DNA of 64,000 nt from a virus (IMGVR_UViG_3300042888_003185:1-64000), one strand, 5' to 3'; positions 1-64,000 are shown, numbered from the stretch's first letter. Translations and numbers: made by a program. Notes: generated by a model from the sequence alone, not told the origin.

Positions 1-15
1 ATTGTTTAATTTCAT
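1..15 (-). CDS. possible first codons of the next leftward gene (partial)
   Basis: A leftward ATG lies at 13-15, one base beyond the stop codon of the acidic-protein gene (17-19), and reads M-K-L-N-N to the window edge. The tight spacing matches the other leftward operon junctions here. Only five codons are visible, so the product cannot be identified. Confidence 0.25.
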
Positions 16-16
16 C

Positions 17-694
17 TTAAAACATTTTATAGTTCTTACCCATACTATCAAGGAATCCATATTTGCTGTTTAGCTCAATAAGAAGAAGTTCCTTATTTTC
101 ATAAGTCAACATGTCAAATATTTTTTTGTATTCCATGTTAACGGTACTAGATATTGAATCAAGTACATGAATTGGACTAATGAATACGTTTAGGCTTACT
201 CCTTTACTTAAACCTGATAGAATTAAATTAAATAGAAGATTCATCTCAGGTTTAGTAAATTTCTTCTTTTCAGGTTCATCACCAAGTATCGCTAGAACCT
301 CTGAATTACCTTGGATGAATGAATTTATATCTTTACGGACGATCCCTAGATCCACATGTTCGGCGTATCGACTGGGATCAGTTAAGTGGTAATCGGCTGA
401 GCTGCTATCTAATTTAATTTCAGAACTTCCTCTTGAAGATCCAGCATTATCTTCGTCTTCTTCAGTAAATTCTAATCCTAAATTATAAGTATTATTAAAG
501 ATTTTATCAGTCTTCTTTAGGTCTGAGTAAGCAGATCGACGTCTTTCCAATTCGTCTTCGTCATAGTCATCATCGGATATTCCGTTGTTTAAACGGTCAT
601 ACTCATCTTCAAGACCTAATTCGAGTTCCTGATCGATATTATTGTCGTCTTCATGTAAATCTAAGAAATCTTCATCTGTTTGTTTTGGTATCAA
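17..694 (-). CDS. hypothetical acidic protein downstream of the helicase
   Basis: About 225 residues, not recognised. The N-terminal half (about residues 7-95) is extremely rich in Asp and Glu with little hydrophobic content and is probably disordered. The C-terminal half (about 115-225) has regular hydrophobic spacing and is probably a small helical domain. The best start is a TTG at 692-694, 16 nt after the helicase stop; no in-frame ATG exists near the N-terminus. It is last in the order UvsX, small protein, helicase, acidic protein, so a role in replication or recombination is possible by context only. An acidic tail could bind basic replication proteins, but nothing in the sequence proves this. 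Confidence 0.6.
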   Translation of the reverse strand: MIPKQTDEDFLDLHEDDNNIDQELELGLEDEYDRLNNGISDDDYDEDELERRRSAYSDLKKTDKIFNNTYNLGLEFTEEDEDNAGSSRGSSEIKLDSSSADYHLTDPSRYAEHVDLGIVRKDINSFIQGNSEVLAILGDEPEKKKFTKPEMNLLFNLILSGLSKGVSLNVFISPIHVLDSISSTVNMEYKKIFDMLTYENKELLLIELNSKYGFLDSMGKNYKMF

Positions 695-710
695 AATAGT
701 TATGATTTTT

Positions 711-2249
711 TTATATTGAATTTAATAAGTCATCGTACTCAGCAGAAGATTTCCCTGGATTAGCTACTGGCGCTGGATAGTCAGGGCTTATTGCTAAGTC
801 GTATGGAATTAAATTCGGTGGCATTGTTGTTGTGTGAACTGTATTGTATTGAGTTCGCATTTGATTTTCCAGAGATTGAGTATCATCATCATCTGAGTAG
901 AACTCGCTAGCTGGATCGTATTCTTCAGTTAGTTTTGCAAATTCATAACTCATTCGATACATTTTGAAACTTTCGGTGTATCCACCATCACGGTTTGCAA
1001 TTAACTTAATCTTCATTCGTTTTTCCATAGGTCCTCTAATCAAACCGAATAGAGAATCTACTGTATGTACAAGCCCAAATGATTCTGCGATATCTGACAT
1101 GCTTAAGTCTTGATCGTCTACTGCATCTCTTTTAATTTGAGTTGCTGTAATAATACACCATTCATTTCGAATAGCAACAGCTCTTAATTCCTCAGAGATT
1201 ACTTTGATCTTTTCGTAAACGTTTCCTTGCTCTCGCATCGGTCTCATTAAGTTAATATAGTCAACTACGACTACTGTAAATTTCTTTCCAGTATTTTGCT
1301 GAACTTTTAGGAAATAATTTTCTACATCAATCGCTGAGGCAGTTCCGGTTGGAAATTCTTTAACTACTAATTCGCCTAGGTGAGAAGATTTGCTTCTAAG
1401 ATCAGCGATCCGTTGAGTTACTTCTCCGACTTGAGTGTTATCTAGTAGGGCATCATAATTTTTAAATGGAATATCTAGAATCATTGACCCAAGTCGCTTC
1501 ATGTATTTACGGTCAGATAACTCAAGAGTTGCAATTCCGACATGACATCCGGCAACAAATGCTCGACCTGCAATATTAGAAAGGACCATTGACTTTCCTA
1601 CTTTTGGACGCCCTTGAAAAACTACTAGCGTTTTAGGATTCCATCCACCGCCTAGTGTCTTATCAAAGAATGGGAAACCTGTAGGATTTCCAATTTTAGA
1701 TAGCTGAACGTGATCAATTGGAGTAAAGAAGTCTAGGCCTGATTCGGCACTAGTAAATGATACGTTTAATTTTTGATTAAATTTTTCACGAACTTCGTTA
1801 GTTATTAGCTCAACATTCTCTGGGTTAATGTCAGTTGTTTTTAAATACGAAAGAACATCAATTACTGAACCGTTTAGATTTTTGTAAAAGATGAAGGCTT
1901 TTGTGTACTTAAATAAGAAATCGTAATTGTAAGTAGTCAAGTCTACTTCGAATAGAGCTTTGTATTTAGAATCAGGAATATCTAGATTCGCTAGATTAAT
2001 AAGTTCACGAAGTTCATTACGAGTTGGGATCTTTGAATATTCGACGAAAAACTTCTTTGCGAGACGGTACACTCTTTGTAAAGTGTCGTCGTTAAAGTAG
2101 TGAGCTTTGATTAATGGAATAACCTCCCTCTTGTCCATTGAATCGTAATTCTTAGGCTTAATGATAATATCATTATCGTCTTCAGTTAGGACAAAATTAA
2201 AGATTATTTTTTCGAGAAGCTCAATGTTCTCTTTGAAGTCTATCATCAT
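711..2249 (-). CDS. replicative DNA helicase, DnaB/T4 gp41 family
   Basis: A 512-residue RecA-fold hexameric helicase expected to unwind DNA 5'-3' at the fork. Around residue 212 is a Walker A motif (GRPKVGKS) after a hydrophobic strand. Around residue 325 is a Walker B strand (VVVVDYINLM), followed by a sensor-like segment (ITATQIKRDA) and an RDGG segment near the C-terminus. The N-terminal 170 residues are helical, like the scaffold domain of DnaB-type helicases, and the length suits T4 gp41 (475 residues). The start is ATG-ATG, 5 nt after the stop of the 113-residue gene. The C-terminal 70 residues are polar and probably flexible. No primase domain is fused and no primase is seen in the window. 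Confidence 0.92.
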   Translation of the reverse strand: MMIDFKENIELLEKIIFNFVLTEDDNDIIIKPKNYDSMDKREVIPLIKAHYFNDDTLQRVYRLAKKFFVEYSKIPTRNELRELINLANLDIPDSKYKALFEVDLTTYNYDFLFKYTKAFIFYKNLNGSVIDVLSYLKTTDINPENVELITNEVREKFNQKLNVSFTSAESGLDFFTPIDHVQLSKIGNPTGFPFFDKTLGGGWNPKTLVVFQGRPKVGKSMVLSNIAGRAFVAGCHVGIATLELSDRKYMKRLGSMILDIPFKNYDALLDNTQVGEVTQRIADLRSKSSHLGELVVKEFPTGTASAIDVENYFLKVQQNTGKKFTVVVVDYINLMRPMREQGNVYEKIKVISEELRAVAIRNEWCIITATQIKRDAVDDQDLSMSDIAESFGLVHTVDSLFGLIRGPMEKRMKIKLIANRDGGYTESFKMYRMSYEFAKLTEEYDPASEFYSDDDDTQSLENQMRTQYNTVHTTTMPPNLIPYDLAISPDYPAPVANPGKSSAEYDDLLNSI

Positions 2250-2254
2250 ATTTT

Positions 2255-2596
2255 TTAATTGGCTATTGTGTAATATTTTAAAAATTCAGATTCATTGATT
2301 GTAATGAATTCTCCTTTTTTTATAAGTATATCATCTTCTATCAAAGTTTTCATGATAAGTTTTATCTTATCTCTAAACTCTTCATCATTCATTTTATCCC
2401 CAAATACGTATTTCAACGTTTTAGTAGAGAATTTAATGTCAGTTTGATCAAATTCCTTTGATTTTGAAATTGTGACTTTGACTATGTAGGACAGAATATC
2501 GAACACAAAGTCCTGCCCAGTTGGATAACTAGGCAGAGCGATGTGAGATTCTAGTAAGTATTTAAGTGGGATTGTTTGCTGTAAATTAATCTGCAT
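2255..2596 (-). CDS. hypothetical small protein between recombinase and helicase
   Basis: A 113-residue protein, not recognised. It is mixed alpha/beta with a winged-helix-like alternation of hydrophobic residues and charged helices (for example DEEFRDKIKLIMKTLIEDD, then KKGEFITI). The ATG lies inside the last codons of the recombinase gene (11-nt overlap), so the two are translationally coupled. The helicase begins 5 nt after its stop. The position between recombinase and helicase would suit a helicase loader or accessory factor, but T4 gp59 is larger and no similarity is visible, so this is conjecture from context. Confidence 0.7.
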   Translation of the reverse strand: MQINLQQTIPLKYLLESHIALPSYPTGQDFVFDILSYIVKVTISKSKEFDQTDIKFSTKTLKYVFGDKMNDEEFRDKIKLIMKTLIEDDILIKKGEFITINESEFLKYYTIAN

Positions 2597-3776
2597 CTTC
2601 TGAACTAGTTAAGTCTTCTAATTCATCTATTTCAATCTCGTCTATTCCGTCTTGTGTTTCTGGGAATTTAAAAGTAGGTTTAATAACTTTCTCATCCAGT
2701 TCAGTTAAGACTTCCTTGGTGAATAGTCGATCAGAGAAAAATTCTTTTACTGGAACGGCATCGCCATTATGTCTAATGATGTAGGTTTTTCCAAGTTTCT
2801 TAGGTAGGAAATAAAAAGTCTCACCGTTTAATTGAAACGCTGAACATAAGTCAGCCTCATCAGGTTTAAGTTTTGAGAATTCTTTCTCGGTTAACTTATT
2901 ACCACGACCGACTCCACAATTTTCCCAGTTTACGTATTGTTCCAGTCCAACAAACTGATTCATACCTTTATGGAAAGAGATATGGAACTCAATATCAATT
3001 GGTCTAGCTAAACGATTCTTCTTAGTTTTAGATCTAACGATAATTCCAGTAGTTGTTTTAGCTTCATCCCTAAGGGTTCCTTTACTTAACATCAAGATAA
3101 TTGAGGCAGAGAACTCTGGACCTCCACCGCCTGACATACCTTTTGGAGTATATTGATCCATTGAAGCGTATGTGTGGTTAGTAAAGATAAACGGAACTTT
3201 ATAATTTGAAAGATCTAACGTTAATGACTTGAATAGGGATCTCATCTCTTTTGCACGTAATCCCATATCTGCTGCATTTTTACCTGCATCCATATCACGT
3301 TGACTTTTATCAGTATCCAACATTCCTACTGAATCTACAAATAGAGCAAGCTTAAGTCCTGGATTTTCTTTAATTGTTTCAATTAGGTCATGAACGAAGA
3401 ATTTAACTTCGCTGATAAGGCCCATACGTAAATATTTTAATTTAGTTAAGTCTACTCCAAATTTAACGTAATCACTTGAATCGATTGCACCTTCGGTGTC
3501 AATATAGATTACCATGTAGTCTTTCTTCTGCAACTCACGAACTGCATTTAAACATAAGAATGTTTTACCTGAACCTGAGTCTCCAGCAATTCCAATACTA
3601 CGAGTGTTAGGATAACCTCCAAAAAGGGATCCTGACATTTGAGCATTTAATAAGTAGTTTCCAGTCGGGATGTACTCTTCGATGTCAGAGAATCCGCGAA
3701 TCTCAATTTTTGATTTTACTTTCTTTTCGAGCAAGTCGTTAAACTTAGCGAAAGCGTCCATTGTTGTTTTTGCCAT
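2586..3776 (-). CDS. uvsX: UvsX/RecA-type recombinase
   Basis: A 396-residue strand-exchange ATPase. Near residues 63-70 is Walker A (GDSGSGKT) and near residue 143 is the Walker B strand (LALFVDSVGM). Further on, the DNA-binding loop region is glycine-rich (SGGGGPEFSAS). The length matches T4 UvsX (391 residues). The C-terminus is strongly acidic (ending in SSEDAD), as in RecA and UvsX, where the tail tunes DNA and gp32 interactions. It heads the recombinase, small protein, helicase group and has a perfect 11-bp hairpin just before its ATG (3789-3820). The product is expected to act in recombination-dependent replication and repair. The symbol is given by family resemblance. Confidence 0.93.
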   Translation of the reverse strand: MAKTTMDAFAKFNDLLEKKVKSKIEIRGFSDIEEYIPTGNYLLNAQMSGSLFGGYPNTRSIGIAGDSGSGKTFLCLNAVRELQKKDYMVIYIDTEGAIDSSDYVKFGVDLTKLKYLRMGLISEVKFFVHDLIETIKENPGLKLALFVDSVGMLDTDKSQRDMDAGKNAADMGLRAKEMRSLFKSLTLDLSNYKVPFIFTNHTYASMDQYTPKGMSGGGGPEFSASIILMLSKGTLRDEAKTTTGIIVRSKTKKNRLARPIDIEFHISFHKGMNQFVGLEQYVNWENCGVGRGNKLTEKEFSKLKPDEADLCSAFQLNGETFYFLPKKLGKTYIIRHNGDAVPVKEFFSDRLFTKEVLTELDEKVIKPTFKFPETQDGIDEIEIDELEDLTSSEDAD

Positions 3777-3788
3777 GTTGTAAAAATT

Positions 3789-3820
3789 ATTTTAGTATCT
3801 TTTACAAGGGATACTAAAAT
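3789..3820 (-). promoter_or_regulatory. perfect 11-bp hairpin just before uvsX start
   Basis: The arms ATTTTAGTATC (3789-3799) and GATACTAAAAT (3810-3820) pair perfectly around a 10-nt loop. On the leftward transcript the hairpin ends 12 nt before the uvsX ATG, followed by AATTTTTAC. It could be a terminator or attenuator for the upstream operon, or an operator or translational control site for uvsX. It also contains an AAAGATACTAAAA element seen upstream of two other leftward genes. Confidence 0.6.
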
Positions 3821-3824
3821 GGGT

Positions 3825-4382
3825 TTAGTTAAAGTATGAAATTAATAAAAATGATCCAGAAAGGACCGTTGTGTCTGAGTAGTCTCCATTTACTACTTGG
3901 TGAAATCCGACTTTCACTATATTAGAATTATCTTTAGTGAAGTGGTCCTTTGATAGGTTTCGAGTAAAAGAAATGTCGTTCTTTGAAGTTAGGTTAACTC
4001 CGTAACAGTGCATCTTTAGCGACATTGGAGAATTCATTGAAATATCTCCCAAGTAAAAAATACTGTCTTCAGTAAGTCCAACCTCATCGATATTTAAACC
4101 AGCTTCCTCAATTAAAGCTCGACATACTGAGTCGTATGGAGTTTTATCTAGATCTGGGTTAACTGTGTCAATTACTAATGAATTACCGGTTTGGCCATTT
4201 ACCATATTCGGAGACTCGAGTAAAAATATTGACTTAATTGACTTAGTATCTGGGCTTAATTCAAATGGAATAATGCAGATATAATCTAGATCATCTGATA
4301 AGTAATCGGCTGAATGTTGGTCCTTTTTTAAAGTTAACACCTTAAATTTTCCGATTTGGGTTCTAGTTTCGTTATTAGTCAT
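3825..4382 (-). CDS. Nudix-like hydrolase, degenerate Nudix box
   Basis: A 185-residue protein whose centre (about residues 88-96) reads RALIEEAGL. This fits the second half of the Nudix signature (R-E-hydrophobic-x-E-E-x-G-hydrophobic) except that Ala replaces the first Glu. The upstream Glu of the box also appears to be missing (a Lys lies there). The flanking strands (LDYICIIPFEL, SIFLLESPNM) suit a Nudix fold. Nudix enzymes cleave nucleoside diphosphate-linked metabolites, and T4 encodes NudE. With altered metal ligands, activity is uncertain and a binding role is possible. The ATG overlaps the preceding gene by 8 nt. Terminal hairpin material separates it from uvsX. Confidence 0.6.
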   Translation of the reverse strand: MTNNETRTQIGKFKVLTLKKDQHSADYLSDDLDYICIIPFELSPDTKSIKSIFLLESPNMVNGQTGNSLVIDTVNPDLDKTPYDSVCRALIEEAGLNIDEVGLTEDSIFYLGDISMNSPMSLKMHCYGVNLTSKNDISFTRNLSKDHFTKDNSNIVKVGFHQVVNGDYSDTTVLSGSFLLISYFN

Positions 4383-5019
4383 TTGCGGCTACTCCTTTTT
4401 GTTTAGGTGATGCGCTTAAAGTCTTCTTCATAGTTTTCTTAATCGCATCAACGGTTATGCTGTTATTTATATAGTTTGACAGTTTAGTCAAAAACTCCTC
4501 TTTGTTCTTGGAATTAGTGTACATCATTTTCAATAGACTCTTACTTGGAAGTTTAATCCTAACTGCTAAGTTTAGGTCAGTATCCTCCAATGAAAACATT
4601 CCAAATAGATCGCTTGGATCTACTTGAACTTGTTGACGAAGAGCTGTTTGATTAACTGGTTCAGCAGGTCTAGCTACTGGTGCAATCTCTTTTACCGTAT
4701 TAGCAAATTCAGCAGGAATTTCGGGAGCAACTTGAATATCTTCAGTTAAGGAAGGTATGTAGTTAATTGACTGGATTTCAGCCATTGATAATCTAGGCTG
4801 GTCGTCAGTGATCATCATTAAGTCTGATGAAACTGCATCTGTGTCCATTTGACTTCCATCAGATAGGACTGCTAGAAATCGACCGTTTCGTCCAGGCAGT
4901 ACGTCCCTAACGGTTACAATAGTACCAGCTTTTCGTGGATCATTTGTTTTAATCCATTGAAACTCATTTGATTGAAAGCTACTCTTAATAGCCATCATCG
5001 TTTCGATATCGTAATTCAT
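4375..5019 (-). CDS. hypothetical protein downstream of DNA polymerase
   Basis: About 214 residues, not recognised. The chosen start is the ATG at 5017-5019 (MNYDIET), 19 nt after the polymerase stop. A GTG 36 nt upstream would overlap the polymerase gene and is less likely. The N-terminus (about residues 20-75) has a small beta-barrel look (GTIVTVRDVLPGRNGR, FLAVLSDGSQM), recalling SH3/KOW-like domains. A Pro/Ala-rich linker follows, then a basic helical C-terminus ending in KKTLSASPKQKG. It sits between the polymerase fragment and the Nudix-like gene, so a replication accessory role is possible only by context. It does not carry the missing polymerase motifs B and C. Confidence 0.65.
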   Translation of the reverse strand: MNYDIETMMAIKSSFQSNEFQWIKTNDPRKAGTIVTVRDVLPGRNGRFLAVLSDGSQMDTDAVSSDLMMITDDQPRLSMAEIQSINYIPSLTEDIQVAPEIPAEFANTVKEIAPVARPAEPVNQTALRQQVQVDPSDLFGMFSLEDTDLNLAVRIKLPSKSLLKMMYTNSKNKEEFLTKLSNYINNSITVDAIKKTMKKTLSASPKQKGVAAND

Positions 5020-5038
5020 AATTATGTTTTTTATTTTT

Positions 5039-6421
5039 TTAAGCCACTTTATCACTGGACAATTGTTCTTCTAATTTTTTCATTTCGTCCTTAGTATCAA
5101 CACGACCATTGTATAGTCTTGTTAAAATAGTTCGAGCAGCTGAATCGTATTTCTTAGTAAATAACGTGTCGTTCTTGGTTAAGACCTGATCAATCGTAGG
5201 TTCTTGACCAGCTTTAATTTTTCCACCGTATGAATCTGGTGAAATATTAAATTGGATTTGGATATTGGGATACATTGAGGCAAAGTCAAAACATGAAACG
5301 TATTTGTAATATCCAGGTTCAGGCTTAGCGACGTATGCTCCATCGTAAGTTGCATCTTCTTCTAATTCTCTTCGGTCGTTTGCCATATACAAACCTCTTT
5401 CTAAGAATTCACGACACATTAGAGTTTCAGTAATGAATACTGCAGAGAATACTTTTGATACATCGACCTTTGCAAACTTGGAGATAGCGAAGGCTACATC
5501 AAGCAATCCAAGCTTATCTTCAATTAGTTTAACTAGAATTGTATCGATAATGTTATACTTTGTAAAGTTCTCAACGTCTTGCTGAGCTTCCATCATTGTT
5601 GCATATTCACTATGTAATTTAGTTGTTCCTAATACTAAATTTGCAATGTAATCTAACTTGTAATTCTCAACTACTTTGTAAGGTTTAGTATTCATAAACA
5701 CTTCCATGTAATCCAGAAGTCCTAAGTGAACTGGCATTTTGGCCTTGCCGATTAGGGTTTTAGAAGGCATGTTTAACATTGGTTCAATTCCTAAATTCTT
5801 ACAACGATTAATTAAATACAACCAGTCAAATCCAATTACGTTCCAGCCTGTTAAGAAAGGAATCTTTGGAAGAACTTTGTGAAAGAAAGTTTTCATTAAG
5901 TCTTCTTCATGTTCAAAGAATAGGTGCTTAACTACGAACGTTTGCTCATGCGCTTTAAAATAATCATTTACTTCGTCTTCTAGTCGAGTAACTACATCAG
6001 GTGCAAGATCTCGCATAGTTGACATTACGAAACATACGTTATCTTCATTTACGAAAGTAATCATATTAACCGGCATTGCGGCTTTAGCTGGATCTGGGAA
6101 ATCTTGAGAAATAAGCTGAATCTCAATATCCAGATAGTATTTCTTTGGGCTATCATCTGAATAAATTGAAGCGAGCTCAGTTTCGGCTAACCTAGTTTGA
6201 GTTAACTCTTCAAGCCTAAATCGACTTAACCATTTTCCTTGAACCTTCTTTAGGAATCTTCCATCCCAATTTCTATGTTCAGTTGGAGTTGGCGTTAGAT
6301 TCCAGTTGTACAGGTCATGCGGAAGTATTGGTTTCTTCATGAATCCGATATTTCCATCTGGTTTATAATATGAGATTAGAAGAGCTGAGTCTTCTGTGTG
6401 AAATTCTGTACTTACAATCAT
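5039..6421 (-). CDS. DNA polymerase family B, N-terminal part only (exonuclease plus motif A)
   Basis: A 460-residue protein matching the first half of T4 gp43-type polymerases. The 3'-5' exonuclease motifs are in order: Exo I (DIEI, about residue 96), Exo II (NVIGFDWLYL, about 192) and Exo III (YNIIDTILV, about 290). Polymerase motif A (DFASMYPNIQ, about 380) and the conserved FNISPDSYGG segment follow. The frame then stops after a helix resembling the start of the fingers, ending EEQLSSDKVA. Motif B (K-x3-N-S-x-Y-G) and motif C (D-T-D-S) are absent here and in the following leftward genes. T4 gp43 is 898 residues. It is therefore either the first piece of a split polymerase, known in some T4-like phages, or a truncated gene. 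The product alone should retain proofreading but not synthesis. Confidence 0.9.
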   Translation of the reverse strand: MIVSTEFHTEDSALLISYYKPDGNIGFMKKPILPHDLYNWNLTPTPTEHRNWDGRFLKKVQGKWLSRFRLEELTQTRLAETELASIYSDDSPKKYYLDIEIQLISQDFPDPAKAAMPVNMITFVNEDNVCFVMSTMRDLAPDVVTRLEDEVNDYFKAHEQTFVVKHLFFEHEEDLMKTFFHKVLPKIPFLTGWNVIGFDWLYLINRCKNLGIEPMLNMPSKTLIGKAKMPVHLGLLDYMEVFMNTKPYKVVENYKLDYIANLVLGTTKLHSEYATMMEAQQDVENFTKYNIIDTILVKLIEDKLGLLDVAFAISKFAKVDVSKVFSAVFITETLMCREFLERGLYMANDRRELEEDATYDGAYVAKPEPGYYKYVSCFDFASMYPNIQIQFNISPDSYGGKIKAGQEPTIDQVLTKNDTLFTKKYDSAARTILTRLYNGRVDTKDEMKKLEEQLSSDKVA

Positions 6422-6439
6422 ATTGTATATTTTACTAAA

Positions 6440-6919
6440 TTAATAACCTCTCTGTTGGCGAGCCTTGTTCTCCTCATTCTTAGACATGTACATATTGAAC
6501 ATTTCCTGAGAAGTCATTCCTACTGATACTGCATAGTTCATAAAGAAGTGTAGCATATCAATTATTTCAAATTTGCACTCAAGCTGATCAGACTCTGATA
6601 AATCTGAGAACTTTTTATCTGAGTAGCCTTCATGTGCGGATTTCCAACGCTTCCAAATAGCATTACCTGAACCGTCATTGATTCCACCTAATGCATCGGT
6701 TGCTTCGTGGATCTCATCTATCATTGCATGGTTATTCATGTGCCAAAAGGTCATAAGCTCCCTAAGATTCATGTTGGCAAAGTCATACCCGTAAACATTC
6801 TTTTGTGTATCAGCCTGAATGTCCATGATTTGGCCTAATGTGTCTTCGTTCACTTCTGTTCTGTCTGACCAGTGATCTTTAATTTCTAATTTTGCACACG
6901 AGTTGTCTGTATTTGCCAT
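6440..6919 (-). CDS. dimeric dUTPase / MazG-like all-alpha NTP pyrophosphatase
   Basis: A 159-residue all-helical protein with the dimeric dUTPase (dUTPase_2) layout. A first helix carries the metal-binding EIHEATD (about residues 69-75), then W-K-R-W-K. A second acidic helix is CKFEIIDMLHFFMN (about 113-126), and the C-terminus MSKNEENKARQQRGY fits the family's Y-x-x-K-x-x-x-N-x-x-R-Q-x-x-G-Y ending. The enzyme would hydrolyse dUTP (or dCTP) to the monophosphate, keeping uracil out of DNA and feeding dTMP synthesis. It is first in the leftward group that continues into the polymerase fragment (18 nt apart). A GTAAAAGATCC element lies upstream of its ATG. Confidence 0.85.
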   Translation of the reverse strand: MANTDNSCAKLEIKDHWSDRTEVNEDTLGQIMDIQADTQKNVYGYDFANMNLRELMTFWHMNNHAMIDEIHEATDALGGINDGSGNAIWKRWKSAHEGYSDKKFSDLSESDQLECKFEIIDMLHFFMNYAVSVGMTSQEMFNMYMSKNEENKARQQRGY

Positions 6920-6988
6920 ATTTATGTAGTTTTACAGGATCTTTTACCCTAAAAGTGAAAAAGGTTTAAGTTTAGTTAGAATAATACT

Positions 6989-6998
6989 GATAAATAAC
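6989..6998 (+). promoter_or_regulatory. upstream late-promoter-like element of the sheath gene
   Basis: GATAAATAAC, one of two tandem copies before the tail sheath gene, 95 nt from its ATG. It matches the recurrent RATAAATAA element of virion genes. This distal copy may be secondary or inactive. Confidence 0.45.
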
Positions 6999-7048
6999 AG
7001 TAGCAACAACTAGACCAAGTTCAAAAGTTATGAATTTGGGACTAATGC

Positions 7049-7062
7049 GATAAATAAATAAC
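7049..7062 (+). promoter_or_regulatory. late-promoter-like element of the tail sheath gene
   Basis: GATAAATAAATAAC lies 35 nt before the sheath ATG. It resembles the T4 late consensus TATAAATA, which is recognised by gp55-loaded polymerase, and a gp55-like gene is present at 27896. No -35 element is expected for this class. Confidence 0.65.
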
Positions 7063-7083
7063 TTAAAATAATACGCAAACTCG

Positions 7084-10000
7084 ATGGCAGAAAAATTAAA
7101 TCTGAACCGATACAAAGCAAGTGGTGTCTATACGGTAGAAATTGACGAAAGCACTAACCTTAGCTTACCTCTTTCAACTGGAAGATTAGTAATCGGCTCT
7201 AGCAAAAAAGGACCTATCAATTCAGTAGTATTAGTGAATGACAATCGTTCACTATCCGCTGTATATGGTGAGACTGACACTAAATTGGAAAAAAACGGAA
7301 GCTTTTTCCACAGAACTATTGATGTTGCTTTACGTCAAGGCCCAGTTTACGCTTTAAACTTGTTACCGATTGCTGACACAGATGTTGCATACTTTACAAC
7401 ATTTAATACTGAGTCAGCATCTAACAATTCAACGTGGTCGGCAAATCTTTATCAAGATAGCATTTCAAGATTCTATAATACTCAAAAATTGTGGTTCGCT
7501 GATGTTGATGCGGTTAACAAATACAAAAATCTTGCGTTAGGTGATACGTTCCCTGCGACTGGAACAATAGACAAGGATGCTAACAAAATCTTAAGTTTAG
7601 TAAATCTTTCTAAGAAAGCAGTTACTGCATGGGCAAGAATTGCTGATACTACTGGTTATGATATTAAAGTTAAAGAATACTATCAACTATTAGGAGACCG
7701 AGTAGAAGTTCCAGAATTTTTACACCCGGACGATTATGTTGCAGATTACTTTGTTGAGCTTGCAGTAGTTGATGGTGATTGGACTGACTATATTCGTTTG
7801 TCGACTGACCCTATTTACAGACAGTACTTTACAGCAAACGGAATCATTCTTTCTAAACTGGACGACTTTTTATCACTAAGAGATGTTGTTGTAGTTAATC
7901 GTACAATTGGAGCAATCATTCCTGACTTTAAGGATTTGGCTGGATCAACTGCATCATTAGATACACTGTTTAATAGAAAATTCAGTAGCTCTAACGTATT
8001 TTGTGCAATTGACTACAAAAAAGTAGACTTAATTGACTTAACTAGCTCTACGTTTAATAGCGGTAGTTCAACTGAACCTATTGCACAACAGCGTATTGAT
8101 TTAGTAGGTCACGGATTTGGTGAGCTTAATACAACTGATGGTAGTAAAACACTATACACTGTAGATAATGGAATAAGCGGAACTGATCCAATTGCTCTAA
8201 TCGACGTGTTAAGTTACAAAAAATCAGCTGGATACGAATACTACTTTGAGTTAGACGGTCTTGCTCACTCAACTACTTTAGCAGCTGGTGAAACATACAC
8301 AATGAATACAGGTGGAGACCTCTATATTACGGCTACTCAAGGAAGTAAATTATATGAAGCATGGGCAAATGGATTTGTTAAAGCTGGAGATACTTTACAC
8401 TATTTAGCTGCACCGTCTAGTACTCCTACTACTCTATATTTAGGAACTGACAACTTAGTTAAAACTCAAACTACTGGTCAAATTAAGTATATTGAATTTA
8501 CAGCATATTCGGATATAACTAGAACTAATCAAGTAGATGCTCAATACATCACAGATGGAGCGCTTGAATTATTACACATTAAATCAACGGTAGTTAACCA
8601 ATTTAATTATGAGTTTGACTTAACTAGTTCAGCTTTCTTTAATACAGTTGGAGCAAATAACTATCAGTATTTTTCTCCAAATCAATTAGTGTTCACATTG
8701 AATACGAATCTTTATGGAAATGTGGCTAAGAAAGAAACTGTTAATTTAGCGTACGACTCAGCACGCAGAGCATTAATTGATGGGTTCTTTGTACCAGGTC
8801 AATACATTAAAGCTAAGATCGCAACTGATGCGAATGGTGATAATGTAATTAGAGATCGAGTTTTAAAAATTAAATCAGTTTACGCTCAACTAATATCAGT
8901 TCCAGTTGGACCTTCTAGTACTCCTACTAAAACTTTAAAGTACACGATTACGGTAGATAATGCATACGATGCTAATGTTCAAGGAATTGATCTTACTGGT
9001 CAAACCGTTAAGGTTTATAAAGGAATTAAAAATTACGTAACTAATTTACGAGGTTTCCACGTTCCAGCAATGGTAGTTGATGAGACTGCTCTTTATCCAA
9101 ACGGTACAGCTTCTAGACAAGATGAAATTCTTGACTATATGTTTGATTCAACTAATATTGCATCAACTCTAGCGGATAATGAGACTCTTGATTATCGTTA
9201 TATTATTGATTCGTATGAAGGTCAAATTTCAAATGCATCAAAACAACAACTTGTTCAACTTGCAGCAAATCACGGAAAAGCGTTAGCTATCTGTAATGCT
9301 CCATCTTTAGCACAATACGAAAAATCAAGTGACCCAAGCTTTATTGATTTTAATACTAACTTAGTATCAGCTGAATACATTTCAACTGGTGGTAATTTAT
9401 CTTCTAACCCAGCATTTACTTTTGGATTTGCAACTGGAGATAAAAATGGTATTGCAATCTCTACTTACGCTGCATACTTTATGCCTAACTTGTTAATTTT
9501 CGAAGGAGGTAAAAACAAATCTATTCCGCCTGCAGCGTTCGTTGCTAACACGTACATGAAGAAATACTCAAGTGGAAATACTTTCTCTATCGTTGCTGGT
9601 AAAAGAGGTATTATTACAGAAGCTGAAGTTACTGGACTTGAATACGATTTAACTGATGACGATCGCGCTTACTTAGAGCCTGTTGGATTTAACTTAATTG
9701 TTAGACGTAGAGGTTTTGGAGTAATGATTTTCTCTAATAACACAGGTTATCAAAGAGTAAGATCAGCACTTAATAACGTTCACGTTAGAGAGGCATTAGT
9801 AACAATCGAAAGAGACGTTGAGAGAATCTTATTGAACTTCTTATTTGAATTCAATGATCCTACTACACGATTAAGAGTTAAAACTCTAGTTAAAAACTAC
9901 TTAACTGCAGTTCAAGACGCTAGAGGTATTGCAACTTTCGATATTGTATTTGATGATTCAAATAACGGTCCTGAAGTTCTTGAAAACAATGCAGGTATCA

Positions 10001-10116
10001 TCGATATTATCGTTGACTTCCCAAGAGGTATTCACAAGTTCATCAATCGTATTACAATCACAAGAGCTGGAGGTCAATTGGCTTCTAACTCAACAGGATT
10101 TACTCCTTCATTCTAA
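7084..10116 (+). CDS. contractile tail sheath protein (T4 gp18-like)
   Basis: A 1010-residue protein. The N-terminus (YKASGVYTVEIDES) and the next segment (GRLVIGSSKKGPINSVV) are typical of contractile tail sheaths. The C-terminal 150 residues (RGFGVMIFSNNTGYQRVRS, VHVREALVTIERDVERILL, TTRLRVKTLVKNYLTAVQD) form the conserved sheath core domain that supplies the inter-subunit handshake strands. It polymerises around the tail tube and contracts at injection. It is much longer than T4 gp18 (659 residues). The extra length lies in the middle (about residues 180-700), which is probably surface-exposed insert domains. It stands alone as a rightward gene between leftward blocks, with its own late-type promoters and a terminator. 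The tube gene is not in the window. Confidence 0.93.
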   Translation: MAEKLNLNRYKASGVYTVEIDESTNLSLPLSTGRLVIGSSKKGPINSVVLVNDNRSLSAVYGETDTKLEKNGSFFHRTIDVALRQGPVYALNLLPIADTDVAYFTTFNTESASNNSTWSANLYQDSISRFYNTQKLWFADVDAVNKYKNLALGDTFPATGTIDKDANKILSLVNLSKKAVTAWARIADTTGYDIKVKEYYQLLGDRVEVPEFLHPDDYVADYFVELAVVDGDWTDYIRLSTDPIYRQYFTANGIILSKLDDFLSLRDVVVVNRTIGAIIPDFKDLAGSTASLDTLFNRKFSSSNVFCAIDYKKVDLIDLTSSTFNSGSSTEPIAQQRIDLVGHGFGELNTTDGSKTLYTVDNGISGTDPIALIDVLSYKKSAGYEYYFELDGLAHSTTLAAGETYTMNTGGDLYITATQGSKLYEAWANGFVKAGDTLHYLAAPSSTPTTLYLGTDNLVKTQTTGQIKYIEFTAYSDITRTNQVDAQYITDGALELLHIKSTVVNQFNYEFDLTSSAFFNTVGANNYQYFSPNQLVFTLNTNLYGNVAKKETVNLAYDSARRALIDGFFVPGQYIKAKIATDANGDNVIRDRVLKIKSVYAQLISVPVGPSSTPTKTLKYTITVDNAYDANVQGIDLTGQTVKVYKGIKNYVTNLRGFHVPAMVVDETALYPNGTASRQDEILDYMFDSTNIASTLADNETLDYRYIIDSYEGQISNASKQQLVQLAANHGKALAICNAPSLAQYEKSSDPSFIDFNTNLVSAEYISTGGNLSSNPAFTFGFATGDKNGIAISTYAAYFMPNLLIFEGGKNKSIPPAAFVANTYMKKYSSGNTFSIVAGKRGIITEAEVTGLEYDLTDDDRAYLEPVGFNLIVRRRGFGVMIFSNNTGYQRVRSALNNVHVREALVTIERDVERILLNFLFEFNDPTTRLRVKTLVKNYLTAVQDARGIATFDIVFDDSNNGPEVLENNAGIIDIIVDFPRGIHKFINRITITRAGGQLASNSTGFTPSF

Positions 10117-10133
10117 GGAATACATTAATAAAA

Positions 10134-10167
10134 TAAAAAAGGACTCTAGTAATAGAGTCCTTTTTTT
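10134..10167. terminator. bidirectional Rho-independent terminator
   Basis: GGACTCT (10141-10147) pairs with AGAGTCC (10154-10160) across a 6-nt loop, with an A-rich run before and seven T after. It can end rightward sheath transcripts and also leftward transcripts from the GroES/HAD operon. Confidence 0.9.
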
Positions 10168-10175
10168 GTTAGGGC

Positions 10176-10216
10176 CGACTTGGAAGTCGAATTCCACCAC
10201 TTGGTTTAAGTCCAAG
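10176..10216. other. two small adjacent hairpins after the HAD gene
   Basis: CGACT/AGTCG closes a 4-nt loop (10176-10189, extendable to 6 bp). CTTGG/CCAAG closes a 7-nt loop (10200-10216). The hexamer ACTTGG occurs in both, so CCAAG could pair with either copy. They lie in the 3' region of the leftward HAD operon next to the terminator. They look somewhat like tRNA arms, but no acceptor stem can be built. Function unknown. Confidence 0.35.
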
Positions 10217-10221
10217 AACTA

Positions 10222-10794
10222 TTAGTCACGACCGGTCATGATCTCTTCCATAACTCTAACTGTATCAGTTGAATCGTTATGTAAGATACCCGTTCCGCCG
10301 TGCTCAATCCATTTCTCCAATTTCTTTTTAAAATCGTCGATTAGAATGTCTTTTTCGCTAGTTGCGTACTTCCATTTGTCTTGATCTAGAACAAGCCTAG
10401 TATCAGGAGTCATATCCGCTGGGTCAGTTACTGGCTCTTGGTCAATTCCTAAATTTGAATTTACCCAACGAGTCTTACCAATAAGACACTCAGGACTACG
10501 GCTTGGTGCAGATAATAAAATTGGGTCATATCTTTGTAAGTAATCCCATAATTCTCTGCCGTCTTTGGTCCATTGTAGGTTAGCCCAGAAGTCTGCTCCT
10601 AACTTATCCAGTAATGGCCAAATTGAGTTCTTTCCGTTTTTCTTTTCGTATTCCTTAGGTGAAAGATTTTCAGTGTTTTCTTCAATATCTTGAAAGCCTC
10701 TATCAAAATCGACAAGGACTCCATCTAAATCACAGAACACTCGATATTTACCCTCTTTACCTTCGTTTACGAATTGTTTAAATTTCTTAAGCAT
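10222..10794 (-). CDS. HAD-superfamily phosphatase, 5'(3')-deoxyribonucleotidase-like
   Basis: About 190 residues from the ATG at 10792-10794; a TTG 15 nt upstream is less likely. The HAD motif I is clear: VFCDLDGVLVDF, with D22 as nucleophile and D24 as acid/base. Motif II is probably LLSAPSR near the middle, and motif III/IV is the C-terminal ILIDDFKKKLEKW. This arrangement fits the small 5'(3')-deoxyribonucleotidase group, which dephosphorylates dNMPs; a polynucleotide 3'-phosphatase role is possible. The first 11 residues (MLKKFKQFVNE) look like the capsid-targeting propeptides of T4 head proteins. The gene overlaps the end of the GroES gene by 8 nt and is followed by the terminator at 10134-10167. 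Confidence 0.75.
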   Translation of the reverse strand: MLKKFKQFVNEGKEGKYRVFCDLDGVLVDFDRGFQDIEENTENLSPKEYEKKNGKNSIWPLLDKLGADFWANLQWTKDGRELWDYLQRYDPILLSAPSRSPECLIGKTRWVNSNLGIDQEPVTDPADMTPDTRLVLDQDKWKYATSEKDILIDDFKKKLEKWIEHGGTGILHNDSTDTVRVMEEIMTGRD

Positions 10795-11119
10795 TTTCTT
10801 TAAGTTCAAATTGTGTAGTCTCGTCTTTGTTTATAATGGCGACAAGATCGTTTGCCATAATGATGTGGTAGTTAGTACCGTCCCACTGGACGTCAAGTCC
10901 TGAGTATCGTTGATATAAAACTCGATCGCCTTCTTTGATTGGGCAACCTGAATTACTGGAAACCAGATGGCCTACTGCAATTACTACTCCGGTATTGGGT
11001 CTTTTTCTAGCATCAACTGATAAAATGATGCCTGTTTCAGTTTTAGACTCTACTGAGTCCGGTAAAACTAATATTCTTTCGAATAGAGGAATAAATCCTC
11101 CTTTGATTGGTGTACTCAT
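10787..11119 (-). CDS. GroES-like co-chaperonin
   Basis: A 110-residue GroES (Cpn10) protein. The first strand (PLFERILVLP) and the mobile loop segment with hydrophobic tripeptide IIL (TETGIILSVD) are present. So are the G-V-V-I-A-V-G strand, KEGDRVLYQRYSG and the closing NDLVAIIN strand, in GroES order. The mobile loop would dock on the apical domain of GroEL. The partner is probably the phage GroEL at 24643-26226, though the host GroEL is also possible. T4 makes the distant analogue gp31 for folding its major capsid protein. The ATG overlaps the RNase H stop (TAATG) and the gene overlaps the HAD gene by 8 nt, so all three are co-translated. Confidence 0.9.
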   Translation of the reverse strand: MSTPIKGGFIPLFERILVLPDSVESKTETGIILSVDARKRPNTGVVIAVGHLVSSNSGCPIKEGDRVLYQRYSGLDVQWDGTNYHIIMANDLVAIINKDETTQFELKENA

Positions 11120-12228
11120 TAATTCTTGTAATTTTTTTTGAATTGGTAGTAATTGAATTTTCTACGAGTAGTCAAGTCAACGTTTTCTTTAATTGCATCA
11201 AGTACGTCTTTTGGAAAAACTGCTGTACTTAATCTGATTAAGGTCTTGTTACGATTAAGGTTGTTCTCGATCGTCAGCCATTCACCAGGTTCCTTTATTT
11301 TAAGGACTTCACATGTTACTTCACGTAATAAATCCATGAAACCTAGATCACCTGAATCAATGAAGTAAATAACGTCTTTCCATTGAAGCGATTGCTTTAC
11401 GTATTCGACAATTTTTGTTACTTTAGAGGCTGTCATCTTGGGATGGACTCTTGGAATATTGTCTGATGCATCACCCGCTAAACACTTAACTAAGATATCT
11501 AAAGTTGGATCAACGGTTAAGTGTTGATAGTCCTTTTGAGTTAAGTCGTTGATTATGTTAGTTACAGCTGAATTGTCTATTGAGTCAATATCAAAATTAA
11601 AAAGGTCAACTTCAGCGGGTTCAACTTTACCGAAATCTTCAGTTGTGTAGATCTTTTTGTATTTCGTCATTTGCTTAGGCATAATCAAAATAACTTTACG
11701 TTTGTCACTTTCAAGTAACTGGGTTAAGTCTTTGTCTACTGACCAAATACAAATATCTTCTTTTAAATTTTCGCAAATGTAAGCAATTAAATCATCACCT
11801 TCTGCTCCAGGAACACGGTTTACTACAACTCCATAATCGTCAGATATTGTACTTAGAATTTCATTTTGAAAGTATTCAAAGAACAGATAAATTTTATCAT
11901 CGTATTTTCTTTGACCTTTATAACTGAAATCCCCTTCTCCGTGTGTTTCAAAATGTTCTTTGATATATTTCTTTCTCCAACTCTTAGAGTCAAATACAAA
12001 AAATACTGAACTGATGTTTTCCTTAAATGGAGCAAGAATGCTGCCAAAGTAATTTACAGAAAATTGTCTAAATGTATCTTTGCTTACCTGCTTTAGAATA
12101 AACTTATCGTCATTTAATAAGTCATTGACATAATACTTTTCGCCAACTCTCTTATCGTTAGCTAATATATTTTTTGCGATACTTACTGCGACATTCAGAA
12201 ACGCATTTCCGTCAATGATTAAATTCAT
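11119..12228 (-). CDS. RNase H / 5'-3' exonuclease, FEN family (T4 Rnh-like)
   Basis: A 369-residue flap-endonuclease-family nuclease. The conserved acidic clusters appear in order: IIDGNAFLN at the N-terminus, FVFDSKSWRKKY (about residue 78), PGAEGDDLIAYI (about 140), WSVDKDLTQLL (about 160) and the helix-hairpin-helix region CLAGDASDNIPRV (about 250). These bind two metals and cleave RNA primers and 5' flaps of Okazaki fragments. The length is a little above T4 Rnh (305 residues). It starts at an ATG 3 nt after the stop of the 101-residue gene and belongs to the gp32, small protein, RNase H, GroES, HAD operon, so it should act with the ssDNA-binding protein at the fork. Confidence 0.9.
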   Translation of the reverse strand: MNLIIDGNAFLNVAVSIAKNILANDKRVGEKYYVNDLLNDDKFILKQVSKDTFRQFSVNYFGSILAPFKENISSVFFVFDSKSWRKKYIKEHFETHGEGDFSYKGQRKYDDKIYLFFEYFQNEILSTISDDYGVVVNRVPGAEGDDLIAYICENLKEDICIWSVDKDLTQLLESDKRKVILIMPKQMTKYKKIYTTEDFGKVEPAEVDLFNFDIDSIDNSAVTNIINDLTQKDYQHLTVDPTLDILVKCLAGDASDNIPRVHPKMTASKVTKIVEYVKQSLQWKDVIYFIDSGDLGFMDLLREVTCEVLKIKEPGEWLTIENNLNRNKTLIRLSTAVFPKDVLDAIKENVDLTTRRKFNYYQFKKNYKN

Positions 12229-12231
12229 AGT

Positions 12232-12537
12232 TTAAGGTTTTGGAGCGTCAGCTTGTTCCGGCTGAACACTTAGTGTTTTAATTGACTTAGCAATTAACTC
12301 AGCTTCATCCAATGTAAATATACCCTTTGACTGACAGTGATTAGCTGCGGAAATCAAAACGATTACTGAATGTTCTGGTGTTAAATTAGCTAAGAAGTTA
12401 TCGTAATCAGCTTGATTAGTATAACTGATTGAAGAAAGTAGTGTTGCAATCGGAGCAGCATCCGGCTGAACTTGGTCAGCCGGTGCACTCTTGATTTCTT
12501 CAACTACAGTCGCGGTTTGTTTTTTAGAACTTGCCAT
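12232..12537 (-). CDS. hypothetical 101-residue protein between gp32 and RNase H
   Basis: Not recognised. The first 30 residues are Ala/Pro/Gln-rich and probably disordered. The middle (about residues 38-90) is predicted helical with a regular hydrophobic pattern (YDNFLANLTPEHSVIVLIS, then LDEAELIAKSIKTL). The C-terminus is again Pro/Ala-rich. It starts 19 nt after the gp32 stop and ends 3 nt before the RNase H gene, so it is co-expressed with both. Context suggests a replication accessory protein, and no sequence motif supports more. Confidence 0.65.
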   Translation of the reverse strand: MASSKKQTATVVEEIKSAPADQVQPDAAPIATLLSSISYTNQADYDNFLANLTPEHSVIVLISAANHCQSKGIFTLDEAELIAKSIKTLSVQPEQADAPKP

Positions 12538-12556
12538 GTTTGTATGTTGTTATTTT

Positions 12557-13612
12557 TTATAGATCTTTGAATAAATCGTCTAAGTCATCTGCTTTAGCTG
12601 GAGCAGCTGGCGCAGATTTTACTGGAGCTGGACTTTCCGTTATTGAACCAAAATCATCGTCTAATTCAATTGACATATTAGAGCTTGATGTAGCTGGCGC
12701 AGCTGGCGTATATTCCAAAGATTCTCCCATTGGTGCTTGAGAACGATTAACTGGAGCAGAGTTAGTAAAGTGTTTCTTCATTCTCTCATCTTTAGTGTTT
12801 GCAACTAAGTTATCGATGATTTGTTTGTAAGGAACGATTGCTTTGATAAATTCTGCAACTTTTTCATACTCATGGTCAGTCCACTCTTTTAAGAAGTATT
12901 GACTCATGTCCGGTGAGTTCTTTTTAAAGAACTCACTAGTAAATTGCATTACTTTAGGCTCATTAGATACTGCGATCTCTTTTCCTGCATGAGAGATAAT
13001 CAAAGGACTAACTTCATTCATGAATTTACTTGAACTGAAATCTCTCCATGCTTTCGTTTTACGTTTAATAACTAATACGAAGTCCTTACCAGTAGTAAGA
13101 GAGAATGGATTGATTTTTTGAGTTGTTACTAACTCATTTTCTGGATTGATCTCTTGTTGAATCAAGTTATCAATAGTGTATCCGTAAGAATAAACTTTGA
13201 TTTTGCCTTCCAATTGTGGAAATTGAGGGTCTTTCTTGATGTAAACACAAGAGTAATAATTGTAGTAACGATTGAAGTACTTCTGAATTTCTTCAACAAT
13301 TGAAGGTTCTTCGTTTTTCAAACGTTTTAATTCCAAGTCCAATGTCCAAAGAATTGATGATGCGCCAGTAGTAGAAGGGCAGTCAACGTACAACTTCTCA
13401 TTTGTTAGAGGGTTGATAAGTTTTGCTGCGTACTTCTTGTAGCGGCTTTTACTAGGATCCGTTACCCATGGGATAAAACGGATTACTGATTTGTAGATTC
13501 CGTTCTGACCTTGGTCTGGACCCGGATTGTACATGTTTTCGTCGACTTTGCGAGCGTTTGCTGATGATTTACCTGAGAAATCATCGAGATTGAGATTGAA
13601 TAGATCTTCCAT
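12557..13612 (-). CDS. single-stranded DNA-binding protein, T4 gp32-like
   Basis: About 351 residues from the ATG at 13610-13612; a TTG two codons upstream is less likely. The core (about residues 40-240) has the gp32 OB-fold pattern: YKSVIRFIPWVTDPSKSRY, a YVDCPS segment, the aromatic run YFNRYYNYYSCVYIKKDPQ and EGKIKVYSYGYTI. A Pro/Ala/Ser-rich linker follows and the protein ends with the acidic tail DDLDDLFKDL, like the T4 gp32 C-terminus that recruits replication proteins. Unlike T4, the zinc-ribbon His/Cys cluster is not visible; only isolated Cys remain. It heads the gp32, 101-residue protein, RNase H, GroES, HAD operon. A TATAAT-like box lies 27 nt before the ATG. Confidence 0.88.
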   Translation of the reverse strand: MEDLFNLNLDDFSGKSSANARKVDENMYNPGPDQGQNGIYKSVIRFIPWVTDPSKSRYKKYAAKLINPLTNEKLYVDCPSTTGASSILWTLDLELKRLKNEEPSIVEEIQKYFNRYYNYYSCVYIKKDPQFPQLEGKIKVYSYGYTIDNLIQQEINPENELVTTQKINPFSLTTGKDFVLVIKRKTKAWRDFSSSKFMNEVSPLIISHAGKEIAVSNEPKVMQFTSEFFKKNSPDMSQYFLKEWTDHEYEKVAEFIKAIVPYKQIIDNLVANTKDERMKKHFTNSAPVNRSQAPMGESLEYTPAAPATSSSNMSIELDDDFGSITESPAPVKSAPAAPAKADDLDDLFKDL

Positions 13613-13638
13613 GTTCAAAAATGATTTTAATTTATAGA

Positions 13639-13669
13639 ATTATACTAAATAAGTGTGAGAGGTTTCCAA
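13639..13669 (-). promoter_or_regulatory. possible sigma70-type promoter before gp32
   Basis: On the leftward strand TTGGAA (13664-13669) and TATAAT (13639-13644) are separated by 19 nt, with the -10-like box 27 nt before the gp32 ATG. The spacing is longer than ideal, and Bacteroidetes promoters have a different consensus, so this is tentative. Confidence 0.3.
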
Positions 13670-13699
13670 AAAAATAGGGCGAGTTTTAATACCCGCCCT
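13667..13699 (-). terminator. Rho-independent terminator after the Hc1-like gene
   Basis: AGGGCG (13676-13681) pairs with CGCCCT (13694-13699). On the leftward strand the stem is followed by ATTTTTTT. It ends transcripts of the Hc1-like gene and separates them from gp32. Confidence 0.85.
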
Positions 13700-13723
13700 C
13701 TAATGTGAACTTTTAATCTAAAA

Positions 13724-13912
13724 TTAAGCTTTTGGAGCTGTCTTAGAAGATTGAACGTGAGTTCTTCCCTCTTGGCAAGTAGCTTTAATTTCTTGAAGAA
13801 GACCACGAGTTCTAGTACCCGCAGATTTATTTCCTTTTTCGTAGAATTTAACCGCTTCTGCTTCAAGTTGAGCAACTTGGTCCTTTAATTGTGTTAACCA
13901 TTCTGGTGTCAT
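13724..13912 (-). CDS. histone H1-like / Hc1-type nucleoid protein
   Basis: A 62-residue protein from the ATG at 13910-13912; a TTG two codons upstream is less likely. The pattern QLEAEAVKFYEKGNKSAGTR followed by R-G-L-L-Q-E-I-K closely matches the short histone H1-like (Hc1) proteins common in Bacteroidetes. These are basic helical proteins thought to bind DNA. It is monocistronic, with an upstream AAGATACAAAAATA element and its own terminator. Possible roles are host nucleoid remodelling or compaction of phage DNA. The fold call is fairly firm, the role is inference. It is also a useful host marker, since this form is typical of that phylum. Confidence 0.72.
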   Translation of the reverse strand: MTPEWLTQLKDQVAQLEAEAVKFYEKGNKSAGTRTRGLLQEIKATCQEGRTHVQSSKTAPKA

Positions 13913-13966
13913 AATCAATAAGTATTTTTGTATCTTATATTACGAAACTTCACCCGGTTTTAAATA

Positions 13967-14692
13967 TTATTGATATTTGGTTGAAAATATTGCATCTGGG
14001 AATGATTTCTTAGTAAATCGTATCCAGGTTTGCATTACTTCTTCGAATTCTGATTTAGAGATTACGCCGGAAGAAACGAAAGGCCGTAAGTATGAATTGA
14101 ATTCTGAATCTATTGGGACTCTCTTTTTAACAGCAGCTGCGTGCATCCCTGAGACCATTGCTGGTATTTCATCAGGTAAAAGAAAATACTTGTAATTGTC
14201 TTGAGCACCATCTCTAACTTTTTTTGAGGTTTTTACAATGTGACCGACTTTCTTGTTTACTCCTTTTTGTAAAAGGTGCTCCAATTCGTGTCTAAGTGTA
14301 TCAACTATTTTAAAGTTTAAGTCTTGGTATTTAGAAGGTTCAGCGTCAGGGCTAATGTAAATAACTAGGTCTATCTCTGGAGAGTCTGGATCAGATTCAG
14401 CTGGGATATACACGTTTGCATCAACTACAAATCCATTCTCTTCGAAATTAATGGTTTCCCAAGGAAGTCCATTAAAATCAGTAGTTTCAGAAGGATCAAA
14501 GTCGACCACTCTAACTATTTTAACAGTTAAGTCAAATTCAATAGGTTCAGAGTAGGTAAAACTCTCAGTTTTAGGTTTGCCTATTGTTGAGCCGGCTGTT
14601 TTTTTGATAAATGAAAATACATCGCTCGCATAAGAAGATGATAGCGTGTCGTATTTTGATTCGTATATAAATTGACTAAATCTTTTTATCAT
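13967..14692 (-). CDS. predicted zinc metalloprotease, possibly packaged in the head
   Basis: A 241-residue protein with a zincin motif HELEH in LRHELEHLLQKG (about residues 135-146). Further on, LLPDEIPAMVSGMH (about 175) could give the third zinc ligand. The segment before the motif (EIDLVIYISPDAE) looks like the edge strand of a zincin domain. The N-terminus MIKRFSQFIYESK resembles the capsid-targeting propeptides of T4 internal head proteins (hydrophobic-x-E cleavage site). The gene overlaps the Pro/Ala-rich upstream gene by 4 nt (ATGA), and that gene has a late-type promoter, so late expression and packaging are plausible. The substrate is unknown. Confidence 0.65.
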   Translation of the reverse strand: MIKRFSQFIYESKYDTLSSSYASDVFSFIKKTAGSTIGKPKTESFTYSEPIEFDLTVKIVRVVDFDPSETTDFNGLPWETINFEENGFVVDANVYIPAESDPDSPEIDLVIYISPDAEPSKYQDLNFKIVDTLRHELEHLLQKGVNKKVGHIVKTSKKVRDGAQDNYKYFLLPDEIPAMVSGMHAAAVKKRVPIDSEFNSYLRPFVSSGVISKSEFEEVMQTWIRFTKKSFPDAIFSTKYQ

Positions 14693-15258
14693 TTCTTTAA
14701 GAAGATTACATCGAGATCACTAGTAGATGGAATTGACTTATCGTCATAGTTAATATCAATATCTCCACGATCCTTCCCTAGTTTATCAGAAGATAGTGCT
14801 GATTTTAATTTATCGTATATGTCTTCAGGTAAAGCCTTTGTTCCAGTAAGAGCGACTGTAATCTGTTCTTTTTTATCTGTGAAGTTGTTATCGGTGATCC
14901 ATTTATCTAGATCAGCTTGAGCCAATTCATATTCTTTGTATCTCTTAACTCCACCACCGTCTGTGAATTCCGAATGCCATGACTTGTCTTTATCTAAGAA
15001 TACGATTCGAGTAGAACCTGTACCAGAAGAAGCAACTGGAGCATTTGGATCGGGCGGAAGTGCTGCACTAGCAAAAGGATCAGCCATTGGATCAGGAGAT
15101 GATGGTGCTGGAGCATCGGCTGGAGCATCTGCTGGTGGAGCAGGTTCAGCTGGAGTTTCGTCAGCGGGTGGTTCAACCGGTTCCGCTGCAGGCTCTGTTT
15201 CTGGATCGCCTTCTGCTTCCAATAACAGTTTAAATTTACTAAAGTTAAGTATTTCCAT
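14689..15258 (-). CDS. Pro/Ala-rich protein with C-terminal folded domain, probable late protein
   Basis: A 189-residue protein. Residues 1-16 (MEILNFSKFKLLLEAE) look like a T4-type head-targeting propeptide with a possible prohead-protease site after LLEAE. Residues about 17-75 are almost entirely Pro, Ala, Glu and Asp (a flexible linker). Residues about 80-189 form a compact alpha/beta domain (STRIVFLDKDKSWHSEF at its start, STSDLDVIFLKK at the end). The product is not recognised. A perfect T4-like late box TATAAATAAC lies about 20-28 nt upstream of the ATG. It is translationally coupled to the metalloprotease by a 4-nt overlap, suggesting the two act together, perhaps inside the virion. 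Confidence 0.65.
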   Translation of the reverse strand: MEILNFSKFKLLLEAEGDPETEPAAEPVEPPADETPAEPAPPADAPADAPAPSSPDPMADPFASAALPPDPNAPVASSGTGSTRIVFLDKDKSWHSEFTDGGGVKRYKEYELAQADLDKWITDNNFTDKKEQITVALTGTKALPEDIYDKLKSALSSDKLGKDRGDIDINYDDKSIPSTSDLDVIFLKK

Positions 15259-15276
15259 AATAGTCTATTTGTTACT

Positions 15277-15286
15277 GTTATTTATA
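15277..15286 (-). promoter_or_regulatory. T4-like late promoter, leftward
   Basis: TATAAATAAC on the leftward strand, ending about 19 nt before the ATG at 15258. It contains the exact T4 late core TATAAATA and lies just past the nrdA terminator, so it would start the Pro/Ala-rich and metalloprotease pair. Confidence 0.7.
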
Positions 15287-15316
15287 AACAAAAATAGGAG
15301 CGCTAGGCTCCTATTT
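15287..15316 (-). terminator. Rho-independent terminator after nrdA
   Basis: AATAGGAGC (15293-15301) pairs with GCTCCTATT (15307-15315). On the leftward strand it is followed by TTTG. It lies 22 nt after the nrdA stop and closes the nrdB-nrdA transcript. Confidence 0.85.
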
Positions 15317-15337
15317 AAGTCAGTATAGTTTAAGGAT

Positions 15338-17767
15338 TTATGATCCGCAAGCTTCGCATGCATCTGGGTTATCAAGAGAACATACTATATCTTCCGCACT
15401 TGTATTAAGCGCTTCAAATACTGGTGCAATTTGGACAGTTGGAGCAACTTTTCCAGTAGCCATATTTACTCCTAGTCCAGCAATTGCCGAACTCGCAGCT
15501 TCAGTTCTAAGATAATACATTCCTGTCTTTAATCCGCTTTTCCAAGAATGGAAGTGAGCTGATGTTAATTTTGCAGTATTTACGTCTCTAAAGAATAAAT
15601 TCAGAGATTGTGATTGACAAATAAATTTACCACGATCAGCTGACATGTCGATGATGGTCTTTTGAGAAATTTCCCAAACTGTTTTATAAACAGCTCTTAA
15701 TTCCTCTGGAATCTCAACGATATTTTGAACAGAACCTTTTTCCAAGATTACTCGATTTCTCATAGAATCTCCCCAAAGTCCTAGTTCAGCTAGATCTCTA
15801 ACTAGATGTTTATTAACTACAATAAATTCTCCAGCTAAAGTTCGACGAGTTCCTATATTCGAAGTGAATGCCTCGAATGCTTCATTGTTACCCATGATTT
15901 GGGCAGTAGAGGCAGTTGGCATTGGCGCAAGCAATAGAGAATTTCGGGATCCATGCTTCATAAGTTTTCTACGAAGAGCTACCCAATTCCAACGACCTGA
16001 TAATTGGTCATCCGTTACTCCCCATAAGTTAAACTGAAATTGTCCTGAGCTTAATGGAGAACCTTCGTATGAGGCGTATGCCCCATCCTTCTTTGCAAGA
16101 TCAATTGATGCTTCCATTGCAGCGAAGTAGATTGTTTCAAATATCTCAGAGTTTAATTTCTTTGAGGCTTCTCCGCCAAATTCAATTCCCATTATTGCAA
16201 AAGTATCAGCTAAACCTTGAATACCTATTCCAATTGGGCGGTGTTTCTCGTTAGATGCTTTAGTTTCTGCAGTAGGGTAGAAGTTTACGTCAATTACTTT
16301 ATTTAGATTTAGTGTTGTTTGATATGCTACATCATATAGAGCCTCATAGTCGTACTCACAATTAGGTTTTCTTAGTTTACCTGTACGCTTTCCGATTGTA
16401 ATAAATTGATTTACTGGAATAGACGCTAAGTTACAAACAGCCTGTTCTTCTTTTGAGGTGTACTCTATAATTTCAGTACATAAGTTAGAAGATTTGATTG
16501 TTCCTAAATTCTTTTGATTTGATTTACGATTAGCTGAATCTTTGAAAAGAATATATGGCGTGCCTGTCTCAACTTGTGATTCAAGGATTTTTTGCCATAG
16601 GGTTCTAGCCTTCATAGTATGACGACCTTTTCCTTCAGCTTCAAGTCTTTCGTAATTACTCTCGAATTCCTCTCCGTACATTTCCCAAAGCTCGCAGTCA
16701 ATTTCAGCTGGACAGAATAGTGTCCAATCGCCATCCTCTTCAACTCTCTTCATGAAAAGATCTGGTGTCCACATAGCTAAGAAAAGATCTCGAGCTCTAC
16801 GCTCTTCTTTACCGTGGTTTTTACGTAAATCCAAGAAATCTTCAATATCTGCATGCCATGGCTCCAAGTAAATAGCAAAAGAGCCTTTACGTTTTCCTCC
16901 GCCTTGATCTACATAACGAGCAGTCTCATTGTAAACCTTTAGCATTGGAATAATTCCATTTGACGTACCGTTTGTTCCTTTGATATAAGAACCAGTAGCT
17001 CTAATATTTGAAACCGATAAGCCGATGCCTCCAGCATTTTGTGAAATTGCAGCTACATCAGATAGAGTTTTGTAAATTCCTGAAATTGAATCTTCATGCA
17101 TAGTTAATAAGAAGCATGAAGATAATTGTGGACGTTTGGTTCCAGCGTTAAACAGGGTTGGAGTGGCATGAGTCATTTTGTGAGTTGACAGAAGCTCATA
17201 CGTTTTTAATACGTTTTGAATGTCTGTTCCCCAAATACCTACAGCTACCCTCATGTATAAATGTTGAGGAGTTTCAGCCGGCTGGCCGTATGTCTTTAAT
17301 AAGTAACTACGCTCTAATGTCTTAAATCCAAAGTAGTCAAAGTTAAGATCGCGATCATGAATGATTGCTTCGTTTAGCGTATTCTTATTCTTCTGTACAG
17401 CAGCATAGGTTTCATCAGAGATAATGCCTGCCACCTTTCCAGTCTTTGGATCTATGTAATTATATAGGTGGTCAATTGTATCACTAAATGACTTGTGGGT
17501 CGTTTTGTGCAATCGGGTAATTGCAATTCTTGCAGCTAAGATTGAGTAGTCTGGGTGAATATGAGCTAGAGCAGCAGCAGTTTCAGCCGCGAGTAGATCA
17601 AGTTGCTGTGTGTTAATTCCATCGTATATTCCAGATACTACTTTAGTGGCTACTTCAAGTGAGTCAACGTAGTCTGTATCCAATCCGTATGTTTGCTTTT
17701 TAATACGGTTTGTTATTTTATCGAGCTTTAGCGTTTCGCTATGCCCATCTCTTTTTATTACCTTCAT
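15338..17767 (-). CDS. nrdA: ribonucleoside-diphosphate reductase, alpha subunit (class I)
   Basis: An 809-residue class I reductase large subunit. An ATP-cone occupies about residues 1-90 (KVIKRDGHSETLKLDKI), implying allosteric on/off control by ATP and dATP. Catalytic features are visible: first redox Cys in QLSSCFLLTM, the N-x-C-x-E triad in SNLCTEI, the second redox Cys in AVCNLAS, the radical-transfer Tyr pair in GMYYLRTEA and the C-terminal CEAC thiol pair. It reduces NDPs to dNDPs for phage DNA synthesis. It follows nrdB by 14 nt in the same operon and is closed by a terminator. Nothing looks broken. Confidence 0.97.
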   Translation of the reverse strand: MKVIKRDGHSETLKLDKITNRIKKQTYGLDTDYVDSLEVATKVVSGIYDGINTQQLDLLAAETAAALAHIHPDYSILAARIAITRLHKTTHKSFSDTIDHLYNYIDPKTGKVAGIISDETYAAVQKNKNTLNEAIIHDRDLNFDYFGFKTLERSYLLKTYGQPAETPQHLYMRVAVGIWGTDIQNVLKTYELLSTHKMTHATPTLFNAGTKRPQLSSCFLLTMHEDSISGIYKTLSDVAAISQNAGGIGLSVSNIRATGSYIKGTNGTSNGIIPMLKVYNETARYVDQGGGKRKGSFAIYLEPWHADIEDFLDLRKNHGKEERRARDLFLAMWTPDLFMKRVEEDGDWTLFCPAEIDCELWEMYGEEFESNYERLEAEGKGRHTMKARTLWQKILESQVETGTPYILFKDSANRKSNQKNLGTIKSSNLCTEIIEYTSKEEQAVCNLASIPVNQFITIGKRTGKLRKPNCEYDYEALYDVAYQTTLNLNKVIDVNFYPTAETKASNEKHRPIGIGIQGLADTFAIMGIEFGGEASKKLNSEIFETIYFAAMEASIDLAKKDGAYASYEGSPLSSGQFQFNLWGVTDDQLSGRWNWVALRRKLMKHGSRNSLLLAPMPTASTAQIMGNNEAFEAFTSNIGTRRTLAGEFIVVNKHLVRDLAELGLWGDSMRNRVILEKGSVQNIVEIPEELRAVYKTVWEISQKTIIDMSADRGKFICQSQSLNLFFRDVNTAKLTSAHFHSWKSGLKTGMYYLRTEAASSAIAGLGVNMATGKVAPTVQIAPVFEALNTSAEDIVCSLDNPDACEACGS

Positions 17768-17781
17768 GTAGTTTCGTATTT

Positions 17782-18744
17782 TTAAAAGTCTGCGTCTAAT
17801 GAAAATCCGGTGTTATCTCCGGTTTTTACCCCTGCTTTTTGGTATTCGCCTACTCTTTTTTCGAAAAAGTTAGTTTTTCCGTTTAGTGCGATGTTAACCA
17901 TGAAGTCAAAGGGATTTATTGAATTAAATACAGGTTCACAACCTAAATCAGATAATAGTCTGTCTGTTACAAATTCTAAATACTGAGCCATCAAATCTGA
18001 ATTCATGCCGATTAGTTTAACTGGAAGAGCCTCAATTATAAACTCTTTCTCAATCTCAAGGGCAGATAATATAATTTCTTTAATTCGATCTGGTGACACT
18101 TTATCTACAATGTGATGATTGTGTAGGTGAACTGCAAAGTCTGTATGAGAACCTTCATCTCTGGAAATAAGTTCATTAGAAAAACTTAGTCCTGGCATTA
18201 GGCCTCTTTTCTTAAGCCAAAAAATAGAACAGAATGAACCTGAAAAGAATATTCCTTCAACTGCAGCAAATGCAACGAGTCTTTCTTGGAAAGTTGAGTT
18301 CTTGATCCATCTTAGTGCCCATTCAGCTTTTTTCTGAACGGCTGGGATTGTGTCAATTGCTCGTAATAGGTGCATTTTCTCGTCTTGATCAGTAATATAC
18401 GTATCGATTAACAGAGAATATGTTTCAGAATGGATATTTTCCATCATGATTTGAAAGCCATAGAAGAATTTTGCTTCTGGATACTGGACGTCTTTTACAA
18501 AGTTCTCAGCTAAATTTTCATTAACGATTCCGTCGCTTGCGGCAAAAAATGCCAATATATGTTTAATAAAATGGCGTTCACCATCGTTAAGGTTTTTTCT
18601 CCAGTCGACTAAGTCTGCTGCTAAGTCAATTTCCTCTGCTGTCCAAAATGACGCTTCTGACTTCTTGTAAAATTCCCAAATATCATGATGCTGAATTGGG
18701 AAGACAACGAAGCGGTTTGGATTCTCTGTTAAAATAGGTTCCAT
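17782..18744 (-). CDS. nrdB: ribonucleoside-diphosphate reductase, beta subunit (class I)
   Basis: A 320-residue ferritin-like radical-generating subunit. Metal ligands are seen in AEEIDLAAD (Asp/Glu), [10 protein letters not shown] (Glu, His), EGIFFSGSF (Glu) and RDEGSHTDF (Glu, His). The Tyr in HSETYS sits where the radical tyrosine of class Ia enzymes lies. The C-terminus ([10 protein letters not shown]) is the acidic/aromatic tail that docks on NrdA. It is first in the nrdB-nrdA operon. A 200-nt leader with two hairpins lies before its ATG, which could regulate expression. Confidence 0.96.
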
Positions 18745-18944
18745 TTTTGTAATTTTTTTAATTAAGTGTGTGTAAGTGATTGAATAATCGAATATGGTGT
18801 CGTCTGTCGGCTAATAGTGGTTGCAAAATGCTTGATATGGTTAGCCAGGTGAACAGCGAACAGTAAAATGCGTGGTATTTTAAATTTCGAGTTATCCATC
18901 TGGATTATTTATATCGAAACTATAATACCACGCAACTTATAAAA
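18745..18944 (-). promoter_or_regulatory. structured 200-nt nrdB leader / S1-gene 3' region
   Basis: No gene fits here. A long imperfect inverted repeat begins 11 nt after the S1-gene stop: GCGTGGTATT (18870-18879) pairs with AATACCACGC (18924-18933), with inner TTTCGA/TCGAAA pairing. A second stem is GGCTAA (18809-18814) with TTAGCC (18841-18846). Inside the first stem is TATAAATAA (18905-18913, leftward), like the late-promoter core but 160 nt from the nrdB ATG. The poor T tract makes a simple terminator unlikely; a leader RNA or processing signal is possible. Confidence 0.5.
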
Positions 18945-20126
18945 TTAGACGAATTCGAACTTTAATTGCTTTCTAATCGCATCTACTTTGTAGACTTGGA
19001 TTTGGCCTGAATCGCTCACCTTGGTTCTACCTTTAAGGTGATTTACGTCAGTTGTAAAAACTGTATCTGAATCAGGTAACTCAATTTCTAAAACAAAAGT
19101 TTGTTTGTTAAGTGTGAAATTTAATGTTTGACCTTCGATTCGGTCTTTTAGGTTTTGCCAAGTTAACTGCTCTTCTCCTACTTTCTCTAATGAATCAGTT
19201 AAAATAATTCTAGGCTCTCCTTTCTTGATTACGATATCTTTGATATAGAAATCAATTGAATCTCCGGATTTATAACCTTTACTGAATTCTTCGTAATTTG
19301 CAAATTCAGTTTTGTGTAATAGCCCGGTAAAATAGTTTTGGAATTCAACGAACATTCCGAAATCATAAGGTTTGTTAGTTAAAATACCTGTGTACTTTTC
19401 TCCAAATTTAAGTTCGTGAACTCTTTGAGGTAAAGTTTGTTTAATATATTTCTTGTATGAAACAATGAATAGATCATTTGTTTGATCGTAGTTCTCAATC
19501 ATTACTGGAATCTCTTTATTCAAGTATTCATTGAAGTCTCGAATAACGTTTGCAGCAGCATGTGATCCAGGTAGGAAACATTTAACTGTTCCTTTATACA
19601 GTGCAAGGTAACCTCCTTTAACTAGGTTAGTAACCTTAACATAGAACCATTTTTCTTCTTTTAAGAACTCGTTAAGATCGTCTCGGTAAGAAAGAGCAGC
19701 GCAACGTTTTTCTGATCCTAAATAATCGCCGGCATCGGCTTTGTAGATAACAACTTTGAACTTTGCACTTGTTTCATTCTGTAATAACAAAGAAGGCTCT
19801 TCGCTAAATTCTCTAAATGGAACAAAGATAGTAGACAAGGAATCATCATCTTGAACTTCGATTTGTTTGTTTTCAAAATCAATTTTCTTGGCAGTTACTT
19901 TACAAACATGACCTATTTCAAAGTCTTTATTTGCGGTTGCGCCGAATGTATTTGATGAATAGTACTTGTCGTAAAGCTCTTGGGCATAAGGTTCTTTACA
20001 GAAAATCTTTAAGCCCGCTTTTTTATCCGCTGGAGTTAATTTAATGCTTTTGTTTACTCGGGAATTTCCCTGGCTAAACAGTAAGTCAAAATCAATAACT
20101 TCTTGGACGTTTTCGTTTTTTTGCAT
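18945..20126 (-). CDS. S1-domain RNA-binding protein (ribosomal protein S1-like)
   Basis: A 393-residue protein with at least two S1 (OB-fold) domains. One is about residues 155-222 (WFYVKVTNLVKGGYLALYKG and FLPGSHA). The next is about 232-300 (FGEKYTGILTNKPYDFGMFVEF, GLLHKTEF, GDSIDFYIKDI). A less clear barrel at about 70-130 (GHVCKVTAKKIDFENKQIEV) may be a third. Cellular S1 binds AU-rich mRNA leaders on the 30S subunit. A phage copy could favour phage mRNAs on host ribosomes or protect them, which fits the A/T-rich leaders without Shine-Dalgarno sites seen here. The role is inference. A TATAAT-like box lies 33 nt before the ATG. It stands between the 1452-residue gene and nrdB. Confidence 0.8.
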   Translation of the reverse strand: MQKNENVQEVIDFDLLFSQGNSRVNKSIKLTPADKKAGLKIFCKEPYAQELYDKYYSSNTFGATANKDFEIGHVCKVTAKKIDFENKQIEVQDDDSLSTIFVPFREFSEEPSLLLQNETSAKFKVVIYKADAGDYLGSEKRCAALSYRDDLNEFLKEEKWFYVKVTNLVKGGYLALYKGTVKCFLPGSHAAANVIRDFNEYLNKEIPVMIENYDQTNDLFIVSYKKYIKQTLPQRVHELKFGEKYTGILTNKPYDFGMFVEFQNYFTGLLHKTEFANYEEFSKGYKSGDSIDFYIKDIVIKKGEPRIILTDSLEKVGEEQLTWQNLKDRIEGQTLNFTLNKQTFVLEIELPDSDTVFTTDVNHLKGRTKVSDSGQIQVYKVDAIRKQLKFEFV

Positions 20127-20184
20127 GTTTTTGTTAGATTAAAAAAGTTAACTAATAAATTATACACAGAAACTGCCTAGAGTT

Positions 20185-23100
20185 TTAAATTGTATGAATT
20201 CCTGGATCAACAAATATACTTGGTGCCCAGGTGGTTGGATACAGCCCTGGCATTTTACTTTGGAATATTAAGGTGCCGGTTGAAAGTAGGCTTGATCTCC
20301 AAGCTAACTCATCCAGAAATATTGCAAATAATGGATTTTTATGAGTTAATCTTTCCCAAGGCGGAAGATCATCCTGGTTAAAAAATGGGCTTGATGCTAC
20401 TCTAGCTAACTGAACGCCGGGCTTACTTAGAAAAGAACACGATATGATTGCGCCCAAGTATGCTATCTCTTTTACGACTGGTTCAGTAGCAGTGATAACT
20501 GGAATATAGGCGGCTTTAATCAAATCCATTGCATCTAAATTAGTGAGTCTAACCTTTGTTGAATTAGGTATCTGTAATTGAAGCGCCATTATAATTAATT
20601 TAATTGGAAGAATGTATGGATTCGCTGATTCAATGATGTTAAACGATAGATCCTTTAAGGATTTAGTTAATCCAAGAATTGGCTCAACGATAGACTTAAC
20701 CGGTTGCAATATTCCGTCGATTGCCGTATTAATTAAGCTTCTGATTAATTCAACCAAGTCAGTAGAGGTAAGTAATGAAAAATAACTGACTATGTCTAAT
20801 GGAATCATTGGAATTTTAGGAAGCTTAAGTTTAAATCCATTAGGTAAAGTAATTGTGACGAATTTTGAAGCGGCGGTTGTAGTTACAGTAGCGGTTTGTG
20901 AATTTCCACATGGTATTAATTGAAGTATCTCACCGACTGTCGTAGAAGCAGCCGATCCGGCTCCGGACGTTAATAAATTTCCAGCATCGGCTAGCATTCT
21001 TAAAATTAGTTCAAGAAGGTAAGCAATTGCTGATTTAAGAAGAGGCTTAATTAGTGCGTCTAATGGAATTGATACTTGAATCGGAAAGGGTAGTCCCAAA
21101 GGATTTGGTGCTTGTGGGACGTGTAATGCAGTTAATACTGGAATAAGCATTGCTTGTGAAATTGCAACTAAATCTGCTTTATTAGGTAAAACAATTGGTG
21201 GAAATGCTGAAAGTATAGAATCAAATAGGCTTGTTATGCTAGATATTCCAATATTAGATAGAGAATCTCCAAGTAAGGCTTTTAGTGATTCAACGGTTAA
21301 TCCGCTTAGTACTGCATCTAATAACGCATTAAATATTGCAATCGCGGCTAATATTTGAGGAGACGCTGGTAATTCAAGTGAAGTCTCTTCAGTTGAGCAG
21401 CATGGGGCAAATGGATCAAATAATTTTAAACTCGGTGAGACTATTGATAGCGAAGTAAACGCCAGTGCCGACTTTAAGCGAGCCTTTCTAAGATCGGCTG
21501 CTTTTTTTATTCTTGCTTTTTCTTCATCACTTAAATTTGGATCAATGTCATCTGCTGGGGACTTTACTCCTTGCAGATAATCCATTGCCTCTTTTGTGTA
21601 CTCTTTTATCGCTTTTTTAAATTCAACAATATCTTCTTGCTTGTTTAGATTAAACGATTTTTTTGATTTTAATTTTGAGGTATCTACTTGAGCAGCCATT
21701 CTTTTAATCTTTGCAATAAAGTTAACTGAGTCGAGGTCAAGATTAAGTTCGCCTTTTGCGGCTTGTTCAACAATTGGCTGCATCGCACTAACTGCATTAG
21801 GTAGAGGTGGATTTAATTTAGTCGGATCGTTAGGGAATGAAATTGTTCCTAATTTGATTTTATCAATGTACTTATTGAAATCTTCTAGCACTCCATCAAT
21901 TTTAGACTGTAGTGTTATTGGATCAAGCGATCGAGCCTTCTTTTTAGTTTCGCGCTTCTTTGCTAAGTTTTCTTCAGACTCAGCGCCTTTAACTTGAGAG
22001 TCTCTCTCGTTTCTAGTCTTTTCCTTTAACTTAGTTATCGCGGTAATTTGAATTTCCCCAAGTCTATCGAATTGCTTGTTAATTGATCTCTTAAATTCGT
22101 TTACTTGTTTTGTAAAATCATTGGACGCTTCCATATCGAGGGCGTCCGCTAATTTCTCAGAAAGCCCAGTATATTTAGCAAGATAAGTCACAGGATCAAT
22201 TTGTCCTAACACTGCTCCTGCTCCATTCTTTATGTCAATGCCCTTTCCTAATGCAACAGCCGCGGCGACGGTTGCAACTCTAATTGCCTTTGATGCTTTT
22301 GCTGAAATTGTAATTGGTATACTTAGAGAGCCTTTAGTAAGCTGTCCTTTAAATGGGTCAGTTGGATTTATACCTAATGGGTTCTGAGAAGCTGGGCTGT
22401 TGTCTACCTCAAATCCAACTTTAGATCCACCTGGGATTAGTAGGAATGGAATATTTGGAGCAACTAGCATGTATTTTCTACCATCCGGTGCTATGTATAA
22501 CACGTAAACTGATGGTAATGGGATTCCAACAATTACGACTGGCATTGTTATAAATGTAACAATTGTGCCAAGCGGAGTAGATAAAGAAAATAACGGAGTC
22601 CACTTTTGAGGTATAGGAATCATTACTATACCAAGTGGAGTTGGAATAATATTGTTAATTGGATAATATCTAAATAATGGAGAGCTTAGATCAGGAATAG
22701 GTAATAAACTTACTTTGTTTAACGCTTTTGCAAACTCTTTCCAATAACATGGGTTATTCATGTCAGGTAATTTAGAATCATTTCCATTTAATGTTCTAAT
22801 AAAGAGAGGATCTTTTCCTAATTTCGCGAGAGTTTCAGCTTCACAATCTTTGGCAACGGCTTTTGACTTAGCTGCTTCGCTAAAACATTTTATCTTGGAA
22901 ATTTTAACTTCAAGAACCTTGGGGTCCATTGAATTTTCTTTTATTAGTAGATCTAAGTTAGCGATATCTTTTTGACAAGCCTGTATTTTTAGAGCAGCTT
23001 CATCGTATGCTTTTTGATAGTACGCTAACCTTTGAGAAATCACGGTGTCTAGCGTAGAATACTTGAATACTCCTTGTGTATAAACAGTTGAAGCTCCTGC

Positions 23101-24543
23101 CCTATATGAAGTCGGTCTAGCTAATTTAATTGATGCGTCAGTAGTCCTTCTAAAAAAGTCAGCAACTTCTCTTTTTGCAATAGTAGATAGGGAGGTTAAA
23201 GTTGGTGCTATTTCCGCTGGAAACACCTGCTCCTTTTCTTTCTTAATTCTATCAGGTAAACTTTTATTAGCAGTATCATAGAAGGTAGAGTAGGCTTCTT
23301 GACTACTTATATAAAACGTGATGTCTCCTTCTTTTAAAGAAACTGGCGCGTTTTCAACGTCTTTTATTAACGGATCAATTTTAGTTGGATCAACAGTTAA
23401 TCCTCTTTCCTCTGGTGTATATAGATTTGAAATCGGATTGGCTAATTTTTTATAAAGCCCTCTATATCCGCTAGCAGTTAAGTTGTATAAAGCACCAGAG
23501 ATAAAATCATAGTCTCTATTCTGTTTGTATTGCTCAAATGGAATTGACTGACAACTAGTAGCAACTGAATTAGAGAATGGAGAATTTTTTAGGTATGGGC
23601 TATTGCGTATAACTAATGTTTTTTCAACTTGAGAAGTTTCTCCATTTTCCAATAATTTAGGGACCGTTAATTTAGTAAAATCTAAATCGATTAATCTCAT
23701 TGAAAACACAGCCGTTCTAGCTGGAGCAATAAGTCCTCCAGTTAGAGAAGATTCAGTATCTGAAAAAATAGGTATTAATTGACCGCTTATTTTTGAAGTT
23801 AGCGAATTTAAAGTGGACTCAACTGTTGAACTATCGCTTAAGGCTGGATAGTTTTGAATACTTTGAGATAGTGCATTTGCTGCTCCTTGCTTAGAAAGAA
23901 GTTGACGCTCTTCTGCTAAGATTCTATTTTTTCTAGCTGTATAATACTTGAGGTATATTGGAGTATTGACAATATAGTTAAAATAGGTTTGGGTAATAAG
24001 ATTAGATAAGACAGTTGAATTATACGTAGTGATAGTTTTAAATTGAGAATCAGTTAGTGAAACTACTAACTTGATTCCATAATTTACATAGTCAAACGAC
24101 TGAAACGTTGAATTATAGTCCTCAATTATTTTATCTTCAATTGCTTTAGTTCTATCATACTCGTCCGTCCAATACAGATACTGGGAGGTGAGAGGTTCAA
24201 CTGTACTTATGGTGGAAGTAAAGAATTCAACCCTAGCCTTATAATAATTAGAAATGACTTTGTAATGATCTAGTGCTTCTTCTACTTTACCTTTAATTGT
24301 TCCAAGTTCAACAACTACATCTTGTTTCGAAAGCTGTTCGGTTAGGATCTTTTTAACCTGGATTAATCCATCGTTAACGCATGAGCTCTCTGATGGAACT
24401 GTAACTTTTACCTCTTTAGTAGGTTGAGCTATTGGTTCAGGAATACAGGCTTTTACTTTAGCTAAATCATCTTCCGTAAACGCTGGGGATGCTAGCTTTC
24501 CGCATTTAATATCTGTTAATATTTCCTTAAATGTTTTATCCAC
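20185..24543 (-). CDS. giant hypothetical protein (1452 residues), probably virion-associated
   Basis: Not recognised. The start is a GTG (MDKTFKEIL). Residues about 1-560 are helical with several coiled-coil-like stretches. About 600-720 is rich in Pro, Ile and Leu (PTPLGIVMIPIPQKWTP, then VVIVGIPLPSVYVLYIAPDG). About 800-990 is a charged helical region (KKRETKKKARSLD). About 1030-1400 has long hydrophobic helices broken by prolines and a CC pair (DPFAPCCSTEE). Such size and low-charge hydrophobic blocks occur in virion or injected proteins. A weak late-like GATAAAATAA lies 14-23 nt before the start. It is the only very large gene in this leftward metabolic block. A virion role is inference from size and composition. 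Confidence 0.7.
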   Translation of the reverse strand: MDKTFKEILTDIKCGKLASPAFTEDDLAKVKACIPEPIAQPTKEVKVTVPSESSCVNDGLIQVKKILTEQLSKQDVVVELGTIKGKVEEALDHYKVISNYYKARVEFFTSTISTVEPLTSQYLYWTDEYDRTKAIEDKIIEDYNSTFQSFDYVNYGIKLVVSLTDSQFKTITTYNSTVLSNLITQTYFNYIVNTPIYLKYYTARKNRILAEERQLLSKQGAANALSQSIQNYPALSDSSTVESTLNSLTSKISGQLIPIFSDTESSLTGGLIAPARTAVFSMRLIDLDFTKLTVPKLLENGETSQVEKTLVIRNSPYLKNSPFSNSVATSCQSIPFEQYKQNRDYDFISGALYNLTASGYRGLYKKLANPISNLYTPEERGLTVDPTKIDPLIKDVENAPVSLKEGDITFYISSQEAYSTFYDTANKSLPDRIKKEKEQVFPAEIAPTLTSLSTIAKREVADFFRRTTDASIKLARPTSYRAGASTVYTQGVFKYSTLDTVISQRLAYYQKAYDEAALKIQACQKDIANLDLLIKENSMDPKVLEVKISKIKCFSEAAKSKAVAKDCEAETLAKLGKDPLFIRTLNGNDSKLPDMNNPCYWKEFAKALNKVSLLPIPDLSSPLFRYYPINNIIPTPLGIVMIPIPQKWTPLFSLSTPLGTIVTFITMPVVIVGIPLPSVYVLYIAPDGRKYMLVAPNIPFLLIPGGSKVGFEVDNSPASQNPLGINPTDPFKGQLTKGSLSIPITISAKASKAIRVATVAAAVALGKGIDIKNGAGAVLGQIDPVTYLAKYTGLSEKLADALDMEASNDFTKQVNEFKRSINKQFDRLGEIQITAITKLKEKTRNERDSQVKGAESEENLAKKRETKKKARSLDPITLQSKIDGVLEDFNKYIDKIKLGTISFPNDPTKLNPPLPNAVSAMQPIVEQAAKGELNLDLDSVNFIAKIKRMAAQVDTSKLKSKKSFNLNKQEDIVEFKKAIKEYTKEAMDYLQGVKSPADDIDPNLSDEEKARIKKAADLRKARLKSALAFTSLSIVSPSLKLFDPFAPCCSTEETSLELPASPQILAAIAIFNALLDAVLSGLTVESLKALLGDSLSNIGISSITSLFDSILSAFPPIVLPNKADLVAISQAMLIPVLTALHVPQAPNPLGLPFPIQVSIPLDALIKPLLKSAIAYLLELILRMLADAGNLLTSGAGSAASTTVGEILQLIPCGNSQTATVTTTAASKFVTITLPNGFKLKLPKIPMIPLDIVSYFSLLTSTDLVELIRSLINTAIDGILQPVKSIVEPILGLTKSLKDLSFNIIESANPYILPIKLIIMALQLQIPNSTKVRLTNLDAMDLIKAAYIPVITATEPVVKEIAYLGAIISCSFLSKPGVQLARVASSPFFNQDDLPPWERLTHKNPLFAIFLDELAWRSSLLSTGTLIFQSKMPGLYPTTWAPSIFVDPGIHTI

Positions 24544-24642
24544 TTAGGGTTTTGCTTTATTTTATCTATCGCCCTTCTAAAACAGAGCAGCGCCTGCGAG
24601 TATTACTCAACAAGCGCCGTTCTTCGATGGCTAATCTTAAAT

Positions 24643-26226
<1,584 letters not shown>

Positions 26227-26242
26227 TTATTGTGTGGTTATT

Positions 26243-26986
26243 TTACTTTATTATTATACCAGATTTTTCAATTTGGTTTAGGTTAGAAAGCTTTAAAGCT
26301 ATCTGAATTAACGTAATTACGTCTTTTTGGCAGTATTCTTTAATTCTTTCGATATTACCGGCCCAGTAATTCTCATGAACTTGATCACCTTTGATATCGT
26401 CTTTCGGTGAATCGACTCCTAGAATAGTGGCTAATAAGTCGAGTGAAGTGAATCCTTCTTGCCATGCACCAAATGACCAAAGCTCAGAAGTATCAATAAT
26501 TGAAGTTTCCCAAGGTTTTTTATCCCATACTTGAAGAGGTATTGGTGTTTCTACTCCTAGTATAAATGCTCTTTTGCAAAGATATGGAACATCGAATCTT
26601 TTAACGTTATGGCCAGTTAATTTAGCACCAGTTTTCCCAAGACCACCAATTACCTTAAAGGCTTGACGTAAAATGTCTTCTTCATCTTCTCCAGAGTAGG
26701 AAACTATTTGAGCTACGGGTTCGCCGTCCACCCATTTAATTTTACCGAAGGAAATACAGACAACTCTACCGAATTCAGCGTGAAGAGCTGATTTCATTTG
26801 ATAAAGCTCATCGTCTGATTTATCTTTATTGTCTGGATACTTTGCACCCAATTGATTTCTAAGGATTTCCGAACGATTTGCCCAAAGTTCTTGCATTTTC
26901 TCTGAAAGATCTCCAGAATGGCTAACTGTTCCAGCTGTTTCTATATCGAAGAACAGCATTTTTTCTAATTGATGTGGATCAAACAT
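26243..26986 (-). CDS. 3'-5' exonuclease, PolB-exonuclease-like (DnaQ fold)
   Basis: A 247-residue DEDD-family exonuclease. Exo I is MLFFDIETAG (about residues 10-19), Exo II is GHNVKRFDVPYL (about 125-136) and Exo III is EYCQKDVITLIQ (about 214-225). An internal GRVVCISFGKI strand precedes Exo II. It fits the group of predicted 3'-5' exonucleases related to the exonuclease domain of family B polymerases, which is common in Bacteroidetes. It could proofread or repair DNA. The polymerase fragment at 5039-6421 has its own intact exonuclease, so this is a second such activity. It is the first leftward gene from the iteron region. Confidence 0.82.
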   Translation of the reverse strand: MFDPHQLEKMLFFDIETAGTVSHSGDLSEKMQELWANRSEILRNQLGAKYPDNKDKSDDELYQMKSALHAEFGRVVCISFGKIKWVDGEPVAQIVSYSGEDEEDILRQAFKVIGGLGKTGAKLTGHNVKRFDVPYLCKRAFILGVETPIPLQVWDKKPWETSIIDTSELWSFGAWQEGFTSLDLLATILGVDSPKDDIKGDQVHENYWAGNIERIKEYCQKDVITLIQIALKLSNLNQIEKSGIIIK

Positions 26987-27225
26987 ATTTTAATTTTATG
27001 AATTAGTTGAAATATACTAAAAATCAGGACTAAGTAGCTAAGTGCTTAGGATTAAGGTAGTAAGTTTACTTAATTCTTTATATTAATAATATAAGTAGAC
27101 TAAGTTCCTAAGACTCTAAGCTCTATACCCTCCCAACACCCTTATTCTACAGTACATTTTACAAAGGTTTCAAAAAACTTAATCTTTTTATTCAGTAGAA
27201 TACTTCAAATCACTTAGAATGACTC
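26987..27225. other. AT-rich divergent intergenic region with iterons and palindrome (candidate origin or control region)
   Basis: No gene fits in these 239 nt between divergent transcription units. CTAAG occurs at 27030, 27038, 27100, 27108 and 27116, with an inverted CTTAG at 27045. Copies within each cluster are about 8 bp apart. Between the clusters TTATATT (27078-27084) and AATATAA (27088-27094) form a perfect palindrome. The flanks also match as an imperfect inverted repeat (TCCTAAG on both arms). The right part (27121-27225) is T/A-rich without clear motifs. This could be a replication origin, a divergent operator or a recombination site. Confidence 0.55.
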
Positions 27226-27891
27226 TTGGTAGTAATAGGAATAGATTTCTCAATACAGTTTCCAGCTGTTTGTATTTGCAAAGACTTTAAAAGTTTTCGC
27301 TGGATCGCGTGTGTCAATTCCAATACGACTAAAGCCCACCGGAAGTTACTAGAGGACACTCAATTAGAATTTCCTGAGCTAGAGTTTATTTTTCTCCCCC
27401 CTAAGAACTTTAAATATGATACCTATTCTGGAGTAGAAAGGGCTAAATTAGCTAATTATTCGCTACTAGTCGATACATTAATCGATAGAGTGGAAGAAGT
27501 TATTAAAGATGAGCCTAACCGAATCATTTCAATTGAAGGTATAGCATACGGTGCTCAAGGCAATGCACTAATTGATATTGCTCAATCTACTGGCATGTTA
27601 AGAAAGAAAGTACTTGACAATTTATTAAATAATAATCAAGAGAGTCTATTCATATTTTCTCCTGGGGAACTAAAAAATGCAATTGGAGCAAAAGGAAATG
27701 CCGGTAAGTTTGACGTGTACGAACAATTTAAGGAAACTCCTATGCTGGCCGAAGGCAGTAGTCTTCATCAAGTACTACTTAAATACGAAGATCAAATTGT
27801 TAAAAAAGAGGTAATTGGATCCCCGTATATGGATATGATTGACTCGTACTTAGCAGTTCTTAAAATATACACGTCACTAAAAGAATCATAA
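27226..27891 (+). CDS. RuvC-like Holliday junction resolvase / RNase H-fold nuclease
   Basis: About 221 residues. RNase H-fold catalytic acids appear in order: D7 in VIGIDFS, a Glu in ISIEGIAYG (about residue 103) and Asp residues in YMDMIDSYLAV (about 204-207), like the D-E-D-D of RuvC. The family resolves Holliday and branched DNA, needed before packaging of recombined phage DNA, where T4 uses unrelated endonuclease VII. The only usable start is TTG at 27226. An ATG at 27219 is out of frame, and an in-frame TGA lies at 27220-27222. It is followed 4 nt later by the sigma-factor gene and is the first rightward gene after the iteron region. Confidence 0.75.
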   Translation: MVVIGIDFSIQFPAVCICKDFKSFRWIACVNSNTTKAHRKLLEDTQLEFPELEFIFLPPKNFKYDTYSGVERAKLANYSLLVDTLIDRVEEVIKDEPNRIISIEGIAYGAQGNALIDIAQSTGMLRKKVLDNLLNNNQESLFIFSPGELKNAIGAKGNAGKFDVYEQFKETPMLAEGSSLHQVLLKYEDQIVKKEVIGSPYMDMIDSYLAVLKIYTSLKES

Positions 27892-27895
27892 CCAA

Positions 27896-28315
27896 ATGTC
27901 AAAAGCTAGAGAAAGTAAGTACTACATCAACAACCGGGATTTTACAAATGAAATAATTAGGTGTAAACACGGTCTACTAAACGAAGAGACTGGATACCAG
28001 CACACAGCTGGTGAATTATCCCCAATTGCAATTAACTATTTTATAATCCTGGCAAATAGAGCGATCCTAAAACTTAGGTTCAGTAATCCACTTGATAAAG
28101 AAGACTGTATTCAGTCAGCTCTATTGGACCTGTTGCGATATTGGAGAAACTTTAATGAGGAAAAATCAAATAATGCATTTGCATACTTTACTCAGATCTC
28201 TAAAAACGGGTATGCTAAAGAGTACAAGAAAATCTATAAGCACATAGGCAAGGGTGAAAAAGTAGAATTTGTTTCGTTAAGCCACTCAGGCGAGAGCGAG
28301 ATCTTTACTATTTAA
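27896..28315 (+). CDS. late-transcription sigma factor, T4 gp55-like
   Basis: A 139-residue protein that aligns in order with T4 gp55: YYINNRDFTNEII near the N-terminus, then IILANRAILKLRFSN, EDCIQSALLDLL, FNEEKSNNAFAYFTQ and the following basic helix KNGYAKEYKKIYKH. This is the reduced sigma-2-like region that recognises the late TATAAATA box. It is shorter than T4 gp55 (185 residues) and ends EIFTI. T4 gp55 likewise ends with a short hydrophobic/acidic peptide that docks on the sliding clamp, so this tail may do the same. RATAAATAA boxes occur before many virion genes here. It is co-transcribed with the resolvase, 4 nt apart. Confidence 0.8.
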   Translation: MSKARESKYYINNRDFTNEIIRCKHGLLNEETGYQHTAGELSPIAINYFIILANRAILKLRFSNPLDKEDCIQSALLDLLRYWRNFNEEKSNNAFAYFTQISKNGYAKEYKKIYKHIGKGEKVEFVSLSHSGESEIFTI

Positions 28316-28332
28316 TTCCAGTTGTCTGGCTT

Positions 28333-28341
28333 AATAAATAA
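28333..28341 (+). promoter_or_regulatory. late-promoter-like element
   Basis: AATAAATAA lies 32 nt before the ATG of the 1089-residue tail gene, with the same flank (CTTAATAAATAAA) as the element at 31654. Confidence 0.65.
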
Positions 28342-28364
28342 AGGTAAAGAGCTAGCATTAGCGT

Positions 28365-31300
28365 ATGAATATTAATAATCTCTTATTTTTTGATAAAAAT
28401 GGTGAATCGTACAACTTTTCACAGAACTCGGATGGAGTATGGGAAGGTGCTGACTATTTTCTTCCTATTTCAACTGCTCTATACGATGTATCTAACCTTT
28501 TTATTCTAGAAAGTACAAATAGCGGTTACCGGTTCCCAGTTATGGAGCCAGGTTCAAAGATTATTGCAAAATGGATAACTTCTGAAAATTCCGATAATTT
28601 TTTCCTATTTACCGTAGCTAAAGAGGACTCACATACTGATTCTACCACGTATATCACAAGACAAACTGGTATTACTATTGACTATGAGGATCTTTTGCCA
28701 TCAGGTACCACAAATCTTGACTTAACTTACCCTCTTCAATTAAATGTGAGTTTTTCTCCAGCTGAAGAGGTATCATACAATCGAACTCTTGAACTTTATT
28801 ACGAAACTTCATCAACTACCACAAAAATCGCATCCATTTATTTTTATGGAGAAGGCGAGGACGAAGACGAGCGTTTCCGAATTTGGTTAACTAACTTTGG
28901 TATTAAATTTAACAGAGAGGATGCCCTTCTACTTAAAGATTATGACTTAAAAGAAGGTCTTCCTGACTGGAAGCAAATTAACCAAGCCCGAAAAGAGATT
29001 CTAGTAAATAGAGATCAAATTTACCCGTATGTTGGAACTTACAAAGGATTAATTAACTTAATTGACATTTTGGGCTATCGTGACGTACTGCGAGTAAAGG
29101 AGTATTGGAAAGATGCTGATACAAACTCACCGTATTACAATAAGTTTGCAATGGTTGATGTTACTGACCTAATGACAGCTGGTTCAATTGACTCAATTAA
29201 CCTAGTTGACCTAAATGGCCAAATTAAAAAAGGCGGCAAGTTTAAAAAGACTGAATTCCTAGCTTTAGCTTACGAATTTTCCGTAGCTAGTGATAATTAT
29301 GATGATGATGGTGTTCCAGAAGTTGAATTTACCACAGATTTTGAAGTAGATGAAATTTTCTATAAATTAAATCGCCTTTCAACTAAATTAAAAACAGAAA
29401 TACTTCCAGTAAATGTTGTAATTAAGGACATTATTGGAGAATTCATATATTTTGACAAATTTAATCTTCGTAATTGGTCAGATGTTACCTACATCAACTC
29501 ATTAGAAATAAACGACGACTATAATTTAGTAATAAATCAGCCGGTTACAACTTCTCAGTTATTACAGATTAGAGATATTAAAACCCTGTATCATAAAACA
29601 AACTCAACCTCTGAATTTCCAGAAATAAGTTTTAATACATCAAACATAAACCCATACGAGTTTAACCAACAGTATCCAGTAACAAGTATTCCATCTCTAT
29701 TAACTGGAATTCAGGATTATTATCTAAACTTACGGAATTATGAGTTTGCGTATCACGGCCAAAGTAATCCAATGCAAAGCGTTGATGATATCGATGGAAA
29801 AGTAGGTTGCCCAGTTTCATTAGAGGCGTATATTCCCGATTTTACATTGGGAGGACTAGACGGATCTAAGTTTATTGACTTTGCAAACTCGCATTTCACA
29901 ATCGGAAATATCAGATACCGTAACGGATATGAAATTGAATGGACCATTACTGGACCGCAAGGTTATAATTTTTCATGGAGAGGACTATTAGCTGATTTAG
30001 TTAAGCTTCCTCATATTTTGCCTCACATTGGGACCTACGTAATAACTTCAAATGTATATGATTTACAAGGAGGACAAAACGTAAGCCACCTAACGGTTAC
30101 TGTATTGACTGAGGAGCCGGTTATTGAAGTTTTTGCTAAGATTCAAGATAAAAATTCATATAGATTTAGAGATCTTCATAATGTAACGATAGGACAAATT
30201 CAAAACAATCCAATCTACTTACAATTCGCAAATATTGTTCAGACTGGAGAAACTTCGTCTACTTTAAGTTCTCACTATTTAGACTGGTTCACATATTCAA
30301 ATAATTTTGGAGTAGGTAATCCACAAAATGAAGTTCAAATATTTACAGATGGAATAGGTTTCGAAGATATTTCAACATCTACTAACTTACTTAAATCACA
30401 GTGGGGTACTGGATCACATGCATTTGGCCAACCATCATTAGGCGATTACGAAAATGCAATGATTAAGGACTTAAAAATGAATCGAATGATTGATTTATCG
30501 TATGTTCCAGATAGACTTAATGGATTCATATTGGATTTACCTACTATGGGAGTTTTGGAATTTATTAATTTTGCGGATTGGGACGTTCATAATAGCTATG
30601 TAGTATCTTCTTATTCAACAAGTGAAGATTTAACTAACCAGTTAAATGCGTCAACTAATCCACATGTTAGCGAATATCGGTATGTTTTAGTTAACGGAAA
30701 AATTCACGCTCATGCAAAAAGACAGGATGTAACTCTACACCGAATCATTAGAGTAACTGATGACTCTGGAGAATATTACCGAATTTATACTTTCTGTTAT
30801 CCATTTGGAGTTTATTCAAACGGGCTAATCGATTCAATTAATACTCAATTAGCAACAGTTTCACGTGAATTAGACGAAGACCTTTTATTCTTAGATTCTC
30901 CGTTTGACGATTGTTTAAAAAGAACTGGCGAAACTGTTACTTCAAATACAACAGCGACTATCCCAACGAGTTTTCCAACTAACATTACTTTAACTCTGGC
31001 TAGGGCGTTTACCTTTACGAATGGAGTTACAATCAAAGCTTCAAGTATATCTAATCCGAGTAGATGGATAACTGGAACAGTTATCCAAAATAGTCCAAAC
31101 TCAATAGTAATCACAACCAGTTCAAGTTCAGGTTCAGCTGTATCAGTTAGCGATTGGAAGTTTGAATACGTTAAACCAGTTGACGCAAATGCATCAGATA
31201 TTAATTATTGGATAAACAAGAAATTTGTAGAATTTACAAATAATCAAGTACCAGAAGTTGAAATGAGAGGGTACCTACCGTCAAACTATGACGAGAACAG

Positions 31301-31634
31301 CTTTAACTTCTCTAACCTAAAAATCGGATTAGACGGAATAACTATTCCACTACACCATCCAGTGTTTGCAGCAGTATCTAACATTGATTCCAAAAAGGAG
31401 TGTATTTGGACACTATCGTTATTTGGAGAAACTGTGGTTCAAATTAAAGCTAACTCTACTTTTATTTGGAGATTTTCTGAACCTGGAGACTATTTGCTTT
31501 CAGTAAAAGTAACCGATGTCAATAACAACGTATATGAATTAACTAAAGAATTTAATGCGTTTGATCCAAGAACAGTTCACGATTACCAAGATCATATAGA
31601 AAACACGTTAAATCGTAGGAAAGCCTTAATGTAA
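28365..31634 (+). CDS. large tail/baseplate structural protein
   Basis: A 1089-residue protein, first of the rightward structural block. Residues about 1-190 are beta-rich. About 200-260 is a segment (INQARKEILVNRDQIYPYVG, then LINLIDILGYRD) that recalls the connector part of baseplate wedge proteins. About 520-590 looks like an Ig/PKD-type sandwich (IEWTITGPQGYNFSW, GTYVITSNVYDLQGG). A second such domain ends the protein (KECIWTLSLFGE, GDYLLSVKVTDVNNN). The size is near T4 gp7 (1032 residues), but identity with gp7 cannot be shown by eye. It is expected in the baseplate or tail tip. A late-type box lies upstream and the gene is followed by another. Confidence 0.6.
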   Translation: MNINNLLFFDKNGESYNFSQNSDGVWEGADYFLPISTALYDVSNLFILESTNSGYRFPVMEPGSKIIAKWITSENSDNFFLFTVAKEDSHTDSTTYITRQTGITIDYEDLLPSGTTNLDLTYPLQLNVSFSPAEEVSYNRTLELYYETSSTTTKIASIYFYGEGEDEDERFRIWLTNFGIKFNREDALLLKDYDLKEGLPDWKQINQARKEILVNRDQIYPYVGTYKGLINLIDILGYRDVLRVKEYWKDADTNSPYYNKFAMVDVTDLMTAGSIDSINLVDLNGQIKKGGKFKKTEFLALAYEFSVASDNYDDDGVPEVEFTTDFEVDEIFYKLNRLSTKLKTEILPVNVVIKDIIGEFIYFDKFNLRNWSDVTYINSLEINDDYNLVINQPVTTSQLLQIRDIKTLYHKTNSTSEFPEISFNTSNINPYEFNQQYPVTSIPSLLTGIQDYYLNLRNYEFAYHGQSNPMQSVDDIDGKVGCPVSLEAYIPDFTLGGLDGSKFIDFANSHFTIGNIRYRNGYEIEWTITGPQGYNFSWRGLLADLVKLPHILPHIGTYVITSNVYDLQGGQNVSHLTVTVLTEEPVIEVFAKIQDKNSYRFRDLHNVTIGQIQNNPIYLQFANIVQTGETSSTLSSHYLDWFTYSNNFGVGNPQNEVQIFTDGIGFEDISTSTNLLKSQWGTGSHAFGQPSLGDYENAMIKDLKMNRMIDLSYVPDRLNGFILDLPTMGVLEFINFADWDVHNSYVVSSYSTSEDLTNQLNASTNPHVSEYRYVLVNGKIHAHAKRQDVTLHRIIRVTDDSGEYYRIYTFCYPFGVYSNGLIDSINTQLATVSRELDEDLLFLDSPFDDCLKRTGETVTSNTTATIPTSFPTNITLTLARAFTFTNGVTIKASSISNPSRWITGTVIQNSPNSIVITTSSSSGSAVSVSDWKFEYVKPVDANASDINYWINKKFVEFTNNQVPEVEMRGYLPSNYDENSFNFSNLKIGLDGITIPLHHPVFAAVSNIDSKKECIWTLSLFGETVVQIKANSTFIWRFSEPGDYLLSVKVTDVNNNVYELTKEFNAFDPRTVHDYQDHIENTLNRRKALM

Positions 31635-31653
31635 GGTTCCCTTGGGTTTGCTT

Positions 31654-31662
31654 AATAAATAA
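31654..31662 (+). promoter_or_regulatory. late-promoter-like element
   Basis: AATAAATAA lies 32 nt before the ATG of the 352-residue gene at 31686, the same distance as the element at 28333. Confidence 0.65.
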
Positions 31663-31685
31663 AAAAGACAAAAAATTCTTAAACA

Positions 31686-32744
31686 ATGGCATTTACTAAT
31701 GTATCCTTAAACACTCAAACTCTACTTGAGACTACTTTTATCTCAGACATGCGTCTAATACTTAACGCAAATGTCACTGTGGTAAAGTCAAAACTTGAGG
31801 ACGTTATTAACACTCTTGAAATCGACTTAGTTAATAAGTACATCGGGGTAGACAATTACGTTAACCAAGTAAAAACAAACAATGTTATTCTAGGAAATGG
31901 AATAACTTTCATGGACTCAACCAATACAATTGGAAGTCTAACAAAAAGTGCTGGCAAGTCAATTCTATCAATTGATAAGTTAATTATTCAAGCCGGTGGA
32001 ACAATCGATATGACTGGAGCAGCAAATGCAATGGCAATCACTCGATTGGGCGTAGGTATTCCATTAGCTAGTGTAACAGCAGATGGATTTTACGTAGGTA
32101 ACTTAAGTACTTCTGTTAAGTCTCAGTTTTACGGAGAAGTTAGTTTTCCAGCGCAAGCAATCACCCAAAGTACGGAAGGTTCAACTAATACAGTTGTTAC
32201 AACTACCGCAATTAATGTTAGTAGTACTGACTACTATTACGGAGTTCTTAAACTAAGTAAAACAAGCAAGCAATTCATCTATGTCACAATTAAATGTGCA
32301 GATAACAGCCCATCTTCAAGTAAGCCGATTATCTTATTTGTTTACGAAGACGTTGCAAGCCGCCCAGACAATGGACAAAGCTTCACTGTGATTGTTAAAG
32401 AATACATAAATTCAAGTTCAGCTACAATTGCAACAACTAACTGGGGAGACATTAAAATTCTTCCAGGATTTACTCTACTTGCAAACGGTACTCCAGGATT
32501 AATTAATTCAGGAACCCTAGTTGCACAAACTACTGCGAGTACAGCAATCGGCCAATTAGCAGCTGGAACACCAGTGCAACATATCACCACTTATAATACA
32601 AACGTGCAAGCTTCAACTACTAGTTCTAGACTATTTGGTTCTAGTGTAACTTTAACCAAGTTCGAAAATACAATGTCTGGCCTTAATTTCGTAAGTTCAA
32701 GATTCGTTATCACAAGCTCACACAACATTGAAATAACAAACTAA
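31686..32744 (+). CDS. hypothetical virion protein (352 residues)
   Basis: Not recognised. The N-terminal 60 residues are helical (MRLILNANVTVVKSKLEDVI). The rest is beta-rich and Ser/Thr/Asn/Ala-rich with repeated short strands, as in phage fibre or baseplate decoration proteins (GAANAMAITRLGVGIPLASV, then GFYVGNLSTSVKSQFYGEV). This layout often means a trimeric shaft with an anchoring helix. It starts 52 nt after the 1089-residue gene with its own late-type box, and 12 nt separate it from the next structural gene. Confidence 0.55.
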   Translation: MAFTNVSLNTQTLLETTFISDMRLILNANVTVVKSKLEDVINTLEIDLVNKYIGVDNYVNQVKTNNVILGNGITFMDSTNTIGSLTKSAGKSILSIDKLIIQAGGTIDMTGAANAMAITRLGVGIPLASVTADGFYVGNLSTSVKSQFYGEVSFPAQAITQSTEGSTNTVVTTTAINVSSTDYYYGVLKLSKTSKQFIYVTIKCADNSPSSSKPIILFVYEDVASRPDNGQSFTVIVKEYINSSSATIATTNWGDIKILPGFTLLANGTPGLINSGTLVAQTTASTAIGQLAAGTPVQHITTYNTNVQASTTSSRLFGSSVTLTKFENTMSGLNFVSSRFVITSSHNIEITN

Positions 32745-32756
32745 TAACTAACTACT

Positions 32757-34937
32757 ATGGCAGTTGCACCATTAATAAAACCAATTCAAACCCAGAAAGG
32801 AATGTTCTATTCTTTTCAAAGTGCGATTGAAGACTTAAGCTTAACATTTAACAATAATACAAATAAGTTTAAGTTTTCTAAATTCGCCCTGTTACGTATT
32901 CCAGAAATAGGTATACCAACTACTATGGAAACTGATAACAAAGTACAGTTTATTGCGCAAGGTGAAACTCCAATCATTAATAATTTATCAGTAAATGAAA
33001 ATATTAACCTAGCTCAAAGTTTCCAAAATTACGCTCTAAATTTCGAGAGTTTGCTGATTTCACAATCGTCATACAATCGAGAAAAAAAGCTAAATGTTTC
33101 CGAAAGAGTTTTTTGGAAGTGGTTAAAGGAGCTTGGAGCAGTTCGTTGGAGAGACGCTAACTCAACTGAAGTTAATCAATCACTACCGGTTAGTGAAAAA
33201 AGATGGGCAGAAGACTGGTACGATCCAACTACTTCTACCTATGACCGAGTAGTTAAGTATATTGGAGAAATTGATGTAGTTAACTCAGTTCGCAGCAAAG
33301 ATAATTCATACAGCGAATTGTACATTCACGTGCCAACTAATGTTGGAACTACTCCAACTGTCTTATTCAAGTCAAAGCCTGACGAGAATTACGGTCCAGG
33401 AATGGTAATCGTAAATACGCCAGGGGATCCACTTGACGCGGAATACTTAAACGGTAGACACTACACAGACACTCATCCATTTGCTGGAATGGGGTTAGAA
33501 GCGTTTTATGACTTAGATTCAAACGCGGTAACTACATATACTTCGAATATTTTAAATACTACACCGGTTGCTACCGGATTCTGGTGGGGAGCATCATCTG
33601 TCAATAATTCATATTACACTGATCAGGCTGCATACTTTGGAACACCTTACAATACTGGAAGCTCTGCTCCAAAAACTCAAAGAATCAAAAAGACCTACAC
33701 TGCAGGTTTAAATACCAGAACAGTCGAGTACCTTAGATCAACCCACGACGGTATGACTATTGATTTTGACTTAACTGACTACTTAATTGCTTCTCAAAAT
33801 ACAACAATCAAATCATTCTCTCAACTAAATGACAGCGTTGGAAATGAGGATTTTGAATTTAATGCAATTTTAGTTTACTATGACGTATATGATCCAGCGC
33901 CAAACGCGGTAGCCGGCACCGAACCAGTTAGCGTTTCTAACTTATATGGAGTTTACTTCCTAAACCGAGTGGTTCAAAGCGGAAGTGAATTTATTATCCC
34001 AATGATCACCAAAAACAAACCGGATACTATTAATAAAACTAATGGTAACTCGTTTGCATTCAAAGTAAACCTTAAATTTGATACTTCAATTGAAGATGTT
34101 TCAGTTGAAAAATCAATTAATGACTACAATACATTTTCATTGAACTTGTTTACCGATGTATTGACTGAAATTAGACAGCTTCAAACTAAATTTAACGATA
34201 AATTAGCGGCTCTTGAGAATTTAAGAGTTAACGTCGATACCGCAAAAGACGCATTATTAAATTCAACTGCGATGTCTAGCTTAGCTAAAAGAATCGCCGT
34301 ATTGGAAACAACTGTTTCTGCATCAAGTGCAGCCTTTGCCGAGTCAACTGCAATTATGGATTTAATCGGGAGCACAAATGATAGAATAGACGAGATTTTA
34401 ACAGGAACAACTTCATTGCAAATATCATATAATATGGATGCATTCAAGCCAGGTTACGGAATTTCTCTTGGAAAACTTATCCCAGGTCAAATTACAATAG
34501 GATCAAACGTTCAAGGCTATTCAGATATAACCGAAGTCGACTTTAGTACAAATGCATTAGGCGTAAAAACCGTTTCATTAGGAATCTCATCAACTCAAAT
34601 CCGACATCTAAAATTAAATGGATCAAGTAGCCCAATTCCATTTAATCTTTCTCAAGATTTAACGATTTACATAGATGATTCTATTAATACTTGGAAGAAG
34701 GGTCAGCTACTTAAAGTAGTATGTGACTCTCCAATTATTCCTGGGCCGTACACAATAACACTAAAAACTGATTCACAAAACATCACAAATGCACTGTCAG
34801 CAAACAGCGTACTTATAGCAACATTAACCGCTGCGGATTTTCCAACAAACTACGGAAGAACTGCTAAGCCTATTATAGAAATTGTTTGTACAAATGCTGA
34901 AACTTTAACGTTTGCGGTTGATAAAATAATAAGATAA
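32757..34937 (+). CDS. baseplate/tail structural protein (726 residues)
   Basis: No specific family recognised. The N-terminal segment (KGMFYSFQSAIEDLSLTFN, then FKFSKFALLRIPEIG) looks like an attachment domain. The middle is mixed beta structure with many aromatic residues. About residues 455-530 form a coiled coil (LTEIRQLQTKFNDKLAALEN and ALLNSTAMSSLAKRIAVLE). The C-terminal 170 residues are a beta-rich domain. The coiled coil suggests a trimeric or dimeric stalk. It is tightly packed between neighbours (12 nt upstream, 5 nt downstream), consistent with one late operon from 31654 to about 45391 or further. Confidence 0.55.
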   Translation: MAVAPLIKPIQTQKGMFYSFQSAIEDLSLTFNNNTNKFKFSKFALLRIPEIGIPTTMETDNKVQFIAQGETPIINNLSVNENINLAQSFQNYALNFESLLISQSSYNREKKLNVSERVFWKWLKELGAVRWRDANSTEVNQSLPVSEKRWAEDWYDPTTSTYDRVVKYIGEIDVVNSVRSKDNSYSELYIHVPTNVGTTPTVLFKSKPDENYGPGMVIVNTPGDPLDAEYLNGRHYTDTHPFAGMGLEAFYDLDSNAVTTYTSNILNTTPVATGFWWGASSVNNSYYTDQAAYFGTPYNTGSSAPKTQRIKKTYTAGLNTRTVEYLRSTHDGMTIDFDLTDYLIASQNTTIKSFSQLNDSVGNEDFEFNAILVYYDVYDPAPNAVAGTEPVSVSNLYGVYFLNRVVQSGSEFIIPMITKNKPDTINKTNGNSFAFKVNLKFDTSIEDVSVEKSINDYNTFSLNLFTDVLTEIRQLQTKFNDKLAALENLRVNVDTAKDALLNSTAMSSLAKRIAVLETTVSASSAAFAESTAIMDLIGSTNDRIDEILTGTTSLQISYNMDAFKPGYGISLGKLIPGQITIGSNVQGYSDITEVDFSTNALGVKTVSLGISSTQIRHLKLNGSSSPIPFNLSQDLTIYIDDSINTWKKGQLLKVVCDSPIIPGPYTITLKTDSQNITNALSANSVLIATLTAADFPTNYGRTAKPIIEIVCTNAETLTFAVDKIIR

Positions 34938-34942
34938 ACTAA

Positions 34943-37900
34943 ATGGCAGACAAATCATCATTAACGGATTACTTAGCAGAACTTGGAGTTGATGTTAACA
35001 ATATGCAGGAGTTTTTATTAAAACTTTCTACATCACTTTCCACAACCGCAAAAAGCGTCAATGTAAATCAAACTTTACAAGACGGTTCTACTCAAGTGTT
35101 CACAATCCCGTCATTTACCTATCTAGACAATAGAGTTTCCAACCTTGATGCTAAAATTACTGAATTACTAAGCGGCAATGCAAATCAATTAGGAGTAAAG
35201 GATGCAGATGGAAATCTTAGAACATTTGAATTAAAAGATATTTCTTCAGTAATCTCTGATCTAGAAAATGTTACTAATACTGGAGTTGCCGTACCTTCAA
35301 GTTTTAATTACAAAACTAACTGGTTTTTTGAATCATTCTTAAATCCATTATTGTATATTAATATCGACACAGCAACTTTAACAACTGATCCAGATATTAA
35401 CCGTTTTGAAGTTAGGCGATTGATCATTACTTCAACATCTGCTACTGAAATTGCATATTTTGATACAAATTACAAAGGCATAAATAACCTTTCATATTCT
35501 GCAGTAATTAGCGATTTAGGGACTAGGGCTATCGATTATTTCGAAGATTCAAGCGAATTGACTCTACCGCCAGCAACAAATACAGTTAGGGGAACATTTG
35601 ATATTTTAGATATTTTAGAAGATTCATCTACTGCCGTAATTGGCGGACAAACTTTAACTGAGCAGGTTCGTAAGTATCGTTTAAGCTCTTTAAAATACAC
35701 AAGTTTAGCAACTAGTGGAGACGTTGAAAAAACTCTACAGGCTGGAAATATCTTAATCAGCTCAAATAATTCAGAGTATAAAATTAAGTCAGTTGACTCA
35801 AACTCAAAAACCATTATTCTGGAAAATACTTTTGGAGTTGATGGATTAGCAGTCGGCGCAGCCCAACTAAGAATGAAACCTATTTTAACTAGGTCTTCAT
35901 TAGTTCAATTAAACCTAGGTTATAACGAAAGAAATATTATCTTCTTAAAACCAATAAGCGACCGACTAGCCGTCACGACTGATCAATTTTCGCAAGGATT
36001 TGGAATCTTAACCAATGAGTTACAGATTACAATGAATAACGGAAAACAAATGACGCTAACTGATTTTTACCAGACATTCGTTTCTGATTTCGGTATGTTA
36101 TTCCTAAGTTATGCTAAAGAGAAAAAATTACCTTCAGCTCTAGGAGATACTCCAAATACCGTAACTATCGCTGCGGAAAATTTTAAAGTTATTCAAACTG
36201 ATCAGCACATTCAAGACGCTGATAATACGTTAGGTATTAAGCAAAAAATTTCAGCAAAAGAGCAAGCCTCTTCTCAAATTAGGGAAATTGATACTCAGAT
36301 TTCTGATACTAGAGCTAATTTAAACACAAACGCTTCATTAAATGAAGCACAGCGACTAAAACTACAAAAGGACTTAACTAATTTTGCGGATAAGCGATTG
36401 ACTTTGACTAAAAGTCAGCAAAGTTTAATTTCAGATATTACCACCTCAATTAAATCAACTCCCAGCTTTATAACTAATCCAATGTATAGTGTTAGAGGAT
36501 TTTGGGCAATACCTGAACCTAGAACTACTTTACATGGAGTTCAACAAGTAGCTCAGTTTAAAATAGCATATCGAACACTAAGTAAAACTGGAAGCACTAA
36601 ACCTGCTGATCAACTTGAGTTTGTTGACGCAAGCGGAAATAAAGTTACTGGAGCATTTTCTCCATGGACAGAATTCAAATCTAAGTCTAGAGCTAAAATT
36701 TATAATTCAGCGACTGGATTCTATGAATGGGCAGATGAAAATATCTCTGATCCAAACGAAGTAAATTCAAACCAATTAGATATTCCAATTAAAAAAGGAG
36801 AAGTTCTTGAAATTAGAATAAAGAGTTTATCTGAAGCTGGATGGCCTGATTCACCAGTTGAATCCGCATGGTCTGATAGTATTTTAGTTGAATTTCCAGC
36901 AAATATCGAAACTGCCGAAGATGCAACAATTGTTTCTCAACAGGCATTTGCTGAAGAAACTAAAATATCATTTCAAGAAGAGCTTAACTCAAAGGGATTA
37001 GACATTCACTTAGGAACTTCATTTACTACTAGAGATAAGTACTACGCTCATAAATCAGAAGATATTGCAAGTGGATTCTTTGCAACTGATGGAAATATTG
37101 TTGATCTATACACTAAATTGAAATCTATATCAGATTCTCTTTCCGCTGTACAGACGGCCTTATCTACTGGTGCTGGTGCATTAACTGTAAGTATCGTTGA
37201 TCAAGTAGGTAATACCAAGACTTTAACTAACGGTCAAAGCCTTGAACTATTCGCTGGATACTACAAAGATTTAATCAAAGATACTAGCGTAACTCCAGTT
37301 GCATATAACCACGGTAAAGTAGTAGCAGTTCAATACTTAATTCAACTGCAAAATACTTCACAAACTCCTCTTCAATTAATTTCAACATTAAACGGGGGAA
37401 TTGGAGAAACCGCAACTCTATCTGATCCAACTGCCTACCCTACGGTAAATTATCATACTAACCTAAGATATGACACAGCTCCTATTGCAATTAACAATTC
37501 AACTACTTCAGTATTAGGATCGTTTATTCAAAAGGATGCATACCAGTCGTCTCAAGTAAAGAGCCAATTTGTTTATTCTAGATATAAAAACGTAACTCTT
37601 GCAAATACTCTGTACTCTGGAGATAATTTAGCAGTCGGCGTTACTTATTCAAATGCCGTTTCCGGAAATTATGCATATAATGGAAGAACCGTCAGTGCAG
37701 TAACTGTACCTTACGTATACGGACACTATTTACCATTTAACCCAACTCTAACCACTATTCCAGGATATGCAACTAGTGCTAATCCTAAAGTTTGGAATGG
37801 AACTCTTGATGCAAACCAAGCTCCAATCGGCGGAGGAAAACTAAGCGAATTCTGTATTCATAAAGACCACCCATACATTAAAGTAGGCGGTGCATACAAT

Positions 37901-38542
37901 ATCGCTTGGAATAATACAACATTGACTATTGCTAGACCAGCGTATTCGACTGGCGCAACTAATCAACTGTATTTACCGTTTAGCCAAGCAATTCACTCTG
38001 AGATAACTGAAGCTGAGGGAACAAACGCGTTCGGCGCACTACATTACCAACAAGCAGTGTACAGTGATGCTGCTCCAGTAAACGTTACTGCCCCAGTTAC
38101 AAGTGCAAACATGAGAGAAAACCAATATCCTATAAAAAATGGATATTTAATAGAAGACGCTTACTTAATTGGTAAGTACACATGTGGTGCTTACTTATCA
38201 ATTGCACCATCTTCTCATGCTAATATATCAGTAGACGGATTAAGCCCAGCAGGTTCACAAAAAATGTTGGAGTTCGGAGCAGACTCAGCAATTAAGATTC
38301 CATTAATCTTCCAATTCCGAGCATCTGATGCCCTAGGCTATGTAGGCGGATGGCGTTCAGCTGTTCCAGCTGGATTAAAAAATGTTAAGTACTCTAAGAA
38401 AATAGGAATTGATATTTACTCATTAAATTCAGTTTTCTCATTTGATGTAACTGTTAAAACACAATACGAGAAAGAAACAGCAGTAGTTACTCCAGTAAGT
38501 CAATTATCGATTAACTCAACTGGGATAAGTGCTTCTGCTTAA
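34943..38542 (+). CDS. large tail/baseplate structural protein with coiled coil
   Basis: A 1199-residue protein, family not recognised. The N-terminal 110 residues are helical (DYLAELGVDVNNMQEFLLK). About residues 430-500 is a strong coiled coil (QASSQIREIDTQISDTRANL, then LQKDLTNFADKRLTLTKSQQ). After it, a fibronectin-like region carries WSDSILVEFP (about 640). The C-terminal half is Ser/Thr/Asn/Tyr-rich beta structure, as in receptor-contacting or peripheral baseplate proteins. It starts 5 nt after the 726-residue gene and lies 15 nt before the giant 2277-residue gene. The role as a peripheral baseplate or fibre-socket protein is inference from size, composition and position. Confidence 0.55.
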   Translation: MADKSSLTDYLAELGVDVNNMQEFLLKLSTSLSTTAKSVNVNQTLQDGSTQVFTIPSFTYLDNRVSNLDAKITELLSGNANQLGVKDADGNLRTFELKDISSVISDLENVTNTGVAVPSSFNYKTNWFFESFLNPLLYINIDTATLTTDPDINRFEVRRLIITSTSATEIAYFDTNYKGINNLSYSAVISDLGTRAIDYFEDSSELTLPPATNTVRGTFDILDILEDSSTAVIGGQTLTEQVRKYRLSSLKYTSLATSGDVEKTLQAGNILISSNNSEYKIKSVDSNSKTIILENTFGVDGLAVGAAQLRMKPILTRSSLVQLNLGYNERNIIFLKPISDRLAVTTDQFSQGFGILTNELQITMNNGKQMTLTDFYQTFVSDFGMLFLSYAKEKKLPSALGDTPNTVTIAAENFKVIQTDQHIQDADNTLGIKQKISAKEQASSQIREIDTQISDTRANLNTNASLNEAQRLKLQKDLTNFADKRLTLTKSQQSLISDITTSIKSTPSFITNPMYSVRGFWAIPEPRTTLHGVQQVAQFKIAYRTLSKTGSTKPADQLEFVDASGNKVTGAFSPWTEFKSKSRAKIYNSATGFYEWADENISDPNEVNSNQLDIPIKKGEVLEIRIKSLSEAGWPDSPVESAWSDSILVEFPANIETAEDATIVSQQAFAEETKISFQEELNSKGLDIHLGTSFTTRDKYYAHKSEDIASGFFATDGNIVDLYTKLKSISDSLSAVQTALSTGAGALTVSIVDQVGNTKTLTNGQSLELFAGYYKDLIKDTSVTPVAYNHGKVVAVQYLIQLQNTSQTPLQLISTLNGGIGETATLSDPTAYPTVNYHTNLRYDTAPIAINNSTTSVLGSFIQKDAYQSSQVKSQFVYSRYKNVTLANTLYSGDNLAVGVTYSNAVSGNYAYNGRTVSAVTVPYVYGHYLPFNPTLTTIPGYATSANPKVWNGTLDANQAPIGGGKLSEFCIHKDHPYIKVGGAYNIAWNNTTLTIARPAYSTGATNQLYLPFSQAIHSEITEAEGTNAFGALHYQQAVYSDAAPVNVTAPVTSANMRENQYPIKNGYLIEDAYLIGKYTCGAYLSIAPSSHANISVDGLSPAGSQKMLEFGADSAIKIPLIFQFRASDALGYVGGWRSAVPAGLKNVKYSKKIGIDIYSLNSVFSFDVTVKTQYEKETAVVTPVSQLSINSTGISASA

Positions 38543-38557
38543 AATAAAAATTAAATA

Positions 38558-41500
38558 GTGGCGAATCCAAATTTAACATACACTCAATTAGCTGAGAGAA
38601 ATGTCAGTTTTCAATTATTACGAACTAACCCTAAATTAACAACTAATTTAAAGTTAACCGTTGATTCAGTTGGAGATCTGTGGTTTAATTCAATTGACGC
38701 TAACGAAAAATTAGCGAATCAAAAATACAAACGATTCTCAATAAATGAGAATTCAAGCCATGAAGTTAATTTATATAAGTTCTATGATAATGGAAAAACT
38801 CCATCCACTATTGCCTATGAAGTTGGTTCAACTATTGGGAAAACCGCGACAGCTAAAGATCTAAAAGATCAATATGACTTTGACTTGTATACAAGTGGCG
38901 CGAAGTACTTATCAAGTAGACAATACTCTGAGAAATTTACTTACTTAGCTCCATTATACGTAGACCAAATCATTCCGACTAAATTCGTAATATTTAAAGT
39001 TCCTGGGCCTTCTAACTATACAGCTGGCCAAGGAAAGGACCTAGACGGTATTGTTAAACCTGAGGATTTCGCAACTGACTTATTTAAAAATGCGACCGTC
39101 GTTAAAGTATTTGACATGGGGCCTACTTCCAAGATAGGAAAATACTTGGAAAACATAAAGAAGAATCCAATGTTTACAAAAAATCCACTTTATGTTAATT
39201 ATAAAGCGGACGGGTTTTCGATATACCGAGGTCCTTCTATTAAAACTGGAACATACGTTGAACTTCCTGAGCAATTAAGTACGGTCTTAACTAGAGCTCT
39301 TCCATTATTAAAAGTTGAGCAATTTATAACTCAAGGATTTGAGAGAAATAATATAGTTCACCCTAGTATTTTAAATCTGGAATTTTTATTTAATGACGAT
39401 ACGTCTAACCCTTACGAATTTAATAGGTATTTTGGATTCTATTGCAACGATATTGATTTAGAAACATTTGATATTGACTTAACTGCAATGTTTAATTCAA
39501 AAATCACAGCATCAGATTCAATAGACATATCAACTGCTCTTGCTAGTTCAGAAATAGGTGGAGGCACAGTTAAAACAATAACAGTTGATCCAGCTACCGA
39601 TAAAATGTATATTGGTGGAACATTCACTAGTTATAATGGATATCCAGCAAATGGAATAATCCGTCTTAACTCAACTGGCGAAATTGACTTTTCATTTCAT
39701 TACGGAAGTGGTTTTTCCCCAGCTAAAGTTGAATCAATTGAACTTGATAAATTTGGAAAAGTATACGTTGGTGGAGAAATGCTATCGTATAATGGAACAC
39801 CAATTAGCAATTTTATAAAATTAAATACAGACGGTTCAATCGAATCGACTGATTTTTCATTTGACTCAACTGTACGTACAATCCACATAACTCCATCACA
39901 GGACATTTACGTTGGAGGTACTTTTACCGAATACACAAATAGTGGAGATGTATTACCATCAGTTGGACTAGTTAAAATTAATTTAGACGGAGTCGCTGAC
40001 TCGTCGTTTGATGTCGGCTCTACTGGATTTAGTGGAGGCGCCGGACTAGTTAAGAAACTAATAGTAAATTCCTCGAATAAAGTTATTGTAATTGGGGATT
40101 TTACTAGCTACAAAGGAACCACCGCAAACGGCATTGTTCAGTTAACGAACACCGCCACTATCGATTCAACTTTTGTATATGGAACTGGTTTCAATAATGT
40201 CTCTACTGTAAATGATATTGTGTTAGACGAAGTAGGCGAAGTTTATGTAGCCGGTGGATTCACCAGTTATAATTCAAATACAGTTAATCGATTAATTAAA
40301 TTAACTGAGGCTGGTGCAATCGATCTAGCATTTAATTATCAAACTGGAGCAAATGGCACCATTTCTAAAATATCACTAGACTTAAATGGAAATTTTTACA
40401 TAGGTGGAGCATTCACGTCATATAAAGGAGTTCCAGCTAGAGGAATTGCTAGAATATTTAAAAATGGAGAACTTGATTTTTCATTTAATACTTCAACCGG
40501 CCTTAGTCCTCAATCCGTTACTGATATAGTGGTTCATGATGAATCTCATATTTATGTAGCTGGAGGATTTACTAAATTTCAGGAAGTTACAACTGGAGGA
40601 CTGCTTAATTTAGCAAATGTTGGAATCGATAATGATCAGTTGATACCAATCAACTATAAACAAACAGATGACATATCATTTTTATTAACTAATCCAACTG
40701 GGGTTAAACTAAGAGGTATGAATCTTACGCAAGACTTATCTGATCTAACTAATAACCGTACATCAAAAGACACATTATTCTTTCCATACTTAAAAACAAA
40801 AGACGGAGATATTCACTTAATAAATTCAGAAGATTGGAATCAATCTGGTAGTATTGTTGACTTTAAAATAGACAATACTTCATTTGATTTAGGTTTAACA
40901 TTTGGCCCAAAAGAATTAGTTACTCAAGAGATTGCAGAGATTTCAACGAAAGACTCTAAATCAACTATATCAATTGAAATTATTTCAAAGCCAAACCACT
41001 TAGATAAAATTCGAATCTACCACCCAAGTGGATCAGTTATTGATTCACTAGACCTAAATGGAAAATACGATGAGCTTGTATTTACTCGAAATTATTTACC
41101 TATTACTACACCGTATACTTTAGCCTATTCAGCAGGGATATCAACTATCTACGTTAATGGCGACCGTGATCTCGATCAAATCGCACAATCAATATCCGAT
41201 ATCTCAGATATTCTAAATAATACATCAATTAGTGGAGTAACTTTAAACACTACATCGTTTCTACAAACAAATCGATTCGGAGATGCATACGGTGAATTAA
41301 AAGTTAAAGTTCTTCCAGTTTCAAGTAGTTACAATTTTGTCAAATTAAATAATTCAGTAACTACTGATATTGTTTACGCAGATGGTGGATTTTTAAATAA
41401 ATCCCATGCAATAATTGATATTGGAAATATTTCCAAGTTAACTCAATTACTAGATACTCTAGTAATTAAAACTGATCAAAACTGGTCAAGCATTAGTCGA

Positions 41501-44500
41501 TTATGCAACGCCTCTGACTTAATTACTAATGGGTTATCTAGTGATGCTAAGCTATCAGCAATTTCTAATTTTAACACAAAGGCAACCATTCAGTTAACTG
41601 ACGACGAGACAGTTAATGTCAAATACGGAAAAATTGAAATTCGTAAATTATTTAGACCAACCGTAGGAGTTCTTTCCATATTTGAGACAATGGATTTTAA
41701 TTTCTCAACTTATTCTAGTGACTATTCTAGAAATTTACTAATTGACTTATATAAAGATTTTTACATTCCAGCTGGAGCAAAGGTCCTTGACTTTACTAAG
41801 TATACGTATAAAGCAATAGGTACCGGTGCAATTTCAATAAACGGAACAATCTACGATTCTACTGATATTGCAGCAAGTGGCGAACGTAATTTAATATGGC
41901 AAAATACTGATTTAATTTCATACTTTGAAAATATAGACGGCGACGTTATCCTAATATATGGAAATAAATTGCCGCTAACTACGCTTGACCCAGGAGATTC
42001 AGCCTTTAGTAATCGTCTCGATATTCCTTACTTTGACGAGACCGAGGACGCATTTGACTATATAGGCCCATTCAGCTTAAAAGCGGATCATACGTCAGCC
42101 TCTACGAGTTTAGCTACATATCCGTATCGTGAAAAGTTTTTGTCTGGCAGTTTATCTAGTGAGTATCATGCAAACTTGGAAAATTTCATTTCTGATTTTG
42201 CAACAGATGGTCGGGTAATTCCATACATTGCTAAATGGGGAATTGCAGACTCTAGTGATAGTCGAGATAATCCATACCGACTAAACTCAGACTTGTTATT
42301 TGGAAAAGACAATTTTGGGCCATCTCATAGAGAGACTTCTCCTACCCCTGAGAAAATGACACATGAGTGGTTTTATATAGAGTCGGACTTTGGATACTCA
42401 GATGATATTAAATCAATTAGAAATAATTATTCGTATTTTAATGAAAACTTAAATATAAACTCACTAATTTCTGATTCTAATTACTTTGAGCAATATTTTA
42501 CGTATGTGCCGGTTATTAATTCAATTCAAATAGCTAGACCTCAGTATAGATATTCGATTCTTAATAAAAATCAGTTTAATAAACAGTATGAGACTCTTTT
42601 TAAAGGGGCAATGTTTAGATTTTATGAGTTAGCTCAAAACGGCTCAGCTGTTTCAGATACTCTACGATTTGAAGATTATAAGTTTAGCGTAATATTAAAA
42701 CCGGTTAAGGAAGATCCTACTATTAATAGACAACCTGTTAAATATCGAGTAATTGAGAACACTAATTCAAAATCGATTACTGTGGTTATTGAATTAGTAT
42801 TGGGACATAAAGAGCTATTACCTGAAACTATTTTATCTAGTAATTGGTCAGCTGGTACAAACGACCAAGTAACGCAAGCTAATCTATTCACCGGTTCAGT
42901 TATGTCTTCTCCGGTAAATTACCAAATTGACCAAGAAATTACAGCAGCGTCATTGCTTGAGTACAATAACCTAATTTCCGGAAGTTCTGCCATCTCAGCA
43001 AGTCCAGGCGACACAATACAAGTCGTATATGGAAATAAGTCAACGATATTAGCAACATTAGGGTCTCCAGTATACGAGGCTGTTAGTAATTCACTAATTT
43101 CTACTGGTGATAAATTAGGAACTCGAATTTATGCAAAAGTCGATCAGTCTACGCCAATTATATTAACAAGTGGAGTATACTCAGGCGTTAGAATCCAGGG
43201 AGTATTCGAAGATGCATGGGTAAACCAAGTTTCCGGAATAGTAGGTACGATTATTGCAGACGATGATCCAATCGGGGCAACGGTTACTCATTTTGCATTA
43301 TCAAGCACCTCAGCTACTCCAGCTCAATCTGTAACTGGATATTTCCAGTTTAATGATGGTGGTGGTATTAACCAAACAGAAATACTTGACGAATTATTAT
43401 CAACTAATACTCGATTTAGTTTAATTTATAGCGATATTTCAAGTATCGTATACAATGAAGCTGTGTACGAGGTAGATCCATCCACACTTTCATCAAGTAA
43501 TGGAGTATACGATTTTGACGTAACGTACATAAGCGGATCGTTAGGATCAGCGTCGTATGACGAACCTATATTATTTAGAGCCGACTGGTCAGTGCCAACT
43601 CAAAACAGCACTTTCTCAGTGTATCATAAAGTATCTTACATGGATTCTCTTTTTGGAGACTATCGAATATCCTTTAACTCAAACAGCGTTTCTAATTTAA
43701 CTCACTCATTCCTTTACTATGCAAAGGATAAAAAGTATAACACTAAAGCTACTGCATATTCCACCATTAAACTGTCTAGGGGAGTTAATTTATCCGCGAG
43801 CGGCCTTAACTTAAATCCATCAACTCTAGTTATCGAGTCAATACGCACATCATTACTTCCAGGCTTAGAAAGTTATGACGCATTAGCTGATTCTGAAATA
43901 AATCGAATTAGTAATGATTTTGCACCTCTTTATATAATTAAAGCGGGTGAAAAAAGCGTGCTTCTTAAACTTGCAGCCGGTGTATCCGTAACGACCGCAG
44001 CACTAGGCAATTCAGCCTTAACGATTGATGGAGTAGATGGTGCTCTACAAGATGTCGTTAATATCACCAATATCAGCGGACAACCATACACAATCATTCC
44101 ACTCCCAACTGGGCTTGGCGATTTAGTACAATACGTATATTCAGCAAACCCAGTGCCAAATAACACAACTTCATATTGGATAGAAGACATTAATCAATTC
44201 CAAATATTCGGTGGAGTAAAATATTTTGAAAAAGTATTTGAAAATTTATCATTCGCTAAATTTTTAAACTTAACTGAAAAGAGTCAAGGCGTTATTAGTT
44301 GGGAGTCGTATACTGATGGAATATTAACTCCATACAAAACAATGGCGATTGAAATTGTACAAGCTGACCAAATTAATAAATCGACAATTGTAAAACTTGA
44401 CCAAGTTGAAGTTAACTCAGGTCAAATTAATGGAGTGGCTGGATTCGCTTATTCAGAAGTCCCATCTCAAGAGTATTCTGTCAACCGATATTCTTCCGAA

Positions 44501-45391
44501 TATGAAGTATTGACAAAACCTGTAGCTGGATTCAAATATGAATTTTCAATAAATGATAATATTTTACATGGAGCAAATGTTTGCCTAAATCCATACGTCG
44601 ATAATTTCTTTATTATAAAGGACTATGAATTTGTGAAATACTCAAAATCTTCAATTCTTGATCTTGAAAACAGTCAAAAATACTCATCCGTTTATCCATA
44701 TATCGGAGAGACTCCGATTAGTCGAACTGACTTTAATATGTTATCTTCGAGTTGGGATTACGGATATCATTTCGAATACTCTAATAAAACAGATTACGTA
44801 AAGGTTCCAGGAACACGTCGAGTTACTGAAGATTATTCATTTATTTCCAAGTTATTAAATGTTCCTATGCAATTCATAATGGAAGACTTTACTTCAATTG
44901 AATTAAACAATACTGACTTTTTAGCATCGTCCGCTACTCAAGCAAATATTGTGTATTCTCAATTTGCAACTGAGATTAAATTCAAATTAAATATACCAGA
45001 TTTAATAACTAAGCACTTATCAAATAACGGACTTCGTGACCAATTTTTAAAGTTCTTTAAATATTCAAACGGTTCTCAAATTACAACAGACCCAGTATTC
45101 CTAGATCAGCTTACATTTGAAGAATACTTATCTCAATATTGCTCAACTAACTTAACAAAATTATATCAAGTAGAAGCATTTGAATTTTATGAATTAGATG
45201 ATAGAACGATCAATAATAACTTAGTTTCATTCGAATCGGTTGAGTATGATTTACTCGGAGACTTAGGTTACGACTTAATTCGATCAGTCCGAATAAATAA
45301 TACCAAATCTAATGTAATTGAAGGATCGATTTTGATAAAACCGAATACTGGAGTTAAATTAGTTCCAAAAATAAAAATTAAGTTCATTTAA
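38558..45391 (+). CDS. giant tail/baseplate protein with inserted seven-repeat beta-propeller
   Basis: A 2277-residue protein starting at GTG. Residues about 1-335 are a mixed domain (TYTQLAERNVSFQLLRTNPK at the start). Residues about 337-687 contain seven repeats of a delta-60-type/DUF5122 motif, each with a core such as YIGGTFTSYNG, YVAGGFTSYN or YIGGAFTSYKG, predicted to form a seven-bladed beta-propeller. The remaining 1590 residues are large beta-rich domains with many aromatic residues and no recognised family. The TAA stop overlaps the next ATG by one base (TAATG). Size and position suggest a structural component at the baseplate periphery or a side fibre, and the propeller may bind glycans or proteins. 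Its order before the collagen-like fibre gene suits a fibre-network protein. Confidence 0.65.
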   Translation: MANPNLTYTQLAERNVSFQLLRTNPKLTTNLKLTVDSVGDLWFNSIDANEKLANQKYKRFSINENSSHEVNLYKFYDNGKTPSTIAYEVGSTIGKTATAKDLKDQYDFDLYTSGAKYLSSRQYSEKFTYLAPLYVDQIIPTKFVIFKVPGPSNYTAGQGKDLDGIVKPEDFATDLFKNATVVKVFDMGPTSKIGKYLENIKKNPMFTKNPLYVNYKADGFSIYRGPSIKTGTYVELPEQLSTVLTRALPLLKVEQFITQGFERNNIVHPSILNLEFLFNDDTSNPYEFNRYFGFYCNDIDLETFDIDLTAMFNSKITASDSIDISTALASSEIGGGTVKTITVDPATDKMYIGGTFTSYNGYPANGIIRLNSTGEIDFSFHYGSGFSPAKVESIELDKFGKVYVGGEMLSYNGTPISNFIKLNTDGSIESTDFSFDSTVRTIHITPSQDIYVGGTFTEYTNSGDVLPSVGLVKINLDGVADSSFDVGSTGFSGGAGLVKKLIVNSSNKVIVIGDFTSYKGTTANGIVQLTNTATIDSTFVYGTGFNNVSTVNDIVLDEVGEVYVAGGFTSYNSNTVNRLIKLTEAGAIDLAFNYQTGANGTISKISLDLNGNFYIGGAFTSYKGVPARGIARIFKNGELDFSFNTSTGLSPQSVTDIVVHDESHIYVAGGFTKFQEVTTGGLLNLANVGIDNDQLIPINYKQTDDISFLLTNPTGVKLRGMNLTQDLSDLTNNRTSKDTLFFPYLKTKDGDIHLINSEDWNQSGSIVDFKIDNTSFDLGLTFGPKELVTQEIAEISTKDSKSTISIEIISKPNHLDKIRIYHPSGSVIDSLDLNGKYDELVFTRNYLPITTPYTLAYSAGISTIYVNGDRDLDQIAQSISDISDILNNTSISGVTLNTTSFLQTNRFGDAYGELKVKVLPVSSSYNFVKLNNSVTTDIVYADGGFLNKSHAIIDIGNISKLTQLLDTLVIKTDQNWSSISRLCNASDLITNGLSSDAKLSAISNFNTKATIQLTDDETVNVKYGKIEIRKLFRPTVGVLSIFETMDFNFSTYSSDYSRNLLIDLYKDFYIPAGAKVLDFTKYTYKAIGTGAISINGTIYDSTDIAASGERNLIWQNTDLISYFENIDGDVILIYGNKLPLTTLDPGDSAFSNRLDIPYFDETEDAFDYIGPFSLKADHTSASTSLATYPYREKFLSGSLSSEYHANLENFISDFATDGRVIPYIAKWGIADSSDSRDNPYRLNSDLLFGKDNFGPSHRETSPTPEKMTHEWFYIESDFGYSDDIKSIRNNYSYFNENLNINSLISDSNYFEQYFTYVPVINSIQIARPQYRYSILNKNQFNKQYETLFKGAMFRFYELAQNGSAVSDTLRFEDYKFSVILKPVKEDPTINRQPVKYRVIENTNSKSITVVIELVLGHKELLPETILSSNWSAGTNDQVTQANLFTGSVMSSPVNYQIDQEITAASLLEYNNLISGSSAISASPGDTIQVVYGNKSTILATLGSPVYEAVSNSLISTGDKLGTRIYAKVDQSTPIILTSGVYSGVRIQGVFEDAWVNQVSGIVGTIIADDDPIGATVTHFALSSTSATPAQSVTGYFQFNDGGGINQTEILDELLSTNTRFSLIYSDISSIVYNEAVYEVDPSTLSSSNGVYDFDVTYISGSLGSASYDEPILFRADWSVPTQNSTFSVYHKVSYMDSLFGDYRISFNSNSVSNLTHSFLYYAKDKKYNTKATAYSTIKLSRGVNLSASGLNLNPSTLVIESIRTSLLPGLESYDALADSEINRISNDFAPLYIIKAGEKSVLLKLAAGVSVTTAALGNSALTIDGVDGALQDVVNITNISGQPYTIIPLPTGLGDLVQYVYSANPVPNNTTSYWIEDINQFQIFGGVKYFEKVFENLSFAKFLNLTEKSQGVISWESYTDGILTPYKTMAIEIVQADQINKSTIVKLDQVEVNSGQINGVAGFAYSEVPSQEYSVNRYSSEYEVLTKPVAGFKYEFSINDNILHGANVCLNPYVDNFFIIKDYEFVKYSKSSILDLENSQKYSSVYPYIGETPISRTDFNMLSSSWDYGYHFEYSNKTDYVKVPGTRRVTEDYSFISKLLNVPMQFIMEDFTSIELNNTDFLASSATQANIVYSQFATEIKFKLNIPDLITKHLSNNGLRDQFLKFFKYSNGSQITTDPVFLDQLTFEEYLSQYCSTNLTKLYQVEAFEFYELDDRTINNNLVSFESVEYDLLGDLGYDLIRSVRINNTKSNVIEGSILIKPNTGVKLVPKIKIKFI
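39566..40620 (+). repeat. seven tandem delta-60-like beta-propeller repeats (coding)
   Basis: Seven copies of about 45-55 residues within the 2277-residue protein. They are marked by IGGTFTSY, VGGEMLSY, VGGTFTEY, IGDFTSY, AGGFTSY, IGGAFTSY and AGGFTKF, each followed by a strand ending in I-x-L or similar. The DNA copies are well diverged, so this is an old protein repeat rather than a recent duplication. Confidence 0.75.
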
Positions 45392-47745
45392 TGGCAGTCA
45401 TTATAAATCTAAGGGAAGTATCCGCACTTGATAGTCAATCTGACTTATCTAGTAAATTAAATTTCAACTTTAACCAGCTAATCGCATTAGGGATTGGCCA
45501 AACTGGTCCTACTGGACCTGCTGGTTTAACTGGAGCAGCCGGTCCAATTGGGCCAATTGGACTTACTGGACCGCAGGGCTCAGTAACTTATGGGTTATCT
45601 GCTGCGATTGCACCAGTAACTGCACCGACTGGCGGATCCTATCCGTCTGCTATGGTTTTGGGCGATATTTTAATAACAGCCGACACTATATTAAAGAAAG
45701 TATCCGGTGGAAACGGTTGGTTAGAATTAGCGAATTTTAATACTCTTGTACAAACTGCCCTAAGTTCAAATATTTCGCCATTTGTAAGATTAACTCCTAC
45801 CTCTAGAATACTGAAAGCTAGAGTATCGTCTGGGTCTGATTTAACAAATAGTGCAACATCAACTGATCCAAGTTATGCAACTCCTGGAGCAGGAGTTAAC
45901 TATCAAACTGTTCTTTATAACTTTAATGAGTTAAACTCTAAATCTGTAATATTCGATGGATCAAATATCGTAATTAGTGCAAACTCGTCAACCGCTAAGA
46001 CCTTTGCTCCAGCAACCGCGGTTAATACGTCAACTGAAGAAATTACATTTACGTCAAATCACGGATTAGTGGATGGCCAATTTGTTACATACTCAGCGGA
46101 AGGTGGAACTGCAATAGGCGGACTTTCTAATTTCAATGGATATTTTGTTCTTAAGATTAGCGATACAGTTATTCAATTATGTGAAACTGCCGCTGATGTT
46201 ACTAACACAAATCCAATAAATTTAACTTCTACTGGTTCAGGAACCTCTCCGCATAAATTAATAACGTACCCTTCTTCTACTGAGAAGATGTTTCCAGCTA
46301 CTTCAAACCTATCATTATACTCTTATTTTAATGGAACCGCAACTGAGGCTAAGGAATTTGCAACAACAAGTAAAGGATACCGACATCAATTAGAATTAGG
46401 ATCAATTGATGCCCTTTCCACTTCATATACTTCAGGCTCAGCTGGCGAATCTTACGTAATTAGTCCAAGTTTTGAAAATCTACGAATGCGTAAATATCGA
46501 TTATCGTACGGAACTTCTTTTGGTAATGAAGCTAATCCTGGAACCTATTTTCTAAGAGCGGAATACGACTTATCTTCGAGCGGAATAACTGCTTCGCCTG
46601 AGTCATTTGCTCCAAGAAGAAGTAGTGAGCAAATTTGGAAAATTAACCGAGCTGAGGCTCTTCAAGCTGACGGTCGTTCAATTGAAATGAAGTTTACGAA
46701 CTATCGAATCTTAACGGACACTGAGTCAGCCAGTACAATTTCAATCGATGGATTATTTTTTAAGAGAAACGCAAGTTTTGGTGGCGGATCAGCTGCTGCC
46801 TATTGGGGAGCAGGTTTTAACTCAGCCAACAATAATATTACCTTTAAAATAGGGAGTACCAGTTCAGTATTTGAGTTTAGAAACCCCATTCAAGTCATTA
46901 GCTCAACCGGCGCAGTTACTACATACGGAGGTACTGGAATAACTGGCGTTCCTACTAGCGGCAACTCATTTACGATTGCGGCGCCGGTTACAGACTTAGC
47001 AATATTAACAGTAGACGCCACTAAAGAGCTACGTCTTAATAATGCAATTAAGATCAAAGGTGATCGTCTTAATCAAGGAATCCCTTTTCCAGCTACACAA
47101 ATTCCATCAGCGGATGCAAATACGCTAGATGATTACGAGGAGGGTACCGTTACTAATGCTCTATTCTTAGGACGATATGAAACTCTTAGTGGTGGTAAAC
47201 TCATACTTCCAACCAATTATCATTCATACGCGACGGCTAACTCATTTTCAGGCTTTCAGCTGTCTCAGTCATTCACATACACTAAAATAGGTAGACGCGT
47301 TCATTTTAATTCAATTTATACACTAGACCTCAACTCTTGGCCAGCTGACGACATGACATCAGGTTCAGGCTACTATACATACACTGGGTTAGGGCTTTCA
47401 TTACCATTTTCAGCAAGTGCACACGGTCATCTAAATGCACAAGTGACCGTTACTGATATAACTACTTTACCGGATCCTCAGCCTGACTATACTGGAATCT
47501 CGTATATACAAACATACTCTAATTATTTAGGAAGCCTTATTTCTAATGGTGATGCCGCGAGAGGATGGATTTATCTGCAGTCACAACACGCTTTTCCAGC
47601 AAATGAAGGCTCAACTGTTACTAATCGACTAAGCCAATTTTCGCTATTTAACCGAGCTGCTCGCGCTCCGCTAAACACCTCAAACGGAGAATATGGAGGT
47701 AACGTAACTATTCGAATCTCTGGATCGTATGACGCGACCGCTTAA
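45391..47745 (+). CDS. fibre protein with short collagen-like stretch
   Basis: A 784-residue protein. After a 35-residue N-terminal anchor (VSALDSQSDLSSKLNFNFN), a classical collagen-like stretch of about ten Gly-X-Y triplets containing Pro follows (GQTGPTGPAGLTGAAGP, about residues 37-68). The rest is beta-rich, Ser/Thr/Asn-rich and Gly-rich. A long C-terminal domain (about 580-784) may be the receptor-binding or trimerisation domain. Collagen-like segments are common in phage fibres as trimeric rods. It begins within the stop of the giant gene (1-base overlap) and ends tail to tail with a leftward gene, overlapping its stop by 4 nt. The role as a tail fibre or spike is inference. Confidence 0.65.
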   Translation: MAVIINLREVSALDSQSDLSSKLNFNFNQLIALGIGQTGPTGPAGLTGAAGPIGPIGLTGPQGSVTYGLSAAIAPVTAPTGGSYPSAMVLGDILITADTILKKVSGGNGWLELANFNTLVQTALSSNISPFVRLTPTSRILKARVSSGSDLTNSATSTDPSYATPGAGVNYQTVLYNFNELNSKSVIFDGSNIVISANSSTAKTFAPATAVNTSTEEITFTSNHGLVDGQFVTYSAEGGTAIGGLSNFNGYFVLKISDTVIQLCETAADVTNTNPINLTSTGSGTSPHKLITYPSSTEKMFPATSNLSLYSYFNGTATEAKEFATTSKGYRHQLELGSIDALSTSYTSGSAGESYVISPSFENLRMRKYRLSYGTSFGNEANPGTYFLRAEYDLSSSGITASPESFAPRRSSEQIWKINRAEALQADGRSIEMKFTNYRILTDTESASTISIDGLFFKRNASFGGGSAAAYWGAGFNSANNNITFKIGSTSSVFEFRNPIQVISSTGAVTTYGGTGITGVPTSGNSFTIAAPVTDLAILTVDATKELRLNNAIKIKGDRLNQGIPFPATQIPSADANTLDDYEEGTVTNALFLGRYETLSGGKLILPTNYHSYATANSFSGFQLSQSFTYTKIGRRVHFNSIYTLDLNSWPADDMTSGSGYYTYTGLGLSLPFSASAHGHLNAQVTVTDITTLPDPQPDYTGISYIQTYSNYLGSLISNGDAARGWIYLQSQHAFPANEGSTVTNRLSQFSLFNRAARAPLNTSNGEYGGNVTIRISGSYDATA

Positions 47746-48533
47746 ACCTTAAGCTTAAACGGAATAGCTTTCTTTTTATCAAGCATACGTTCATAGTCCA
47801 GTAATACATTAGCATCAAATCCATGGCTAAGGTTCATTATCTTATTTAGTAAAATAATGTCCTTAGTCAGACAAATTCCATCCGATATTACAACTTGGTC
47901 CGTGCCAGATACAACAATAACGTTTTTATCCGGTTGAAAATCAGTGAGAGTCGGCATCTCAACCAGAAGCCTATCCTTGAACTCATTATTCTTTAATCCC
48001 GGAAGATGCAATACAGCCTTTCGGCTAATTGAGTAGCCTAACGGTCTATTGCTTTTAGTATTTAGTTTAAAAATCTCGTACCGGTCAAGCTTTTCTGATT
48101 TACATACAATATAGATCACAGCCTGTTTATGTAGAGCAGTATTAGTCAAATGAAAGTTTAGGTGCTCCAATACAGGAATCTGTTTTCTTAAGTAAACCGT
48201 CATTACCTCAGATAGAATAGCTGACGCCATTCGAACGATTTCCTTACCATTAGAGTCATTCGATTGGGCCAATTGAGATACTATAACCATTAAGTTTTGA
48301 TGTGCCCTAACTGCGTTTAAATGTGAATCGTAGACCTTCTTATCAGCTATAATAGTATTGATATTTAGGTAGTGAAATGCAATTTCGTAAAAGTTAGAGA
48401 AATCAGTCTCAAGCTGATTGAGATACTTTTGTTTTGCGTCCATTAGAATGTACGTGTAGTATTCCAGATCGACAAAATTCGCTTGGCATAGCCACATAGG
48501 GTCTAGGACAAGCTTCGGGTTCAAAGGCTTCAT
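47742..48533 (-). CDS. hypothetical leftward protein inside the late block
   Basis: A 263-residue protein, not recognised. It is globular, with an aromatic, helical N-terminus (LEYYTYILMDAKQKYLNQLE, FSNFYEIAFHYLNINTI). A middle alpha/beta part follows (QAVIYIVCKSEKLDRYEIF, VIVVSGTDQVVISDGI), and the C-terminus is basic. It is the only leftward gene among the rightward structural genes. It faces the next gene across 79 nt that hold late-type boxes on both strands, so it is probably expressed late in its own transcript. No signal peptide or membrane segment is visible. Confidence 0.7.
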   Translation of the reverse strand: MKPLNPKLVLDPMWLCQANFVDLEYYTYILMDAKQKYLNQLETDFSNFYEIAFHYLNINTIIADKKVYDSHLNAVRAHQNLMVIVSQLAQSNDSNGKEIVRMASAILSEVMTVYLRKQIPVLEHLNFHLTNTALHKQAVIYIVCKSEKLDRYEIFKLNTKSNRPLGYSISRKAVLHLPGLKNNEFKDRLLVEMPTLTDFQPDKNVIVVSGTDQVVISDGICLTKDIILLNKIMNLSHGFDANVLLDYERMLDKKKAIPFKLKV

Positions 48534-48553
48534 GTGTAACCCCGATTTTCTTA

Positions 48554-48562
48554 TTATTTATT
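48554..48562 (-). promoter_or_regulatory. late-promoter-like element, leftward
   Basis: AATAAATAA on the leftward strand, about 20-29 nt before the ATG at 48533. It forms a divergent pair with the rightward box at 48588. Confidence 0.5.
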
Positions 48563-48587
48563 TTAGTCTAAAACCGTAATACTCTGC

Positions 48588-48597
48588 GATAAATAAC
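48588..48597 (+). promoter_or_regulatory. late-promoter-like element
   Basis: GATAAATAAC lies 25 nt before the ATG of the 690-residue tail gene (CTGCGATAAATAAC). Confidence 0.65.
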
Positions 48598-48612
48598 AAA
48601 AAGACAAAATTA

Positions 48613-50685
48613 ATGCAAGTAGTCACCTACAAGATAATTCCGGAACCTGATAAGAACTCGGTTGCGTACAGTAAAAATTATAGAATATTTTCTACTGGCG
48701 AACCTTTACCTGGGGCTGTGAAAATCGTGGGATTCGATGAATCGCTTGAGCTTGGAACAGCGGTCTCTACTAATATTAATCGTAAATTTAGATATTCGTT
48801 AAACCGTGGAAACTGGTCACTTTGGTATTCCTTTAGCCCAGACGATCTTTCTGAAATTAACGTGCTAGACTTTGCAAATAGCGACGTCTTCTTTGAGGTC
48901 AAGTACGAATACGATAACGGAATTAATTACGATGCGCTTACCTCTCCATTAATCGTTAACAATATTAAATTTAGAGTTCAAAGCACTCACATTGATGTAA
49001 CTCTATACACACCGACCGTTTACTGTTCAGCTGAACGCTGTCCAGCTCTAATCGCTGAGAGAGAAGCTTCATTTAAACCTTATGAAGTTGGAAGTGCGAT
49101 CGGAATCTCTAAGGAATTGAGCCTACAAACAAATAAATTGTTTGGCCATGAAGTAGTTTACTTTAAAACTGAGCCGGATAGAGATGGCGGAGATTTTATA
49201 TTTAAAGAGTGGACTCTATTTAAAACACTGGATCGAAAATGTGTTAAAGTAGTAGTTCCAAATAATGTATTCCCAGATAATAAACCTAACTTTACTGAGT
49301 TTGGTGTAGATTTTGAAATACCATTTGAGATTCATATCGATAATATCTACTTTCAGTCTATTTTTGGACCAAACACACAACCTCGTAAAAGAGATTACAT
49401 GTACTTTCCATTAACCAATCGAATGTACGAAATTCAAGGATCTTATCTGTTTAGAGGATTCATGATGGAGCCTCTTTACTGGAAAATTCAATTAACTAAA
49501 TTTCATCCAAATATCGATATGCTAATGAAAGAGCCTGATCGAATATTCCTTGACAATATTATTATGACAAGCGATGAACTATTCGGTGTACAAGCTGAAG
49601 TTCAGACAAATGATGCTCTGGATAAACAACAGTTTAAAACGATTTCGCACAAATTCGATGAGACTCGTAGATCACTACACCCAGATCTTGATAATAAAAT
49701 TTTGGATAAAACTTTTAACTATGCTCCATTAATCGAGTACTATTACGATATGAGTGCAGTTAAACCAGTCTTGCAAAATTACATAACTACTACCTCAAAC
49801 ACAAAGGAAGATCAGTACCTAAAAACTACTGCAAAACCTTACGAAATTTGGGCATACGAAAGCAGTTCAATTTACAGTGCATGGCTGAATAACCAATTAA
49901 ATACTGGAGACAGTTACCTAGATTCTACTGGTAAATTAGTCTCAGTTAAAATGAATGGGCCCAAAGATTCTTTCCTTGATCACTTAGGCAAATATGTGGT
50001 AGTTGAAGGTTATCGAGACCTGAGCCTAACCTCTAGATTTCAAGATTTAACCCAAAGTTTTGTTGGCAAATTTCAATTCAAGCAATCCGAGCATGCAGTT
50101 GTCTATAAAGCAGTTGCCTCAACTGAAGTTACTCCAAATATGACATTTAGCGCGCTAGTTAAATTCAATGCAGGATCACAGACCATCCGAATATTTGATG
50201 GATATGATAACATCAATAGTAAAGGCTTAGTCATCTCCTGTGGAATAACTGACGTTTCTGGATTACCTAGCGTAACGATTCACGTAAGAATTAATAGCAG
50301 TCAATACTCATTTACTGTTGGCGAATTGTTATACGATGAATGGTATTCAATAATCGTTCCAGTATCCGCTCAATACGGCCAGCTTGAAGTTAACGTATAT
50401 GAATTTAATCAGGACCCAGCGAATATTAAAAACTACAATCGACTTGACTTAGTATTTAACGGCTCAGCTAAACCTGGAACATTTAGCTTTGTAACTACTC
50501 AAAATTGGGCTCTACCTTCTGCTAATTATTCAATTGCAAATGTTAGACTATTTAATACAATGGTTCAGTCAGAGGATCACGAATTTATAGTGAGTCAGCT
50601 ATTCGTTAGAGACGAATCTACTCTAGCTATAATTGATAATGCTCGACCTCGACTAAATGTACCATTCATTGCAATAAACAAATAA
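48613..50685 (+). CDS. tail/baseplate structural protein (690 residues)
   Basis: No family recognised with confidence. The N-terminal part (about residues 1-200) is beta-rich with aromatic residues (YSLNRGNWSLWYSFSPDDL), a pattern seen in baseplate and fibre-joint proteins. The middle has a helical region with acidic patches. The C-terminal 190 residues resemble a LamG/concanavalin-type sandwich (MTFSALVKFNAGSQTIRIFD, EWYSIIVPVSAQYGQLEVNV), which often binds carbohydrate. It is preceded by a late-type box and followed 5 nt later by the amidoligase gene, so the two are co-transcribed. A structural role is inferred from the block, and carbohydrate binding is a possibility only. Confidence 0.55.
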   Translation: MQVVTYKIIPEPDKNSVAYSKNYRIFSTGEPLPGAVKIVGFDESLELGTAVSTNINRKFRYSLNRGNWSLWYSFSPDDLSEINVLDFANSDVFFEVKYEYDNGINYDALTSPLIVNNIKFRVQSTHIDVTLYTPTVYCSAERCPALIAEREASFKPYEVGSAIGISKELSLQTNKLFGHEVVYFKTEPDRDGGDFIFKEWTLFKTLDRKCVKVVVPNNVFPDNKPNFTEFGVDFEIPFEIHIDNIYFQSIFGPNTQPRKRDYMYFPLTNRMYEIQGSYLFRGFMMEPLYWKIQLTKFHPNIDMLMKEPDRIFLDNIIMTSDELFGVQAEVQTNDALDKQQFKTISHKFDETRRSLHPDLDNKILDKTFNYAPLIEYYYDMSAVKPVLQNYITTTSNTKEDQYLKTTAKPYEIWAYESSSIYSAWLNNQLNTGDSYLDSTGKLVSVKMNGPKDSFLDHLGKYVVVEGYRDLSLTSRFQDLTQSFVGKFQFKQSEHAVVYKAVASTEVTPNMTFSALVKFNAGSQTIRIFDGYDNINSKGLVISCGITDVSGLPSVTIHVRINSSQYSFTVGELLYDEWYSIIVPVSAQYGQLEVNVYEFNQDPANIKNYNRLDLVFNGSAKPGTFSFVTTQNWALPSANYSIANVRLFNTMVQSEDHEFIVSQLFVRDESTLAIIDNARPRLNVPFIAINK

Positions 50686-50690
50686 CAATT

Positions 50691-52043
50691 ATGTATAAAG
50701 ATCTAAATCAACAACGTCTTTTTGACAACGTAAATATTGGATTCGAATTTGAATTCTTTTCTCCAATCGGTAGGGCTGAGCTTGCTGAAAAATTGGAAGT
50801 ATTACTTGGCAAAAAAGTAATCAGCACAAACGAATACAATTCAGATATTGCCGTAAGTTACTCAGAATTCAAATTAGAGCCAGATTTTTCAGGCGGATTT
50901 AAAATGAATGAGCTTATTACTGGAGTAATGCCATATAATGAAGCAATTCACGTTATGTATAAAGTTATGAATTTTATCGATGAAAATGGATTCACGACCG
51001 AACGTACTGGACTGCATATTAATATGTCACTAAATGAATTTGATCTTGGTTTAAGAGAGCGTCTTCAGAATCTAAATGTTTTTAAGTACATTCTTGGACT
51101 AAATGAGGAGAAAATCTTTGACATGTGGCCTTCTGCTAAATCTAGAATTCAAAAGATTTACAAGAATCCAGTAACAAATATTTACCCTAAAAATAAGTTC
51201 CTAGCTGAGACGTCAATCGCCTATTCAAAACCCAGCAGTCCACTTGAATTTAATTACCCTCAATCTAAATACTTTGGAATTAATTTCGATAAGTTAAAAG
51301 ACGGTTACGTTGAAGTTAGATACGCAGGTGGAGCCGACTATCAAAATAAGAGATCTAGTGCAACTAACTTAGTTAACTACATAGCCGAGTCTCTGTACAA
51401 CACGCTTCAATCTAATTACCAATACTCAATTGATGAACAGAAAAAAGTTCACGATGTTTTGAAAAAACAAAGAGATAACACTCTTGCTCTAAAGTCATAC
51501 GAAAATTTCACTAAGAATTTTCCAAATATCGATCTTTACGTTGACTTAAAAGATGACCCTCGTATTCTTGAAGCAAATTACCTAAAGGTTAGAGATAGCC
51601 TATTTGACTTAATTACTTTTGGCCAAATGACTAAAGGTTCTATTAACTATGATACTGATACGGAGAGAGTTCAATTAAAAGATTCTTCGTTAAAGGAAGG
51701 ATTTGGAATTAAAGGGCTTGACTTGATAAATTGCTCAATTGAGGCAGAGATTACAGACTGTATGCTTTATGGCTGCAAAGTAAGATCATCACATATAACC
51801 GAATGTCGAATCCTAACCGGAAACGATATCCGATACTGTCACCTAGACGAGTGTATGTTTGAAAAAGGTAGCGTTAATCGAATAGACCTTAGTTATATCA
51901 AAAGTTCTCCAGAAAGTGTCATCTATGCTAATCTAAATGAGTGTATCGTTAGATCAGGTATTATTGCACTAGATGCAGAAGTTGATAGTAAAACAGAAGT
52001 TCTTTCAGGTACAGCAAAAGGCAGTAAAAATCCAATAAAATAA
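50691..52043 (+). CDS. amidoligase-family enzyme with beta-helix-like C-terminus
   Basis: A 450-residue protein. Residues 17-22 read GFEFEF, the start of the putative amidoligase (COOH-NH2 ligase) fold. Then come KLEPDFSGG and NELITGVMPY, TGLHINMSL (about residues 105-113) and VEVRYAGGADYQN (about 206-218), in the order expected for that glutamine-synthetase-like family. The family is predicted to join carboxylates to amines using ATP, making amide bonds on peptides or other polymers. The C-terminal 110 residues alternate short strands and Cys/Asp/Asn (LINCSIEAEITDCMLYGCKV), like a small right-handed helix or pentapeptide-like domain. It is co-transcribed with the tail gene upstream. The substrate is unknown; a virion protein or the cell envelope are options. 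Confidence 0.75.
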   Translation: MYKDLNQQRLFDNVNIGFEFEFFSPIGRAELAEKLEVLLGKKVISTNEYNSDIAVSYSEFKLEPDFSGGFKMNELITGVMPYNEAIHVMYKVMNFIDENGFTTERTGLHINMSLNEFDLGLRERLQNLNVFKYILGLNEEKIFDMWPSAKSRIQKIYKNPVTNIYPKNKFLAETSIAYSKPSSPLEFNYPQSKYFGINFDKLKDGYVEVRYAGGADYQNKRSSATNLVNYIAESLYNTLQSNYQYSIDEQKKVHDVLKKQRDNTLALKSYENFTKNFPNIDLYVDLKDDPRILEANYLKVRDSLFDLITFGQMTKGSINYDTDTERVQLKDSSLKEGFGIKGLDLINCSIEAEITDCMLYGCKVRSSHITECRILTGNDIRYCHLDECMFEKGSVNRIDLSYIKSSPESVIYANLNECIVRSGIIALDAEVDSKTEVLSGTAKGSKNPIK

Positions 52044-52061
52044 CGATTCTTCTTTCAAGTT

Positions 52062-52071
52062 AATAAATAAC
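52062..52071 (+). promoter_or_regulatory. late-promoter-like element
   Basis: AATAAATAAC lies 36 nt before the ATG of the Thr-rich fibre gene. Confidence 0.65.
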
Positions 52072-52097
52072 TAAAAAGTTAGATACTTTAAATAACG

Positions 52098-54524
52098 ATG
52101 TCAATTCAATTAAAAATTTCAAGTGTAAAATCAATTAACGGTGCTAGCTTAACTAGCGTTGTTGATTTGGCTAATTTTAATTTTAGCACAATAAAGTCAG
52201 CAATAACTGAGTTTCTATCAGCCGTTAACTTCGATCAAACTGGTGGAGTTTCAGTTGACATTGAAGGAATTTCAGCAAACACAATCATCGTTAGGCAAGG
52301 TCTAACTGTATACGGTGCACAGCAACAAAATGGGTCGTATCCTGAAGTAATAAAACTCTACCCAACTGGCGCAATCACCGGTAAAAATGCGGTAATGGAA
52401 GATGTAGTTGAAGGTAAAAGGCTTCGACTTAAAGTATACGGAGCAATTCCGCCAACTGGAGTTCCAGGAGAAGTAATCTACATTACTCAACAGGGCGGCC
52501 GAATTGAAGGATTTTATGGATATTTAGTATCAACTGGCTGGACGCTACTCAGCGGAGGCGGTGCAGGTTCTTGTAGAGCGGCTGTAACCAGATCGGTAAC
52601 GCCAAATGTAATTACTGGAGACTCTGCTTTAGTTTCACCAGGATTACTTCCGATGCCCGCGCCGATCACGACTAGTGAGTACTTATTGTTCATTAACGGC
52701 CAACAAATAATCATAGGAGATGGCACCAAAGTAGCGCCAGCGTACTTTAGTAAAGACAATGGGACTACTGCAAGTAATTACGGGGCAGTTGATTCAACTG
52801 ATGAACTTTATTGGAACACTTCTGTTGCTGGATATGGACTAGACGGTGGCGATTTTGTAACTCTAATTTACACATCAGCTGATCCTTATTGCGGAGCAGC
52901 TGGCGTTTTATGTACGACCGAAATTGTGCAAGCTGGTCAAAGTTCAACGAATCACCCACAGGTTGGAGTATCGGTTGTGTTAGATACAAACGCTACAGAA
53001 TCTGCGCCAATCACAGTATGTTCTGTACCAGCGCCGACTCTATCTCCATCTGGTATTTTACCGGCAGGTTATTACTTAAATAATGCAGCAATGGCATTTG
53101 ATATTTCAACTCCATTAACTATTGGAGCTCTTCTTGAATTTACTCTACCTCAAGCAATGACTGAGCCGGTATTTGACACAGTTCGAATATTCCATAATGT
53201 AAATGGAGTCTATGTTGATGAAACTGTCTTAACTGGACCGTATGCTCCTGACTATGCAACTAGAAAAATATGGGCGCAAGTAACCTCATTTAGTCCTTTT
53301 TACGCTATTCCTTTTCAGGCTACTCCAACTACAACAACTACAACGGTTTCGCCTACCTTGACTACTACGATCGCACCAACAAGTACAACAACGACTTGTG
53401 CTCCAGGCTCAATTAATTACTCAGTTGCTGAAAACTTAAATGCAACAGTCATATCATTTATAGGAACTCCAACTGGTCCGTATTCAGTAGTCTTTGCGTC
53501 AGCAGGTGGACCTACCTACAATCTGACTGAATTGCATGGAGTTAACATAAGTCTTTCATGGATATTTAACAGAACTGATTCTGAGTACTTATCTTCAAAT
53601 ATTAATACCGTATATGGTACGTACACGTTTACCAATGCGGCAGGCTGCCAATACGTAGTTAACGTTGAGTTTGGTGCAGTTACCACAACAACTACCACCG
53701 CTGCTCCAACCACTACGACGACAATTGCGCCGACTACTACGACGATTGCACCGACTACCACTACAACAATCGCTCCGACTACTACTACGACAATTGAGCC
53801 GACTACTACTACGACAATTGAGCCGACTACCACTACAACAATCGCTCCGACTACTACAACGACGATTGCTCCGACTACTACAACGACGACGATTGATCCA
53901 TGTAGCGAATTCACAGTTACTCCATCCCAGACTGGCGAAAGTCAATATACTTTTCAAGTTACTGGGCCTGGAGGATTACTTTATACGATCCAGCAATTTG
54001 CCGATATTATTTACACAGGTACAACTAGAATTCCGGCTGAAAATTTAGCGCTAATCGATGGACCTCTCAAAGTAACAATTAACTCGACATGTACATTCTG
54101 TTATGAATTTGATGCAGGTGCTCAAACTTTAACTGTGATAGATTGCGGACTGTATAGCGGAATTACTACTACGACTACAACGCTAGCGGCAACGACCACA
54201 ACCACTACGCTTGCTCCATCAACTACCACTACTACTACAATTGGATGCCCATCTGTATCAATTGAGTATTATCAAGACCGTGAGGCTAAGACTATATCGT
54301 TTGTTTTATCAACAACTGAGTATTCAGTAATTCAAATATTTGATAATATAAACGCGCCTATTTCAGAAGGTATGTATACTGTAACAATCGACGGATCTGA
54401 TACTATAATCGAAGGTATATTTACAATCGACCCAATTGGTAAGTGGAAAATCATATTAGATGAGTGTCTGTATGAAGTTAACGTAACTGAATATCTAACT
54501 ACAACTACTACCATTAGAGGATAA
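52098..54524 (+). CDS. modular fibre/adhesin protein with Thr-rich linkers
   Basis: An 808-residue protein. The N-terminal 130 residues are an anchoring domain (LKISSVKSINGASLTSVVDL), with a strand-rich segment (GEVIYITQQGGRIEGFYGYL). A middle domain runs to about residue 405. Three Thr-rich linkers follow (about 411-435, 530-597, 690-716), built of Thr runs with Ile/Ala/Pro or Glu/Pro punctuation. They separate Cys-containing domains of roughly 90-95 residues. The final Thr run ends in TTTTTIRG. Such linkers are flexible spacers and typical O-glycosylation targets. The next gene is a glycosyltransferase-like protein 30 nt away. Probably a side fibre or decoration protein. Confidence 0.65.
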   Translation: MSIQLKISSVKSINGASLTSVVDLANFNFSTIKSAITEFLSAVNFDQTGGVSVDIEGISANTIIVRQGLTVYGAQQQNGSYPEVIKLYPTGAITGKNAVMEDVVEGKRLRLKVYGAIPPTGVPGEVIYITQQGGRIEGFYGYLVSTGWTLLSGGGAGSCRAAVTRSVTPNVITGDSALVSPGLLPMPAPITTSEYLLFINGQQIIIGDGTKVAPAYFSKDNGTTASNYGAVDSTDELYWNTSVAGYGLDGGDFVTLIYTSADPYCGAAGVLCTTEIVQAGQSSTNHPQVGVSVVLDTNATESAPITVCSVPAPTLSPSGILPAGYYLNNAAMAFDISTPLTIGALLEFTLPQAMTEPVFDTVRIFHNVNGVYVDETVLTGPYAPDYATRKIWAQVTSFSPFYAIPFQATPTTTTTTVSPTLTTTIAPTSTTTTCAPGSINYSVAENLNATVISFIGTPTGPYSVVFASAGGPTYNLTELHGVNISLSWIFNRTDSEYLSSNINTVYGTYTFTNAAGCQYVVNVEFGAVTTTTTTAAPTTTTTIAPTTTTIAPTTTTTIAPTTTTTIEPTTTTTIEPTTTTTIAPTTTTTIAPTTTTTTIDPCSEFTVTPSQTGESQYTFQVTGPGGLLYTIQQFADIIYTGTTRIPAENLALIDGPLKVTINSTCTFCYEFDAGAQTLTVIDCGLYSGITTTTTTLAATTTTTTLAPSTTTTTTIGCPSVSIEYYQDREAKTISFVLSTTEYSVIQIFDNINAPISEGMYTVTIDGSDTIIEGIFTIDPIGKWKIILDECLYEVNVTEYLTTTTTIRG
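53682..53893 (+). repeat. 24-nt coding repeats for Thr-rich linker
   Basis: About eight units of roughly 24 nt encode TTTTTIAP, with TTTTTIEP variants. Third-base choice varies (ACT, ACC, ACA, ACG), so the repeat is kept at protein level. Related shorter runs lie at about 53326-53400 and 54164-54240. Confidence 0.85.
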
Positions 54525-54554
54525 ACCTTAAGCCAATTAGTAGTATAAATTAGT

Positions 54555-55511
54555 ATGCTAACTAAGAAGACTATATTTATGTCCGCTCAGCCGGACCACC
54601 CGTATTTTCATTGGCAAGTTGAGGTAGTAATTCATAATTTTATGAAGAGCGGAATAAACCCTAACTGGATAGATATTCTATTTGCCTATGATAATGAACC
54701 TTCGCCTGAAGGTAGAGCTCTTGCTTCCAAATATCCAATGGTAAGATTCTTTTTCTATAAAAAGAGAATAACTGAAAATTATGGATACATTCCGATCCTA
54801 AGACCTGATATTCTAGAACAGCACTTTAGAGCTCATCCGGAACTTCGTGGAGAAACTGTCTTTTACCATGATTCTGATATTATTTTTAGAGAACTTCCTA
54901 ACTTTGATGCCCTACATGGAGATCTTTATTGGTACGTAAGCGACACAATTTCATACATTGGTGCGAAGTACATTAAGAGCAAATCAGAAGATATTTTCAC
55001 AGATCTATGCAGTCTTTCAGGAATTCCACCGGAATTAGTGGAAGCAAATGAGGCTGGCTCAGGCGGTGCTCAATACTTAATGAAAGGTGTAACTGCCGAT
55101 TTCTGGAAAGAAGTAGCCGAGGACACATTGACTATTTACAAGTACATGTGTGATAGAGAGCATCAAGACCGCTCTAATTTATCTACAGAAGAAGCGGCTC
55201 AATTTAATCCAATTCAAAAGTGGTGTGCTGATATGTGGTCAGTTCTTTGGGGAGCATGGAAAATGGGAGCCCAGACGATTGTTACTCCTGAACTTGATTT
55301 TAGTTGGGGAACTTCTGATATCCATGCATACAATAAGTGCCCAATTATGCACAATGCTGGAGTAACTGATTCAACCAAAGATACGTTATTTTATAAAGCA
55401 GATTTTCGATCAAGTAGTCCATTTGATACTGATCTATCGTACGTTGATCCGGAAAGCGCATCTGGGAAATACGTTGCTGCTATTTTATATGCCAAGGAGA
55501 AACGGAAATAG
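54555..55511 (+). CDS. glycosyltransferase-like protein (GT-A type), possible O-glycosyltransferase
   Basis: A 318-residue protein. After an N-terminal strand with DHPYFHWQVEVVIHN, the central segment TVFYHDSDIIFRELPNF (about residues 98-114) has a DxD-type motif (DSD) that binds the metal and sugar nucleotide in GT-A enzymes. Later come GGAQYLMKG (about 174), WCADMWSVLWGAWKMGA (about 224) and IMHNAGVT (about 268). The layout recalls O-glycosyltransferases acting on hydroxyproline or serine of proteins. This is a memory-based resemblance, so the exact family is uncertain. It lies directly after a fibre with Thr-rich linkers and shortly before the Gly-Thr-Ser fibre, which makes a virion glycosylation role attractive. 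Confidence 0.6.
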   Translation: MLTKKTIFMSAQPDHPYFHWQVEVVIHNFMKSGINPNWIDILFAYDNEPSPEGRALASKYPMVRFFFYKKRITENYGYIPILRPDILEQHFRAHPELRGETVFYHDSDIIFRELPNFDALHGDLYWYVSDTISYIGAKYIKSKSEDIFTDLCSLSGIPPELVEANEAGSGGAQYLMKGVTADFWKEVAEDTLTIYKYMCDREHQDRSNLSTEEAAQFNPIQKWCADMWSVLWGAWKMGAQTIVTPELDFSWGTSDIHAYNKCPIMHNAGVTDSTKDTLFYKADFRSSSPFDTDLSYVDPESASGKYVAAILYAKEKRK

Positions 55512-55533
55512 ATTACTTGGATCTACTAGTGAT

Positions 55534-55543
55534 GATAAATAAC
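55534..55543 (+). promoter_or_regulatory. late-promoter-like element
   Basis: GATAAATAAC lies 39 nt before the ATG of the 627-residue fibre gene. Confidence 0.65.
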
Positions 55544-55572
55544 TGTAGTAGAAAAATGTAAATTAAAACCGA

Positions 55573-57456
55573 ATGTCCCACAAACTTAAAATAAAACAAG
55601 TTGATCTTAGCGGAGTATCCCAGGATAACACCAAGACTAAATTTTTAGCAATAGATAATTCGGGTAATTTATATTGGAATGATTCTCCAAATACCGGCTC
55701 AAGTGGAATTAGCGGAATTGATTTTTATGATGAAGGCGTTCTTGTCGGAAATTATTCAAAAGTTAATTTTGTTGGAATTGATATACTTGGAGCTCAGAAA
55801 CCTGGAGATTCAAGTACAATAAATGTTTACGTTCCTACTCCAACATTCGCAAGTCACTTTGGCACAAACGACGGAACCTCGTCTGGATTAGTATCAGAAA
55901 CTTTAGCTAGATCAACGGTTAGAATAAGCAATCCAACGACTGAAGGAACTCCATTTAAGGCTGGAACTTGGGCAGGTACAAATCAGTCAACGACAACTAG
56001 TAGCACAGTCTCATTCAGTACAGCAAATGCGGTAACTGGTCAAGGCGGAGACGCTACGGTAACCGTTGATGTATATGATGCAGATGGCACCACTATTATT
56101 TCAACATTTTCTCAGGGAGTTACTGCAGACGGGACATATTCAAGTACAGACGGTATTGACATTATTATTGCCGGTTTTGCAACTGATAGTTTAAAACAAA
56201 AAGCTGACATTACCGTAACCGTTGATATTGATCAAGTACTATCTGGCGTAGGTTTAATAGACGGCGGTAAATACAATATAGTTATTACAAACCTAACTGA
56301 TTCAACTAGTGATGGTGCTCAAACTTTCACTTATACACAATCTGCAGTTTTCTTTGATACAAATGCATCTACTCCAAGCTTTGGAGCCGGTTCAACTTGT
56401 ACAATCGAAGAAACTCTAGGAAATATTGTAACCAAGCATCTAAGCGGTGTTGAGTACTACACTCTAACTTCACAGTTTAGTGCACACGTTGATGCAATTA
56501 ATAACCTAAACGCAAATACTCAAGGCCGTGCTCTTGGCGCAAATACTAATTTTCAATTTGTTGCACCATCGTACGGAGTTCCAACTATTGCTGAATATGC
56601 ATGGTCACCAACTTCTGGTACTTTTACTGGATGGACCAATTTCTTCAACAATACAGCTGCTGAATATGATATTTTAAATTGGGCGATTAATTCTTCAAAT
56701 TTTAGGTATCGAGGAGCAACTGCAGCCGCGACTGCTTCACTATTTGATCCATGGTCTTCAGGCGGAACTAAATCTTCTTCAACTCATTCAATATTAGTGG
56801 ACACATATCCAACTAGTGGAAATAGCACTCAATACGTAGAGCGATTTGACGATGAGGCTTTTAGATTACAAAGCGATTACACGACTGCATGGGTTTCTAC
56901 CGCAAGTCTATCAAACGGAAATGCTTGCGTTGTCGGTGGTACAATCGTTAGACCTGATCAATATTTCTTAACTGCACCAAATACTGCAACAATTCAACCC
57001 GATCTAGCTGCTTTTAAATCAGACTTAAATGGTTCAAACCCAAACTATTCTTCACTTACTGCAGCTGCATCGTACTATAGAAAATTTTATACTACACTAA
57101 GTTCGTCAAGCGTTCCAATTCCTAGTTTTTCAATGGTATTCGCTGGAACTTTCGCAGGCGGATCTGCTCTAGCTGATTTAATTAGCGGTGCTCTTACTGT
57201 AACTGTTCGTAAAATAGGAGCAACCGTTGGAGTTTTTGGACCTACTTCGTATCCATTAATCCTAAACGGTTCAGGTTATAATTTTGGAACATTTGATGAT
57301 GGTGCAACTGATGGTCAAATCCGATTAGGTTCATCCAGTGGAAATACAATAAATGGAACATTTGGAGGATTTAATGCAACAAACGGAATATACGTAGAAT
57401 TTAAAATCCACAATTCAGCTATTAGAATCGATACAGTGACTGTAACATTCAACTAA
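55573..57456 (+). CDS. fibre protein, Ser/Thr/Gly-rich (627 residues)
   Basis: No specific family recognised. The N-terminus (MSHKLKIKQVDLSGVSQDNT, with FLAIDNSGNLYWND) resembles fibre proteins that begin with a short attachment motif. Two or three beta-sandwich domains follow (about residues 115-260), with repeats such as ADITVTVDIDQVLSGVG. A longer beta-rich C-terminal domain (about 330-627) follows. Composition is Ser, Thr, Gly, Ala and Asn with few charges, typical of extracellular fibres. It has its own late-type box and is followed 15 nt later by a 66-residue gene. Its position near the giant collagen-like gene suggests a partner subunit. Confidence 0.6.
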   Translation: MSHKLKIKQVDLSGVSQDNTKTKFLAIDNSGNLYWNDSPNTGSSGISGIDFYDEGVLVGNYSKVNFVGIDILGAQKPGDSSTINVYVPTPTFASHFGTNDGTSSGLVSETLARSTVRISNPTTEGTPFKAGTWAGTNQSTTTSSTVSFSTANAVTGQGGDATVTVDVYDADGTTIISTFSQGVTADGTYSSTDGIDIIIAGFATDSLKQKADITVTVDIDQVLSGVGLIDGGKYNIVITNLTDSTSDGAQTFTYTQSAVFFDTNASTPSFGAGSTCTIEETLGNIVTKHLSGVEYYTLTSQFSAHVDAINNLNANTQGRALGANTNFQFVAPSYGVPTIAEYAWSPTSGTFTGWTNFFNNTAAEYDILNWAINSSNFRYRGATAAATASLFDPWSSGGTKSSSTHSILVDTYPTSGNSTQYVERFDDEAFRLQSDYTTAWVSTASLSNGNACVVGGTIVRPDQYFLTAPNTATIQPDLAAFKSDLNGSNPNYSSLTAAASYYRKFYTTLSSSSVPIPSFSMVFAGTFAGGSALADLISGALTVTVRKIGATVGVFGPTSYPLILNGSGYNFGTFDDGATDGQIRLGSSSGNTINGTFGGFNATNGIYVEFKIHNSAIRIDTVTVTFN

Positions 57457-57471
57457 AAAAAAATTAATAAT

Positions 57472-57672
57472 ATGGAAAAAAGTTTCGATAAAAAGCTTAA
57501 GGTTAAAATAGATAAAGATAAGCAGAGTGTTTCTCTTAGTATACGAGTTTCTGATGATATGGTTAACGTATTTAAAACAACAATAAATGAATTTAATATT
57601 ATGGTTGCAGAATACGAAGGTCAATTATATGAGGCAAACCAGGAAGAATCAATAGAAAACGAAATAATATAA
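57472..57672 (+). CDS. small 66-residue protein between fibre genes
   Basis: Not recognised. It is charged at both ends, with a basic start (KSFDKKLKVKIDKDKQSV) and an acidic end. A central amphipathic part (LSIRVSDDMVNVFKTTINEF) may form a short strand-helix. It starts at an ATG 15 nt after the fibre gene and ends 7 nt before the giant fibre gene. Small genes in such places often make fibre chaperones or trimerisation helpers, but no motif supports that here. Confidence 0.6.
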   Translation: MEKSFDKKLKVKIDKDKQSVSLSIRVSDDMVNVFKTTINEFNIMVAEYEGQLYEANQEESIENEII

Positions 57673-57679
57673 TTAGTAA

Positions 57680-60600
57680 ATGGCAGGCTATACAGATAAT
57701 GAAAGATTAAAACTCGTATTTAAGGTCCAAGCCGCAAACGTAATTGATTCTGCCTCTAATTTTAATTGGTACGAAGCAAAGTTTGCGTTTAACCCTAATA
57801 TATCAGCTGCTCGAGTTTTAACTCAGTTCGATGTTGTTAAACAAAACCCAGTTGCAAATAAATCAGCGGCTGTTGCTCTATTAGCATCAGGTCAACCGTT
57901 GGAAACGATTGTAGCAGACGCATATTCTACAGGAAATGCCGTAGAATTAAGTCAAGTTATTTCAGGTAATAATACTACATGGGTAGCCTGTTCGACGCTT
58001 AACGATTTTAACACACAAATCCTAGACTGGATTCAACCTCAAAAGATATTGCAAGCAAGCGGTGCTCCTTCAATTGGATGGACCGCTGAATTTTGGAATG
58101 GTAATCCTGCATCAGGCGGAACCCAAATCTTAACTACTGATAATGCAGGCACTGAAGTAAGTTGGGTTTTTAATTACGATAATGGTATTCTACTATTATC
58201 AGATTCAATGGTTACTTATTTAACTTCTACTTATGGATCAGTTGATCCATATATTAAAGGTTTTTACTATATTGGTACAACATTAGAAGATGGACTTACT
58301 AGTTCATCCGGTACTTCAGGAACAAGTGGAACTTCCGGTACTGCCGGTTCATCTGGTACGTCAGGTACTTCAGGTACGTCCGGTTCAACCGGTACTTCTG
58401 GTACATCCGGCTCAAACGGTTCAAGTGGAACGTCTGGTTCAGCTGGGACTTCTGGTGCAGATGGCAGCTCTGGTACTTCAGGAATAGATGGAGTCTCTGG
58501 AACAAACGGTTCTTCTGGAACTTCAGGTTCAGACGGCAGCTCAGGTACATCAGGTACTTCTGGTTCAACTGGTACATCAGGTTCTTCAGGTACTTCTGGT
58601 TCAGACGGTAGCTCAGGTACTTCAGGAATAGATGGAGTCTCTGGAACAAACGGTTCTTCTGGAACTTCAGGTTCAGACGGTAGCTCAGGTACATCAGGTA
58701 CATCAGGTACTTCTGGTTCAACTGGTACATCAGGTTCTTCAGGTACTTCTGGTTCAGACGGTAGCTCAGGTACTTCAGGAATAGATGGAGTTTCCGGAAC
58801 TTCAGGTTCAGCTGGAACTTCAGGTTCAGACGGTAGCTCAGGTACTTCAGGTTCTTCGGGAACATCAGGTACTTCAGGGTCAGCCGGTACTTCAGGTACT
58901 TCTGGTTCAGACGGTAGTTCAGGTACTTCAGGAATAGATGGAGTCTCAGGAACAAGCGGTTCTTCTGGAACAAGCGGTTCAGACGGTAGCTCTGGAACAT
59001 CAGGCTCAAACGGTTCTTCTGGAACTTCAGGTTCTAACGGCTCAAGCGGTACATCAGGCTCAAATGGTAGCTCTGGAACTTCAGGGTCAGACGGTTCTTC
59101 GGGAACATCAGGAATAGACGGAGTTTCCGGAACTTCAGGTTCAGCAGGTACGTCAGGTTCAGACGGTAGCTCAGGTACTTCCGGTTCAAATGGTTCTTCT
59201 GGAACTTCCGGTTCAAACGGTTCTTCTGGAACTTCTGGTTCAAATGGATCTTCCGGAACATCAGGAATAGACGGAGTCTCAGGAACATCAGGTTCGGCTG
59301 GAACTTCAGGGTCAGATGGCTCAAGCGGTACTTCAGGTTCAAATGGTACCTCAGGTACTTCAGGTTCAAATGGTAGCTCTGGAACTTCAGGATCAAACGG
59401 TAGCTCAGGTACTTCAGGATCAGACGGTAGCTCAGGTACTTCTGGAATAGACGGAGTATCAGGAACTTCAGGTTCTGCCGGTACGTCCGGTTCAGATGGT
59501 TCTTCTGGAACTTCGGGTTCAAACGGAACTTCAGGTTCAAACGGTTCAAATGGTACCTCAGGTACTTCAGGTTCAAATGGTACCTCAGGTACTTCAGGAT
59601 CAGACGGTAGCTCAGGTACATCAGGAATAGATGGAGTCTCAGGAACAAATGGTTCATCTGGTACGTCAGGTTCAGATGGTTCTTCTGGAACTTCAGGATC
59701 AAACGGTTCTTCTGGAACATCCGGTACATCAGGTTCAAACGGTTCTTCTGGAACTTCAGGTTCAGATGGTTCTTCAGGTACTTCTGGAATAGATGGTGTA
59801 TCAGGAACTTCAGGTTCAGCAGGTACGTCAGGTTCAGACGGTAGCTCAGGTACTTCTGGTTCTAACGGTTCTTCAGGTACTTCAGGAACTTCAGGTTCAA
59901 ACGGCTCAAGCGGTACTTCTGGTTCATCTGGTACTTCGGGTACTTCAGGTTCAAATGGTAGCTCAGGTACTAGTGGCTCAAATGGTAGCTCGGGTACTAG
60001 CGGATCAAGTGGAACAAGTGGTTCAGCTGGAACTTCCGGCACAAGCGGAACTTCAGGTTCAAACGGTTCTTCTGGAACTTCGGGTTCAAACGGCTCAAGC
60101 GGTACTAGCGGTTCAGACGGTTCTTCTGGAACTTCTGGAATAGACGGAGTTTCTGGAACAAATGGTTCTTCGGGAACATCAGGTTCAGATGGTAGCTCAG
60201 GTACTTCAGGTTCTTCTGGAACATCAGGTACCTCCGGTTCAAATGGTAGCTCTGGTACTTCAGGAACATCTGGTTCAAATGGTTCTTCTGGTACTAGTGG
60301 CTCAGACGGTAGCTCAGGTACTTCAGGCTCAAACGGTAGCTCTGGTACTTCAGGTTCTTCTGGAACTTCAGGTACTTCAGGTTCTAACGGTTCTTCGGGA
60401 ACATCTGGTACATCTGGTACTTCAGGCTCTAACGGCTCAAGCGGTACATCAGGTTCAGACGGTTCTTCTGGAACTTCTGGAATAGATGGAGTCTCAGGAA
60501 CAAACGGCTCAAGCGGAACTTCCGGCTCAGATGGTAGCTCAGGTACTTCAGGTACTTCAGGTTCAAATGGTAGCTCTGGAACATCAGGTTCAAACGGTTC

Positions 60601-63600
60601 TTCAGGAACTTCAGGTTCAGACGGTTCTTCAGGAACATCCGGTACTTCTGGTTCAACTGGTACTTCAGGTACTTCAGGTTCAAACGGTTCTTCTGGAACA
60701 TCAGGTACTTCTGGTTCAAATGGTTCTTCTGGAACTTCAGGTTCAAATGGTACCTCTGGTACATCAGGTTCAAATGGTTCTTCTGGAACTTCAGGCTCAG
60801 ATGGTTCTTCAGGTACTAGTGGAATAGACGGAGTCTCAGGAACAAATGGTTCTTCTGGTACGTCAGGTTCAGCCGGTAGCTCAGGTACTTCTGGTTCGTC
60901 AGGAACATCAGGTTCTAACGGTTCATCTGGTACTTCAGGTTCAAACGGTTCTTCTGGAACATCGGGTTCAGACGGTAGCTCAGGTACTTCTGGTTCGTCA
61001 GGAACATCAGGTTCTAACGGTTCTTCTGGAACATCAGGGACTTCCGGTTCAAATGGTAGCTCAGGTACTTCTGGAACAAGTGGTTCTAATGGTTCGTCAG
61101 GAACATCTGGTACATCAGGTTCAAATGGTTCTTCTGGAACGTCAGGATCAGATGGTTCTTCAGGTACTTCTGGAATAGACGGAGTCTCAGGAACAAATGG
61201 TTCTTCTGGAACTTCAGGTTCAGACGGTAGCTCAGGTACTTCTGGTTCGTCAGGAACATCTGGTTCAAATGGATCAAGCGGAACGGCTGGAACATCAGGT
61301 TCTTCTGGAACTACTGGAACTTCTGGTTCAAGTGGAACTTCGGGAACATCAGGTTCATCCGGCACGGCGGGTACAAGCGGAACTTCTGGAACTTCAGGTT
61401 CGTCAGGAACTTCTGGAACAAGCGGAACTTCTGGAACTTCCGGTTCAAGTGGAACATCTGGTTCTTCAGGAACTAGTGGAGCTACTGGAATATCGGCAGG
61501 TCAAATTTATTATTTTAATCAGTCAGTTGCTTCTGGAATAGGTACGTATAGAGACCTAAATATTAATCCGACCGGCGCTGCTCAACAATCAATACTTAAA
61601 ACTACAACAGGTACTACTCCAGTATTAGTACAACAATTTATAACTCCTGAATTAGGATTTTCTGTAATACCAGGAGGAACACAAAGATTCCATTTACATT
61701 TCTTAAAAGACGGCGCAGGATTTAATACAGACACATTTGTTACTATTGAATTAGCAAATAGTGCAGGTGTTAGTTATGGAACAGTAATACCAACTAATCA
61801 AGTTCTTATAGGTTGGATTAGTTCAACGATTCCAGTTGAAGCTAACGTTGATGTAGTGCTACCAACAACAACTATTAATCCAACGGATAGAATGATTGTT
61901 AAAATATACGTAGTCGATCAGTCTAGTGGAAATCATGATGTGACTTGGTACACTGAGGGAACTCAAAATTACTCTTTTGTGTTAACCTCAACTGGCCAAA
62001 TTTCAAGTTCTTCTGGAACATCAGGTTCATCAGGCACTGCTGGTACAAGCGGAACATCCGGAACGTCAGGATCGACTGGTACAAGCGGAACCTCAGGAAC
62101 TTCAGGTACGTCTGGAACCTCAGGAACCGCCGGTACTTCTGGTTCAAACGGCTCAAGTGGAACATCTGGTTCTAATGGTAGCTCAGGTACTTCTGGGACA
62201 AGCGGTTCTAATGGTTCTTCTGGAACAGCTGGAACTTCAGGTTCAAACGGCAGCTCAGGAACGTCAGGTACTTCTGGTTCAAACGGCTCAAGCGGTACTT
62301 CAGGATCAAATGGAAGTTCCGGAACAGCCGGTTCTTCTGGTACTTCCGGTATAGATGGAGTATCTGGAACTTCAGGTTCTGCTGGTACTTCAGGCTCTAA
62401 TGGTTCTTCTGGAACTTCAGGTTCAAACGGATCAAGTGGAACTTCAGGTTCAAACGGTTCTTCTGGAACAAGTGGTTCAAATGGTAGCTCAGGTTCTTCT
62501 GGAACACGAGGTACTTCTGGTACTTCAGGTATAAGCGGAGTAGATGGTTCAAATGGTACATCCGGTACTTCAGGTTCTTCTGGAACCTCAGGTTCTAATG
62601 GATCTTCTGGTACATCTGGTTCTAATGGATCTTCTGGAACTTCAGGTACATCAGGTTCAAACGGTTCTTCTGGAACATCTGGAACTTCAGGGTCAAACGG
62701 ATCAAGTGGTACAAGCGGTTCTTCTGGAACTTCTGGTTCTAATGGAAGCTCTGGCACATCAGGAACTTCCGGTTCAAATGGAAGTTCAGGTTCTTCTGGA
62801 ACACGAGGTACTTCTGGAACAAGCGGTACTTCAGGTACAAGTGGTAGCTCGGGAACTTCCGGTATAGATGGAGTATCAGGAACGTCAGGTTCAGCTGGTA
62901 CTTCAGGATCAAATGGAAGCTCCGGAACTTCTGGTTCAAACGGTTCGTCTGGTTCTTCTGGAACAAGAGGTACTTCTGGAACATCCGGAACATCAGGTTC
63001 AAATGGTTCTTCTGGAACAAGCGGTACGTCCGGTTCAAATGGTTCTTCTGGAACATCTGGAACTTCTGGTTCAAACGGAAGCTCTGGTACTTCAGGTACA
63101 TCAGGTTCAAATGGTAGCTCAGGAACATCGGGTACTTCAGGAACATCAGGTACTTCCGGTTCAAATGGAAGCTCAGGTACTTCTGGAACTTCCGGGTCAA
63201 ACGGTTCTTCCGGAACATCTGGGACTTCAGGTTCAAATGGAAGTTCAGGTACTTCAGGTACTTCAGGATCAAACGGTTCTTCTGGAACTTCTGGTTCAAA
63301 TGGCTCTTCAGGTTCTTCTGGAACAAGAGGTACTTCAGGTACTTCAGGTTCAAGCGGAACATCAGGTATAGATGGAGTATCAGGAACGTCAGGTTCTGCT
63401 GGTACTTCTGGAACTTCTGGTTCAAATGGTTCTTCTGGTTCTTCTGGAACAAGAGGTACTTCAGGAACATCGGGTTCTAATGGTTCTTCAGGAACATCTG
63501 GGACTTCTGGTTCAAATGGAAGTTCAGGTACGTCAGGAACATCCGGTTCAAGCGGAACTTCCGGTTCTTCAGGTTCTTCAGGTACTTCTGGTACATCTGG

Positions 63601-64000
63601 TTCTAATGGATCTTCTGGAACTTCTGGTTCTAATGGAAGCTCTGGAACATCAGGAACTTCCGGTTCAAACGGTAGCTCGGGTACTTCAGGTACTTCAGGA
63701 TCAAACGGTTCGTCTGGAACTTCAGGTTCTTCTGGAACTTCTGGATCTAATGGTTCAAGCGGTACTGCTGGAACATCTGGTACATCAGGTTCAACTGGTA
63801 CATCCGGTACATCTGGTTCTAATGGAAGCTCAGGTTCTTCTGGAACAAGCGGAACTTCTGGGTCTAATGGCTCAAGCGGTACTTCCGGTTCTTCTGGAAC
63901 CGCTGGAACTTCAGGTTCTTCAGGAACTTCCGGCTCAAGTGGAACTTCTGGTTCAAATGGTTCTTCTGGTTCTTCTGGAACAAGAGGTACTTCTGGAACA
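57680..64000 (+). CDS. giant Gly-X-Y (collagen-like) fibre protein, C-terminus beyond window
   Basis: An open frame of 2107 codons from ATG at 57680 to the window edge with no stop seen. Residues 1-210 form an N-terminal attachment domain ([20 protein letters not shown]). Residues 211-1272 are 354 uninterrupted Gly-X-Y triplets, mostly [12 protein letters not shown] and GSA, with no proline. Residues 1273-1445 are a globular beta-rich domain ([15 protein letters not shown], then [12 protein letters not shown]). From 1446 a second Gly-X-Y rod runs on. Gly at every third residue indicates a trimeric rod, as in phage fibres with collagen-like shafts, though without Pro its stability must come from other contacts. 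Threonine-rich triplets are possible glycosylation sites. Start and frame were checked through the repeats, and the C-terminal end is not in the window. Confidence 0.88.
58310..61495 (+). repeat. collagen-like rod 1: 354 Gly-X-Y triplets with periodic GIDGVSG marks
   Basis: 9-nt units encode Gly-X-Y, with synonymous codons mixed freely. A GIDGVSG mark recurs at 58481, 58625, 58778, 58931, 59111, 59264, 59444, 59624, 59786, 60137, 60479, 60821 and 61172. Spacing is 144-180 nt at first, then 342-351 nt. No triplet-register break is seen. Confidence 0.9.
62015..64000 (+). repeat. collagen-like rod 2, continuing past the window
   Basis: About 220 Gly-X-Y triplets of the same type, with extra GTRGTSG units not seen in rod 1. 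GIDGVSG marks lie at 62348, 62861 and 63365 (about 504-513 nt apart). The register is unbroken to the last base. Confidence 0.9.

Follow-up and report, generated by a model that had tools for sequence, protein, structure and literature searches.

The boxes found before the virion genes of this phage are best explained as T4-type late promoters that are read by the phage's own gp55-type sigma factor and are placed in either a leadered or a leaderless position; we give this reading a probability of about 0.85. The boxes would form the −13 to −6 recognition element, in which the sigma factor, on the host RNA polymerase core, would read [A/G/T]ATAAATA as single-stranded non-template DNA. No −35 element would be needed, and transcription would begin on a purine 13 nt from the box start. 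The first placement, about 11–26 nt before the start codon, would give leadered messages (sheath, baseplate wedge, scaffold and endolysin), and the second, in which the start codon begins at +1, would give leaderless messages (gp15 and gp4 homologs), with leaders of about 4–10 nt being avoided. That the sigma factor reads the boxes, and does so late in infection, we infer from features that are present in the sequence itself (the box, the class of genes behind it, its conservation, the homology of the sigma factor, its base-reading residues and the purine at +1); the leaderless output is predicted from promoter geometry. The earlier note had likened RATAAATAA boxes before virion genes to T4 late promoters, which is supported by the position of the boxes, the gene class, ortholog conservation, the lack of a −35 element, the +1 purine and the gp55 homolog. 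The late-promoter family itself is of a known kind; the new element is its bimodal and, as predicted, often leaderless placement, of which no description was found in the literature searched on T4-type phages.

Predicted late boxes in the viral record

The stretch of DNA that was analysed, referred to as the window, comprises bases 1–64000 of a 96,711-base viral record (G000). A sigma-based scan identified IMG/VR contigs of 270–271 kb that encode an identical sigma factor, which makes the record part of a T4-type phage genome of roughly 270 kb. The comparison set consisted of G000 and its relatives G001 (271 kb), G003 (253 kb), G004 (253 kb), G005 (217 kb), G006, G007 and G008. Start codons are predicted throughout, and the predicted leader is the position of the start codon relative to +1, taken as box start plus 13. 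The predicted late boxes and associated genes of the window are as follows.

6989–6997, +, distal late box GATAAATAA of the sheath gene; predicted leader 82 nt
7049–7061, +, proximal pair of overlapping late boxes GATAAATAAATAA of the sheath gene 7084–10116
7084–10116, +, tail sheath gene (phrog_34521 tail sheath, E 3e-86), predicted to be driven by the tandem boxes
15279–15286, −, late box TATAAATA (also TATAAATAAC) of gene 14689–15258; predicted leader 15 nt
18906–18913, −, TATAAATA box with +1 1 nt before a 45-aa ORF (18762–18899, −)
28333–28341, +, late box AATAAATAA of gene 28365–31634; predicted leader 19 nt
31654–31662, +, late box AATAAATAA of gene 31686–32744 and large structural genes downstream; predicted leader 19 nt
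45292–45300, +, AATAAATAA inside gene 38558–45391, with +1 86 nt before gene 45391
48554–48562, −, late box AATAAATAA of the leftward gene 47742–48533; predicted leader 16 nt
48588–48596, +, late box GATAAATAA of gene 48613–50685; predicted leader 12 nt
52062–52070, +, late box AATAAATAA of gene 52098–54524; predicted leader 23 nt
55534–55542, +, late box GATAAATAA of gene 55573–57456; predicted leader 26 nt

All boxes named in the earlier note were found at their positions, with distances from box start to start codon of 25–39 nt on the plus strand and 28–29 nt on the minus strand, within the ranges given there; the one listed at 7049 is present and proved to be two overlapping boxes, at 7049 and 7053. 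The box at 18906–18913, whose function is uncertain, was absent from that note, and the copy at 45292–45300 is probably a chance occurrence or a weak promoter. A hairpin and a T-run immediately precede the box at 15279–15286. Gene 48613–50685 gave a weak match to the T4 neck protein (PF11649, E 0.012, below the cut-off). Gene 55573–57456 is followed on the same strand by a collagen-like tail gene of 3733 aa (57680–68881), which has a GC content of about 0.46 within a 0.35-GC region and contains long open antisense frames. The 32.7 kb beyond the window contain six further boxes, either intergenic or at the start of a gene (80088−, 83158−, 83618−, 83661+, 90480+ and 94323+) and an intragenic copy at 92188. 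The motif is better written as [A/G, sometimes T]ATAAATA(A).

Enrichment, conservation and predicted start point

The raw count of RATAAATAA is a weak signal, with 10 occurrences in the window versus 4.9 expected, a number reached by 2 of 100 shuffles. It is the placement that exceeds chance, as had been claimed: in the 96.7-kb record, 12 boxes lie 10–50 nt before starts versus 0.7 in shuffled upstream DNA, and the most boxes in any of 300 upstream shuffles was 5. The corresponding numbers for G001, G003 and G005 are 42, 38 and 27, versus about 2 after shuffling. Genome-wide motif discovery, which the earlier note had proposed as a check, returned ATAAATAA as the top upstream 8-mer in G000, G001, G003 and G005; in the unbiased k-mer ranking of G000 it was found upstream of 12 genes versus 0.27 expected. 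The positive controls gave the expected words, TATAAATA for T4 and ATAAATAA for cyanophage Syn19. A reversed motif was invalid as a control, since AATAAATAA reads the same backwards, and was replaced by other A/T 9-mers and CATAAATA/CTATAAT.

Boxes are conserved between orthologs. When a gene of G001 is boxed, so is its ortholog in 31/36 cases in G003, 19/27 in G005 and 14/17 in G008; box presence is tied between orthologs with odds ratios of 38–174 and few boxes are gained, at a mean protein identity of about 49–61%. Both the distal and the proximal boxes of the sheath gene are kept in 8/8 genomes, while the intervening DNA has diverged; the distal box lies about 60 nt upstream in six genomes and about 53 nt in two.

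In the same genomes, the proportion of boxes near starts depends on the first base: 93/137 for G, 140/198 for A, 30/58 for T and 2/54 for C. The T4 box spans −13 to −6, and position −13 is variable in accepted T4-like members as well (PMC1524935), so boxes without T at −13 are still compatible with T4-type membership. When 90 leadered families were aligned on the box, no column from −45 to −14 exceeded 0.18 bits, i.e. no −35 element was visible, and the base at the position of T4's +1 was A in 87% and G in 12% of families. This 99% purine, versus a background of about 58%, argues for the assigned start position as well as for a promoter, and is weaker evidence than a mapped 5′ end, given the A-rich surrounding DNA.

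These data bear on two explanations that do not involve transcription. The boxes could be AT-rich words that arose by chance, or A-rich signals for translation of the Kozak-like kind seen in Bacteroidota, and A-rich leaders are indeed general before starts in these genomes. However, shuffled upstream DNA yields 0.7–2.5 boxes against 12–42 real ones, the boxes stand mainly at the heads of transcription units, and their two-mode spacing (see below), ortholog conservation and exclusion of C at −13 would not be expected; this explanation is strongly disfavoured and we regard it as highly improbable. The other explanation, that TAAATAA is a double stop-codon cassette closing the upstream gene, draws on the 16–30% of boxed sites in which the preceding gene ends on a TAA of the box. 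Most boxes are not stops, though, and 31–42% of boxed genes have an upstream neighbor on the opposite strand, which rules the cassette out as a general explanation and leaves it a practically negligible probability.

Genes with and without boxes

The boxed genes comprise the sheath, two baseplate-wedge genes (one gp6-like), scaffold, head closure (gp4), tail sheath stabiliser (gp15) and endolysin. The major capsid gene is directly downstream of the boxed scaffold gene, and the terminase belongs to the unit that begins with the boxed gp6-like gene. As previously noted for the helicase, polymerase and gp32-like genes, none of the replication set (DnaB-like helicase, both polymerase pieces and single-strand binding protein) is preceded by a box, nor are the genes for the UvsX-like recombinase, GroEL/ES, NrdA/B, thymidylate synthase and primase. 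Boxes are thus found on virion and lysis genes and not, as equal frequency before early genes would have required, on replication genes.

N-termini that resemble the T4 capsid-targeting sequence (PMC3012670) occur in 33/110 boxed families versus 27/518 others (odds ratio 7.8, p 2.6e-12). One such gene lies in the window:

14689–15258, −, boxed gene whose N-terminus MEILNFSKFKLLLEAEG is similar in sequence to the T4 capsid-targeting sequence

This gene is a candidate for an internal head protein, and its N-terminus would account for the presence of a box among replication genes. Many boxed genes of G001 likewise begin with sequences of the type MK.LK.F..F[IL]NE. Among them, G001 101769–102914 gave a weak match to nucleotidyltransferase domains, and its product may be an enzyme that is packaged into the head.

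A gp55-type sigma factor without recognisable clamp machinery

27896–28315, +, gp55-family late sigma factor, 139 aa (phrog_234, E 1e-16)

The gp55-like sigma factor reported in the earlier note is a true gp55 homolog. In addition to the phrog_234 match, a search of the PDB with a profile built from 32 sequences gave T4 gp55 as the sole match (E 7e-23). The protein was modelled with AlphaFold2 (mean pLDDT 81), and the top Foldseek match of the model was gp55 (7d7c_F) with a probability of 1.00, at modest E-values (best 2e-3); the sequence profile is the stronger evidence for identity. In the cryo-EM structure of T4 gp55, Y97 stacks on A−12, N13 and H95 contact A−9, and T99 binds A−8 (PMC7892883). 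N13, F86, Y97 and T99 are invariant in the sigma alignment, and H95 is replaced by F. No base pocket is described for −13 in the T4 structure, which fits the variability of this position.

The sigma factor is devoid of T4's linker and clamp-binding end, and terminates in a clade-conserved tail, ...ESEI(F/Y)TI. No profile match to the gp33 co-activator, a protein that diverges fast, was obtained in the clade. As the Pfam model for gp45 (PF02916) was insensitive and missed the Syn19 protein, PHROG models and profile-profile alignment were used, and neither gp45 nor gp62 was found in the clade by these means. The gp45 clamp model phrog_223 matched only in T4 and Syn19, and the loader model phrog_168 gave a clear match in T4, in Syn19 and in every other gp55 phage tested, but none in this clade. 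An apparent gp44 match, the best AAA match, was ClpA/B-like when followed up in G001. Since homologs of gp33, gp45 and gp44 were undetected, the T4 activation mechanism may not apply in the clade.

Two spacing classes and a second putative promoter type

Predicted leaders fall into two classes. By ortholog family, 21 are 0–1 nt, 6 are 2–4 nt, 4 are 5–10 nt and 73 are 11–22 nt long, and the peak at 0–1 nt has a Poisson probability of 2e-19 against the local background. About a fifth of the boxes in the relatives have a predicted leader of 0–1 nt. The same peak at 0 and gap at 5–10 nt appear when all ATGs are counted without gene calls. Gene calling could not create the leader-0 peak, because the box places no in-frame stop there; leader-1 cases are partly favored by the in-frame TAA of the box, which may add a few. 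The gp4-like gene has a leader of 0 in 6/6 genomes and a coding sequence conserved from the first codon; the gp15-like gene (79337–80083, −, in G000) has a leader of 0–1 nt in six genomes, in which its protein is also conserved from the first codon. The spacing class is kept between orthologs in 8/9 cases (G001–G003). An excess of T at −13 is seen at leader 0 (10/30 versus 15/233), and genes of the predicted leaderless class are shorter (median 193 versus 268 aa, p 8e-4).

None of the predicted leaderless boxes can be placed with certainty inside the 64-kb window, and the earlier note described neither the spacing classes nor the second promoter type, because most examples are outside it. In a sister group (sigma factor 47–55% identical), almost no short-spaced boxes occur in the 20 kb around the sigma gene, a region that is nearly empty of them in this clade too. 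In marine T4-like contigs (sigma factor 30–43% identical), a gp3-like tail-completion gene carries TATAAATA with a predicted leader of exactly 0 at 13 loci, with L227, L236, L238, L239, L241, L247, L249 and L255 among them; several of the 13 are near-duplicates.

G001, G003 and G005 carry another promoter-like motif, TAGTATAATA, mostly in front of other genes.

G001, 118 kb and 157 kb, examples of TAGTATAATA
G000, 26252, −, TAGTATAATA before GroEL

With standard sigma70 geometry, TAGTATAATA also peaks at leader 0 (13/60 sites); GTATAAT has 15 ortholog families at leader 0, and this sigma70-like promoter has 19 families at a predicted leader of 0–1 nt. CTATAAT, ATATAAT and TTATAAT give no leader-0 peak in the same genomes. 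The strongest indirect evidence for the predicted leaderless messages is that the −10 elements of both promoter types, which are unrelated and differ in start-point geometry, direct the predicted +1 to the start codon.

The late promoters could be genuine and the close class still not be leaderless, if the true start codon is further in or an upstream promoter supplies a leader. The start codons are predicted, and about a third of the closely spaced genes begin <20 nt after a same-strand gene and could be carried on readthrough mRNA. We nevertheless consider this unlikely, as conservation of the gp15- and gp4-like proteins extends to the very first codon in six genomes, the spacing gap at 5–10 nt is sharp, and the second promoter type peaks at leader 0 with a geometry of its own. 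It is very unlikely that the boxes are instead −10 elements of the host sigma70 type, active early or throughout infection, rather than targets of the phage sigma factor. While NATAAATA does resemble a degenerate −10 element, the same genomes carry the distinct sigma70-like TAGTATAATA before other genes, C is almost excluded at −13, no −35 signal is present, the boxed genes are virion or lysis genes, and the gp55-bearing phages T4 and Syn19 share the same core.

Likely host and related phages

The host of the phage is likely a member of the Bacteroidota. This is indicated by Flavobacterium phage MaF61 being the closest isolate by sheath gene, by A-rich DNA before starts with no evident Shine-Dalgarno motif, and by an early-type motif, TTATATTTAC, that is similar to the Bacteroidota TAnnTTTG element. 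TTATATTTAC is found before runs of small ORFs (G005 genes 0–24 at one contig end, and a few in G001), often with TTTTTTACTGTCAA ∼10–20 nt upstream. The B-family DNA polymerase is apparently split over separate genes (5039–6421 and 26243–26986 in the window, 36862–38487 in G001); the single polymerase of MaF61 matches two of them, and an exonuclease-like gene is separate. Most leaders in F. johnsoniae are >10 nt (PMC6847099), so a Bacteroidota host alone would not favor leaderless messages.

Implications

T4 late transcription is a textbook system that has been dissected mainly in T4. The clade offers a gp55 system with a shortened sigma factor, no recognisable clamp or co-activator, and a conserved, sharp split into leadered and predicted leaderless genes. 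A bolder reading, which we find possible but doubtful, is that this jumbo T4-type lineage uses leaderless messages in two promoter classes and sets protein amounts through the leader, with no gp33/gp45 activator; low-copy joining and internal proteins would then be leaderless and abundant structural proteins leadered. The proposed role of leaderless placement in keeping the amounts of connectors and internal proteins low is hypothetical, and the difference in gene length is its only quantitative hint. If the two predicted classes are real, the clade would be a natural test bed for the tuning of virion protein amounts by leaderless initiation and for gp55 working without clamp coupling. Box start plus 13 would also be a simple rule by which transcription starts could be predicted and start codons corrected in many uncultured phages.

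Comparison with known systems

The late promoters of T4 (TATAAATA, −13 to −6) have the same ATAAATA core, a gp55-family sigma factor, no −35 element and boxes before virion genes, and residues N13, F86, Y97 and T99 are conserved in the clade sigma factor. In T4, however, −13 is T, whereas in the clade A or G dominates and T is found sometimes. T4 gp55 has a linker and clamp-binding end and works with gp33 and gp45, whereas the clade sigma factor has neither element, and gp33 and gp45 were undetected. No T4 box has a leader of <7 nt, compared with 21 families at 0–1 nt in the clade.

Cyanophage late promoters (NATAAATA; S-PM2, Syn9 and Syn19) have a degenerate −13 and the same core as the clade, and ATAAATAA is the top 8-mer in Syn19 too. 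Unlike the clade, they tolerate C at −13 (CATAAATA is enriched in Syn19), they keep gp33 and gp45 (PMC2984593), and in Syn19 there is no leader-0 box and no called gene with a leader of <7 nt. MaF61 (GATAAATA), Lak-C1 (AATAAATAT), LR756500 (RATATATAA) and PAU (TATACATA) each have one dominant TATA-like upstream word and match the gp55 family (only weakly, with E 0.002, in MaF61), but the word is lineage-specific and there is no leader-0 peak like that of the clade. MaF61 is a member of a different clade, and its short-spaced boxes number a few at most. This suggests that the late box drifts with the sigma factor across gp55-bearing lineages. The start codon at +1 is shared with leaderless bacterial genes such as those of Mycobacterium (PMC4633059); unlike these, the genes described here belong to a phage and would be transcribed from two kinds of promoter, one late and phage-type, the other sigma70-like.
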